DNA from: Branchiostoma floridae
Taxonomy: Eukaryota > Chordata > Leptocardii > Amphioxiformes > Branchiostomatidae
Direction: 5' to 3'
Length of the DNA: 64,000 nucleotides
Assembly (NCBI RefSeq): GCF_000003815.2
Contig: NC_049987.1
Span: 24,478,668 to 24,542,667 of the forward strand
Shown: positions 1 through 64,000 of the stretch, piece by piece
Layout of the letters: each line of letters starts with the position of its first letter
Numbering within the stretch: the stretch's first letter is position 1
Made by a program: the position numbers and the translations under genes
The notes under the pieces: generated by a model
The model's input: only the letters and a program-made list of their open reading frames with translations
What the model was told of the DNA's origin: nothing
Database searches by the model: none

Positions 1-74
1 AATACCTTCAATCCGCCCCTGTGAGGTGGTAGCCGTCGTCCTGAAACAGAGAGTGTTTGATTGTTCAGTTTACC

Positions 75-2081
<2,007 letters not shown>

Positions 2082-2785
2082 TCATACAAATATAACTAGG
2101 ATGACTGTATACGGTACCACCTTTACTTTGACGTACTTTGACAGGTCCTATTACCGTAAAAGCAGGGAAATTCGTTCACTCAAGCGGAGCGGTCTAACGG
2201 AGGTGTTAGCCTCGCCGCCATCAATATGATAGACAAGCATAGGTGACATAATCTAGCACAGTAACTGTCACTGTCACTGAGAAAAGGCAATAGTGTTTCA
2301 GCCCAAGTTAACTCGCAGTTTTAAGATTTATCTACTGACTCACCGCGTGGTTTCGCCGTCATGTCTTAATTAGTTAAGTGTAAGCTTCAACAACGACCTG
2401 CTTGGCGCAACACTTCTCTTTACAAATATTGAGATGACGCTTAACAAGCGCAAATTTCCCTGCGGAGTACGGACTCTTGCATTTATAAGTTGAAGGGTGT
2501 TTAGCGTTACTCCCTCCCTCCCCTGAACTATATACATGCTCTTTCCAACCCCAACCCAGTTCATAAAAGTTCACAGCCATAACACATATGAATTAATGTT
2601 CGTGTCGTTTAAAGTTTAAGTATATTGTAGCTCTTCCAATTCACAGTTTAATAACCCTTTTGTTTAAACCCTGCCCCGCCCCCAGACCGTATCAGGTGGG
2701 TCGCCTTTGTGTGAACTTTCACCGTTTGACTACTTATTTACCTACGTCAGGTGTGACAAAGTACTAGTACTCTGGAGATGGAGTA

Positions 2786-2894
2786 ATCTCCAAGCAGATC
2801 CTACGATGGGATTAGATAGGACTGCTATGATGGCTAAACGCCTTCCGCCAGCTTATAGTACTATTCTATCCCACCGTAGTATCTGCTTGGAGAT
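2786..2894. mobile_element. Small hairpin MITE-like element
   Basis: About 109 bp with near-perfect ends: ATCTCCAAGCAGATCCTACG at the left pairs with TAGTATCTGCTTGGAGAT at the right, and complementarity continues inward through a GGGAT(T/A)(A)GA stretch. No coding capacity. Flanking target duplications are not clear. Confidence 0.6.
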
Positions 2895-3238
2895 GAGGGA
2901 TGGAATACATTTCCTCGTCTGTAATTATGAACTGTAACGTTAACTGACTGCAAATGTGGTTATGATTTCAGTATGTGTTGTTTGTTTGTTGTTGTTTGTT
3001 TGTTTGTTTGTTTGTTTGTTTTAGACGCGCCGTGACATACTAATGGCATGCGATAGAGGGGATTACTCACATAGTGACACGTGCGGATAGATAGAACAAC
3101 GTACTTTGTTTTGTCTTTAAGTCAATGAGGAATTGCTTCTATAGTTTCTTCCTTCTTCCAGGATCTTCAAGAAACAGACGATTTATGTGAGGGAAGGGTT
3201 TTGTATTTGTATTTATTAACAATGAAAGCAATTCCTGA

Positions 3239-3580
3239 AGCTAAGGGCACAACACGCCGTACGTAAAATTTGTCCGTAGGTTTTTTGGGAGGCCACGTCC
3301 GCCACGTTTTTCTGAAAACGTCCAGGCTGTACAGGGCAGGAGCGTCCTCCTTACTAGCACGTTCGGGGGGGAGGGGGGGGGGCGAATCCTCAGCCCAATG
3401 GCACACAAAGTTGCCTGCACGTAAAGTTCTACGGCGTGTCTGCGTGCTCCAAAATCCGTCGGATTCACTACGAGTTCGTACGGAGGCGGTACTTACCACT
3501 TACTGATCCCAAAAGATTGTCCACGTTTTGGCACGTAGACAGCACGTATTTGAAAGTACGGCGGGTTGTGCCCTTAGCTT
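3239..3580. mobile_element. Non-autonomous element with ~24-bp terminal inverted repeats
   Basis: The left end AGCTAAGGGCACAACACGCC and the right end GGCGGGTTGTGCCCTTAGCT are inverted copies with one mismatch, continuing for a few more bases (GTAC). The 0.34-kb interior has no recognisable protein. The element is probably mobilised in trans. Confidence 0.6.
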
Positions 3581-3780
3581 TAGCTTTACACTGAGTCAGT
3601 TTAGGCAGTTCTCGCTGGTAACGGCTGACCCAAACTTCAAGGTTGACCCATACTCATGAGAGCCTCGTTAGGCCAATTTGCAAAAGGTGCCAAAAGCAGG
3701 AGCAGTACAACCGTGTTAATGGGGAAAGATGGAGCACGTAAACTCTACGTTCCACAGAACAGTGATCTATGACATGGTTA

Positions 3781-4075
3781 ACCACTGTGGATTATGTGCT
3801 TTAGATGTGTATTTGTAGTATTTTATAGTAGGCGAAGACAAACCTGAGAATGCCGAATAAAAACGTAACGTTATCACAATACAAGCGTCCGCTTACCATT
3901 CATTATTCATACATAACTCCGTTAGTTTTGGATAACAAGCGCTTGGCCACTTTCTCTGTGTTGATAGTTGCCCATAGCACTGACAAGAAAATTGTTAAAG
4001 CTTCATGTCGGTGCCATAGGCGAAGTGCTCAGCCTCATGTCGGGGGAGGTGGGAGCAAAGTGCGGCCCTCGAATC
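3781..4075 (-). pseudogene. BHMT-like last-exon and 3' UTR fragment
   Basis: The stretch resembles 31785-32085, the end of the intact BHMT-like gene. It shares the block that ends the coding region (on the minus strand: CCCGACATGAG, then CACTTCGCCTATGG) and a 3' flank containing AGTAGGCGAA and ATCACAATACAA. Small indels break the frame relative to the intact gene (GAGGCTGAGCAC against GAGCCAGCAC), and I found no further exons upstream on the minus strand. It therefore looks like a truncated paralogue, about 28 kb from the living gene. Confidence 0.55.
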
Positions 4076-5134
4076 GATTTGTGTGCAGTGTGTGCAGTGA
4101 AATAGAGACACGTACGGTTTACATGTGGATTAAAGCATTTTAACCTCCTTGACGTCACCAATGAACTCTGATTTGCATAGAATGTAAACAGGTTGGGTGT
4201 AATGCTTTCTCCGCCCACTGCGCGGTGGGTCTGTATGGGAGGCGTATTTCACCATAACACCGGATATTCGTCGTCCCTAATTTTCCTGTATCAAATGGTC
4301 TTCTCCTTAAATCCACGTGTATTAGAACATTCCTTTACTTTAACTACTAGTATATTACCGCCCTTGGTGCACAATTCGCGGCGTAGTTGTCAATGAGCAA
4401 AGTTTATTCGTTTTGACTCTGGTTTGAACCTGATGCCGTGTACTCGATCTTTTTTGTTTTGATAATTCTATTCTTTTATACTCAGAAAAAGTTATGAAAC
4501 GCTCAGATTTGCTTAGACCGGTCAGTGATATGGCGTCGGCCGTTTTAAATGTCAGACCGTTCACGAGGCCGTATATAAACGCGATTAGGCTACTCACCAA
4601 CTGGCCTACACGCGACCATGTCCAAACGTGTTCCAAAGTCTTTTGAGCAAAGTGGCTGCATGGGGTATTCGCCTGTTCGGTCACTACAGTGTATTGCTGT
4701 CCCCTGTCTCAGTCACGTGAACATTGGCCAAAGGGCTGCGGAGATGAACACACCTGGCCGCCAATAAACACGTTACATGTCGCGTGAGGCAGTGTCAAAG
4801 TCAATGGTTAACCGAGTTGCCACGTATCAGCTTGGGACCAGCGAAGGGGGAGTGAGGTGCGACACAACTCCGTGGTTAGCGACGCTAGTTAAACTCAACT
4901 ATCTGACGATAGATATTAGTGACAATAGTTGCAAAGGTAAGACGATTGCCTTACTTTGAGATCATGTTCACGTGAGTTTCTGTAAGATGATAGAGTGTGG
5001 GTGGGTGGGTTGGGTGGTGTTGGGGTGTATGCTACCATTTTCCTAAGTCAAACTTAAGTCTACGGAATACAAACTTTATATTAGCAACTAGATAAATTTT
5101 CTAAGGAGTCAGATGTTTCAGATAGCCCCCACTA

Positions 5135-5665
5135 TTTTACATAGAAAATCTTTATTGCCACGACAAAAGTACAGCGACTTACGTAAGGTCTACATGTATA
5201 ACAACTACTTACAGTAAATTAAACACACATATATGGATATGTATAGGTATGAATACATCAACATATAGGGTCTAGCATGTCATTTACACTATTGGGTATA
5301 CGGTATAAGCATTCGTGAATATATCTGACTACTTGTACATGTACACAGTAAGGATTATCGCCTCCCAGAATGTAGTTGAATTCATCTATCGAACGGAGAG
5401 TAGCAACTTCTTTAAAGCAAGCAGAAAGTAATGTAAACAGCTCTGTGTTTTTATCATTATATCGAGAACAATCCATAACAAAGTGTCGTTCATTTTCGAT
5501 CTCGGTTGGGCAGAATGGACAAAATCTCTGGTCACGGGGATTTTTAGTATATCTTCCGGCTTCTATGTTTAGTTTGTGACTACAGATTAATATCTTTGTA
5601 ATTGCTCTACGAAGTTCAAAACTGTGTACATTCGAAAGATACTTCTTTTGTCCGCATATTTCCAT
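5135..5665 (-). pseudogene. 3' fragment of a non-LTR retrotransposon (zinc-knuckle C-terminus)
   Basis: A 135-residue frame (5258-5665) carries the C-terminal signature common after reverse transcriptase in many invertebrate LINEs: an RxxLTKxxIxxHKLxxExGR-like run followed by CPFC, then HFVMDC (C-x2-C-x9-H-x4-C). There is no polymerase domain on the 5' side, so it is 5'-truncated. An AATAAA on the minus strand near 5152-5157 fits its 3' end. A stand-alone small gene is possible but less likely. Confidence 0.5.
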
Positions 5666-6216
5666 TAGTGACTGAAAATGACAGTGTGACCTCTAGTGGC
5701 TTCTTTGTATATGGTCATACAAGCAAGTGGTTGTTTACTGTATGCCCCGTAGTTCTGTAGACCCAGGACTAATGGACATCGTTGTTTGTACGTTGTTGTG
5801 TTTGCTAAAAATTATCGTTCACAACAACACAATGCAGTAATTTATTCCAGATTCCGCCTGGCTGATTAGTGATAGGCGACTTTGGCCAAGTTAGGAAGAC
5901 AAGTCTGGTAGGAGTTAATTGGCCTAGGAGTGTACTAATCGTTCGGCGATAGCTGGAAAGACTGCAAAGTCTGACTGAAATCCACTGGCACTTATTTGGC
6001 CAAATTCTCCTCTTTTTTTCATCCAGATGATATGTCTGCTTTGAGACTACCACTGCAGACTGATCAAACCATATCATACATATCACATCTAAACCGCCGC
6101 TTTTCTAGTGACGCATGGAAGCATAACGAAATTAAGCAATAGTCGTACATTCACAGGTGGGCAAGCAGAACTTTGATCTTGAAAGGCGGACGTCAAAAGC
6201 TTTACAAGATTGCAAT

Positions 6217-7221
6217 ATGGCGGCTGCACCGTCAAGTTTGGGGGAACAAATTCGTGAGGAACTGACCTGCAGCATCTGCCTGGAGCTGTTCACCAGGCCC
6301 AAGGTGCTGCCCTGTCAGCACACCTTCTGTGAGGACTGTCTGTATGACCTTGGAAGGAGGGACAAGACCTTCCATTGTCCAATTTGTCGTCAGAAGTTTA
6401 GCCTGACCCATGGAAGCGTGGGTTTACCTGACAACCACCTGGTTGCAAGTCTGTGTGAAAGGCTGCAGCACGCTACACTTTCAGGGGAAACGAGGGAATC
6501 GCCTAGAAACAGGTGCAGCTTTCACCCCTCAGTGGAAGTCAAGCTCTATTGTATGCAATGTCAAATACCGGCTTGTAGTGAGTGTTGTAAAGAGGCCCAC
6601 GATGGGCATCGTCTCACTGACCTTCAAAAAGCTGCAAAGGAAAAGAGACCCACAGTGCAGGCCTTGATCGATGAGGGGAGGGACATGTTGGAAATGTACA
6701 GCAGCTTTATCAGAGGTCTGAGGCAGACAGAGAAAACTCTGAATGAACAGAAACAGCAGACAGACAAAAGCATCCTTCAGGCGCAGACAGGCACAATGGT
6801 GAAGGAACCCATAGAGAGAAGATACCATCTTTTCTTTGAATCACATCAAAGTCACCGAGAGAACTTGGAGAAAATACAAACTGAAAGGGACAGAGTGTTG
6901 GCAGTTATCAATGAACTGTCTTCTGCATGCAATCGAGCAGAACAAGAAATGGAGCAAGGAGAGGTGAAGCTTCTTAGTCAGGAAACTACTTTGACAGAAT
7001 TGGTAGGAAAGTACAGAGGAAGAACAGCACCAACTCCTGTGCGAACCCAGCCTGCTGTCTTTCAGCCCACCGACGCCCCTGTACCAGGATTGGGGTATTT
7101 GATGATTCAGTCTCTTACATCTGCACCAATCCCAGTAGCAATGGAAACATCATTGGTAGAGTTAGAAGCAGGTAAGATCTTTGTAGCAGACAGAATGGAG
7201 GACAGAATTGTTAGTGTCTAA
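6217..7221 (+). CDS. TRIM exon: RING, B-box 2, coiled coil
   Basis: Start ATG at 6217 lies in CAATATGGCGGC, a YY1/TISU-like context; the open frame reaches further upstream but without an earlier ATG. The RING is complete C3HC4: C18, C21, C33, H35, C38, C41, C54, C57. B-box 2 is complete: C100, H103, C112, C115, C120, C123, H128, H131. A long Glu/Gln/Lys-rich helix follows (about 135-280). There is no NHL, filamin or B30.2 domain. A strong donor (GAAGCA-G/GTAAGA) at 7171/7172 leads to the downstream exons. If it is not used, the frame runs 16 more codons to TAA at 7219-7221, giving a 334-residue RING-B-box-coiled-coil protein. The activity expected is E2-dependent ubiquitin transfer with coiled-coil dimerisation. 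Confidence 0.85.
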   Translation: MAAAPSSLGEQIREELTCSICLELFTRPKVLPCQHTFCEDCLYDLGRRDKTFHCPICRQKFSLTHGSVGLPDNHLVASLCERLQHATLSGETRESPRNRCSFHPSVEVKLYCMQCQIPACSECCKEAHDGHRLTDLQKAAKEKRPTVQALIDEGRDMLEMYSSFIRGLRQTEKTLNEQKQQTDKSILQAQTGTMVKEPIERRYHLFFESHQSHRENLEKIQTERDRVLAVINELSSACNRAEQEMEQGEVKLLSQETTLTELVGKYRGRTAPTPVRTQPAVFQPTDAPVPGLGYLMIQSLTSAPIPVAMETSLVELEAGKIFVADRMEDRIVSV

Positions 7222-10200
7222 AGGAATGTAATATCTTGGTAATATTGGTAATCTTCAGTACTAGATTTTATATGATCAGCCATTTGCCGAAATGAATAAA
7301 AGTATTATATCTCAGAGTCACCTTCAGATAAGAATTATTAGTTTTTATTCAGAAATATCATTTTTGATTAACCATGAAAGTTAAAAAGAGATCTAAAATT
7401 ATTTAGAGTTGATCTACCCTGTTTATCAACAAAGAGAACGAATTGAATAAACGTACATACCGTCAGAAATAACAAAGACACTTACAATGTACAAATATCA
7501 GACATATACATCAAATTACATTTCTTGACAATCCTTCAACTTCCAGGTTTTCAAAGCACGTTGGAAAGCATTTTCAGTCGGTTAGACGAAAAGGATGCAG
7601 GGTTACTCTATCGGGTGTGGTCTGCACGTACTGCTGATCAGCAGGGTCCGCCGGAAAGGACCCAGCAGATGGTGATGATGGCGCAGCAAAGTCCAGTCTT
7701 GAAGAGGCCAATTGACTTGATGAAGTCCATGGTGAAGAGTGGGTACATCACAACCGGTACGTGTACAAATCATTTTACGTATATGATACTAGATAATTCA
7801 CTTGAGTTGTCATTTTAAGTGTAGTGTCAAATGCGATCTCGCTATGACAGCATAATAGCAGCACACTCAAAACATGTTGCAGATAAACTGGGGAAAGCTG
7901 TTATCGATAAACCCAAGACATTATGATCATAACGTTAACGTTACATAAAAGGCCTGAGGACAGACCTTGTCAGGGTAGCCACTCTAAATGTGAAAAGCAC
8001 CATTATAAGTGACAGCGAGAAATAAAGCAGAAGCACTCAGCTCACAATTTAAAAGCGTATTCACATATGCTTACCTTTCCCACATGCGCTCTATCTCAGC
8101 CTCGCTCTAAATCGAAGCGCATCCTGGATATCCCAAACGAGCTTCTTTGGCATCTTCAATCATAGTGATTGACAGGACGGTGCGGTGATTGTTTACGCCA
8201 TGGCTTCCACATTTGGTTCAACTCGCGAGACGTGACTTTGTGATCCACGGGATCTAAATCCAAGTTTTTCAGAGAAAGCGTTGAACCTAGATTTCATGTG
8301 ATTATGTAACGGCTAGACCGGACCGCGGAGTCCCCAAAAATCATTTGGTTCATGCAAACTATGTTGACTTGGTTCAAGTATATTCAATCTTCTGTCACAA
8401 TTCAAGGTGCACTGTCTAACCAGTAAGTGACCACTGCCTTCCCACTGCCTTCAAAGCGCACATTCTGCATAAACACATCGCATTACCGATCGGAGCGCAT
8501 CCTGGATATCCATAACACACTCCTTCGCTTGCAACGTGTTCCGATATTCCAGATGTGCTTCGAAGCGCGACTGGAAAAGAATCCGCTTCTATTCCGCTGG
8601 ATATCCAGAATACGTCGCAGGCGAAGCAGCGCGTTATGGATATCCAGGATGCGCTCAGATCAGGGCGCATGCATCCTGGATAATCATAACCAGTATATGC
8701 TCTTGTAACCCGCGACGTGTTTTATAATTATATAGAGTAAATCGGTGTACCGAAAGTGCGAAAAGGAACGAAAAGGAGCGAAAAGGAACGAAAAGGAACG
8801 AAAAGGAACGAAAAGGAGCGAAAAGGAACGAAAAGGAACGAAAAGGAGCGAAAAGGAACGAAAAGGAACGAAAAGGAACGAAAAGGAAAGTACCGAAAGT
8901 GCGAAAAGGAACGAAAAGGAACGAAAAGGAAAGTACCGAAAGTGCGAAAAGGAACGAAAAGGAACGAAAGGATCGGATATGAACGAAAAGGAACGAAAAG
9001 GAAAGTACCGAAAGTGCGAAAAGGAACGAAAAGGAACGAAGTATGAAGCAAAGTGAAATAAAATCGATGGGAATATAAGGTAACGGTACTGTGATCGGCA
9101 AATGCATTTGAAACGGACTTTATTTTTGTATTTTGTGACTTGTTCCACGAAATTCCTAGAGCTCCAATGGTTCAACGGTGAACCGGTGGGAAAGTGCACG
9201 CGTGGAAATAGCTAAATACAAATCAAAGGCGATGGGCGGAGTCACGAATCTGTGCGCCCCGGGTTCCCACGCGGGCTGTCACAGATCAAATTGGGGGGAG
9301 GGGGGGGTGTTGAAAGCCGCTGAGTAGCGCGCTAGAAAAACGTTTGACGGGTTGACATTCTGGTGTAGGTTATTTTTCTACGGTCCCAAAAATGTCACAA
9401 AGTCGTTTTCTAGTGGTCCCGACCTAAATTATAAGTGGCCCCGGGCAATCGGGACACCGCGTTGATTTCTATCCGAGGCCTGGTTCCAAAGAATTTTTCT
9501 GCCGAACCCGCACGGGAGACGTGAGTCGCCCGCCAGATCTCTCCGTAGTTTTCCAATATCCTTTGCACAAATTCCTCACGTTGGCCATTTCTTCCCGCAA
9601 AATGATTAATATTCATGGTACAACGTGAAGAAAACTCCTTGGTACAATGTATACATGTCTATCCTTTCACAGCTTTTCTTTTGTCGTGAACGAGCAAGAA
9701 GATATGTCTCCAGTCTCCAGAAAACCATGTTGTGGGCCCTGTTGAAGGGAGCTGTCATGCTCGTGGGGCAGCAGTTTATTAGCATACCCTTCCTGACCAG
9801 ACTTCTATTAGACGTAAACAATCGCAGGTCATTTGCATGCGGCGCTCCCATCTTTGATCTTGGGAGAACAGAAGCCACCCAAATACAACAACAACGCTAC
9901 AATCTTGCCTCATACTGAAAATGTATATTAATCGATATTTATCCATCACCCACCAGTAACTGAATTTTAGTCCTTACTTTCTTATCTCAGTTCTGTTTCC
10001 TTGTATTTCGCTGATCTTCAGAGAATAATTTAGCCACACAAACACAACAGCCTAAAACAGCCCCGTAAAAATTTGATATTGCCAAATTCTGAGTAAAATA
10101 AAAAAACGTTTCATAGGCTTCTAACGCCCGCAGTACCGGTTCCTTATATTCTCATTGATTTTATTTTAGTTTGCTTCATACTTCGTTCCTTTTCGCACTT

Positions 10201-13200
10201 TCGGTAGACCCGAGTAAATTGCGTATCCAGAACTGTCGTTTGCTCGCGACGTGTTGACTGGACCCGTAGTGATTTGTGCTTGTTAGATTTTGACCCAACG
10301 CCACGTCCCTGTTGAGTTCTGAGTCACGGTGGTCGGTTGTTAGGGTCAACGTTCCACTGTAAGGGAGGGTATCAGGTTACCGAACTACCGCGCGCTACCC
10401 CGGGGCACGCCATGACCTGAATCGAACAGTTTTCGAACAGGTTTTCTATGCAGTTCGACTCGCTCCGCGGTCCTTAGCAACACAACACGTAAGTTGCTAA
10501 GAAAATACTTCTCGCGCGTCAGGTGGATGGAATTTCATCCGAGTTTTACAGCTGATTGGTGGCCTTTCTACCAATATTGTGTTATATCTGCCATAGAGGA
10601 ATATCATGTAATCTCTATATGATCCATTTTTGTGGGTTTTTATAACTATTATGTCTAGTTTCCGGATCATATTTGTTACACGATGAAATTGGCAAAATGA
10701 TGGTGCCATACTGAGCTAAATTTTCGACGAATTTGAATTTCGGGGCAAATGCATTACGCATTCTTTTTTCAATGACTGGTGCGTCAGAATTGTTGAATCT
10801 TCTACTATACCTCTTGTGAAAATCTTGTTGGTTTTAAGGAGCTGCGGAGAGAAGAACTGTCCCAGCTCCAAACCGACCTCGACAATCTCGACACCTGGAC
10901 AGAAAGTCATAAAATGAAGCTAAACCCAAAGAAGTGCAAAGCAATGCACGTTTACTTCTCTAAAGTCCCCCCGACGCTACCACCTTTATCTATCGCTGGT
11001 GAACCACTGAACATAGCCAAAGTCGTTAAACTACTTGGCTTATTTGTACAAGCGGACCTTGGCTGGCAAACTCACGTTGACCACGTACTGAAGTCAGGTA
11101 ATAGGAAACTATTCCTGCTCCGACAGCTACGACGTCTCAACCTTTCTCAAGAAGACCTTCTCACCTGTTATAAGACCTTGGTCCGACCGGCTTGCGAGTA
11201 TGCCGTCGCTGCCTGGCACCCGGGACTCACAAGAAAACAGCACGAGAGAATCGAGACCATACAGAAAAGGGCTTGCCGGACAATACTAGGCCCCGCATAC
11301 ACATCCTACTCAGAGGCATGCAGTGTTCTTAACCTACCTACACTAGAAAGCCGACGCCGTCAGCTGTGCTACAAGTTTGCCAAACGCCTGCTACATTCAG
11401 AGACTTTTCGAGACTGGCTACCTCCATACCGCGGTGAGATCAGCGCCAGAACTACACGGTCATCACAACTACTGGACACTATCAAAACCCGTACAGAGAG
11501 ATACAGAAGAAGCCCCATCCCTTACATGACGAACCTTTTAAATGAACTGGACTCTTGCGATATGACTTCTGACTTCCCACTGTTTTAAAGTTGTAAGGTT
11601 GTGCATCTTGCGACCTTGCATTAGTGTTAAGTGATGTTTGCATAGAAATCACAAGTGTTGAATCAGATTTACAGTGTTTTGGATTTCTCTTTTCGTGCAA
11701 TATTGACGTGCAATACTCAAAAGTGCAATATGATAATTATCACTTACTTTGTTAGTTTATAAATTCTATTGTAAACAACATTGCGACGATTTCTCACTTT
11801 TAAACTTTGTATACCGTGTAATATTTAGTGTGTTCGATAATTGTAAATACTCACCGCAATTCAGTCACTACAATGACTGCAAGTGTGATATGTTGTTTGT
11901 AATCGCTATGTCTCTATGTCAAATAAACCATTCATTATTATTATTAATTGCTAAATCGTGAAACCCGGTGCGTTCTATTCTGGAATCAAAACTATGTCAT
12001 GACTTCACGAAATATCGGGGCAAATGCATTACGCCCTAAAAAACTGTGATAAATCTTATACTTTCAGAAACTAGAGGGTTTGCTCTTTCTTGCTATCCTG
12101 TGAGGGGTGTTGACGCCCGGAGTCATGGAACGGACTACTTTCTCTCGTGGAAGGAAAAGAAAACTGCCTAGAACTCTCTGTATCTATATAGCCGGTGTGA
12201 CAGCGATCTCGCCCCCCCCCCCCCNNNNNNNNNNNNNNNNNNNNNNNNNNNNNNNNNNNNNNNNNNNNNNNNNNNNNNNNNNNNNNNNNNNNNNNNNNNN
12301 NNNNNNNNNNNNNNNNNNNNNNNNNNNNNNNNNNNNNNNNNNNNNNNNNNNNNNNNNNNNNNNNNNNNNNNNNNNNNNNNNNNAAAAAATGTTTTTTTCA
12401 TATCAAGGTCATGGTAGCCGGGAAAAAAATGGTGTGCACTTTCGGGGTTTGCCATCTCACGGGTCCGGTAAAAAGGTGCCAAATTGGTGCCGGGTACCCC
12501 CCCATATGGGTTACTCCCCAGGGGAGGTATAGTTCCAGGTGGGGCCCCTTTAATATGTGGTACCCACCTCCTCCGGGGGGGGGGGGGGGGGCGAAAACGC
12601 TAAAGGGGGCGAAAACGCTAGTGATCTCGCCCCCCGGGGGACGAGATCACTGGGGGGCGAGATCGCTGTCACACCGGTATAACCGCCCTTCGGCGTAACA
12701 CACCAGCTTCGCAGGCACGCGGTGCAGCAGCAGCTGGTTATATTACACTGAACGATCCGTCACATCTAACTTTTGCACATCTATCTGCAAAGGGTGGCGG
12801 CTGACGGTTACTGAAACATCTTTAAAAAAACATGATAGAAAAGCAAACCCTCGCGATCGCACGTTTCACGCAGAGATTAACGGAAAACTAGCAGTGTGTA
12901 TACTTCAAATCTTACCGTGTACGCGTCTTCTCTCAATGTTTTCTTAGTTGGTTGATTTAGAAAGGGTGTTCGGTGGAAAAGAAACAAATACCGTAGTAAG
13001 ATTGATCCTAAATTTGACCGAAAATCCAAATCTTTCATATACTTTTTTCTTTATTTCAGGTATAAAAACTCACAGACACACAAAATATCACGCATACATA
13101 CATACATACATATACATTAAAAAACATCTATCTGTACAATAGGCCATAGCAGTTGCAGAAAAAAAGTGTTTCTATAGTACATGTCAGAAGTCAACAAGTG

Positions 13201-16200
13201 GTTGATGATAACATTATGGGAGGATATTACTTAGTAATCTTTGTAAGAAATAATAACTTTGTTTTTGTATGTGTTACGTGTACGTTATGTCATGTGTGTG
13301 AATTTTTATGTCCAGGAAGACTAGCGGTGTACCATCTTGTATCACAGCTAATGGACGAATAAAGCCAATAAAACCCAATAAAACAATAACCCTCCTTGCC
13401 TTGATTCAAAAGTGTCAGTCGAATGATACACTAACATTGCACTGGCGCTACACCGTCGAGGCAAATTCATAATAATCCTGAAACATGTATGCGACCCGGC
13501 ACTTAGAAAGGACAGCAACACTGACAGAGTTTTACGTGCGCCAAATATTTGGCCGCAATACGTCACAAACATGTTTTTCATAGCTGGTGGAGAACAAAGG
13601 GAGAACGTAAGCTTGCGATTTATACAATTAGCACGACTATACAGACTCTTCAGCTGCGCACGTACACAGTCGCCATCGCTAAGCGTATGGTTTAGATGTA
13701 CACCCAGATAAACAAATAAGGTCACATACTTCAGATTCTCATGTGGTGGTGGATACCGAAGTAACCGTTGAGACGAGCGCACGGAAAATACATACAACAT
13801 GTTCAATATTAAACAATACAATTTATGCCGTTTTCAAGACTAACCCTTTCACATATCCCTACTAAGGCCACGTTGATTTGATTATATGGATGACATCCGC
13901 GCTCGCACCATTTTTCGGCCATTTCCCAAAAAAAAAGTTTTTAACTACACAGTAAATTGTGCAAAGCAGCTGTAAAATGAGCACAAATATTCCGTAGATT
14001 AAAAAAAAAGTATCAGAAAACAGATAACTAATGCCATAGAATGCCAAAATGAATCTAAAGTCAAAGAATAAGATGTGAAAGGACAGAAGGAAAAAAAATC
14101 TATTGTTGGTTGGGGGAGGTACCAGTACAGAAAATTCAGGTCCAGAGGATCAGGTCCAGGTCCGGACATAAACCTGGACCTGATTGTGGAAACTTGAGAA
14201 CTGGCAATACTCAAAACAATGGTGATTGGTCAATTTTGCTACAAAGGAATATGTTTGGTGGATTATTGGACTCCCAGACCAGTGCATTTTAAAATCCCAT
14301 CTCCATATAATAAAGGCTAACTGTCTCTGTCTGACCTTTGACTGTAGAAACTTGGTGCAATTGACTCTACTTGACTTCGCTCTTGTTGTCTCTTCGGTTA
14401 GACCCCAAATGCCTGCCGACATAGTGTGTCCATTTTGTAATTGGCGAAACCTGTTCCTCTGTTGTTGTTTTTTTCAGGTCTGTTTTTTTCGGATTGGTCC
14501 AAGAAGAAAAAAATGTTTTGCACCCGTATGATATACTGGTCCCTACACCTAACTGTTGGTATACCATACTATGTGTGTTTAATCCTATGTTCAACCTTCC
14601 TGGCCACTTTGATTTCATACTGAAGGCAACTTTTTTTTTGGCCAAACTTTTTTTTTATTCGCTCGCTCGCATCAGTTTTGGAGTTCCCGGAGGATGTCAT
14701 CCATATAATCAAATCAACATGGCCTTACACTCAAATCGTCAATACAGAAGTTAAACAAATATGGTGAGAGGAGGCTTCCCTGTGGCACTCCATTTGTAAC
14801 GGAGAAGTAGGGAGACAGGATACCCCCCCCCCCATCTCACACACATTCTTTGGTTCTTATACCAGAAGAATAAAAAACGAACTATGTAACATCTATTATC
14901 ATAATACCGGTACGTTTACGACGATTTCTCTAGCCATACTGATTTGACAAATTTTCAACGCATCATTTTCTCCAGTTACATGTTGCTGTTATAGGTTACC
15001 CTTGCCACTTCTTCTGTGTAACTTTTCTGCCACTCTTGTCCTGCTAAAAGCGTAATATTGTAATTGTAACACGCCGCGGAATTACACGGCGAACGGGCGC
15101 GTGGTTCGGAGGGGGTACAAAATACCGGTAGGAAGAAACACGGCACAATTAACTGCCGCTATGTACATTTATACATCCTCTGATGTTCCTCCCTTTTCTG
15201 TCACTAAATGCATAAAACATAAACCTGCATGAGCATACAAAATGTCATGAGAAAACGGACGTATACTGTCAAGAATTTTCATTTAGCTTCTGTCCGTCAC
15301 AACCGCTATGACGTAACACTTCACTGCTAGCGTAGATATACAAATGGCGGGAAAATGGCTGCGTACGTTCAATTTTGCCCATTCAGTCGTAGATCCGGGC
15401 TATTATGCAACGGTTCTTCACACTTTTACATGAGTTGTAGGTCACCAACAGAAATTCAAGATTGTTGTTGAATCATGTTCGTCTTGTGCCGTGAGCATGT
15501 GTAATTATGATCTATATAAATTTGGCAATGAATGTGACAGTGTGTTCGTCCCACGACGAGCTGCCTACCCCGAAATTTAAAAAAAAAGTATACTGAAAAC
15601 TTTTGGCCTTGTTGTCTTCGAATGCATTGTTATCGATGCTTTGTAAATGGTGTATTGGACACCTAGATGTCTGAAGTGTGCACAGCTCAGAAATAACTAT
15701 TGTTGCATGTGTAGATCTCTTTAAGTTCCAGTATTTTTAATCTACCGGTATAAGTCTTACTACCGGTATTATGCCAATGCATGTTACAGCGGTCAATCAA
15801 TTTACAAACAACGTTGACGTGATCAAAGGCCTTTGAAGCGTCGATAAAACAAACAAAAACAGGAGACCCTAACCCGCTGTAGTACTCAATTATTTGCTTT
15901 AGGGTGAAAACACACATGTCAATCCCATGTTTAGTTTCAAAGCCAAATTGAGAATCTGACGTCTGAAGAAAAGGCTTCAGATGGTTCAGCAGGAGAGCCT
16001 CAAGGACTTTGGATAGAGCCGAAGTGATCGCGATTGGTCTTTATTAATTATCAGTACTGGAAATATTGGCAGACTTGTTCTTCAGCACAGGAACAATTAT
16101 TGTGGCTGACCAAATGTCAGGAATGAAATTATGAACAATGGCAGAGGTGAACAACAATGACAGATGTACACAAAGACTTGGGCCGGCATTCTTCAAATGC

Positions 16201-19200
16201 TCATTACTGATACCATCAGACCCACAAGCCTTACCATTGGGCAAGTCCTTGATGATGTCAGCGAGTTCCCGTGCGGAGATTCGCATACCGTCATCAAACA
16301 ATAATGCAGGTGACAAAGCAGACAACACATCGGACTTATGTGTCTGGTTATCAACGGAGTTTAACAGGGACTCAAAATGTGCTTTCCAAAGGTTAGCAAT
16401 ATTCTCCGGACCGGAAGAACCATCAATAGTACACATGTATTGGTTAATACAGACAAGATTTGGAACTTCTTATTTTGCTCCAGAAGTCCTGGTTGTTTCC
16501 AGAATAAAACTTTTGGCAGTGGAGTCAGCTCTAGCGTTATTCTCTTGTTGTTTACATTGTTTAAAGGCATGTTTGAATCTGGCCCTAGACTTAGACATGA
16601 GGTGAAACATAGGGCCAGACCGAGGACGACCCATTTCCTGCCAGAGAATATACACCTCTCGGGCAGCAGAATGTAAGTCTTTAACAACATCATTCCAGCC
16701 CGGAACAGGTTTAAATTTCTAAAGCCTCTAAAGCTATGTTTTGAGGATACCAAAATATTTGCAGAATCTTCCATACACGTAATCAACTGGCGGGAAGGAA
16801 GGTCGATGACATTTTTATGCGACGGCTCAATACAATTAGGGTCTCTGCAAACAAGAGCCTCCACAGGCACATCAATACATAACAGACTAACATGCATTGG
16901 CATAATACCGGTAGTAAGACTTATACCGGTAGATTAAAAATACTGGAACTTAAAGAGATCTACACATGCAACAATAGTTATTTCTGAGCTGTGCACACTT
17001 CAGACATCTAGGTGTCCAATACATCATTTACAAAGCATCGATAACAATGCATTCGAAGACAACAAGGCCAAAAGTTTTCAGTATCTTTTTCGGGGTAGGC
17101 AGCTCGTCGTGGGACGAACACACTGTCACATTCATTGCCAAATTTATAGATCATAATTACACATGCTCACGGCACAAGACGAACATGATTCAACAACAAT
17201 CTTGAATTTCTGTTGGTGACCTACAACTCATGTAAAAGTGTGAAGAACCGTTGCATAATAGCCCGGATCTACGACTGAATGGGCAAAATTGAACGTACGC
17301 AGCCATTTTCCCGCCATTTTTATATCTACGCTAGCAGTGAAGTGTTACATCATAGCGGTTGTGACGGACAGAAGTTGAATGAAAATTCTTGACAGTATAC
17401 GTCCGTTTTCTCATGACATTTTGTATGCTCATGCAGGTTTATGTTTTATGCATTTACTGACAGAAAAGGGAGGAACATCAGAGGATGTATAAATGTACAT
17501 AGCGGCAGTTAATTGTGCCGTGTTTCTTCCTACCGGTATTTTTTACCCCCTCCCAACCACGCGCACGTTCGCCGTGTAATTCCGCGGCGTGTTACAATTA
17601 CAATCTTACGCTTTTAGCAGGACAAGAGTGGCAGAAAAGTTACACAGAAGAAGTGGCAAGGGTAACCTATAACAGCAACATGTAACTGGAGAAAATGATG
17701 CGTTGACAATTTGTCAAATCAGTATGGCTAGAGAAATCGTCGTAATCGTACCGGTATTATGATAATATATGTTACTATCTAGTGTGGACTTGTATGCATC
17801 TAGTTGACCTTGGCTAGCATTGGTCCAATCAACAACTTTCTGAGTATTGGACACACTCGGCATGTTTGTGAGGATAGGAAAATCAACATTTAGGGTAACA
17901 CTCAACGGTAAATGGTCTGAAATAACATTGTCGTATAAAACCTCTATATTGGTGATGTTCTTATATGCAGTATCGCTGGCTAAGCAGTGATCAAGCCAGG
18001 AAGTAGTGCCATGAACATCACTTACATAGGTGAAAGTGTCATTAGAAAGATATTCCATACCAGAGATGTGCAGTTCTGATTCATCACAAAAGTCACGTAC
18101 CAATGTACCAAATCTATTCGTAGGTGAAGCATTAAAGTCTCCTAGTATTATAGAGGCATACATATTACAATCATCAACAAGAGTTCGGAGACCTCATACC
18201 CGCATGAAATATGCAGTTTTTGTAACTTTCTTGTTTTATCCTGTCTCAGTGATTATGCGAATGTGGCTGATTATGCAAATATGGCCGTAAATCTATTTCA
18301 AATGATGGTCTTCTCTTAGTGTATGTCAAAGTCTGTCCCTTTGGTAGAATTCCATTTTATAATGAAGTATACAAATGGCTATCACATGTACATCTTAATC
18401 CATACATGGTAATGTACACCTTTAACTAAGTTGCACATGTCAAACATAAGAAATGAAAGTATCATTTACCAAGGGATCATGGTACCATCACATTAACTAT
18501 ACAAACCCTAATTTGCATAGTTGGTATTTGTAAATGTTCCGCCTGACATAAAGTACAAATTTTACACATCATTAAAAGTCACATTATAGAAAACATTGGA
18601 ATTATAGATAACAAAGTTAATACAAATTCCAAAGCAAGCAACTTGAGGACAATCCACCCTAAAACTAATCCAACTACTCTATAATCACAATCAATACAGA
18701 TTCTTAAGTTTCACTGTCCACAAATATCCAGCCACACACCTTTTGGTAAATGGCATGGCCCACTTAAGCCTGTCAGGTAATGTAACCTGACCCTTATGTA
18801 GCCAGGGGCAACAGAAACCTTCCTCTGGAGACTACCTCTATCTGCGCCTATGGAGTCACTTCTGTTAATAATTAAAACCAAGCAGAGGTGCGGAGATGCC
18901 CCAATTGACACAAAAATCACCCTGCAGTACCAAGTTCAAAGTCAAAGAGGCCCAAAATCCAAACCGCCCGTCTGGCTACCACACTTAACAAATCTACCAA
19001 ATACTATCGCAATAGCACGCTGCGCACTCGAGATATAACACCGAAAACGCACCAAAACACACAAAACACGAACCTTAAAACTTCATACAGGTAATAACAG
19101 AATCAATGTTACCAAGTTTTTTTTAGAAAAACATCTGTATTAGCGGGCGAATCATAAGGCATATCATAATTGTTTCGATAGATTTTTTAATCAGTTAAGG

Positions 19201-22200
19201 AGATGCTATCTGCTATCCACAGAGAAGCGACTGTATATAATATAGTGTATAATGAATGTCAGAGCAAGAAGCGACTGTATATAATACATAATGAACGCCG
19301 GAGCGAACTTCTTTCCGGATGGTATCCAGGCTGAGCTTAGTATTGATGTTGAATATAATTACTAAATTGAGCTACCAAAACTTGTCAGGCTTCTTTCTTT
19401 ATACATAACGTTACCGATGTAAGTTAATTGTGCTTTGAAATCTGTTTTCATCCTGTCGTACATGTATGGTAGTGCATAGCACACATTCATATGTTATGCT
19501 ATTGTAAAAAATGAGTAAATTTGAGTAATCGATTCATATATTACCTTTTCAGGCAACATCAGAATGTTGGAGAAGGACATGGTAGCAGCTGGGATCAGCC
19601 TCCCTGCTATCGCAAAAGACATCCCAGGTTATTGTTTTTAAACTTTTTTTTACCTTCGCCAAGAAGGTTATATTTTGGGTAGAAATTTTTTGTGTCCCAA
19701 TATGTAGGTCAATCGCATATAACTCGAGCAGCTGTGGATGGAATTTAATGATGTTTGGTATTTGAGTAGCGGTTGCAGAAGAGAGGGTCCTTTTTCGAAA
19801 ACTGTTCACCTGGCACTTTTTGCTGGTACTGCAGCGGGACGAGTGTGTGTGTGTGTGTGTGTGTGTGTATTTGCGAACAAGATAACTAGACGCTGTGGAT
19901 CGTTTTGGATGATATTTGGTAGCTATTTAGGGGTTGGGAAACCGAAGGTCAAGTTCAAATGGGCCATCCTGGCGACAAGTTGTAGTACTGCAGCGGAGCG
20001 TCGAAGTTGGCGCTAAAATTGTCCTCAAGTGGCAGGTTCACGATTTTTGACTAGTGGATACGTCTTTGGGCAGGGAGGAAGTCGTGCAAGTTTGGGCCCC
20101 CTGGTGACTTGTTTGAAACTGTAAGCACCAATTTCTTTTCAAACTTTGGACGAGAATAACTCGAAAACGTAATTTCAGATCGTCATGATTTTTTGTATGT
20201 AGGTTGTCTAAGTGAAGACTTACATAATGGAATACTAATTACAACCAACCTAATTTGCATAATTAATGAGGAAAGCTCATAAATCCACTGCACTCCATGA
20301 TAAGACTTTCAAACTTATCACATATGTAACTGAGAAAGAGAGAAATGTCAATAGATATCAATCATGCAAATGACGACCTCATTTGCACAATTAATAAGAA
20401 AATATGAACATGTTGACCAATCGTCATAGCCTGGAGACCTACATAATGAGATAATAATTATGTGAATAAACAGCTAAATTGCATAATTAATGAGGCCAGT
20501 TTGTAAATCCACTGCATTCCACGATAGGATTTTCAAGCTTGTCACATGTTACTGATTAAGAGAGAAATGTCAATAAATATTAATTATGCAGATGGCAACC
20601 TCATTTGCATAGTTAATGAGAAAATATCATGATAATTCCATAGTGGCACATAATGGGAATTTTATACTTACAACATTATGAATCTTCGTGAAGGTGAACA
20701 TTATTAGAAATGAATCATGCAAATTTGTTTCATTTATATAATGAAATGTTAATTATGTTAATCAGATGCTTATTCACATAATTGATTGAGAAAGTTTACA
20801 AATCCCCTACATTATAGGGTAAGAATGATTTCAGGGAAACTAGATATACTTACCTAGGTCACAAAAACAAACAGTGTTACAAATGTAGGTTAAGTAAACA
20901 TATCATGTAAACATATGAATCAGGTTGTGAGAATCTCCTTGCACAGCTGTGTTTAAGTCATTTTTTTCTTTTCTGGCCATTTCCTTTTTCTCGTCCCTTT
21001 TTCACCAAGATGGTTTGCCAACATTGTTATATTTTCAGTTGTGCCGTGGTGGAGGAGCTATGGTGTGGGTCTGTATTCTGTCAAGAGCATAACTTGAGAC
21101 AGTGTGAACTTGGGAAGTACCTGTTTTGGAAATGAAGATTAAGTTCCAAAATGGTTTCCCTTCCGTTTTCCTACGGTACTGCAGTGTCTGTGTATGTATG
21201 TGTGTTTGTTTGTTTGTGGATAAATTTTCCCCGTTGTTAGTTGGGATGGATAAAATGGAACTTCCAACCACTGCAAACACACGTTCATGCAGTCGGTTGC
21301 TTTTGGAATAGGTACTCTTAAGAAATACATGAATGAAACCTTAAAGTCTTGAATAAAGGCAGGATTATTTGCGAAGGTATGTGATCGTGAAACTCTAGTT
21401 GTTTTTTTAATTCCCGCGATCTACTTTGGATATACATTAACTTGAATGCATTGAAACTGTACAATGTCTTTATAAAAGCGATATAAAAGAAAAGATCATT
21501 GAGGATTGACGTACGTATTGCAAAGATCAAACCGCTTAGTTCTATCTCTTGTTATTGTGGCATAAATTAAGATGTTTTTGCCCACCTTATTAAATTCGTA
21601 ATAAGCTTCTTTTGAATATCTTCTTATGGTATATAAGGGGTATACTGAAATGCCGTTGTTCGTGAGGGTCTACCAACGCATCACCAAAACAGTTTTCTTG
21701 CACATTTGCAATTCCTATTGGTATGATGATAAAGTTTTAGACGTACCTCAGTATTGTTTTATTCCAATTAGATTGTAGTGATTTCTACCTCAGGCGCATT
21801 GTAGTTTGGAGAAAGTCACCAACTATATCTAGGTGCTAGTAATGCAAATAAATAACAAGAAATGCAACATTTGCGAGCAATTACGAAATATTTCGTTCCA
21901 TTTCTCTCCGCATGGAATAATGCTGTTCCACAATTCCCCCTATCCAAAAAGTAGAACATTCCAAATAACGAAAATAAAGAGTTCTGTGCCCTGGTATTTT
22001 GGCATTATCGTGCCATGAAAATGTCCGTACTGGACTTGAAAATTATTGATTTGGGGCCTTTTTTTTCTTTTTTCAACCAAATGACCTGAGATTTGGAAAT
22101 TAATCTGATATATGGCTGCAGGGATTTATTCCCTCTTTTGGCATACACCATTTCAGAATAATGAAGTCCCTAGTCTTCTTTTATTTCATAGCTGGTTAGG

Positions 22201-25200
22201 TATAAGTTGGGAAGTTCTGAATGATTATCTCATTCTTTCTCTCTCAGTCTCTCTCTACACAGAGAGAGAGAGAGAGAGATGGAAAGAGACGAGCGCACGC
22301 AACGTTACCATTCTGTTACGTAAGGACAAAAATGTAAAAAAGAATAACCTTAGATCTTGACAGCTCTAAATTTTTACGGGTTTGCTTGCAAATAATTGCA
22401 TTTTTACACTTGTCTTCTCTCTCAATCTAATCGCCTTTAAGTACATACAAATAATTTGAGCTGAGTTTTTGTACATGTTGAAGCTTTACAATTAAAAACG
22501 CGAACTATAGATATCTCACAGAAAATTTGCAAATTCCGTCACAATATACAAATCTTCAGAATCGGTTCATTATCTATTTGCAAAGATTCACCTAAAACAA
22601 GCGACGGCCGTAAAATAGTGTTGTCCAACAAAAAGGACTTATATGCTATGGCATGTAAGTCAGATTAAGGCTATTTCTTCCTGCGGCCACTCAGGGGTAC
22701 TCCGCAGCTCTGGGACAAGGCACTAGGTGAATTACGCCAACAAGCAGGCACTCAAGCAACTGGATATGATTTTGAAAGACCCTTTCTGCCTTCTGTTCGC
22801 GCCCCCTAGTACGGAGTACCCCTGAGTGGCTGCAGGAAGATATAATCTGACTTTTAAGTATGACATGTAAGTCCGCTTTGATTGACATTTGCTTGAGTAG
22901 CTGCTTTTTGGCGTATCTTATTACCTGGATGTCTAACCTTTATCGACGCACTAGAATTGTTCGCAACAATAAGGCAGCTGGGAACCTTGTTCCAACCTGG
23001 TTCACTACCGTCAGTGCCTCAGATTTGTGATTGCCAGAAACCTTAGAGGCGATTCAACATGGTACGACGTCGTGGCAAGAGAGTTGCGACATTTTGAAGA
23101 GTAATCCTGTCACTGGCGCTCGCATGTTCGATCACAGGGTCAAGCGTTTTTTAAACATATAATTCGCAACCAATCGATAAGGTTGTAGACATTTTCACGA
23201 GGACTGATTTGAGCAACGGGGTTCGCCGCATATTCATTGTTTGGGGTGAAAGATGCACCAAAATGTAATGTTGATTCCGATGTTAAACTCTGTTGTTGTT
23301 TTTTCTTCCTATTAATGTGCGCATTCCTTGTATCAAATCTCTTTCATTTGGATCTGTTCCTTTCTATGGCCTGGCTTATGCTGGGTATGCTCTTCCTTAA
23401 TGTGGTACCGCTCAACCGTTTAGTCTTGCTTATCCTCGGTATGCTTTTTAGTATGCTGAAAATGCAGAAACATTCGCGGTGGTTTTAAGTTCGATTTTTT
23501 CGCGATGGCCCATCACCGCAAACTTAAAACCACCACGAACATTTTCCTTCTGCCCTTTGTTCGAGCCCCGTACGATACCCCTTTCTCGCTAGATGTACGT
23601 ACTAAGGGTACGTATCGGTACAGACAATTTAGGTCCAGGTACGGTCCAGGTCCAGGTACGGTCCAGGTCCAGGTACGGTCCAGGTCCAGAGGATCAGGTC
23701 CAGGTCCGGACCTGAACATGAACCAAATTGTTGGTGAATGGGCGATACTAAAAAAATGGTCCATTTTCTTACAAATGAATCTGTTTGGTAGAGTATCACG
23801 TAAACAACGCTAACTACCTTTGTGAATTTACACCAAGTTTGACTACATAGTAACATGGTAAAAATGACTATCCACTCTCCTATACTTCGCTATTGCTATT
23901 TCATTGGACCAAGAAGCACGTGAACGCCTGGCGCCCTATTGCCGATATAATGTGTTCATTTCGAATCGGTCCAACATCCGCTCCACTGCATTTTTTCCGG
24001 TCTGTTTTTTCTGGTCCGGTTCACCAGGAAAAACCGGTTTTCTATCGGTACGTCGTACCGTTACCAACCCTTAGTACGTAATATACATTATTATAGTAAT
24101 GAAATGTTTGAGGTACTTGCTACGTTAAAGAGACACGGATACTTACAAGACACAATGTTTTTAGTTCGCATTCATTAATTTCTTCACACGACCCACGTAT
24201 TCAGCGGGTAGATAAGGTTAAATCTGTGTCATGTCGAAGTCATACGTGGGCTGTTCTGTACGTTGGTAGTACCCTTACCGAGTTTTCCATTGCAGTATGT
24301 GACTACAGTACAGTACTGTAAATGCAAAAGATCGCGGGATGGCTACCGCAAACTCAACACCTCCGCGAACACTCCATTTTCTCGCTACCGTGAAATTAAA
24401 TCCTAACTATCACAACTTCGCGAGTTATATTGTTCACAATGACACAAAAATACAAAGCCCACTGCAGTACCGTAGGAAACTCCATGGAAATCATTTTCGA
24501 ACATGACCTTTCTTCACACAAGCACTACACACCATGATATATTTACAACGTCTCAAGTTACTAGTATATGCACAGTAGACGGGGAGTTCGGAGTCATAAC
24601 GAGTTGGTTACGGAATGATTTTTGGATTTGGGGTTTTCACTTAAGATTTTTCCGGTGTCAGACCCGACACGAAACCAGAAATCAGGCTATTTGAATTGAG
24701 TCTACCCATCGTTTTCCTTGCAGTCGTCTGAATTTCGGGAATGTATCGGTTTTCCTGACAGGTCAGATGAGGTCGTGATAGTAGCGTTCTTGTGACCGAT
24801 GCACTTCCGATGAAAGTCCAGCCCCCAGGCGACAACATATCCCGATACATTACTAGATAGTAGCAACGACGCATTCCCGATACCTTCCCAGTGTAATACC
24901 GACATCTACATGCACTGTGATGTCAATGGAGTGGGCTTATACCCCCCTCACAATAGGCGCGATTCGATCGGAAGACTAGTTTACGAACTCTGAATGACAT
25001 TTTCGTGAGTAAGACGTCCGGTGTTCTCACGATCATCTTGCGATTTTTACGGATCGCCGGCAGTTTTCAGGAGTCTTACGACGGTCGCGGTGCAGCGAAA
25101 CATGTTCTTAGCATATGCGACTAGTCGAAGGAAATCTCCAAAATCGCACAGCTCGTTACCGAGTCGCAGATTGTGCGTACAAATCGTGCGTACATTGCAA

Positions 25201-28200
25201 GGGTATCGGTCAATAGTCTTGCGTCAATCCAACGATTGAAGACCGATAGGCGAGCAAAGACATAGTTATTAATCATCGAGCGCAAATCGGATGGCGAACG
25301 CCCGTCAGTTGGGCAACGTTCGGGCGACGTTCGCCCGACTTCCGTTTGTTTACAAATATTGAATTTCTGGGAATGTGAGGGTAATTCTAAAATTGTGGCC
25401 GCTGTGGCAGTATGTAGGCTGGCTTTATGACACACTTTCTTTTCTTGCGTGATTTCTATTGTGCCCGCGCATTCCATTCATTGGTTAAAAAGATTCCGAC
25501 AACAAAATAAGCAACATTTATTGATCTCTTGCCTTTTTTGAGGAACGTTTTGTGTTACCTTGTCCGCGTGCAAGAGGTCATGGGAGGTTTATTATCATAG
25601 ATTTATTCACCGTCGATCTCACGAGCCTCGCGTACATGTGAGGGGGACAGTTTTGAGGCGAAAAATACGCAAGACCATCTTAAGATCTTAAAATCAGCCG
25701 ACCTTCCTGCGATCGCGAAGAACGTCCGAAGATCGTATATAATGTGAGGGGGGTATAAGGAGCGCTCCCGATGCCAGCCATATGGGCACGATAGGCCAGG
25801 CACGAGGGGCCGACTGTACCACTATACGTGTAGTACTATTTCCTAACTGGGAATAACAAATTTTCAATCAATTTTTTTTATGTTTCTATCGCTAGAGCAC
25901 CCCTTCTTAATTCTCAATCATCAGTTTTTAACAAATGAGCTTAATTACTTTTTAGGTATATCTCATCATAGTCCCATACCTACGGTATGGTGGAATGAAA
26001 TATAACAAGTTCCTCAACTGATATCGTTTCATCGTTTTTGGTTTATCATCTTGAAAGGGGTTTTGGAGGAGTTATGCTGCTCAAAGACAACAGAGACGTC
26101 CGTCATACCAAAAGGCGGTAAAGTGGAGATTCCCGGTTTTGTCAAGCTCGCTGTGCCACCTGGCGCCCTTCAAAGAGACACGACGGTTACCGTCTCCATA
26201 GTAGACATTCCCGGTATCTTGAGGGGTCCTGAAGGCGTCAGTTGGACCTCCGGCTACCCCTGGTCCCTGGGTAAGAAGGCCTGTCCACGTGAGCTACTGG
26301 ATCATGTGCTGTTCTCCCCAGCAGTCGGCGTCAACCTACATGGTGCGAAACTGAGTCGACCGATTGAGCTAGAGACTTGGCGGCCGCCTGGTTCTGAAGG
26401 AATGGAGTGTGTCGTGCTGAAGTATCATGCTGGCGAAGGCTGGAAAGATATCACAGCTTCAACCAAACTACAGAGATATCCGAATTCGGACAAAGTATCC
26501 ATTTCTCTGCATACCTTTTGTCCGGTGACTCCGTTTTGGATCACCCCTGCTGCCACTGGGTCGTCCCTGAGGTCCCGGGATCCTAAAAGCACAGTGACAA
26601 ACACAGTAATCCATGCACTGTCGTCAAATACTCTGGAATGTTGCTTTGCTGCTTATATCAAGCCCCTTTCTACAGCTGGCCGAATGCGATTCCACGTCGT
26701 CTGCAGAGAACGGAGTGTCCAAGCAGAAGAACACCAAGCAGGGTTCAAGTTGTGTGGATCCAATAAAGCCACTCGTCTTCTTTTCCATGGCGATGACATT
26801 GATGTTGCTGTAAGTTTAAATGGATCCCCATACCGGTCAAAGCAGGTGAATGTATGCGCCGGACAGTGCCGCGAACCAAGCGGTCAGCAAATACAAATGA
26901 ACATTGTCAGACCAGAAGGAAGTCTCATCGCAGGCGAAGTGCAAGTCAGGAAAATTCAACAACTACCATGGCCGGTTGTATGTGAACTTGATTTTGATGA
27001 GGTAAAGATTAGCTGCTATTGCGTATCTGACTGTAAATTAATGTTTTTGTCTTTAAACTGTAAACAACATAGCTGTTTTCAGGTACACAAACCCGAAAAT
27101 TCTACTCAGAGTAATGGGCTTTTCAATAAAACTCACGTGTTGTGAATTTCTTTTTCAACGAAAATAATCAGTAAATAGTGACGTGCTGTGTTTTCTGTTT
27201 CAGGAAGGGGATGATTCACCGAGTAAGTATATTTCATCGTACTGCAAATGTAAATCATTATTTCACGACCCCATTCCTTCGCCAAATGATTTTAAAGTGA
27301 TAACTGATGTGTCAATTGTGTTTGTCATTAATAATCCAGATACGGTCCTTATTTGCATAAAAAAGGTAATAAATCACCACCTCCCCAAATAAAAGACGTA
27401 CACAATCTATGTTAAGAAAGAAGGGTTTAATCACATTTTCTGCTGATTTGTGCAAATGAGGTCCTCATTTACATAATAAACCTTCAATGATGTTTACCTC
27501 TACATAACTTCCTAATGCCACAAGTAAGTAATTCCCGCCATTTACCACAATGAGGTTAGAGCATTTCTTATCAATTATGCAAATGATGTCTTCATTTGCA
27601 TAATGCTTATCTATCAATATTCTTCTTTCTCATTTACCAATCCCACATGTTGCAATAGTAGACAGCGGGAGTGTTGTTAATCCTGCTAGCAGACATGTGC
27701 AGGCCGGCGGGCATGTTGTCGAGCCGACTGGAGCAGGTTTGGACAATTTTCTCATTAGATATTCAAATTAGATCCGGATTTCAAAGACCTAATCACATAC
27801 CGAATATCAATACAATGCATCCAGGCGTTCTTGAATTATGCTGGTCTTTTACAACACACACGCACAAAAAACACCACACAAAATATAACCTTCTTGGCGA
27901 AGGCAAAACTTGTTAATGGGGTTATTAAAGCCCTGTATGGTATTCATCTCTTGAAGGAGTCAAAGGCATGATGACAAGTAGTAGAAATAAGCGGAAAAGT
28001 TGTCTCCTACAGTAGAAACATAAATCTATCATATCAGGACAAATACCATAACTTAGCATTCATTGTCAAAAACAGTTAATGTGTTCATTCTAGGTGGCTT
28101 TAATAAAAACGTCGTTGTGCACCAAATATGTGTACATGTTAAATATGACTGATTTTTCATGCTGAATACAACTTTAGATACATGTATATTGTTCATTATC

Positions 28201-29177
28201 TATAATTCTCTCATTATATGTCAAATGAAGAAAGAGGTATACATATTTTAATTTCTAAGAAAATGATTTGTTACTTCAGCAAAATCAATATCAACGTCAT
28301 TTAGAAACTGGTGGATAAGACAAAAACAATTCCATAGCGAGCTAAAGCGCTTAATATTCCAATTATTGTGAAAGGCATCCTTACTGTTTCATTGTGATGC
28401 TAACATTACATTTCTCCATACAGGCAAAGATGGAAGTCGGCGCTCACGAATGCAGCCCGGCCACAAACCGTCTTCTCTTATGGTGTCGGCAAAGCAGATG
28501 ACAGTGCACGAACGCCAATCGACAGACCATGGAGTAGGGCGTAGTAGGGCCAGAATGGGCTCGAATGCAAAAGGTGGAAACAACTGTTACATTTCTGTTA
28601 TTTTTTCATTAAAATGTATTATAAGAAATGAATTCTGAAACAATTCTGAAAAGAAGAAAACTTTCTGCGTTAAAGAACAACAGTTTGTTCATAAGTTAAG
28701 ACTTTTTGATTACATAATTTTGCTTACAGCATAAGAAGGTTAGACACCCAGGTAATAAGATACGGCAAATAGCAGTTACTCAAGCAACAGGATATGATTT
28801 TCAAACCGTCAGACGTTTCAGACAACTTCCGTTGTTGCTGGAGAGCAGTTTTTTATCCTCAGTAGGAATTGCTATGCATACGAGATGAAGCCAATTTTGA
28901 TAGTCCAATTGGAAAAAAAAAACGTAAAGACAAGTTAAGACGAAGTTGATACAAATGACTAAACTAGCTCCTTAAGCTTCGTATAAGTTTAGACATCCAG
29001 GTAATGAGATTCGCCAAATAGCGGTAACTCAAGCAACTGGATATGACCCAGAAAACGCTCAGTCGTTTCATATAACATCCGTTATCATTCGTCAGTGTCA
29101 GCGTCGTATCCAATTGCTTGAGTAATTGCTATTTGGCGAATCTCTCTCTCTCTCTCTTTTTCTCTCTCTCTCTCTCT

Positions 29178-29245
<68 letters not shown>

Positions 29246-30116
29246 AAGAGGGGGGTAATTATGACACATGCCAAGCAGTAGGTCACCCTTGGACTCATAC
29301 AGCTTTGATTCTTTAGCCCCAGTTCCAAAAGTCACCAAATACTTCCACTTCATCAAGGAAAGAGTAGCCGGGGAATGGAAGAACCTGGCTGACACATTAG
29401 GGTTTGAGTGGGAGGACATTGAAAACATTGAGGGGAGAGAGATCGATGCCAAGAGTTGCTGCAGAAGAATGCTGAACGACTGGTATAAGAAGAACGGTAA
29501 CGCCGCCACGATAGAGGTGTTGATGGGCGCCCTAGCTGGACGGAAGCTACAGTTCGTCGTGGATGCTCTACGCGATGCCAAAGAGTTTCCAGGCAAGACT
29601 TCTTCCTGTACTAATGTAACCATGACCTTAAGGAAGTTAACAAATTCCCCCTTAAAAATGGATTGTCTTTGGTCCTCTTTCGTATACCCGATATATTCAC
29701 ATAACTTAGAAGACATGGAAGAAGACATTGCTTACGTTATTCATGCCATGAAAAAGAAAATGAAAACCATCACATAATTTTCTTTTTTTTTCATTATTGT
29801 GTATCTGTTCATTAGAATGAAGACAAAGTAGGCAATCAAAAGCAACCGTCCAAAGAAAAGAAACTTGCATTGTGGGAGTTTTATAGTATACCTTGCATAG
29901 AGGTTTTATGACTCGTTATAAGGATGTGGATACCTATTAAAATAAATATGATGATGTTGTTACTTACTACGTTTAGTATCACTATGTGGTTTAATTAAAC
30001 TATTTTCTTCCGTTTCAGAGCTACAAAACCGTGACCAGCGTCTTCCCGACATCAATACTTCCCCCATGTCACGTAACCTCGTGTACCCTCGCAGACCACG
30101 TGACGGTCACAATTGA
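6217..30116 (+). CDS. TRIM-DED-ZU5-UPA-Death fusion protein (eight-exon model)
   Basis: Exons: 6217-7171, 7547-7756, 19553-19627, 26058-27001, 27204-27222, 28424-28573, 29323-29592, 30019-30116. The total is 2721 nt, exactly 907 codons with the TGA stop. Intron phases agree at every join (1,1,1,0,1,1,1); the first exon of the ZU5 part has no ATG of its own. Predicted order: RING (C18-C57), B-box 2 (C100-H131), coiled coil to about 280, DED-like (319-413), ZU5 (428-571), UPA (601-727), basic Ser-rich linker (735-784), Death domain (785-874). RING-B-box-coiled-coil proteins are E3 ubiquitin ligases; ZU5-UPA-Death modules occur in UNC5, PIDD and ankyrin-type scaffolds. A cytosolic ubiquitin-linked death or immune scaffold is inferred. 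The alternative is two neighbouring genes, a short TRIM and a ZU5-Death gene with an unseen 5' exon. Confidence 0.6.
7295..7300 (+). promoter_or_regulatory. Intronic polyadenylation signal AATAAA
   Basis: An AATAAA lies 74 bp after the TAA that ends the read-through form of the TRIM exon. With intron 1 retained it could give a short transcript coding only RING-B-box-coiled coil. This is inference from position; the hexamer is common by chance in AT-rich DNA. Confidence 0.35.
7547..7756 (+). CDS. Exon 2: N-terminal part of a DED-like domain
   Basis: Preceded by CTTCCAG and followed by GTACGT; 210 nt, phase 1 on both sides, open only in the frame that continues the TRIM exon. The residues form amphipathic helices (LESIFSRLDEKDAGLLYRVW early; IDLMKSMVKSGYITT late). 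Joined to the next exon, the IDLMxxMxxxGYITxxNIxxLExDM pattern matches helices 4-5 of death effector domains. The canonical RxDL motif is not visible, so the call is death-fold, DED-like. Such an exon is unusual after a TRIM coiled coil. Confidence 0.6.
8090..8690. repeat. Cluster of GCATCCTGGATATCC palindromic repeats in intron 2
   Basis: The motif GCGCATCCTGGATATCC or its reverse complement occurs near 8118, 8485 and 8638, with shorter versions near 8600 (CTGGATATCCAGAATACG) and 8665 (GCATCCTGGATAATC). Copies in both orientations can form nested hairpins. No coding content. Confidence 0.5.
8748..10206. mobile_element. Foldback-type element with tandemly expanded left arm
   Basis: The end TACCGAAAGTGCGAAAAGGA at the left recurs inverted at 10170-10206 (TTCCTTTTCGCACTTTCGGTA). 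Inverted similarity also covers 9040-9090 against 10130-10185 (GTATGAAGCAAA, GGGAATATAAGG, GGTACTG), about 75 bp in all. The left arm is expanded into an array of a 10-bp unit (AAAAGGAACG or AAAAGGAGCG) interrupted by four copies of the terminal motif, spanning 8748-9045. The 1-kb interior has no recognised protein; a 97-codon frame at 9625-9918 is unremarkable. Confidence 0.6.
10835..11945 (+). mobile_element. 5'-truncated non-LTR retrotransposon (RT C-terminal part and 3' end)
   Basis: An open frame reading into MKLNPKKCKAMHVYFSK (from about 10835 to TAA at 11586-11588) matches the segment after the RT active site of Jockey/CR1-like LINEs: HKMKLNPKKC, VKLLGLFVQADLGW, LVRPACEYAVAAWHPGL, RIETIQKRACRTILG. 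The catalytic FADD block is missing, so it is dead on arrival. The 3' UTR ends with AATAAACCATTCATTATTATTATTA, a typical simple-repeat LINE tail. It lies in sense orientation in intron 2 of the TRIM-Death gene. Confidence 0.8.
12191..12679. mobile_element. Terminal-inverted-repeat element spanning the N gap
   Basis: The left flank GCCGGTGTGACAGCGATCTC, followed by a run of C, is mirrored at 12650-12679 by a G run then GAGATCGCTGTCACACCGG. Inner motifs also repeat (GCGAAAACGCTA twice; GTGATCTCG and CGAGATCAC inverted). Runs of N (12225-12383) interrupt it right after the C tract, so length and interior are unknown. Confidence 0.5.
12225..12383. other. Assembly gap (159 N)
   Basis: Undetermined bases, bordered by a C homopolymer. 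Frames drawn across it are meaningless. Confidence 0.99.
12675..12795 (+). repeat. Interspersed repeat, also at 61925-62046
   Basis: About 115 bp shared with 61925-62046 at roughly 80-85% by eye, including AACACACCAGCTT, GCAGCTGGTTATATTACAC and TTTTGCACATCTATCTGCAA. No coding sense. It may be the 3' part of a SINE or LINE. Confidence 0.55.
13862..14728. mobile_element. TIR element inserted in the retrotransposon relic
   Basis: CTAAGGCCACGTTGATTTGA at the left and its inverse near 14700-14728 (TCAAATCAACATGGCCTTAC) mark about 40-bp inverted ends that continue through TTATATGGATGACATCC. A related end pair (GGCCACAGCAA, TGGATGACATC) bounds the element at 41101-41656. The interior includes the GGTCCAGGTCC-type repeat shared with 23.6-24.1 kb, itself perhaps a nested insertion. 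Confidence 0.6.
14112..14560 (+). repeat. GGTCCAGGTCC-type repeat family, copy 1
   Basis: Shares GAGGATCAGGTCCAGGTCCG, then CAATACT...CAAAGGAATATGTTTGGT-like and GGTCTGTTTTTT blocks in the same order with 23596-24080. The ends are weakly inverted (GTACCAGTAC left, TATACTGGTCC right). Non-coding. Confidence 0.5.
14889..15784. mobile_element. Mariner-like non-autonomous element, copy 1 (TA target site)
   Basis: 896 bp with ends ACATCTATTATCATAATACC and GGTATTATGCCAATGCATGT, flanked by TA on both sides (14887-14888, 15785-15786). Nearly the whole length is an inverted copy of 16890-17772. It interrupts a recognisable RT frame, which proves insertion. There is no transposase frame, so it would need help in trans. 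Confidence 0.7.
16890..17772. mobile_element. Mariner-like non-autonomous element, copy 2, opposite orientation
   Basis: 883 bp, the reverse complement of copy 1 with few differences, flanked by TA at 16888-16889 and 17773-17774. It interrupts the same retroelement between endonuclease and RT. The two copies form a large inverted repeat with a 1.1-kb spacer. Confidence 0.7.
18190..19552. other. Rest of intron 2, no feature except MITE fragment
   Basis: AT-rich sequence without coding signal apart from the MITE fragment at 19205-19335. A 69-codon frame near 18711-18920 shows no family resemblance. Confidence 0.4.
19205..19335 (+). mobile_element. Right-hand fragment of the 9-bp-TSD MITE family
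   Basis: Contains two copies of the ~39-bp subrepeat (AGCGACTGTATATA, TATAATGAATGTCAGAGC) and the right end TTTCCGGATGGTATCCAGGCT found in the full copies at 34461-34716 and 56391-56814. The left end is missing. Confidence 0.6.
19553..19627 (+). CDS. Exon 3: C-terminal part of the DED-like domain
   Basis: 75 nt after a TTACCTTTTCAG acceptor, with donor CCAG/GTTATT; phase 1 on both sides. It encodes NIRMLEKDMVAAGISLPAIA and a few more residues, completing the helical domain started in exon 2. It sits 11.8 kb downstream of exon 2 across a transposon-rich intron, so the join rests on phase and fold logic only. Confidence 0.5.
19645..20840. repeat. AT-rich interspersed repeat region in intron 3
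   Basis: Starts with CCTTCGCCAAGAAGGTTATA, which recurs inverted at 27887-27906 (TATAACCTTCTTGGCGAAGG), and contains a GT run at 19845-19868. From 20220 a roughly 180-bp motif recurs two or three times (CTCATTTGCA, AATTAATGAG, GTAAATCCACTGCA-like). Related ATGCAAATGA/TCATTTGCAT blocks occur at 27440-27605. Non-coding. Confidence 0.4.
22650..22873. mobile_element. MITE with ~45-bp inverted ends
   Basis: CTTCCTGCGGCCACTCAGGG at the left pairs with CCCTGAGTGGCTGCAGGAAG at the right; the pairing extends outward to GTCAGATTA / ATAATCTGAC and inward to GTACTCCG. CATGTAAGTC lies just outside or at each end. Non-coding interior of about 110 bp. Confidence 0.6.
23596..24080 (+). mobile_element. GGTCCAGGTCC-type TIR element, copy 2
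   Basis: The ends are inverted: TACGTACTAAGGGTACGTAT at the left and TACCAACCCTTAGTACGTA at the right. The left part holds a short tandem of GGTCCAGGTAC. Body blocks match 14112-14560. No transposase. Confidence 0.55.
24932..25763. mobile_element. TIR element in intron 3
   Basis: CTTATACCCCCCTCACAATA near 24936 and its inverse TATAATGTGAGGGGGGTATA near 25740 define the ends; GATCGGAAG / CTTCGGA-type similarity follows inside. The 0.83-kb interior has no recognised protein. Confidence 0.5.
26058..27001 (+). CDS. ZU5 and UPA domain exon
   Basis: The frame is open from an acceptor-like CTTGAAAG at 26051-26057 to a donor GATGAG/GTAAAG at 27001/27002; it has no plausible initiating ATG, so it must be an internal exon. 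The first half is a ZU5 domain (IPKGGKVEIPG, LAVPPGAL, VTVSIVD), ending near LHTFCPVTPFWI (residues 562-573 of the joined protein). The second half matches the UPA domain (RMRFHVVCRE, TRLLFHGDDIDV, QVRKIQQLPWP). ZU5-UPA pairs occur in UNC5, PIDD, ankyrins and the FIIND of NLRP1/CARD8; self-cleaving members have His-Phe-Ser at the end of ZU5, and here His-Thr-Phe-Cys is seen instead. Without splicing the frame runs on to TGA at 27143-27145, intron-like sequence. Confidence 0.8.
28424..28573 (+). CDS. Basic Ser/Arg-rich linker exon between UPA and Death domain
   Basis: 150 nt between CCATACAG and GCAAAAG/GTGGAA, phase 1 on both sides. It is joined upstream through a 19-nt micro-exon at 27204-27222 (after TTTCAG, before GTAAGT) coding EGDDSP, which shifts phase 0 to phase 1. 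The encoded 50 residues are Ser/Arg/Lys-rich and look disordered. The micro-exon is the weakest link in the model, but it makes the phases match. Confidence 0.55.
28735..29115. repeat. Fragments of the 'ACTCAAGCAACTGGATATG' repeat family
   Basis: Copies of GACATCCAGGTAATGAGATTCGCC followed by ACTCAAGCAACTGGATATGA (split here for length) occur near 28740 and 28990 and inverted near 29105. Others lie at about 22745, 22890 (inverted), 32395 and 62453-62763. The best copy is a hairpin at 62.5-62.8 kb. Confidence 0.5.
29141..29241. repeat. (TC)n(TA)n microsatellite
   Basis: A compound dinucleotide tract, about 70 bp of TC followed by about 30 bp of TA, just upstream of the Death exon. Frames drawn through it are artefacts. 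Confidence 0.9.
29323..29592 (+). CDS. Death domain exon
   Basis: Begins after TTTAGCCCCAG, phase 1, coding a clear Death domain of about 80 residues: GEWKNLADTLGFEWEDIENI, then RRMLNDWYKKNGNAATIEVL, then a last helix LQFVVDAL. The donor appears to be CCAG/GCAAGA, a GC donor. It joins in frame to the exon at 30019. If that is wrong, the frame runs on about 60 codons to TAA near 29774 through AT-rich, intron-like sequence. Death domains bind like domains to build signalling platforms. Confidence 0.8.
30019..30116 (+). CDS. Terminal exon with stop
   Basis: Follows the strong acceptor TTCTTCCGTTTCAG. In phase 1 it codes 32 residues beginning ELQNRDQRLPD and ends with TGA at 30114-30116. Its in-frame fit to the Death exon supports the GC-AG intron. 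No known domain. Confidence 0.55.
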
Positions 30117-30386
30117 CAAAGAATGGCGGATGCTCAAGCTCCCGTCTTTTGTCGTGAGCAAACACATGATGTTGACCTTCATATAGTCTAGCCTCACAAA
30201 CTCTATTTGGTTATCCTTACTAAAACACATATTGTGACCAGCCCTTCCAGCTCTATCCTGCCACTTGCTACATAACGTAATCGAACACCACAAGGTGTCT
30301 GCTATTTACTTTACCAGTAATCATGGTGACAGCCGTCTGGTCCAGGTAATTTACAATGACATTAAAAAACTACACAGTAGCAGGGA

Positions 30387-30606
30387 TTAATGTCCCTGTA
30401 GCTCAACTGGTAGCAGCCTCACAGTTGAGCTCCAGGTTTCAATTAGTTCTTAACTGGGAGTCCCACCGAGGTTCGATTCTGGGAAGAGCATCTCGGTTGG
30501 GGCTGCACCTGTCTTTTGGAAGGGACATTATTTGGGGTCCAATGTTTGAGGGGATGCTTCGAGTTTGTGAAATAGGAAGGGCAAACACCTTCTCCCCGTA
30601 AAAATA
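30387..30606 (+). mobile_element. tRNA-derived SINE
   Basis: A-box-like TGTAGCTCAACTGGTAGCAG and B-box-like GGTTCGATTCTGG are spaced as in a tRNA head with an inserted middle; the body (GTTGGGGCTGCACCTGTCTT) recurs at 36356-36655, 57455-57760, 58235-58470 and, inverted, at 63640-63975. The head does not fold as an intact tRNA because the A-to-B spacing is too long. Confidence 0.7.
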
Positions 30607-31899
30607 TAGTGCAAGCATTTCTTAATAAGATATCGCTATTGCTTTGACTAGAGCAGGTTTATAATGTTGTAGTTATATTTCAGCCATACCATAAGTATGG
30701 TGAAATATATTGAAAGTTTATTGCAAGCTCATGCTCATGGGGCTAATTGCAGGTGAACAAAATCAAATACATGAAGTGATTGAGAACACGTAAATGATCT
30801 AAATTCTAACATATGAAGACTAACTGATTGTAATGTACATACAGAATATAATGACCACTGTTGAATGCATTTTCTTTTACCATTTCAATGATCATGCGAA
30901 ATACATTCAAATGAAACAAGAGATTCTATGAATTGACAAGCATTTCAATGCCCAGAATCGTCAATTTTAACATTAGATTTTTTTCTATCACCCTGCTGTG
31001 TTATAATTGTATTAGGATGTTGATGTTTCTGTATGCAGATCGATGCGTCTTTGCCTTCGTTTTCAATATTAATAGTTCAGACCTTCACGAGGGCATAAAT
31101 GTATGGAAATGAACAAAAAATAACATTCATTTGAATCATTGAACGTAATAAGTGTAAATATAGAATAGAATTAATTGTCATGGATGTAGATTTTAATTGA
31201 TATTAGACCTGTGTAAATGTTTTATTGTAGTTTACATTTTGCATTTCTAACTTTGTAGTATCCCAGTCCAATCAAAAGGAGTAACGTTCGACGTTCAAAC
31301 GTTTTATCTCTACTTTTTGTGCGCCTAGCCAGAGTAGGCGTCTTATCAGAGAAAACGTCAGACGGGTAAATATACAGAAGGCGCTTTGATTGGCGTTGTT
31401 TACCCAGAGAGCAAAAGTCAACTACGGCACGTGTTGTTTTTGTTAGGTCGCCATTACCAAGCCACAATGTACTGACTTCTCTCATCTCCTTAGCATTACG
31501 CGGGACCTTATGGCTTATGAATAAAGGAGTTGTCTAAATTTATCATTTGTATGTGATATTTGAAAAAGGCTATTTGTTACATAACAATATGATTAACTTG
31601 ATATATCAAAAACTGTACTATGAGTCACTGAAATGCATGTGACCATATGCTAGTAAACCAATTACTATAGTACCTTAGGAAGAGTAGGGAGTACTTTCTT
31701 CTTTAACTTATATAACAAGATAAATGTATGAACCCTACTTGTCGCTGGACAGTGATATATGGCATGCTCTACAATGCTGTGCGTGATGTGCATCTATTTG
31801 CAGTACTTTGTAGTAGGCGAACAAAAATCAAACGATGACACTTATTAAAACATCACAATACAAACATCTAATAGTTCTCATCGATGTAGAATCAGTTTA

Positions 31900-31963
31900 C
31901 GGTTACAATAGTTTGACGAATTTCTTAGTGATGAGACTATGGAGCTTCTTGTCGGTGCCATAG
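31900..31963 (-). repeat. Tandem duplicate of the BHMT-like last 64 coding bases
   Basis: Directly after the stop codon, the segment GGCACCGACAAGAAGCTCCA to AAACTATTGTAA repeats the end of exon 7 with a few changes. The unit (about 64 bp) is not a multiple of three, so the copy is out of frame and untranslated. Confidence 0.75.
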
Positions 31964-34900
31964 TTACAATAGTTTAACGACTTTCTCAGTGTTGAGACTA
32001 TGGAGCTTCTTGTCGGTACCATAGGCGAAGTGCTGGCTCATGTCGGGGGAGTACTTGCTGGCGGGCGGTGTGCGGCCCAGGGACTCGGCCAGGGTCCGGG
32101 TGAAGTGCGAGGCGTTCCCGCAGCACAGCCCAACGTACTGCAGCCCCAGCTGCCGGCACCGCTGCCCGAACTCTGCGATCATGCTGCGGCTGCACAGGAA
32201 CGCGTCAAGGTCCGTGGGAAAAGCGCGCTCTCCTAGAAAAAAGGGCAATCAAGAAATGAAGCCTCAATACCCACCTGTGTCTGTCCCTGGAGCTATTGAA
32301 ACAAAGATGAGCGCCAATGCTATATGTCGTAAGGAAAACATAAGTTTCACCTATCATATCTAATCACAACGAACAGCTCATGACCCAAATTAAAGAGCAG
32401 TTGCTTGATATGATTTTGAAAACGGTCAGTTGTTTCAGTCAGTAACCTTAATAGACGTAACAGCTCATGGGTCTAAGAATGTTCTTTCTATGAGGAACTA
32501 CAATCGTGTGTTGTTAAGGATACACACCTTTATGGTTGACCAGAGACTGCATGGTCGGCCTCAGCTCGTCACAACGGAACGGCACGGGCAGGGCGGCAAC
32601 AGGAACCTACAATCACGCACAGGACTGCTATTTATCGGTATATCCAACGATACAGCGACATTAAAAGGCAAATAATCGGGCTAGATAATGGTTATCTCTG
32701 CGATTGCTATATGCCACTTTACTACCGGCAGCATGGTAAAAGTGATTTTCAAAAGATTATCAAAGAGCCATTACGAAGATGTAACCATATACTTATAAAC
32801 CTAAACTCTCATGAAAGATATACTTTTCTACCTGTAATATAAATTGTTATTTTGTTAAAAAATAAGTAAAATTCTATAGTCACTTTTTGCAGTTGTCTAA
32901 GTAACTTGAATCTTCCGTATTCTACACATTGAATTTTATTTGACCTTGATCTTGTCCTTTATCCTCTCCACCAGCGGCAGCATAGTGAAGGGCCCCCGCC
33001 CGCAGTTCAGCCCCACCACGGCGGCTCCGGCCTCCTCCAGGGCCCGCATGGAGTCCAGCAGGGAGAGCCCGTCCACACTCCGGTCCGCGTCTTTGTGGAA
33101 CGTCATGCACACAACCGCCGGGAGACCTGGTCAAGCAACGAAACATCATCTTCATCATCACATCATCATCAACATCAGCATCGCAACATCACATATTCAT
33201 CTTCATCATCACAACATCGTCATCAATATCAGCAAGCGTTAGTCCACACTCCGGTCCGCGTCTTTGTGTAACGTCATGCACACAACCGCCGGGAGACCTG
33301 GTCAAACAACGGCGCGGTTAACAGACACACAGCATTAGTTGATGCACTGTGCAAGTTACAACTAAATTTGGCAAATTTGTCTCAGTTTCAAAACGTATCA
33401 GAAGTACAACATATCATAATATATAGCTAACAAAGGTGAAGACATGAAAAACGCTTTTTATGGTAGAGTATAGAACCAAACGTTTGACGACAACGCAAGC
33501 ACGACGTTGCCAATATAGAAACTCACCTTTGCTGTACTTGTTGATGCACTCCAGCGCCAGCTTGGCCTCAGCCACCATCCCGTACGTCTCTGCCACGATG
33601 AAGTCCGCCCCCTCCTCCACTGCCCACTCGATCTGTTCCTGCAATGGAGAATCGTGTCTTAGTCACTTAGTCGCATTTCAGCTTTTAAAGATTGGAGTGC
33701 CGAAGATGTTGAATCATAAGGAGACATCTCCGACTCTCCTATTCACAACCGAATTGAAACTTCCAAAGTCGGTAAAGTCTTTGAAATCTAGTACTTTTAG
33801 ACTATCTCTTTGGCAATTCTCTACTACTTTTCTTCAGCCCGTAGAAGAGTCTGGTGAAGGCTAACTTTGTTCCGTGAGTCCCAACGATATCTTTCTATCG
33901 CAACGGGTCAAATGTGCCGGGTAGCCAATATCAGCCCCCGTCTCTGTTAAGGGATGGTCGGTGGGCTCAATTGTAGGTTACTGCATCATTGTTTATCTTA
34001 CCTTGAATATAGTGATACACTCCTCGTGTGTGGAGGGCACGTTGGGGTCGAACACGGTGGTGTTGCAGATGTTTCCCGCCATGAGGGTGCCGGTCTCGTC
34101 CGCCACCTCCCGGGCCAGCCTCAGGGCGGTCCGGTTCATGGGCTCCAGGTCAGCCTCGCGCCCGATAACCCGCAGCTTCTCACGGTGCCCGTAGTACTGG
34201 GTGGGAGATATATGTATATGTTAGTGTTACTGATGTTTCCCGCCATGAGGGTGCCGGTCTCGTCCGCCACCTCCCGGGCCAGCCTCAGGGCGGTCCGGTT
34301 CATGGGCTCCAGGTCAGCCTCGCGCCCGATAACACGCAGTTTCTCACGGTGCCCGTAGTACTGGGTGGGGAAAAGGGGATCTTTGTTCAAGAAGATTTGC
34401 ATCGTGCAATGGTTAGTGACCCTGCCTCTATGTGATTCGCTTGTCGAAAGTAGCCAGGGGTAGCCTGGGTACCATCCGGATAGTAGTTCGCTCCTATCTT
34501 CGCTTCCGCTATCATGATACACAGAAACACAGAGAAGCGACTGTATATAGTGTATAATGAATGTCAGAGCTAATAGCGACTGTATATAGTGTATAATGAA
34601 TGTCAGAGCTAATAGCGACTGTATATAGTGTATAATGAATGTCAGAGCTAATAGCGACTGTATATAGTGTATAATGAACGTCGGAGCGAACTACTTTCCG
34701 GCTGGTATCCAGGCTAAGCCAGGGGAGTTTGAACCTGTAAATACTGTACATATCGCTCGTCTTCTCTGTCACAAACAGTGATAAAATAGCTCTTCAGTCA
34801 GTTAATCCGATTGGAGAGGGCTTTTCGTTTTCGATGTTGTATGTTGTTGAGTTTGATCTGAATGAATGTAAAAATAAAGAAACGAAAATGGAAACAAACT

Positions 34901-35842
34901 ACTAGTATCTGTAGACAGTGTCCTAACGGCACGTCTAAATTTTTTGAGTGCTTTTTTCTTAGCCTTAAAGTAAGATAATGCAGTGAAGGTTAAGTTCACC
35001 GTGAATGCCAGCACTACGTCACTTCCGGCGTGTACGAACTCCCGGTACAGCCCCTTCACCAGTTCCGGATGTTCCACCACCACTTCCGGTACGAACGCTC
35101 CGGCCTTCAGGTAGCCGCGTCGCTCGAACTCGAACAGATATCCCTCCGCCACGACAACGGTCTCCCCAGCTTTCAGGCGCTCAAGCAATCCTGTGACATA
35201 ACGTTACATTTGGGAATAAGAAATTAGTGAGTCCGCTAATGCGATTTAGAAGTAATCTTTACCAAACTATATGTTTCATACAAAGAACACTCGTATGTAA
35301 TAATTTAATTTGGCCCGCGCCTGTGGCGTAGCCAAAAATCACTCCAATATTTGTGTTTCTCACAATGCACACTCTATGGGAATACTGCATTTTCCCCACA
35401 GTTACTCTATGCCACTTCAGGCTGCATTCATCAGCTCGTTCGGCACCCATCAATATAAAGTCCTGCCCTTTGGCTTATGCAACGCGTCTTCTTCCTTTGT
35501 GGTGGAAGTAAATGTTCTGTTCTGCCATTTCGAGCCAGGCAACAAAACTATCCACATTGCGAGAGCATGTCAATAATCCGACATAAGGCCGATAGACCTT
35601 TGACCTGTTGAGCAGCCACACATCCCTGTATGTATGTCGTTTGAATGACACTGTACCCGGAGGGCGTTCTATGTTATACCCCGGTGATTAAGTGAAAACA
35701 GCGCAAGCTCTATACTGCGAAAAACAACTGTGGCTTGTCACCAGTTGACACAAGGTTTAGACACTTATAATGAAATTTGTTAAAAGCAAAGTTAAAACAG
35801 TGGCTAAGAAAGAAGCAACGTACCTTTGGGTTTAGGCGGCAT
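31964..35842 (-). CDS. BHMT-like: Betaine-homocysteine S-methyltransferase-like enzyme
   Basis: Exons (minus, 5' to 3'): 35842-35824, 35190-35000, 34196-34002, 33638-33527, 33126-32945, 32606-32528, 32232-31964; 1047 nt, 348 residues. Start ATGCCGCCTAAACCC; stop TAA. All joins are in phase (1,0,0,1,0,1). The fold is a homocysteine-methyltransferase TIM barrel; the three zinc cysteines of the family are present: C208 in GLNCG and C290-C291 in GLCCG. Other family signatures are [32 protein letters not shown] and [11 protein letters not shown]. The enzyme moves a methyl group from betaine (or a similar donor) to homocysteine in the cytosol. It is about 60 residues shorter than vertebrate BHMT, lacking most of the C-terminal oligomerisation arm. 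The donor of exon 5 (AAG/GTCAAA) is weak. Parts of exons 3, 5 and 7 are duplicated nearby. Confidence 0.85.
33143..33238. repeat. (ATC)n-like trinucleotide repeat
   Basis: Imperfect CAT/ATC repeats in intron 4 of the BHMT-like gene, lying between exon 5 and its partial duplicate. Confidence 0.85.
33241..33310 (-). pseudogene. Partial duplicate of BHMT-like exon 5 with its acceptor
   Basis: Repeats the acceptor TTTGACCAG and the first ~57 nt of exon 5 (GTCTCCCGGCGGTTGTGTGC), then reads GTGTGGAC-TAA: an in-frame stop right after the duplicated part. TTC is changed to TTA in the copy. If spliced in from exon 4 it would truncate the protein. Confidence 0.7.
34231..34360 (-). pseudogene. Partial tandem duplicate of BHMT-like exon 3
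   Basis: Lies 164 bp upstream (minus strand) of exon 3 and copies its acceptor (CACCCAG) and first 129 nt almost exactly (TACTACGGGCACCGTGAG to GCGGGAAACATC). It then diverges and lacks the rest of the exon. A GTAACA just after could act as a donor, but inclusion would add 130 nt and shift the frame. Confidence 0.75.
34380..34795 (+). mobile_element. SINE copy interrupted by a MITE
   Basis: Flanks of the MITE at 34461-34716 match the SINE at 63325-63580: GCTTGTCGAAA before the insertion and GAACCTGTAAATACTGTACA after it. The left part carries a tRNA-like GTGCAATGGTTAGTGACCC. Confidence 0.6.
34461..34716 (+). mobile_element. MITE with 9-bp target duplication (copy A)
   Basis: The ends are TAGCCTGGGTACCATCCGGA and, inverted, TTTCCGGCTGGTATCCAGGCTA. 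It is flanked by a perfect 9-bp duplication AGCCAGGGG (34452-34460 and 34717-34725). The interior is four tandem copies of a ~39-bp unit containing GCGACTGTATATAGTGTATA. A 9-bp duplication suggests Mutator- or Merlin-type transposition; this is inference, as there is no transposase. Confidence 0.8.
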
Positions 35843-36355
35843 GGTTGGCTGTTTACTGATTCACACCAACTTCTTGTTGGCACTTTTGACCTTTCTTTGT
35901 CCTTGCTTTGAGCGACGGCGCTCAGAGCGGGCAATTTGCAAACGAGGCAGGGAACAAATCTATCGTGTGGTGTTTTATATACGGATGTGAACGTTCAAAT
36001 CAGCGGTAAAGAGTAATACATTCCAACGATTTCTCCGAGGATCATAACAATGTTGGTATCATATGACTCGACTTAAGCTTGATATTATAAGATACACCTG
36101 CTACAGAGCAAGAAAACGCACCTGTTTCTAAAATGGGCTGGGCGGCGATGTTCAGCTAAGGTACAAGGGTCAGGGCGAAAGGTTGGGTTTTCCTCCGGTA
36201 AGTTTGTCTCCAACTAAGGGCACGGACACTCACTCAGACCCCAACCGTCACAACTACAAATTTAACACCTGGTTATGTAAACAAAAACAAAGAAACAAAA
36301 GCACAGATTTAGAGAAAGCCTGGCGAATACTGGATCAATAGGCTGTCCGTGTAAC

Positions 36356-36655
36356 TTAACTGCTAGAGCGCCACAGTTGAGCCCCTAGCTCCGATCAAGG
36401 GCGTTATATCACAACGTCCTTGCTCCGATCAGTTGGTAACTGAGAGACTCCGGTTCAAATCCTGGGAAGGTCATCTTGGACGGGGTTGCACCCGTCATTT
36501 GGATAGACGTAAAATGAGGGTTACATGTCGAGGAGGTGTCTGAAGCGCGCTAAAGGGGGAGGGGGGGTTATATCAACCCTTCCCTGTAAAAACATACCCT
36601 GCTACAGAAACAACAGGCAAACTTGCTGCACTATTTGCCACTAGGCACATGCCGA
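36356..36655 (+). mobile_element. tRNA-derived SINE
   Basis: The same family as 30387-30606: GGTTCAAATCCTGGGAAGGT (B-box-like), GGGGTTGCACCCGTCATTTG, then CCCTGTAAAAACATACCCTG and TGCCACTAGGCACA at the 3' end. Confidence 0.7.
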
Positions 36656-36859
36656 GTCTGAAGGAATTTAGCAGTACCATGACACTAAATAATTACAGGG
36701 CATCAAAAGGGTCCATATGAACGATTTGAAAGATGCAATGACTTGACAATATCACTTTTGTACGCATTCATTTTTATTCACAATTTAGTATGTACACTTA
36801 ACCATTATTATTATTGGTTTTTGTCGAGTTGGGACTTTTATTTACACACTGTTATGGTT

Positions 36860-37250
36860 GTTTACAATAACAGAGCTGTTGCACAGTTTTCTAAAACACA
36901 GAGTTTTTTTTTCTCTATTAAACCCTGTGATACAATGGGATTTACTGGGTTAAGCCCATAGCTTTCTTTGACTTTGAAATAAGAGAGCTGTGACCCATTG
37001 TTGTAAACCACAGTTTTTTTTCTAACCATATAACACAATAGAATCGACTCAGGACATTTAAAGATATTTTGAACTGTTTGAAACAATAAAAACTGTTGTA
37101 CATTTTTGTAAACCTCATGTTTTTTTTCTATGTAATGCATTAGAGGCTATTGAGCTATGACTTTTATTTTATACTATCTACATGTTGTTATATCTCTTTA
37201 AAATAATAGAGCTGACATACATTTTTTGTAATTCACGAGGTTTTTCCTTT
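36860..37250. repeat. Diverged ~115-bp tandem repeat
   Basis: Three to four weakly conserved units share TAATAGAGCTG/ACAGAGCTGT-like, AGTTTTTTTTCT and TATGTAATGC/GATACAATGG-like blocks. Non-coding. Confidence 0.4.
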
Positions 37251-37334
37251 GCTTTACTACCCACCTAGATACTTCACTGAGAGACTTAACCCTCCCTTCC
37301 TCTGAAATTAAGATTCACGAAAGGAATCCAAAGA

Positions 37335-39458
37335 TCATTCGATGAAGTTTTTGAAGAGCGGTTCTTTTTCTGCCTCTGTTCGTCTCCTTCTTCTCCAGCA
37401 GATGCAGCTGATAGTGGCGATCACCAGCACGGTAGCAGGTAGGGTCGAAGCTAAGATTACAATGATTAAAATATAACCAGTTTGTGCACAGTCCTCCGCT
37501 GTGAAGAATTTACCCGACTTGTCGACGTGAAACGGCTGGAGTTGAACTTGACGCACCAGCATGGTGACTTCCTTGGTGACCGTGACGTTGACGTCTGCGA
37601 GGCACTTGTAAGATTTCCTTACGTCGGTGGAGAAGACGTTCAACGTCATGTTCTCCACGCGACGCTGTTGGTTCGGGGCTATCGTCTGTGGGAAGAACAC
37701 CGGGAATTCCGTGTAGGACAGTTCCGCACTAGCTAGTCGGTACCTGCCGCTACGTCTGTCGATAGACTGGACAAAAGTAAATGTCACGCAGAACGTGGCG
37801 TTGTAGAACTCAAGGGTCAAGGAGGAAACGTTGTTTTGACACGCACCTGATACGGCGGCGGTGACTGGGACGTTAAAGACTCCCTGCCCAACTTCTGCAT
37901 CCTGTTTGACGTACTCGACAATAAACTGTACCCCCATGTTGGCAAGTAAACAAACCTGTCCTGTGGAGTTTTTGACAACGTAGTGGCCTTGTAAGGGTTT
38001 TGTGGGCTTGCTTGGAGTAGGAGGCGGTGTGGTTGTGTAAGGGGGAGTGCTGTGGGGAGGTGATGAGGGGAGGATCGTTGTTGCAGGGGCAAGGGTGTCA
38101 GTCGCGTCGGTTGTTTGCATTGTCGTGGTCACTCTCGTCGGTACCGTCGTGGTGGCGTTCAGAACGGGGTACATCGTGGTACGCAGGTCCTGTGGACACC
38201 TCGCCGCGTCGCTGAACCGGCCGCCCTCCACCCCGAACGGCTGCACCTGCATGTCGACGATTTCTAACGTCACGGTCTGTCCTACCGTGAAGTTCCGCTG
38301 GGAGTCGCACCTGTACGATTTCCCCAGCTCGGTGTCCAACAGAGACAAGTCGTTCTCCAACTGGATGTCCGACGTGTTCGGGTCTTGGGCGTTCGGGAAA
38401 AACCGCGCGCTACGTTGGTACCCGACCACGAGGCTGTTCAGAACGTACCTTTTCCCGTCAGAGTAAAAGGATAAGCTAAGGTTAAAGGTGTCGGTGAACA
38501 TCAAAGTCAAGGTCGCCTGGTCGTCCTCACATGACCCGCCCACACTGCTGTTCGCGGGAAGGACGTAGGTGGCGTTTCTGTTCTTCCCGCCATCCACGCG
38601 ATACGCCACACGAAACAAAACTCCCATGTTCGCCAACAAGCACACCTGTCCTTCAGAGTTATTCAGGGAAAAAGATCCAACGGGAAAAACTAGAGAGGGG
38701 GTGACTGGTTGGAAGGGGGTTGTGCTTGTTGCAGGGGGTTCCGTTGTTGGGACAAAATCTTGGGGACACTCCTGTGGAAGCGAGAACGTGCCTTGGGTGT
38801 CGACCTCGAACGGTTGGGCCTGGATGTTGTGAACAGTCAGATTGGCGCGCAGTGGGACATTCACATCTCTGGCTTGGCTTAGAGTCAACTCTTGTTCCCT
38901 CTTGCATAGGTATGACTTGGGTGTTAAAGCAGTAGATTGTGTCTTGATCGCCTGAATGCCTGAGACCACAGACAAGAATGTCATGTTCGGGTGTAAGGCG
39001 TCTGGAAATAGAGACGGAATCAGCTGGTAGTAGATGGAAACTTTGGAAAGCCAGAAATGCGTCATAACGGGTAAGTTCCTGGAAAAGGTCAAGTTCATGC
39101 CGAACTGTCCCATATATGTAGTGATGTCGTCAAAGCTGATGTTCATGACGGCCGTCTGCTCGTTGAGGAACCCGTGTGCACATGTTCCGCTGACGTAGCT
39201 GTTGTTGGGTAGAGGGTAGGCCACAGTGTCCGTAGTGTTGTCGGTCCTGAGGTACTCTACATGAAAGGTGGCCGAGATGTCCAACAGGAGGCATTTCTGT
39301 CCCCTTCCGTTTTCCACATAGAAATGGCCGACAGGAGGTAGTGGGTCACTTGTAGCCTCACAGCTTGCAGTACCAATAGATCCCGCTAGTAGAACGAGCC
39401 TCGCCAACAGCCCCAGCATCTCAACAAAACGTTGAAGAGCAGATTTGAATAAAATCAA
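37335..39458 (-). CDS. LAMP-family lysosomal membrane glycoprotein with three luminal domains, intronless
   Basis: An uninterrupted frame of 707 codons. A signal peptide lies near residues 14-34 (MLGLLARLVLLAGSIGTASC); Met14 is as good a start as Met1. Three LAMP luminal domains follow, each with four cysteines: C56/C93/C185/C231, C273/C310/C384/C421 and C523/C540/C619/C657. A Thr/Pro-rich hinge (about 428-488) separates domains 2 and 3. One membrane span (662-688) is followed by a short basic tail ending EKEPLFKNFIE. Many N-glycosylation sites are visible. Vertebrate LAMP1/2 have two luminal domains, many exons and a Tyr-based GYxx-hydrophobic sorting tail; here the tail has an acidic EKEPLF instead. 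The role is inferred as lysosome or endosome membrane protection and traffic. Confidence 0.85.
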   Translation of the reverse strand: MILFKSALQRFVEMLGLLARLVLLAGSIGTASCEATSDPLPPVGHFYVENGRGQKCLLLDISATFHVEYLRTDNTTDTVAYPLPNNSYVSGTCAHGFLNEQTAVMNISFDDITTYMGQFGMNLTFSRNLPVMTHFWLSKVSIYYQLIPSLFPDALHPNMTFLSVVSGIQAIKTQSTALTPKSYLCKREQELTLSQARDVNVPLRANLTVHNIQAQPFEVDTQGTFSLPQECPQDFVPTTEPPATSTTPFQPVTPSLVFPVGSFSLNNSEGQVCLLANMGVLFRVAYRVDGGKNRNATYVLPANSSVGGSCEDDQATLTLMFTDTFNLSLSFYSDGKRYVLNSLVVGYQRSARFFPNAQDPNTSDIQLENDLSLLDTELGKSYRCDSQRNFTVGQTVTLEIVDMQVQPFGVEGGRFSDAARCPQDLRTTMYPVLNATTTVPTRVTTTMQTTDATDTLAPATTILPSSPPHSTPPYTTTPPPTPSKPTKPLQGHYVVKNSTGQVCLLANMGVQFIVEYVKQDAEVGQGVFNVPVTAAVSGACQNNVSSLTLEFYNATFCVTFTFVQSIDRRSGRYRLASAELSYTEFPVFFPQTIAPNQQRRVENMTLNVFSTDVRKSYKCLADVNVTVTKEVTMLVRQVQLQPFHVDKSGKFFTAEDCAQTGYILIIVILASTLPATVLVIATISCICWRRRRRTEAEKEPLFKNFIE

Positions 39459-41100
39459 GAGCTGAATTTCTAGCAGACTTGCCCACTATTCTGTGGCAAC
39501 TGGGTCTGCGAGCCCTCGTCACAATGTTGTGGCGGACCTAAGGACTTTGATCTGGCACGTGGGTAGCTTTGTGAGCTTTGTTGATTATACACAGTTGTTA
39601 ATGATTGTCCCAGTGTACACATCCGTAACCCAATAGCAGTCGGTGGTTTTGGGGCGCAGCAATAACCCAGTGTCATTTATGGGCACGGGACAGGATGTAA
39701 CTAGATATCAGGCAATCAGACACTCTGGAATGGTCATGTGGGCTCTCCAAGCAGAGGTTAGGCTCTGGCTGGTTTTGGGTACTTTAGCCGTTTTATCGGG
39801 CTTTTTATTTCGTGAGGTATTCTCTTTGCTGTACGTCTGTCTGTCGATAAAAGAAAACCTGTCAAAATGGAATGTCCGATTAAAAAGTCTAAAAAGACGT
39901 CAAAAACACATCGGAGTTCAACTCCTGCTCGGAGAGTAGTAGTACGATCTCACGCAATAAGCGTTTCGGTAATTGTTTTATGTGGGTGGAAGTTGTTTAC
40001 TTGTAAGAGGGGTGTGTTTGACAACAATGTTTACTTGTGATACAGGTATATTGTAAAACAAGGAGGTTCAATAAAGGAACACAGGTGTGAAAACATGTCT
40101 TTACTTCCAGGTTATTTATCAATGTTCTTGCAAATGCCACTTTGTCCAGAAAAAAAACCCTCATAAATAAAGGCTCAAACAACAAACTTTTCCAGATACC
40201 AGGTTCGAGTATGTCAAGAAAATGGTCTAAATGATATCTGTGAAATAGATATAATATATACAATTCAAACAGCATCGCCACTGTGGACTGAAAATTATGG
40301 TGAATGGAAAGACCTTGACATTATCATGGGTTAAAAATAACAACACAATACAGGAGGACTTTGCTCTACTCCAGACAATACAAGTAAACATTCTATCAAT
40401 CTATACTCCTCTCTTAAATGTTTCTATGGCAGGCCCTGGCTAGAAACATTCATGAAACATGTCCTAAAAACATATTATATATTATCAATCTTGAAGAGCA
40501 AATATATGAATAAAAAAACACTTGAAATACACTTTTACCTCTTTCTGATAGTAGAGGTACTAAGTTTAGAACACAAAAGTAGAGGAATACTCTAATCACA
40601 AGTTCTCTTTGATGAGTCCATTGAAATCATTCCAGCCTTAGGCATACAGTACATGTCAATATCAAAAGCAATTAAGGGTCTCCTGATTAGCAAAACTTCA
40701 AAACTTCACATCAAGCCAAATTGGCACTATGCAGTTTCCTGGCTACATGATAAAAACTGAAATGAAAGCGAGTCACTGATTGTATTCAACATCATAAAAA
40801 CATGAAAGATTATCAAAAGTTCAGAAGTCACCTAGCTAGTTGCTATATTAGCACTAGTAGTAGTAATAGTCTTTTTTTTTAATTCAAATAAAAGTCTTTA
40901 ATCAAAAGTTTTTGATTATACTGCTGCTGGGGTCCCTGACACAGGGGTAGGCAGCAGTTGGCTAGTCTTCACACCGCACTTCCAGGCAGCCCCACTAATT
41001 CTTCATATTCAAATTTACCAGTTTTCCGTTAGAAAACATTGGGTGATGTACATATGCTCGACAGTTTACCAAAACCTAAAAATACTCACATCACTAACAC
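39459..41100. other. Intergenic region upstream of the LAMP-like gene
   Basis: No supported gene. A fragment at 40998-41090 resembles the PIG-M terminal repeat unit (TTCATATTCAAATTTACCAG, then GAAAACATTGGGTG), the oldest and most diverged copy of that array. Confidence 0.4.
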
Positions 41101-41656
41101 ACACTTAGGCCACAGCAAGTAAATTTTATGCATGACATCCACGCACGCATTAATTTTTGCCTGATTTCAGAATTAAAAAAAAGACTATTTTTTCCTTTGG
41201 AGATGGTCAACATGACGAGAAAGTACCAAAATGGGCAAATATGTTGTGTTGTAGGCTAATGGTTGTACTTGTAGAAGTGACACTAGCCAGGTAGTCATGG
41301 ATGTAGTTATAGAAGTGAAACTAAAAGTTTAGTTAGATAGTTGTAAAAGTGGCCCCAATATGGAAGCCATGAGTGTTGTTGCCATGTTGGTAAGTGATAC
41401 CAGTCTACCACACTAATGTCACCATTGCTACACTAGTTCACGTCTTGAATACAGAAATGAATGCCTGGCTTGTAGGCTGTGATACCATGTTTCGTCGCTT
41501 CGATTCTTTTTTTACATTTGGTGCGTACATTTAGAAAATTTAGCCATCTTGTTTTTTTTTAACCCATCGTTGTTTTTTTTGCCCTATCTCACTATTTTTG
41601 CCATCTGCAGACGATGTCATCCATAAAATTTAATTGCTGTGGCCTTAGTGTACGAT
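41101..41656. mobile_element. TIR element inside the degraded PIG-M repeat array
   Basis: CTTAGGCCACAGCAAGTAAA at the left and its inverse TTTAATTGCTGTGGCCTTAG at the right; the pairing continues through TTTTATG.ATGACATC. The ends resemble those of the element at 13862-14728. It splits the old PIG-M repeat fragment near 41.0-41.1 kb from the main array. Confidence 0.6.
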
Positions 41657-41714
41657 CTGGTTTATCCTCTTTTTGTTCACCGCCTATTGAAAGTTAAACA
41701 TCAAGTTAGTGATC

Positions 41715-42944
41715 CTTCATATTCAATTTGACCAGTTTCCCATTAGAAAATAAGGGCTGGTGTACATGTGCATTCAGCAGTTTAACGAGAATCAACACAT
41801 TGATGCCAAAGAACAGAATCCCTGCCACCCATATGTACAAGAAGTGTTCTGTCCTTGGAACATCTTCATCAAGCTAGTTACTGATCCTTCATGTTCAACT
41901 TGACCAGTTTCCCATTGTAAAACAAGGGCTGATGCACGTGTGCATTCAGTAGTTTAACCAGAATCCACACATTGATGCCAAAGAACAGAATCCCTGCAGC
42001 CCATATGTACAGGATTACAGGAAGGTGTTCTGTCCCTGGAACTTCTACTACATCAATTCAGCTATTGACCCTTCTTATTCAACTTGACCAGTTTCCCATT
42101 GTAAAACATAGGCTGGTGTACGTGTGCATTCAGCAGCTTAACCAGAATCCACAGATTAATACCAAAGAATAAAACTCCTGCCACCTAGCTACTAGTAGTA
42201 CATGTACAGGAAGGTAAGTATTGTCACATCAAACCAGTTACTGACCCTTCATATTCAACTTCGCCAGTTTCCCATTAGAAAACATGGGCTGGTGCATATG
42301 TGCATTCAGCACTTCAACCAGAATCCACACATTGATACCAAAGAACAGAATCCCCGCAGCCCATATGGACAGGAAGGTGTTCTGACCTTGGAACATCTTC
42401 ATCACGTCAGTTATTGATCCTTCTTGACATTCAACTTGACCAGTTTTCCATTGTAAAACATGGGCTGGTGTACATGTGCATTCAGCAGCTTGATCAGAAT
42501 CCACACATTGATACCAAAGAACAGAATCCCTGCCACCCACATGTACAAGAAAGTGTTCAGTCCTTAGAACATCTTCATCAAGTCAGTTATTGATCCTTCA
42601 TATTCAACTTGACCAGTTTCCCATTAGAAAACATGGGCTGGTGTACATGTCCATTCAGCAGCTTAACCAGAATCCACAGATTGATACCAAAGAATAAAAC
42701 TCCTGCCAACCATATGTACAGGAAAGTGTTCTGTCCCTGGAACTTCTACTTCATCAAGTCAGTTATTGATCCTTCTTGACATTCAACTTGACCAGTTTCC
42801 CATTAGAGAACATGGGCTGGTGCATATGTGCATTCAGCACTTCAACCAGAATCCACACATTAATACCAAAGAATAAAATCCCTGCCACCCATATTTACAG
42901 GAAAGTGTTCTGTCCCTGGAACTTCTACTTCAACAAGTCAGTTA
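41715..42944 (-). repeat. Tandem array of PIG-M terminal coding segment
   Basis: Seven copies of a 172-188 bp unit stand downstream of the PIG-M stop; on the minus strand each reads from FQGQNTFLYIW-like through GILFFGINVWILV to the C-terminal tail HVHQPMF.NGKLVKLN and a stop. The block AACCAGAATCCACACATTGA recurs near 41786, 41959, 42141, 42319, 42495, 42667 and 42846, with the coding copy at 43034. Some units carry disabling changes (CTG TAC to CTG TAA near 42897). Several remain open. I see no clear acceptor at the unit starts. Confidence 0.8.
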
Positions 42945-44814
42945 TTAATCCTTCTTGACATTCAACAATTTCAACTTGACCAGTTTTCCATTGTAAAACA
43001 TGGGCTGGTGTACGTGTGCATCTTGCAGTTTGACCAGAATCCACACATTAATGCCAAAGAACAGAACCCCTGCCACCCATATGTACAGGAAGGTGTTGTG
43101 CCCCTGGAACTCCAGGTAGTAGGCAGGCATCAGCCACAGGGCCTGTCCCAGGAACCACAGGGTTGCCATGGTAACGACATGGTGTGTCCGCAGCCTCAGG
43201 GTGGGCAGGACGACAGGAAGTAGGCTCAGGTACCACAGGAAGTACTGGGCATGATGGGAAATAAAGGCAACAACATGAGTCATTCTATATAGTATACACA
43301 ACATTCATATAGTCCTTCTGTAAGTAACATTTGTACTTGCGCATAGGTTAATTCATTTGTATTAGCTATATCTACTTGTTTGTTTGTAGATGATCTTAAG
43401 AAATTTGCTTTACTGTGTACATTTCATAGGATTCCTGTCATGCAGTTTGATGTAATTTTTGTAATGATGTATCTTATGATGATACAAATGTACATATGCC
43501 CTTTTATGTAATCACATGTATCTAAAACAGCCTTGCATTGTAAAAGTAGTTACACTTACAGTGGATTAGTTAAACTATACTGATTTTTGTGAGGCGTAGC
43601 TTTTATGAATGTTCAAGTCAAGAAAAGCTTGAAATATAGTCATGTGCTCTCTCTGCATAATGTGACAGAAGCAAAAGCAGTAGCTTCCTCTTTCCTTGAA
43701 AAAAACAGAGTTGGTCTGTAAAAAATCTGAGAAAGTCCAATTTTTTGTGCTGAAAATTAGTTAAACTTTGATCCAAGTTTCAAATCTTGCCCACCTGTGA
43801 TGTACAGACTTTGTTGAAGGTAACAAACAGGAACGTCTGCACGAAACAGCAGAACGGCAGGTCCCTGTACAACCAACACGACACCGCAACCAACAGGACA
43901 ACCTGCGGCAGGAACGTCACGATCCCCACCGCGAGGGACCACTCGCTCTCCGACGACAGGTACAACATGTAGAAGTACACGGAGAAGTTGTGTCTGATGT
44001 CTCTCCTAGTCAGGTGGTACAGATACGTCTCCTCAACAAACTCCTGTCCGTACATGACAAAACACAACCCTGTCAGCAGGGTGAACGTCACAACTGATGT
44101 GAGTACAAGCTGAACTCTAGACGGGTTCACTAAAGACCTGACAAAGTCTAGCATCGTTTTGGTGGCTTGCTTGTGTCCTGTGTAGTCCTCGCCTAAGAGA
44201 AGGAACAGTGGAAGAGCGTACGTCGCGGGATAGATCCTGAAGTGGACGGCAGCTGCATACAGGATGGCGGCAGTCTTTGTGCATTTCTTCATGATAAAAT
44301 ACAACGTTCCCAGGACTAACATGATGGTGAGAGCCTCCGCATTACCTCTACTGGATACTCCCATAGGCAGGGGGTTGAAGAGCCACACCGATGCACATGT
44401 CTTACTCGTGTTAGCATCCACTCCCCTTAGCAGGAGAATCTGGTGCATAAAGTACCCCGCTATCACGTCACTCAGAACAAAGAGCAGCTTGCCGAACACT
44501 GGAGTGAGGTAGATGTTGGGAGTCAACATTAATGCCAGTAGGGGGGTGTATCGGTAGGTGGCCCGGTTGTAAGGGGACTGTCCGTTAGTGATGTACTGTG
44601 CAGCGTCGGAGAAGACGTAGTAGTCCACGTCGGTGTACTTGACCAGCATGGTGCGGTCCTGCCATTCTCCGTACGCTATCAGTGCGAGACGCGCCCCCAA
44701 GGCGAGGAGACAGAGGCACTCGATGGTCAGGGTCTGAATCATGGTGACTGCTGCGATCACACGTACAGTGCAGATGAGTATGGCAAGTTCGTCACTTTTT
44801 ATTTGTGCTTTCAC
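42945..44814 (-). CDS. PIGM: GPI mannosyltransferase 1 catalytic subunit (PIG-M)
   Basis: Two exons: 44814-43795 and 43244-42945, joined in phase 0 across a 550-bp intron (TCACAG/GTGGGC; CATGCCCAG/TAC); 439 residues. It is a multi-pass ER membrane GT-C enzyme that adds the first mannose to GlcN-acyl-PI from dolichol-phosphate-mannose. The DxD motif is in the first luminal loop (YTDVDYYVFSDAA). Family blocks are YRYTPLLALMLTPNIY, NPLPMGVSSRGNAE, YHLTRRDIRHNFSVYFYMLY and FVTFNKVCTSQYFLWYL across the exon join. A second Met at residue 25 (MIQTLTIEC) is an alternative start. Human PIGM is intronless and of similar length. It stands head to head with the AK9-like gene, 768 bp apart. Confidence 0.93.
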
Positions 44815-45582
44815 TTATCTGAAAGGTAATAGGTAACGCATATAACGTTACATGAAATGAAAAATACAGTTACTAGTACATGGTTAGCAGTAGTAGACAA
44901 GTAGCCTTGTGTGTACAAGGCTTGCCTGACGTATAAAACACACTTTTAGCGACCGTTCCACTGGTAAGGACCCTACAACGGTGTGGGAGCGATCTAACAG
45001 CGAGAGATTGTGTTGTCAAGCAGATTAAAACATATTGGAGCAATGTCGCAGTCACTAAAGCTAAATTAGGTTGCTTGATTTTTGTCAACACAACAGCACA
45101 CGAGTCATCATCATGGATTTCACTCACACATACCTGTAAAATACGTACCCAATTCGCCGCTTTTGTTGCAAAAATAGAATCCTGCGGATGCTATGTTTGT
45201 GTATTAAAACATTTCAGTCTGTATCATCCCATGTACCTTCCAAAATAAAGAGCTACTGCAAAGAAACGCGAGGAAAACACTACATTTTTGCAAATTTCCG
45301 CCATTTTGGATTTGGCGCTGGCGCGTTGCATTGTGGGAACTATCCTTTGGATCCTATAATTACTTGGCGATGGTAGGGGTGCAAGAAAAATAAAATATTT
45401 TTAATCCAGTCATTTTAAACACCATTTGCATATTAAAAAGAAATGACATCAACTATATAATGTTTTGTCTATATGCTGAAGTGTTATATGCGTTCTAATT
45501 TTACTATCATTTAATTCATCGAATCTCTTACCCCTTTTTCATATATGGTATGATCCACGGATTCTATGGCGACCAAACAAAT
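44815..45582. promoter_or_regulatory. Shared divergent promoter region of PIG-M and AK9-like genes
   Basis: The two start codons face away from each other across 768 bp. No TATA box is apparent. TTCCCACAATGCAACGCG (minus strand, about 45325-45342) resembles a ZNF143/SBF-type site common at bidirectional promoters, and the AK9 start ATATGGCGGAC is YY1-like. Shared regulation is inferred. Confidence 0.4.
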
Positions 45583-46760
45583 ATGGCGGACGTAGAACAG
45601 GTGAGACTTTGATTTGAATTTTTTGCTAATTATCTATCCCGTTTCGAAACTTTACAACAACTTATCGACGTTTTTGACAGAATAAAACGATGGTTCATCT
45701 CCCTTGTGAATATAGTTTCTGTACATGCCCGTACAGCGGAGTTATCTCGGTTGAAATCATTGCGTGATGTTGTGGTTTTAGGTTCAGAATCCGTTGAGTG
45801 AGTTAGACAGCATACAAAACATCAGGTCACTTGTTGATTCCAAGTCTTATCGTTTGTAGCATCCGATTCATTCAAAGTTTTACGTACCATATACATACTT
45901 GGGATTAAAAAGAAACAGCTAACAATGAATTCAAAAGTTACCAACTCTTGAGAGAAGACAATTTTGTCTTGTGGCTTTTGACAACAGGACTGACCATGAT
46001 AATCGTTGTATCAAATTGGTTCATTTATTCCCGCTACTACATACGAGTATATCACTGCTGTCAGATAGTGTCGATCCAACGTATACATAAAGTGTCTCTA
46101 CTACTTATGAATTACCTAGGATAGATAATGAAAGACTCATTTTATATGACACCAATTACAATGTCAGACTTAAATTTATATAAACAGCATACGGTTACCG
46201 TACTATTTTGCTGGTCAACTTTGTGAAAGTTTCAGAACATCTTTGTGTCTTTCCAGTTCTGCCTCAAGTCAATCGGGACAACTGGGAAAATGAATTGGGT
46301 TATGGTTTAATTTTAGGGTTAGAACTAAGGTTGGGTTTAGGTTAGTGTTAAAGTAAGTCTTTTTCTTGATGACAAGACATCTAGCTCTAGGGACCATCCA
46401 AGTCATGGTTTCGTGTTGTCTTACATTTGTTTGTGAACTTTGAATGATCCTGTAGGCATCTGTTGATGAGGGAGGGGGGAGCATTGGACCAGGGATCAGT
46501 GTCATGAGTCTGAGCGACCTGCCCGAGGAACTGAAACCTCTGGAGGGAGACCCTTACAGTGAAGATGAGGTATGGCATAAGTTTTGCTTCTTCCGAAAGT
46601 TTTGCTTCTGTTATCAGAAACAAATATTTACAAGTAAAGCTTCCTCACCTTTTTAAGACCAACTTACATAAAGTAAAACCAAATATCATCACAATCCATT
46701 CAGAGGCATTTCAGACTTTCTTAAGTTATGCTCACCACAAATATGCTGAAACGTAGACAG

Positions 46761-46816
<56 letters not shown>

Positions 46817-49800
46817 TGCATACACATACATGAACACACTCACACATAAGCACACAATACAATACTAAACCTGTAATTTTGTGGAAATAATTTCCATCGG
46901 GTTGCTTCTGAAATTATAACTGTTTATTTCATCACATACTAGTAATGTATGTATAGATCTTTTATCGATGCATGATATGCTGAAAGAGAACAGCATCATT
47001 TTCTGTTTTTTCTTCATTTCAGACGGAACTGAGAGCCCTGTTGTCCAAACCGACATGTTTCATCGTGATTGGGAAGCCGGGGTCCGGCAGAACTATGCTG
47101 GCACAGAAACTAGCCATGACATGGAAGGCACAGCTGGTCAATCGTAAGTACTTACTTCAATGTCTTCAAAACTTTTATTGAAGTTTTTAACTGTCATTCA
47201 ACACAAGAATTTTCTCACCTCAAATTTTCGGTCGCACATCCGTCGACCTTCGTAAGGAGTGGTGATTCAATTACTCTGAGCACGTGACCTAGGGACGCAT
47301 GACTCAAGTAAAGAATCATAAGCGGGGGCCAATATACAGCTGACAGAATGAGCTTTCATGCTTTTTTGTTTGTTCACCCTTTCCAAGTACATGCATTTTG
47401 TGTTCTTTCAGCTAAATTTTCTCTTGTTAAACATGACAAAATGTTTGTATTAGAAGCAAGGATATATTCAGCTTCATATCTAGACCATATTATAGCATTA
47501 TGATTACACCTTTATTTTGTCATCTGTTTTGATCATTTTCAGATCATATTTAAACCAAATCTAATCTAGTTAGTTCATATGAACTTAAGGGTTAACTACA
47601 TTAAAATCTCATATCCTGTGACTTCAAAAACATCAAAATGGTCCCCCTTTCTTTGTTCAAAAAACTAACTGCGCAATAACATTCAATTCTTCTTTCCCTT
47701 CAGCCACGGACATCATCAATCAGAACATAGAACTGCAGACAGAGATGGGGATAAAGGTGGGTCATGCATCAACTTCATTTTTCCTGATTAATTTTAATTT
47801 ATTATTACACTAATTATACAAGCAGTATATAAATAGTCAGTATCTGAAACAGGGTCCTGAACAGTGTGGTCAGAGATGTTGCTATGACAGGCCTCAAATA
47901 TCTTAAGACTCGTGTCCATTACTACCTTCTAAAGAAACAAGACCATTTGGCAGCTGAGAACACTTGTTTAGTCTCTGAACAGGGGAACTAGTCTAATAGC
48001 TCTTTCAACAGTAGTCATCTTCATATCTGTGGCTATTGTCCAGCACAGCAGATTACAAAAGAATAGGGTAGCACTGATAAAGATATATGGAGAAAATCAA
48101 TCTTTATTTCTTATTCCTATTTCAGTGCCAAGAAATCCTGCTGCGAGGAGAGGCCATCCCAGAGGAGATGGTGGCTAAGATGGTTCAGGATAAAATCAAC
48201 TCTTCTGAGGTCACACATCACGGTAAGGGGGCTGTTACTGCCTGATGTTCTGTGGACTGTTCCATTTTAAACTTTCTCAAAGTTTCTGCAGGGTACAGTG
48301 CAGAATCCTATTTCATCCCCCTGGCCCATTTCATCATAATGACTTCCTGTAGTAGTATCCGTATGACACTACTAGTAGTGTCCATTTACAGTACATCCAT
48401 CAAATTTTAAGTGATCTTGCCTCCAAACCAGGACTGTCTGTAGCTTTAATTATTTTTCCATCTCACTCATTGCTTGAGAGCCCATGCTGTTACTTTTCAT
48501 TGTTCAATCTGTCATTTTAAGCTTACAAAAATGCATTTTCTTCATTTTCTTCATTTTCTCAACAAGCAAATTTACATCATGCGATAGCCCTGCTCCTGCT
48601 CTTTTGACTTTTCTTACCACTAGATATCTTTTTTTAAACGGAACATGTGTTTTGCTCAGGCTATGTGCTGGACGGGTTCCCCTGTATGGATGAGAGCTAC
48701 ATGAACATCCCAGAGCAGCTCGAGCTGGTCAAGAACTGGAAACTAAAACCTGACTTCATCGTCAACCTCAAAGTAAGTGTAGTGTAGTTTACATTAGTTT
48801 GTTTCTTTGTTTGTTTGTTTGTATTTCATACCTGGTAAACTGCCTCTTGGTGTAACACACCAGGTTTGTACTGAACAACAATAAACAACAATAAACAACA
48901 ACAAGTTGCATATCCACTCACTCTGGAAAAGTTCCCTACTTATTTTAATAAGTGTAGTGGGTCCCATAATGTGCTCCAAATGCACAGAGAGTTAGATGGC
49001 TGAGGGCATCAAAAACAGTAGCGGAGTCAGCACTGTGTGGCTAAGCTTGTGGTCACGGGATCTAGAGGTCATGGGTTTGATTCCCGGCATTCCAGGCTAG
49101 ACATTGTGTCCATGGGAAAGGCACTTTACACGACTTTCCTCACTCCACCCAGGTGTAAAAATGGGTATCTGACTTAGGTTGGGGAGGTAAAAGGCAGTGG
49201 AAGGAGAGGGTTGGGCTTCATCTTCCGATACTGTGCCCTAGACACAGTGGATAACAGCCCACTGCATCTACCATCTCAGAAAGGCTACAGGACTAACTGT
49301 ACCTAACTATCTTTTACTGGTACTTTCCTTTTTTTTTTTCAATCTTTATCAATCAAACCAACATACCTTGAGGATACCTTGAGGATACTTCGTTGTAGTA
49401 AGGCTCCCGCCTGTTGGCACAACCTCTAGATCTTCATTCCTTGTATCTCTTATGCTCCCAGAACTTGTCCAGCATTGTTTTAAAAGCGTTCACACTGTTT
49501 GCTGTTACCACTTCCTCGGGCAAAGAATTCCACAATCGAACTGTCCTTGTGGAGAACGACTGGCGTCGCACATTAGATCTGGCTAGTGGCACTTTAATCT
49601 TGAAGCAGTGACCCCTTGTTTTGTCGAGGTTTCCTAGCTCAAAGAAGCTCTCGGGATCGATTCGCTCTTTTTTGGTCATGATCTTATAGAGCTGAATCAT
49701 ATCGCCCCTTTCTCTTCTGTACTTGAGAGTTGGTAGTTTTAACTTTCTGAGTCTGGAACTATACGGCATCCCTTTCAGCGAGGGAACCAGTCTTGTTGCC

Positions 49801-52800
49801 CTATGCTGGACTCTCTCTATAATCTTTTGGTCAGTACTAAAATGGGGACCCCAGACCACATTTGCATATTCCAGGTGTGGCCTGACCATACATTTATACA
49901 AAATGGGTACTGAACTTTCATCTAAATTGGTAAACGCTCTCTTCACTAGCCCTAAAACCTGGTTACCCTTCAGAGCTGCTGCTGCAGTATTAACATGAAA
50001 CTTAAGCTGATCATCCACTGCCAAACCTAGATCTTTCTCAACTCTAGTTTGCTCTAGCTCATGACCACCTAGTGTGTACTTAGCCCTCTGGTTCTTACTT
50101 CCAAGATGTAGAATCTTACACTTGCCAGCGTTAAAGGGTAACTGCCAGATTTCTGACCAGTGCTCCACCGCACATAAGTCACGCTGTAAAGCCACCTGGT
50201 CAGCATGTGAACAGATGGGTCGGTAAATTTTACTATCATCTGCAAAAATCTTAACTGTGCTTGTTATCACATCGGGTAAGTCATTTATATAGACAACAAA
50301 TAGAGTCGGCCCAAGTACACTACCCTGCGGAATGCCACTTGTAACTTCACACCAAGGAGACTGTGAACCATTTATCACAACCCTCTGTCTTCTTTGGTGT
50401 AAGAAGTCTCGCATCCATGTAAGAAGTGTACCATCAATTCCATATGCTTTAAGCTTCACTAATAACCTCTGGTGGGGCACAGAATCAAAGGCCTTCTTAA
50501 AGTCCAAATATACAGAGTCGACTGATTCACCCCTCTCCAGGCTTAGGGACCAATCATTCATGACATCTAATAGTTGGGTTGTACATGATCTTTTAGGGAC
50601 GAAACCGTGCTGTGAGTCAGTGAAAAGATTGTTAACCATAAAATGATCCACCAAAATGTCTCGAATGATTGATTCCAACACCTTCCCAACCACGGACGTC
50701 AAACTGACTGGCCTGTAGTTACCAGGCTCAGTCCTGCTGCCCTTCTTGTGTATGGGTGTTACATGTGCCTCTTTCCAATTTCTAGGTAGTTTCCCAACAC
50801 TTAGTGATTTATTGAATATTTGTGTAAGCGGGTAAGCTAACTGGTCAGCTAGTTCCTTCAAAAGACTTGGGTGCAAATCATCTGGACCCGCCGACTTGGC
50901 AGGGTTTAAGTTGGCAAGTTTATCCCTAACTATTTCCTGACTGGTCATAATCCTATCAAGGGTTTGAACTCCTGGTTTGGTACTCATACTGGGAATATTG
51001 GCCATGTCCTCATTAGTGAACACACTGGCAAAGTATTTATTTAATACATCTGCTTTGTCGTAGTCTGACTCTGCTATATTGCCATCAGGCTGAACAAGAC
51101 TAGCTATCTTGGGTCTGGTACTCATACGAGATTTTGCATACCGCCAGAACACTTTGGGATTACTTTTCAAATCCTTAACTAGCTTTCGTTCGTACGAACT
51201 ACATAGTTGTCTTGTCAAAGACCTCAAATAGTTCCTTGCCTTAGCATACCTCACGTAGTCATAAACTTTACCAGACTTTGCCCACTTAGACCATGCCCTA
51301 CTTTTTTTCTTTCTAGCCCTCATTGCCTGTCTATTCATGTACAGCTTGTTTGGTTTCTGTTTGGGTTTCGTCAAAGGTATGCAGTCATCTACAACCTTCC
51401 CAACGATACCACAGAACTGAGACCATGCTCCTGTCACATCCAGATCCCCCAGCATTTCGTCCCAATCTACTTTGCTGAGGTCCTCCTTAGCCTTCCCATA
51501 GTTGCCTTTCCCAAAGTTTCGTCTTGGCAAAGACTCTGTGGTTTTGTCAAACACACAGTCTATGGAAAAAGTTAAGCAGCAATGATCCCCTCTCCCCAGC
51601 CCGGGTGCATACTGAAGATTACCTATAGTCATGACTTCATTTGTAATTACCAGGTCTAAGACTGAAGGTTGCTGGTTTAGCCTGTGTCTAGTGGGTTCCA
51701 TGACATGTTGTGTGAGGAAGTTGTCATTCAGACAATCCAATAGCAACTGACCATGGTGACCTGTACCCACTGTCGACATCCCACTACACCAATCAATCTC
51801 CTTTATGTTAAAATCCCCAGTAATAACAACATGCTTGGCGTTCTCCTTACACACCCTAGACAGTAAGTTGCAGAGTTTGGTAGTGCTATCTACTGGCTCA
51901 GAGGATGGGCTCCTATACACACATCCTACAATTAAGGAGACCTGATTTCCCAACCCAAAGTTCAGAAATAACTGTTCATGGAATCCCACAGAGCCATAGT
52001 CGAGTACCCGCACCTGTAAGCTGAGTGATTTCTTGAAATATATAGCTATGCCCCTGGTCCCACTGGGTCCAAGATTTAGCTCGTCAGGATCAAAATTTGT
52101 GTAAATCTCGTACCCATCCAGAGCTATTGTACACATTCTGAGTGGGTTAACTTGAGCCTTCGGAATTACTTCAGTCAAAACAATCAAATCTGGTGGGTCA
52201 TTTGCTATAGAAAACATCAATTCCTCCCGCTTGTTGGGAAATTGGTCAGAGTTTGTGTATAATACTGACAATGGCCTGTCATTACAATAGAAGGGTTCCC
52301 CCCCATCCTGTGTAGTGTTGTGCCCATCCTCGTCTGCCTGTCATATTCTATTTCTATTGTTCTCCCCCACCAAACCACACTGGCGCTTTTCCTCACGCTG
52401 CCTACGGCTGATTTCCCTTTCCTTCCTAGTCAAGTCTGGTGCAATGAAAATGTTCTTAAAGCTACTGCTGTTGTTAAGCAGCTTGGCCCCTTTCAACAAG
52501 TGGTATCTGTCAGATGGATCGTTTAGAGATACAAGCAACAGCCGGTTTTTGCCGGGAGTTACCTTACCTAATCTCGTGGTTTTCTGGATCAACAAGTTTT
52601 CAATACCCAGTTCCCTAGCCACATTCTGAGTAAAGACTGTGTCGTGGTCGTCAGTCGACGACTCAGGAACATTGTGTAAGATTATGTTGTTTTTTCTACG
52701 TACTGTTTCAATGTAATCCTCTACTGTAACTATACTTTCGTCCCTCCTTCCACCGTTATGACTTGCCACACTGGCTTCCCTCCTAACATTACTGATGTAG

Positions 52801-55800
52801 TCTCCTACCATGGTAGCTACTGCATCCTCTTCTGTCGTCGTGTTGACATTTGAGGACACAGTACCCTCATCCCTCCCAACCTCTACTTCAGGTTCTGTAG
52901 TGACATCCCCCAACAGCTCGTCTAACTTCTTAGTGACATCCCTTAAGGTGCCTACTACCGACTCCACTATGCGATCCTTGTTTACATCCCTTTTGTTTCT
53001 TACTTTTGCATCCATATCACCCATAATACACGCTGCACAAGTGAAATCTAGACTATTTTTGGCAAGAAAGGAAACAGTGCTATCTGACAATTTAGCACAA
53101 GAACTGTGCCACCAGAAACTACACGAATCACAGTAAATCCACTGCCCTCCTTCTATATGCTCGCTACCACAGAAACATGAATCACTGGCATTATTTGCTT
53201 CCTCTGTCTCAATTTCCGGAACCTCAGGTAAGGGAACTCGCTTACCTTGTTTCCGTTCTGACAATTTGCCATGGTTACCACATATAATACCCGCTTGACT
53301 CTTTTGCACGTCAACCACTGCTTCCTGCCTACTCTGGTAGGTTTTGTGCTCTACATTTTCTTTAGGCTGTGCTACTCTTTTCTTATTTCTTTGACGGCTA
53401 GTGAGGCTTGTTGACGCCTCCGACGACCCGTTTGCGGCCGTGCGGTCGGAAGCCGACCTCTTTCCCTGGAGCCTCGTTGTTGGCATCCTTTACTCGGCTT
53501 TTCCCGCCGCGGAACACCGGTACACGACGTTGCCCTCCGGAAGACAGCGACACTGTGGCACACGGCGGTTCCTGCCGGGGAAGCTGTTCTCCTGACGCTC
53601 GTTGTGACTCGCCGGGGAGGGGGTACGAGTCCCCACCGCGGTTCCCGGTGCCTCCTACGTGGAACTGGGACTCGTCAACCGCGAAATCCTGACTCAATGC
53701 CGGGCCTACTCGTTTAGTCCGAAAAACTGCTAGTTCACCCCGTCAAGAGACAATAGCACTGACACTAGAGTGGAGAAAGGCTCGACGACTAAAATTTTTC
53801 AATATGGCGCCGAACAGGACACCACGCGGTCTCCTCTAAAATTCCTCAAAAATGCGCCTGGAGCCCTAAAAAAAAATCTGCTAAAAACTACTCCAGAGAC
53901 GAACTAACTCTTTACACAGCTAAAAACTAAATAGCCACGAGCTAAAAACACATAGAACTAAAGTTAAAAACCAGTATTGACTGGATTGGGAACGGGAGCA
54001 AGTTGAGACATGTCTTCTCTCTTCACGCATGCGCATATCATCCATTGCAGAGTACACTCAACAGTAGCGCTACTGAATATTATTGGACTAGTTAAACTGT
54101 CCAACATAAAAATTGGACTCACCCAAATTTTTGACTGAACAGCACCAGTCTTTGTAAAGGAATGAACAGTCCACTGCTGTCGGGACGTCACGTTACGCAG
54201 ATAGAGCACATGACTCAGTGAGCAGTGGATCAATTGTTTCTTGTTGTCCTCAGATTCCCGACAAGGACCTGGAGAGACGGAGACTGGGACAGAGAGTGGA
54301 CCCCCTTACTAACGAACTCTACCCAGAGGACATCTGGAACCCAGAGAAGCCAGAACCCAAGGCACAGAAGGGGGAGGGTGAGGAGGAGGAGGAGGAAGAG
54401 GAAGAAGAGGAGGAAGAAGGGGAGGGAGAAGAGGTGAGAAGGATGGTCTATTTGTTAGGATGGTTTGTTTGTGCTTCAAACTCTAAAATATAACACTTAT
54501 AGAAAATATGCTGAACAAACAGTTTCATGCTTTGATGCTTTTATTAGTCCATAATCATATACTTAATTATGACAAAGATTTGAAGTAAAATGTTTTCATC
54601 TGTAAATCCATGAGCTTTTTGGAAGGAAAGGACAGTAAAAATGTTGAACACAATTGCTCCATTGTTGTATTGTAGCTATAAAGGGCGAGCTTGTCAGATT
54701 ATTCAACTATGCTGGATACCAAATTTTCATATGGCAGGGACAGATGAATGGTAATGGTTATCATGTTTAACACCTATGTTACTTATACAGCTACAGTTAA
54801 AGAACAATCCTAACTTGTGCTACCAACACATATGCCCGGACATTGAATTCCTGTCCTTGGTACTGACTGGATGTGCTTGTTTGATATGTGCCAATAAAAG
54901 AGTCCAGGCCTTGGTGCTGAATTCCTGTTTGTTAAATGACCAGCAGATGAAGGGATGTCTGCATTTGTTTATTTATTTGTTTGTTTGTTTCATTAGGGGG
55001 ATGAAGGGATGCCCCCAGAGCTGGACCCAGAGATTCTGGCCCGACTGGTGAAGAGAGTAGAAGACCTGCCAGAGTACATCACACACAACATTCAGGAGTA
55101 CAAGGACAACATGCTCAGGACACTAGAGGTAACTTCTCATCACCTAACCCCTAACCGTAACCCTTACCCCTAACCCTAACCCTAACCCTACATCACACAC
55201 AACATACAGGAGTATAAGGACAACATGCTCAGGACACTAGAGGTAACTTCTCATCACCTAACCCCTAACCCTAACCCTTACCCCTAACCCTACATCACAC
55301 ACAACATACAGGAGTACAAGGACAACATGCTCAGGACACTAGAGGTAACTACTCATCACCTAACCCCTAACCCTTAACCCTAACCCCTAACCCTACATCA
55401 CACACAACATACAGGAGTACAAGGACAACATGCTCAGGACACTAGAGGTAACTACTCATCACCTAACCCCTAACCCTTAACCCTAACCCCTAACCCTACA
55501 TCACACACAACATACAGGAGTACAAGGACAACATGCTCAGGACACTAGAGCTATGTTCAAGTCACATCCTCCAATTTTCACACTTGTGTTCCTTGAGGAC
55601 GATCTCTCCATTCAAATAAGTATCTCTTACTCTAGCTGGCCTCTGACTGAAACATCTTTAAGTTTTTAACCCTGCCATTGACCTGTCAGAAAAGAATACT
55701 TTTGTATGAGCCTTTTTCCCATTTTTCTAATGAATTCAGGTTCTCTCTATTTAAACCAATGTCTACCTTCCTGACCATCAAAAGAAACCTCATGTTGCAA

Positions 55801-58800
55801 AGCCTGTCTGTCTATATGTCTGTCTGTCTGTCTGCCTGTGAGACTACCAAGTTTTTAGTCAAAAACTGAAGTAGTAGTTGTTTTTCTAAAACACTACTTT
55901 CCGTTCTCCCCCAGGACTACATGGCAGACCATGACCAGCAGTACCTGATCGAGCTGGACGCCAACAGCAACCATCGCCTCCTCTTCTCCCAGCTCATGAC
56001 CAAACTGGACACATTCATCCTGCGCCGTGCCGCTGTGCCCATCAGACTCCACGACCAGGTGAAACATTGTCTCTTCTTACTAACTTATTGGTGTCTTTAT
56101 CTCGATTTGGGCCCCTATGCTGTTATTTTGGCCCCTATGCTGTTATTTGGGCCCCTATGCTGTGATTAGGGCCCCTATGCTGTTATTTGGGCTCCTATGC
56201 TGTGATTTGGGCCCCTATGCTGTGATTTGGGCCCCTATGCTGTGATTTGGGCCCCTATGTTGTGATTGGATCCACTATGCTGTGATTTTGGCCCCTATGC
56301 TGTTATTTGGGCTCCTACGCTGTTACTTGGGCCCCTACGCTGTGATTTGGGCCCCTATGCTGTGATTTGGACCCCTGTGCTGTTTTAACCTAGCCTGGGT
56401 ACCATCCGGATAATAGTTCGATCCTACGTTCGCTTCTGCTATCCGTCTGGAGATGTGCCCATTCAAACCGTTTGGCGGTAATGTCAGTAAATGAGCGAAT
56501 CTAGGAATAGGTTCTAGAGCGCTTGTTCGATGACAACAGGCCTCCCACGAGCGGGCGGAGGGCTTGTCCAGTGTTGGAACGTCTGATCGAACGAGCTCTT
56601 GAGTCCATTCCATATTTCGCTCATGTGTAGGGACCAATCAGCGCCTGCTTCCAAAATTTGGACGATTCCAGACGTAAAGATGGTCCGCGTTCCCAGACGG
56701 AAGCACAGAGAAGCGACTGTATGTAGTGCATAATGAATGTCAGAGCTAGAAGCGACTGTTTATAGTATATAATGAACGCCGGAGCAAACTTCTTTCCGGA
56801 TGGTACCCAGGCTAGTTTTAACCAGTGTAGGGGGCTTTTCTGTTGTTATATAACAAAGGTAACAGATGTTGGCTCTATGGCACTAAATGCGGCCATCAAA
56901 ATGCACCAGAAATACCTGCACAGCTCCAATTTTACCTGCACTAACACACAGGTGGTATTTCGAGCCCTGCATGTGACGTTGACACACACTAAGATGCCCC
57001 TATGCTGTGAAATATTCATGGTGAGAACACAGAGTTGGTTTCTAACAAATTGAACCATAACTTATGCCCCAGGAGGAGGAGGAGCTCCCAGAGGACATGG
57101 AGACAGAGGAGCTGCTCCGGACGCTCGCGAGTAAGGAGACCGTCGCGCCACGATTCCGCTGGAGACGTAGCCGTTGGTTACGGGTGTGTCCCGTCGCCAT
57201 GTCGGAGGGAAACCTGGTCCAGGGGAAACCAGAATTCGCTGTCAGGTAGGACAGATTATAACAGATTCTACATTTATAAAGGTTGGACATCCAGGTAAAC
57301 AAGCATGTTAGATGTACTTGTATTGAATTGTTTCTGCCAGTTCATTCTAGTGATGCTGAAGAAAATTGATGGATGTTACTCTTAACATCTGGAAGTAAAT
57401 CTCCGTTTTTATCCAGTTCCAGAGATTTAATTGTATTTGATTTTGAAAGATTCTGTGTCCCTATGTAGTGCAACTGGTAGCAGACTCACAGTTGAGCTCA
57501 TGGTTCAAATTAGTTGGTAACTGGGAGAGCTCAGTTCAAATCCTAGGTTGGGCATTTTGGTTGGGGATAGGGAATTTCGGTTGAGGTTGTACCAGTCTTT
57601 TGGATGGGATGTAAAATGTGGGGTCCCATGTTTGAGGATATGCCTCGAGCATGTTAAAGGGGAAGGGATAGCAACCCTCCCTGTAAAACATACCCTGTCA
57701 AAAGAGCAAAGAAACTTGCTACACTGTGTGCCACTAGGCACTACAAGAGTCTGAATAAACAAATGATGTTAGATATATGTCAGCTTGCAGTGCAGTGGAA
57801 AATTTGCCCAAGGTTATGGAGGATAGGAAAGGATGGAGAGATAGAGTAATGTTCATCCGTGCAACCAGCCCAACCGGATGATGATGATGATGATATGTCA
57901 ATAATGCCTACCTCTACCTTTGATCAAAGTGACACCATCTTGGTTTTGTTCCTGCAGTTTCCTGGACAAGATCTACGTGCTGTCTTCACCAGAGGCCATG
58001 GAGAAGTTCTTGAAGAACCCCCGGCCCTACTTACTACCCCCCCTGCCCAGGCCCCCCTGTAAGCTAGTGGTGACTGGACCTCCCACCTCGGGCAAGACTT
58101 CCCTGTGTCACCTACTGGCTCAGAAGTACAATGCTGTGGTAAGTTTGGTTTCTTTCTTATAATCTTTTGTTTGATTTTAGGAATATGATAGTTAATCGGC
58201 AAATGTAATCAATCATATGCTGTAAGAGTGTTGTCTCTATGTCTCAACTGTTAGCAACCTCACAGTTCTAGGTAGTTGGTAACTGGGAGGCACTGGTTCA
58301 ATCCTGGGTAGGATATTTCAGTTGGGGCTTCACCTGTCTTTTATGAGGGATGCAAAACAGGGTTTCAGGGTGCCTTGAGTATGTTCAAGTAATATATATC
58401 CTGCTACTGAAACACATGGAAATTTGCTGCCCTATGTCCCACTATAGGCACTACCGTTAGTGAACAATAACAACAATACCTACATTGAAATCAGCTAGAA
58501 GAAAGGGTATGTCACCCCGTAAGAGCTGGTATAACCTCAACAGTCTGATATAACACTGTATGTCTCAAACACTACTACCGTAACTGTAACAGTAACTACT
58601 ACCTTGAAGAAAGACTAGAAGATATGCTTGCTATGTTTTTATGTTAAAAATCCGAGAACCAAGGAAATTAGTTGGTGTGCCCTTGGTAGCTGGAAGACCC
58701 CAGTTCAATCCTGGGTAGGGAATCTCAGTTGGGACTGCATTTGTTTTTCAGAATGGGCGCAAAATGGGGTTTCATTGTTCGAGTATGTACCACAAAGGGA

Positions 58801-61800
58801 TCAATTATAAACAATTACCTACCTTGAAGAAAGACTGACAGGTGTGTCGTCTTGCTGCAGGTGTTGAGCATGCAGGAGCTGATCAAGCCTCGTATAGAGA
58901 TGGAGAAGGAGAAGATGGTCCAGAAGGTTCGGGAGGAGACTTTGGAGTCCTCCATCAACCTGGTGAAGATGAGGCTGGAGCAGGAGGCTGCGGAGAAGGA
59001 GGATAGTAAGTACAGATGCGAAATACACCTGTTAGGGACTTGAACCCTTAACTTTTTGATCCTAGGTCGACAACCCCAAGACCACCTTGCCACTTTATAA
59101 TGAATGAATAAATGAAGACCTTTATTGCACATTTTTGCCGAACTGGGTACAGGTCACATGGTAACAATCATATAAATTTATATGTACATATGAATCTCTA
59201 ATCTACTCCAGTATATTTGACTTTCTCTCACTTGGTAAATGCATAAATGTAGCTAGCTGTATGGTTGGGTAAGATTTATTTTATTTCCTGTTTATTCCCA
59301 GCTGTGTCCGAAAAGGGAGATGTTGCAGAGACAGACGAACCCACAGAGGAGGCTGCTAAGGACTCAGAAGGGGAGGGCGGCGAGGAAGGTACCTCATACT
59401 CAACTTCTCTTTTCTCACAGGCAGACAGAAACCCTAGTCAGGCAGACAGACAGACAGACAGGCAGGTTTAGAAACAACATGTTTCTGTTGACAGTCAGAG
59501 AGGTACCTCATACACAAGTTTTCTTTATGGCAGGCAGATACACAGGCAGGCTTAAAAATTAAAGATGTTACCGTTGACAGTCAGAGAGTACCTCATACAC
59601 AAGTTTTCATTCTCACAGGCAGACAGGCAGGCTTAAAAATTGAAGATGTTACCATTGACAGTCAGAGAGGTACCTCATACACAAGTTTTCTTTATGGCAG
59701 GCAGATACACAGGCAGGCTTAAAAATTAAAGATGTTACCGTTGACAGTCAGAGAGTACCTCATACACAAGTTTTCATTCTCACAGGCAGACAGGCAGGCT
59801 GAAAAATTAAAGATGTTACCGTTGACAGTCAAAGAGGTACCTCTTATGCATGTTTTCTTTCTGGCAGGCAGACAGGTAGACAGGCTTAGAAAGAAGAAGA
59901 TGTGACAATCAGTGAGGTAGTTAGCCTAGGAGAAATAAACACTGATTTAAATATAGACAGAACTTTAATTCTTAAGACAGAACAAAGCTCATACACAATT
60001 TTTTGAAGTTGTTGTCACAGGTAGACAGACAGACAGGCTTAGATGTCTATATGTTGACAGTTAGAGAGCTAGTCAATGTAGAAGACATTTTTTGAGCAGA
60101 GAGAAGTTGAAGTCCTTAGAAAGAGATTAAAAAGCTCATACACAGATTTTCTCATTTGCAGACAGGTAGTCAGTTTGAAAATTTCTCCATTTAGTGTTAC
60201 ATATATTATATGTAAGACAGCAGCTATACTTTCAATACTTTTTTTCCTTCTAACCAGTTAGAGATGTCAGCTGATAGAATTAAAGCTCATTCCATGCAAA
60301 AATAACTTCCCTGTTATTGTTAGTCAGCAGAGCTTTCCTTTTGCTAGAATGGCAGACTTTTAGGGAGTGCTTCATGTAGTTACATTTAGAGGCCTTGCAT
60401 GCTTTAGGAGAGGAAAAACCTGCAGAAGAACAAGAGGAGAAAACTGAGGAGGGAGAGAAGGAAGAAGGAGAGAAAGAAGGAGAGAAAGAGGATCAGGAGG
60501 GGGAGGGAGACCAACCAGCGGAAGAGCCAATGGAAGAGACCACCGGTGAGGGAGGGGTGGTACCCAGGCTGTGCTTCCCGCTATTGCTAGCACCCCCTCT
60601 GCATGCAATAACCCCCTTCTGCATATGATAAGTCTTTATTGTCTTTAATGTTCACACTTTTCCATCCCACCTCACCAGTGTGCTATTTTTTCACCAGGGT
60701 TGTTTTAAGAGTACGAATGTCTTCTTCCTGTCATCACCAAGTCTTCTGATGTGATAAAATTACTGTAATTTCACCAGAATGATGACCAACACTAGGCTAT
60801 ACAATAGCTAACCCTTATATGTTAATCCCTTTCTTTCTCACCCACCTCACCAGTGTGCTATTTTTCATCAGGGTTGTTTTAAGAGTACAGCTTTCTTCTC
60901 CTGTCATCACCAAGTCTTCTGCTTTGATAACTTACCATACTTTCACCACAGTGGTGACAATACTAGGCTATACAATAGCTAACTCTTATGTTAATAACCT
61001 TTTCTCTCTCACCCCATCTCACTTTCCATCAGGGCCATACGAGCAGTACCAGTAGTATTTTCTTTCTTTTCTATTTCCCTTTCCTGTAAGGAGCTTGTAC
61101 CTACAGAACCATTATGTCTTCCTAACCTGCCTTTTCTTTTACAGAGAGCAAAGAAGAGCCACCACCAAAACCTGAGCCCATCGTTGGTAAGGCTCCCTTG
61201 TTTTATCCTAAAGCTCAAAGTTCCAAAATAAAATGATGAAGTTCAAACTGTGCCATATTGATTGTACATTGAGTCATCCACCAAAACATTGGTACCAAAA
61301 GATTAGTATCAAGGCTAATAAGAAAAATCTGTACAAAATATATCATGTTTTACTCCGTAGATAGACAATTTTTCCCGTTGACATTAGCATTAAGAACACT
61401 TATAATGACCACATGTAAAAGACTGGATTTCATTGATCTCTCAAATATTCTTCTTTCAATGGGCAGTTTTACTGTGTATCAAGATGTTGAAGATGGTGGA
61501 AAATATGTTTACCCCACAGATAGATATTTTTCCCATAGACCACAAAGACAGTGACTACCTGTCTACAAAGACCAGATTTTATTGGTCCCCCAACTGGTCT
61601 TGTTGGGCAGTTTCAACCCACTATCAGTACATTTTTAAAAAACTGTTTCCTTGTCTCCCAGTTGATGCTAACCACCCTGAGGTGCAGAAGATGGTGGAAG
61701 ATGCAGTGAAGGAGGCGGAGAAGCAGACCATCACCATCCCGCCTGATGTGTATGTGGAAGTCATGGAGGAGAAGATCAAGGAAGTGGAGAATAACCTCCG

Positions 61801-63049
61801 CATGAAGAACCCAGAGGGGCCCTTGTGAGTTTCTGTCTCAAGTTTGTTTGTTCTACATCACTGGTAAACCATTTTGGGTTATAAGACACCAGCTTTGTAC
61901 AGTACGTATCTGTCTCTGTTCTATATAGATGGTATAACTGTCGTTCGGGGTAACACACCAGCTTTGCAGGCACGCGGCGCGGCAGCAGCTGGTTATATTA
62001 CACCAAACAAGCCATCACACCTTACTTTTGCACATCTATCTGCAAGCGTTCTTTAAAACTACCCAAAGAAGAGGCCCCTACTGTACTTGGTGATAACAAA
62101 TTCCTCTCTACAATAGTTCTGGGAAAGTACAAATTTTTGAACACATCAATTCTAGGTTGGTAACTCTACGTATATATGCTTTGTAAAAACAGGGTGATAT
62201 GTTTAAGCCAAAAAGCAGTTACTCAAGCAACTGTTTAATGATTTTAAAAACATTCAGCAATTGTTAAAAAGTTTATAATGCCCACTGTCTCTCTTCAGTG
62301 ATGACTGGAGTACCCTGATGTAAATGGCCTCCTTTATACCTCTTACAAATTAGTCCTGTTCAGTGTCCAGTTTCTGACTGGCCCCACGATTCAATGTGAA
62401 TTGTTGAGAGTTTATGATTTATTTTGAATGACTTAGTTCTGTACACTAATAAGTAGTTACTCAAGCAACTGGATATGGTTTTGGAAATGCTCAGACATTT
62501 TGACTGCTATCCAGTAGTTTTTGTCAGTGAGGGTTTATATATCCTAGCTGTGAATTGAAGATCTACTTGAAGAACAGGTTTATCCTAACTATGAATCAAT
62601 AATGAAAAGTGGGTGGAAGACAATTTTTAAAGGCCCAAAAGCTACATTAGCTATAAACCCTCTCCAACAAGATATCTTCAGCGTCACTGACGAAAACTAC
62701 TGGATAGTAGTTGAAATGTCTGACCGTTTCCAAAACCATATCTTGTTGCTTGAGTGACTACTTTTTGGCATATCTTATTACCTGGATGTCTAAGCTACAT
62801 CAACGTATTTCTCTCCAGCTTTGGTGGGTGGATCCTGGACAACTTCCCAAACAACCGTGACCAATGGGCGGCCATGGTGGACAAGAACATCTGCCCTGAC
62901 GACGTCGTCTGTCTGCGGGACGGCAGCGAGAACGGCGCGTACCTGCTGAAGCGCTGGTACAAGGTCAACCAGGAGGAGGTCGACGAGAAGGTCAGAGCCA
63001 GGAGGGTGGAAGAGGCGGCAGCAGAGGCGAAGGCTGCCGAGGAGGCCAG
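45583..63049 (+). CDS. AK9: Adenylate kinase 9-like protein, 5' part (17 exons, continues beyond window)
   Basis: Exons: 45583-45600, 46456-46569, 47023-47143, 47704-47756, 48126-48222, 48660-48772, 54254-54433, 54997-55128, 55915-56058, 57073-57245, 57958-58138, 58861-59005, 59302-59388, 60408-60545, 61145-61186, 61662-61824, 62819-63049; 2132 nt, about 710 residues, every join in phase. It starts MADVEQ. First kinase module: P-loop GKPGSGRT (61-68) and GYVLDGFP (135-142). Then a Glu-run (exon 7), helical spacer, RWRRSRWLRVCPVAM, and a second module with P-loop GPPTSGKT (422-429). A long acidic helical insert (exons 12-15) precedes GWILDNFPNN (about 637-646). AK9 enzymes interconvert nucleoside mono-, di- and triphosphates and are often linked to cilia; human AK9 is about 1900 residues, so roughly two thirds lies beyond 64 kb. 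The first P-loop lysine is Arg here. Confidence 0.88.
46763..46815. repeat. (AC)n microsatellite
   Basis: About 26 AC units in AK9 intron 2. Confidence 0.95.
49014..49290 (+). mobile_element. tRNA-derived SINE (second family)
   Basis: TGTGTGGCTAAGCTTGTGGT and GGGTTTGATTCCCGGCATTC look like A- and B-box regions of a tRNA-type promoter; the body contains GGGAAAGGCACTTTACACGA, a common SINE block. It lies in AK9 intron 6 next to the retrotransposon 3' end. Confidence 0.6.
49434..52271 (-). CDS. Retrotransposon ORF2: AP-endonuclease and reverse transcriptase
   Basis: A 945-codon frame counted from a TTG; the true start is undefined. The endonuclease has the motif-1 region YTNSDQFPNKREEL, the catalytic Glu (about 34), YRSPSS, GDFN (152-155), LDLVITN and GRGDH (226-230). 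The reverse transcriptase has NYRPVSLTSV, YLDFKKAFD (588-596), SGIPQGSVLGP (645-655) and FADD (676-679). The C-terminus has VRPHLEYANVVW and TVRLWNSLPEEVV, characteristic of CR1-like elements. No RNase H. All catalytic blocks seem intact. The frame continues upstream without a stop to the TGA that ends ORF1 and has no ATG before the endonuclease starts. Confidence 0.92.
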   Translation of the reverse strand: MSVLYTNSDQFPNKREELMFSIANDPPDLIVLTEVIPKAQVNPLRMCTIALDGYEIYTNFDPDELNLGPSGTRGIAIYFKKSLSLQVRVLDYGSVGFHEQLFLNFGLGNQVSLIVGCVYRSPSSEPVDSTTKLCNLLSRVCKENAKHVVITGDFNIKEIDWCSGMSTVGTGHHGQLLLDCLNDNFLTQHVMEPTRHRLNQQPSVLDLVITNEVMTIGNLQYAPGLGRGDHCCLTFSIDCVFDKTTESLPRRNFGKGNYGKAKEDLSKVDWDEMLGDLDVTGAWSQFCGIVGKVVDDCIPLTKPKQKPNKLYMNRQAMRARKKKSRAWSKWAKSGKVYDYVRYAKARNYLRSLTRQLCSSYERKLVKDLKSNPKVFWRYAKSRMSTRPKIASLVQPDGNIAESDYDKADVLNKYFASVFTNEDMANIPSMSTKPGVQTLDRIMTSQEIVRDKLANLNPAKSAGPDDLHPSLLKELADQLAYPLTQIFNKSLSVGKLPRNWKEAHVTPIHKKGSRTEPGNYRPVSLTSVVGKVLESIIRDILVDHFMVNNLFTDSQHGFVPKRSCTTQLLDVMNDWSLSLERGESVDSVYLDFKKAFDSVPHQRLLVKLKAYGIDGTLLTWMRDFLHQRRQRVVINGSQSPWCEVTSGIPQGSVLGPTLFVVYINDLPDVITSTVKIFADDSKIYRPICSHADQVALQRDLCAVEHWSEIWQLPFNAGKCKILHLGSKNQRAKYTLGGHELEQTRVEKDLGLAVDDQLKFHVNTAAAALKGNQVLGLVKRAFTNLDESSVPILYKCMVRPHLEYANVVWGPHFSTDQKIIERVQHRATRLVPSLKGMPYSSRLRKLKLPTLKYRRERGDMIQLYKIMTKKERIDPESFFELGNLDKTRGHCFKIKVPLARSNVRRQSFSTRTVRLWNSLPEEVVTANSVNAFKTMLDKFWEHKRYKE
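52341..53486 (-). CDS. Retrotransposon ORF1: PHD finger and nucleic-acid-binding domain
   Basis: 381 residues from ATG (MPTTRLQGKRS). A PHD-type zinc finger: C104, C106, C119, C122, H127, C130, C150, C153 (the first pair is C-x-C). Then a short coiled-coil stretch and an L1-ORF1-like RRM/C-terminal domain (NNIILHNVPESS, ARELGIENL, TTRLGKVTPGKNRLLLVSL, RKEREISRRQREEKR). It is expected to bind the element RNA as a chaperone. It stops at TGA (52341-52343) in the same frame as ORF2. Confidence 0.85.
   Translation of the reverse strand: MPTTRLQGKRSASDRTAANGSSEASTSLTSRQRNKKRVAQPKENVEHKTYQSRQEAVVDVQKSQAGIICGNHGKLSERKQGKRVPLPEVPEIETEEANNASDSCFCGSEHIEGGQWIYCDSCSFWWHSSCAKLSDSTVSFLAKNSLDFTCAACIMGDMDAKVRNKRDVNKDRIVESVVGTLRDVTKKLDELLGDVTTEPEVEVGRDEGTVSSNVNTTTEEDAVATMVGDYISNVRREASVASHNGGRRDESIVTVEDYIETVRRKNNIILHNVPESSTDDHDTVFTQNVARELGIENLLIQKTTRLGKVTPGKNRLLLVSLNDPSDRYHLLKGAKLLNNSSSFKNIFIAPDLTRKEREISRRQREEKRQCGLVGENNRNRI
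55129..55555 (+). repeat. Tandem copies of AK9 exon 8 3' end plus donor and telomere-like (CCCTAA)n
   Basis: The last ~54 nt of exon 8 (TACATCACACACAACAT to CTCAGGACACTAGAG) recur four more times at about 55190, 55293, 55397 and 55497. Three of the copies keep the donor GTAACT; the last reads CTATGT. Between copies stand runs of CCTAACCCTAACCC-type repeat, the animal telomere unit with variants. Period is about 100 bp. Confidence 0.85.
56110..56390 (+). repeat. ~20-bp minisatellite in AK9 intron 9
   Basis: About 14 units of GGGCCCCTATGCTGTGATTT with small variations, beginning about 50 bp after the exon 9 donor and ending at a MITE insertion. Confidence 0.9.
56391..56814 (+). mobile_element. 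MITE with 9-bp target duplication (copy B)
   Basis: The ends TAGCCTGGGTACCATCCGGA and TCCGGATGGTACCCAGGCTA are perfect inverted repeats of 20 bp. A perfect 9-bp duplication GTTTTAACC flanks them (56382-56390 and 56815-56823). The interior differs from copy A on the left but shares two copies of the ~39-bp GCGACTGT...AATGAATGTCAGAGC unit on the right. Confidence 0.85.
57455..57760 (+). mobile_element. tRNA-derived SINE
   Basis: The same family as 30387-30606: TGTAGTGCAACTGGTAGCAG, GTTCAAATCCTAGGTTGGGC, GGTTGTACCAGTCTTTTGGA, then CCCTGTAAAACATACCCTGT and a TGTGCCACTAGGCACTACAA tail. Confidence 0.75.
58235..58470 (+). mobile_element. tRNA-derived SINE
   Basis: A diverged family member: ATGTCTCAACTGTTAGCAAC, GGTTCAATCCTGGGTAGGAT, GGGGCTTCACCTGTCTTTTA, ending CCCACTATAGGCACTACC. 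A shorter fragment (CAGTTCAATCCTGGGTAGGG) lies at about 58660-58800. Confidence 0.65.
59389..60180 (+). repeat. Minisatellite seeded at the AK9 exon 13 donor
   Basis: From the donor itself (GAGGAAG/GTACCTCATAC) a unit of 81-113 bp repeats: AGAG(AG)GTACCTCATACACAA near 59502, 59589, 59670, 59756 and 59838, each followed by GGCAGACAGGCAGGCTTAAA-type sequence and GTTGACAGTCAGAGA. Later units are degenerate. Confidence 0.8.
60665..61015 (+). repeat. Two ~175-bp tandem copies in AK9 intron 14
   Basis: CCACCTCACCAGTGTGCTAT to GCTATACAATAGCTAAC is present twice with about 90% match. A further pair of ~160-bp copies lies at 61349-61650 (TAGATA.ACAATTTTTCCCGT-like, GGGCAGTTT). Confidence 0.75.
62453..62763. 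mobile_element. Hairpin element 55 bp upstream of AK9 exon 17
   Basis: GTTACTCAAGCAACTGGATA...TGGTTTTGGAAA...CTATCCAGTAGTTTT at the left is mirrored by AAAACTACTGGATAGTAGTT...GGTTTCCAAAAC...TTGCTTGAGTGACTAC-type sequence at the right (arms about 85 bp, loop about 135 bp). Confidence 0.6.
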
Positions 63050-63324
63050 GTGGGTTAGCATCCCTTTGTTTAGACCCTTGTAGTGCCCAGTGACCTGGAG
63101 AGGAGATAGGCGCCGCTAGGGGACTAAAATGCCTATTGATACAGCACAACATGTTGTGCTGCCCCTACGGCTAATTAATCAGCCTACGGCTGATTAAAAG
63201 GCTATGGGACGAATGAAAGTGCCTAGTGGCATATGGGTCAGCAAGTTTCCTTGCTGTTTCTGTAGCAGGGTATATGTTTTTACAGTGAGGGGTTGCTAGC
63301 CCAGGTGAGTTAGCGTTTGTTTGT

Positions 63325-63580
63325 ACATGTAGGTAGCATGCGTAATCAAGTGGTTAGTGGCCCTCTCTCTGGAACTAGGAGCCGTGAGTTCGATTCTGGC
63401 TGTTTTGCTCACCCAACATGCAAGCTACCGGAAAGGGTTGCAGTTCTTAAGAAGGGACGTGGTTCACTGTTCATAGTGCTTGTCGAAAACAGCGAGGGGA
63501 ATTTCCCCGGTACAATGAACCTGTAAATACTGTACATAGCATCTGTCCTCTCTGTCACGACCAGTGGAAGACTAACTCTT
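63325..63580 (+). mobile_element. tRNA-derived SINE (family of 34380-34795)
   Basis: GTAATCAAGTGGTTAGTGGC and GAGTTCGATTCTGGCTG are box A- and box B-like; the 3' part AACCTGTAAATACTGTACAT matches the copy interrupted by a MITE at 34.4-34.8 kb. Confidence 0.65.
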
Positions 63581-63582
63581 AA

Positions 63583-63645
63583 GTGAGGAGGCCAGGTGAG
63601 TTTCCTTTGTTTGTTTGCACCCTTGTAAAGCCCAGTGGCACATAT
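63583..63645 (+). repeat. Duplicate of the AK9 exon 17 3' edge and donor
   Basis: GAGGAGGCCAGGTGAGTTTC here repeats GAGGAGGCCAGGTGGGTTAG at 63037-63058, followed by matching intron sequence (CCTTTGTTT, ACCCTTGTA, GCCCAGTG). Only about 10 exonic bases are included, so it is a decoy donor, not an exon. Confidence 0.65.
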
Positions 63646-63975
63646 AGCAGAACGTTTCCTTGTTTCAGTAGCAGGGTATATTTTTATAGGGATGGGTTGC
63701 TAGCCCCTCCCCTTAACATGCTTGAGGCACCTCCCCGAACACTGGACCCCTTCTGAAAGTCGGGTCATAGGATTTCAGCGCCTCGGACAGAACCATTTCC
63801 TTTGCATGGACAATAACCCTTTATTATCATAAGACATACATCACTTTTACCAATCAAACAAGACCATAGCTCCCAAATATTGGACCCCCATTTTAAGTCC
63901 ATTCCGAAAGACACTGCAACCCCAACTGAGATGCCCTTCCCAGGATTGAATCGGGATCTCCCAGTTACCAACTAA
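63640..63975 (-). mobile_element. Inverted SINE copies at the window edge
   Basis: On the minus strand TTGGTAACTGGGAGATCCCG, GATTCAATCCTGGGAAGG and GTTGGGGTTGCAGTGTCTTT match the tRNA-derived SINE family of 30387-30606. The 63640-63760 part matches its 3' half. Confidence 0.6.
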
Positions 63976-64000
63976 CAAAAAACATGGTAAAAGTAGCGTT

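What the first reader, a model, noticed from the sequence alone, without database searches (positions are those of the whole stretch)
6217..30116. Candidate TRIM-DED-ZU5-UPA-Death fusion gene
Seen: a complete RING and B-box exon with a strong phase-1 donor, two phase-1 exons forming a DED-like helical domain, a ZU5-UPA exon that lacks any start codon and begins in phase 1, and a Death domain exon. The joined exons give exactly 907 codons with no stop. Known: RING-B-box-coiled-coil proteins are ubiquitin ligases; ZU5-UPA-Death modules act in UNC5 and PIDD signalling. I know of no described protein with all of these. Inference: one scaffold could bring ubiquitin ligation, DED and DD contacts together in lancelet innate immunity or apoptosis.
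Basis: partly seen in the sequence, partly recalled or inferred. Interest (0 to 1): 0.88.

Follow-up and report, generated by a model that had tools for sequence, protein, structure and literature searches.

The report
Lancelet death-signalling gene with swappable fronts
The exons described are really there: a lancelet gene joining a death-effector, a ZU5-UPA and a death domain, one of a small family that swaps its front end; but the ubiquitin-ligase piece next to it is a shortened copy of a very common stand-alone gene, and whether the two are made as one protein needs RNA evidence.

Summary
The exons exist as described and join into one 907-codon frame (stop included), if a GC donor is accepted behind the Death domain. 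Middle and back are solid. The ZU5-UPA exon recurs at 10 further loci of this genome (42-56% identity), at nine of them behind both DED exons. ZU5-UPA is supported by a predicted fold, DED by Pfam, below cut-off, in 5 of 9 copies, Death by Pfam. The family swaps its front: a TIR domain at 6 of 10 loci, ankyrin repeats at 2, unresolved at 2, TRIM at none.

The TRIM part is weaker: a truncated copy of a large TRIM-NHL family; the 14 relatives read are single open frames. The 'strong donor' consists of NHL codons, the frame runs through it to its own stop, and AATAAA follows. Yet the donor is strong and in phase, and no other recognisable front module lies in 13.5 kb upstream. I give a real TRIM-DED transcript 0.4. 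New variant of a known kind: domain shuffling in lancelet death-fold adaptors.

The parts
6217..7221 (+). TRIM open reading frame (RING, B-box, coiled-coil-like region), 334 aa with its own TAA stop
   Evidence: Pfam RING_UBOX 5e-13, B-box 4e-7; up to 69% identical to TRIM frames of the same genome, 123 matches listed, 120 of 577 candidates scored
7158..7209 (+). remnant of the first NHL repeat; contains the proposed donor 7171|7172
   Evidence: window GGT AAG ATC TTT GTA GCA GAC against GGG AAG ATC TTT GTA GCA GAC (L054) and GGT GAG ATC TTT GTA GCA GAC (L046); blastn pieces of 17-51 nt at 75-100% to 11 of 14 relatives at this place; DNA homology of the preceding linker ends at about 7140
7295..7300 (+). 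AATAAA, possible poly(A) signal behind the TRIM stop
7547..7756 (+). DED exon 1, phase 1 in and out
   Evidence: 41-48% identical to exon 1 at nine paralogous loci; invariant WSAR in the alignment
19553..19627 (+). DED exon 2 (NIRMLEKDMVAAGISLPAIAKDIPG)
   Evidence: 59-81% identical to exon 2 at nine paralogous loci
26058..27001 (+). ZU5-UPA exon
   Evidence: 10 paralogs 42-56% identical; Foldseek of the model to ankyrin-B ZU5-ZU5-UPA-DD 2.9e-10 and UNC5b 2.5e-7; pairwise dN/dS 0.27-0.49
27204..27222 (+). 19-nt micro-exon joining ZU5-UPA to the linker
   Evidence: splice sites and phase only
28424..28573 (+). linker exon
   Evidence: placed like, and by eye weakly similar to, low-complexity frames behind ZU5-UPA at C19p, C6, C172 and C5a
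29323..29592 (+). Death domain exon; acceptor where relatives have it, GC donor
   Evidence: Pfam Death 1.7e-12; exon ends match those of relatives at C5 and C16
30019..30116 (+). proposed terminal exon
   Evidence: frame only; no homolog sought; if the GC donor is not used the Death exon reads to a stop at 29775-29777

Best explanation
The window holds the eleventh member of a lancelet family of cytoplasmic death-fold adaptors with a fixed core (DED, ZU5, UPA, and DD where found) and an exchangeable N-terminus. At other loci the N-terminus is a TIR domain, mostly with a helical exon before it, or ankyrin repeats. Inferred working: the N-terminal module recognises or recruits; ZU5-UPA holds the Death domain closed, as in UNC5b (recalled), and may release it by cutting itself at an F-[S/C] site; the freed DED and DD then recruit caspase or NF-kB partners. 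At this locus the place in front of the core is occupied by a truncated copy of a TRIM-NHL gene. My working reading: the TRIM is a separate short gene (RING, B-box, coiled coil, own stop) next to or nested in the adaptor gene, and a TRIM-DED transcript, if made, is a young chimera that uses a donor formed from NHL codons. Shown: exons, paralogs, fold matches, NHL codons at the donor. Inferred: transcript structure and function.
For: Paralogs: ZU5-UPA exon at 10 loci, both DED exons in front of it at nine. N-terminal swapping: TIR at C5a, C5b, C5m, C6, C172 and C17, with the helical exon before it at C5b, C6, C172, C17 and partly C5m, not found in the 544 nt held before the TIR of C5a; an ankyrin repeat and DED exon 1 in one open frame at C19m, ankyrin matches upstream at C19m and C19p. 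TIR model pLDDT 83.8; the first 22 Foldseek hits are all TIR. ZU5-UPA fold. The Death exon has its ends in common with two relatives, and 10 of 41 ZU5 hits have one of the first 61 of 150 listed Death hits within 6 kb downstream on the same strand (no control run). TRIM as truncated TRIM-NHL; no TRIM match (E <= 0.01) in 32 overlapping loci around the ten paralogs. F-[S/C] at 10 of 11 ZU5 copies (by eye, alignment).
Against: The donor at 7171 scores 7.13; no GT in 26,781 coding nt of 14 relatives reaches that, 9 come within 1 bit, so a purely accidental donor is somewhat unlikely. No CARD-like, TIR or ankyrin exon was found in about 13.5 kb upstream of the DED exon, 1,231 bases of it N, so the separate-gene reading has no known first exon; the only other phase-1 ATG exon with donor score >=4 in 1-7546 is 4777-4936. 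The window's Death domain is of another subtype than that of paralogs C172, C19p and C8, and behind 6 of 10 paralogs no Death domain was found within 1.5 kb.
Confidence: 0.55

Rival explanations
1. Real fusion: the TRIM exon is spliced at 7171 to the DED exon and one protein TRIM-DED-ZU5-UPA-DD is made; a TRIM-NHL copy landed upstream, lost its propeller and was recruited as a new N-terminal module.
For: Strong phase-1 donor, one of 5 sites >=7.13 on the + strand of the window; sound acceptor that must have some donor upstream; intron of 375 bases; no other recognisable N-terminal module within 13.5 kb upstream; the family swaps N-termini; NHL propeller lost just behind the donor; TRIM part has pairwise dN/dS 0.38-0.50 to 13 relatives.
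Against: 0 of 10 paralogous loci carry a TRIM; the frame continues through the donor in NHL codons to its own stop with AATAAA behind it; an intact relative (L046) has AAGGTGAGA, score 6.7, at the same NHL codons.
Confidence: 0.4
2. Chance neighbours: a core fragment (DED-ZU5-UPA) copied between an unrelated TRIM and an unrelated Death exon, not making a protein.
For: Both ends differ from those of the paralogs; region with LINE-like frames.
Against: No stop in the 315-residue ZU5-UPA exon although pairwise dS to paralogs is 0.7-2.0 and dN/dS 0.27-0.49; splice sites intact; Death exon boundaries as in relatives.
Confidence: 0.1

Closest known systems
UNC5 receptors and PIDD1 (ZU5-UPA-Death; architectures recalled)
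   Same: ZU5, UPA and Death in that order; the fold of the window exon matches UNC5b 3g5b and ankyrin-B 4d8o
   Different: no transmembrane or leucine-rich part noticed (not searched for by a tool); a DED precedes ZU5; N-termini TIR, ankyrin or perhaps TRIM
NLRP1 and CARD8 FIIND
   Same: ZU5-like fold: NLRP1 FIIND 7crw and 7crv among the weaker hits, E 1.6e-3 to 4.1e-3; possible F-S/C cleavage site (abstract of PMC3210808, seen in the listing, cut after 'SF/'; the final S is recalled)
   Different: followed by Death, not CARD (recalled for NLRP1 and CARD8); cleavage not tested
Lancelet TRIM-NHL genes (TRIM subfamily C of Marin 2012, PMC3503706, passages seen)
   Different: the window copy lost the NHL propeller except part of repeat 1
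Lancelet hybrid death-fold genes (PMC2575513 and PMC8195603, passages and one section seen)
   Same: domain shuffling of DED, DD, CARD and TIR; TRADD-N fusions to TRIM and to UPA-ZU5 are mentioned for animals
   Different: no TRIM-DED-ZU5 or TIR-DED-ZU5-UPA-DD combination in the passages seen

Membership tests
TRIM (RBCC) | RING and B-box | tested here: met
   Pfam over cut-off
TRIM (RBCC) | coiled coil | tested here: inconclusive
   aligns with relatives over the whole region; only weak coiled-coil Pfam hits below cut-off; no coiled-coil predictor run
TRIM-NHL | NHL propeller | tested here: not met
   only part of repeat 1 remains; intact relatives L042, L046 and L054 have NHL over cut-off
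DED | match to the DED profile | tested here: inconclusive
   window copy no hit; 5 of 9 family sequences hit PF01335, best 29.5 bits against cut-off 35.9; no solved DED found by sequence
ZU5-UPA | ZU5 and UPA fold | tested here: met
   Foldseek 2.9e-10 to ankyrin-B ZU5-ZU5-UPA-DD and 2.5e-7 to UNC5b, but TM 0.21-0.33 and rmsd 20-21, so the domains match rather than their arrangement; model pLDDT 60, low in the ZU5 half; Pfam ZU5 in 7 of 11, window below cut-off; no solved chain by sequence
Death domain | match to PF00531 | tested here: met
   1.7e-12, 47.7 bits, cut-off 22.6
single TRIM-DED-ZU5-UPA-DD protein | one transcript across 7171/7547 | not testable with these tools
   no RNA data and no other Branchiostoma genome on hand
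TIR (paralogs only) | TIR fold | tested here: met
   first 22 Foldseek hits are TIR; Pfam TIR_2 in 2 of 16 members, best 9.8e-4; AbTir by sequence profile at 1.4e-3

The most novel reading that the evidence does not exclude
A lancelet adaptor core (DED-ZU5-UPA-DD) exchanges its input module between TIR, ankyrin repeats and, at this locus, a captured TRIM ubiquitin-ligase front, recruited through a splice donor made from the codons of the NHL repeat that was then lost: a gene fusion caught young.
Probability: 0.38. Interest if true: 0.65.

Novelty: new variant of a known kind. Interest (0 to 1): 0.48.

Why it matters
If the core is one gene, lancelets have a family in which one death-signalling output is plugged onto different inputs, so input and output can be tested separately. 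If the TRIM junction is real, it would show how a new E3-adaptor fusion arises from a gene without introns: a donor appears inside the last domain, and that domain is then dispensable.

Tried and rejected
The CARD label for the N-terminal helical exon of the paralogs was dropped as unproven: no Pfam hit in 4 of 4 sequences; the PDB profile search gave a TAL effector (7e-4), an ASC fusion at only 0.63 and unrelated chains. Sequence-profile searches of the PDB with the DED and ZU5-UPA alignments found nothing useful. The idea that the Death exon is its own gene starting at ATG 29268 was set aside because its acceptor and donor positions match those of two relatives. A test of neutrality on the 39 bases behind the donor was uninformative: 8 to 15 differences to 14 relatives, binomial tail 0.04 for the best and 0.36 for the median; a first run of it was misaligned by one codon, and a first ZU5 alignment had the window out of frame; both were redone. 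In one search relatives on the minus strand were read in the wrong orientation; redid all 14. One search was a translation in the wrong frame; script one search failed and was rerun. One paper search was unspecific.

Full report
Where it is. The window is G000:C9:24478668-24542667 of a 513-Mb assembly with 431 contigs. I take it to be Branchiostoma floridae from size and content; no tool named it.

Observation. All exons join to 2,721 nt with one stop at the end, provided the Death exon leaves through a GC donor at 29592. Two relatives have CCTG|GTAAGA (C5:467443) and CCTG|GTATGA (C16:16186603) at the same place, and their acceptor is at the matching place, so the window's Death exon looks like an internal exon of the same kind.

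The core is a family. The ZU5-UPA exon finds ten paralogs at 42-56% identity plus one 35% partial match on C9. Nine of the ten have both DED exons in front (exon 1 41-48%, exon 2 59-81% identical); C3 has only a weak exon-2 match (E 0.49). A Death domain was found within 1.5 kb behind ZU5-UPA at 4 of 10 (C19m, C19p, C8, C172); at the other 6 none was found in that distance, one of them (C5b) reading N over much of it. Pairwise dN/dS of the window exon to the ten is 0.27-0.49; two pairs of paralogs give 0.34 each. The predicted fold of the window exon is of modest quality (pLDDT 60.1, pTM 0.44), yet its three best matches are ankyrin-B ZU5-UPA (twice) and UNC5b (E 2.8e-10 to 2.5e-7), with NLRP1 FIIND at 1.6e-3 and weaker; TM-scores are low (0.21-0.33 for the three) and rmsd 20-21, so single domains match rather than the whole. 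At what I take by eye to be the position of FIIND self-cleavage (abstract of PMC3210808, seen in the listing and cut after 'SF/'), 10 of 11 copies have F followed by S (5) or C (5, the window among them) (alignment).

The N-terminus is exchangeable. Upstream of the DED, 6 of 10 paralogs have a TIR domain (C5a, C5b, C5m, C6, C172, C17). Five of these also show all or part of a helical exon that I first took for a CARD; in the 544 nt held before the TIR of C5a it was not found. The TIR model has pLDDT 83.8, and its first 22 Foldseek hits are all TIR domains. Two of 10 (C19m, C19p) have ankyrin repeats; in C19m an ankyrin repeat and DED exon 1 share one open frame. C8 has, read by eye, mobile-element-like sequence and then another ZU5 gene upstream (ZU5 hit at C8:2290); C3 shows nothing recognisable in the 5.6 kb fetched upstream; neither gives an ankyrin match. 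No TRIM match at E <= 0.01 exists in the 32 overlapping loci held around the ten, and no match of the genome-wide TRIM search lies within 100 kb of them (123 matches listed, only 120 of 577 candidates scored).

The TRIM piece. Fourteen of the best relatives were read: each has an open frame of 607 to 655 residues, or over 800 (L050, which runs off the locus), and three of three tested have NHL repeats over cut-off. The window copy follows them to about residue 308; the DNA match ends at about 7140, and after a short diverged stretch comes the start of NHL repeat 1, GGT AAG ATC TTT GTA GCA GAC, the GT of which is the proposed donor. The frame ends at TAA 7219-7221, and AATAAA lies at 7295. So the donor is built from coding sequence of a gene family read as single exons. 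Against this stands its strength: no site in 26,781 coding nt of those 14 reaches it, 9 come within 1 bit; one of these (6.7, L046) is at the same codons, another (7.0, L048) elsewhere. My donor score uses a recalled frequency table.

Which first exon? In the 7,546 nt of window before the DED exon only two phase-1 ATG exons have donors of score >=4: 4777-4936 (53 residues, nothing recognised by eye) and the TRIM. No CARD-like, TIR or ankyrin sequence was found in about 13.5 kb upstream, 1,231 bases of it N (one chance-level ankyrin hit, E 0.19, lies downstream, in the intron before ZU5-UPA). The TIR search gave 46 matches, none of them on C9. The first exon may lie further up: introns of this copy are long (11.8 and 6.4 kb, against roughly 0.1-0.8 kb between the same exons in paralogs).

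The Death domain of the window resembles the subtype found behind other ZU5 genes (10 of 41 ZU5 hits have one of the first 61 of 150 listed Death hits within 6 kb downstream, no control run), not that of C172, C19p and C8. So this copy differs from its paralogs at both ends, which fits exon exchange and, less well, chance neighbours.

Literature. PMC2575513 (passages) reports shuffled CARD, DD, DED and TIR genes in amphioxus; PMC8195603 (passages and section 10) mentions TRADD-N fusions to TRIM and to UPA-ZU5 and DED-TRADD-N expansions in Branchiostoma; PMC3503706 (passages) describes Branchiostoma subfamily C TRIMs, one of them an intronless frame with MATH domains; PMC12373286 (passages) reports Death and death effector domains as the most enriched among dispensable B. 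floridae genes. None of the passages shows this architecture. Searches.

Verdict. The DED-ZU5-UPA-DD core is real and one of a family with exchangeable fronts; the TRIM fusion is possible (0.4), not shown.

Noticed in passing
G000 C5:23.58-23.92 Mb (3 loci), C6:487 kb, C17:14.06 Mb, C172:636 kb (loci L011, L018, L021, L024, L025, L026): Paralogs of the same core carry a TIR domain, and mostly an unassigned helical exon, in front of DED-ZU5-UPA. The TIR model is closest to bacterial TIR domains, and W and E of a W-S-x-L-x-Y-E-F stretch are invariant in 16 of 16 sequences.
   Followed up: partly
G000 C5:23965064, C17:16181053, C4:27941518, C17:3108308 (loci L060, L061, L062, L064): Four more TIR exons 71-83% identical to the family's TIR where no ZU5-UPA paralog was found; what they belong to is open.
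   Followed up: no
G000 C16:16182306-16186860 and 16202323-16206885 (part in L083): Two TRIM frames are each followed 4.3 kb downstream on the same strand by a Death exon like the window's; probably a 20-kb tandem duplication. Whether TRIM and Death are one gene there is open.
   Followed up: partly
window 78-2081 (-): Open frame with a DnaJ domain over cut-off and PHD- and GDSL-lipase-like parts below cut-off, perhaps a LINE first frame that took up a DnaJ domain.
   Followed up: partly
window 49437-53489 (-): LINE-like: an endonuclease and reverse transcriptase frame and a PHD-bearing frame in front of it, both without internal stops.
   Followed up: partly
window 37338-39485 (-), 43783-44814 (-), 34805-35203 (-), 57905-58159 (+): Neighbouring genes: LAMP-like with three luminal stretches, PIG-M mannosyltransferase, a weak homocysteine methyltransferase match, a weak adenylate-kinase-like start.
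   Followed up: no
window 15687-18193 (-), inside the intron 7756/19553: Frames that look by eye like pieces of a reverse transcriptase and an endonuclease, which would explain the long intron.
   Followed up: no
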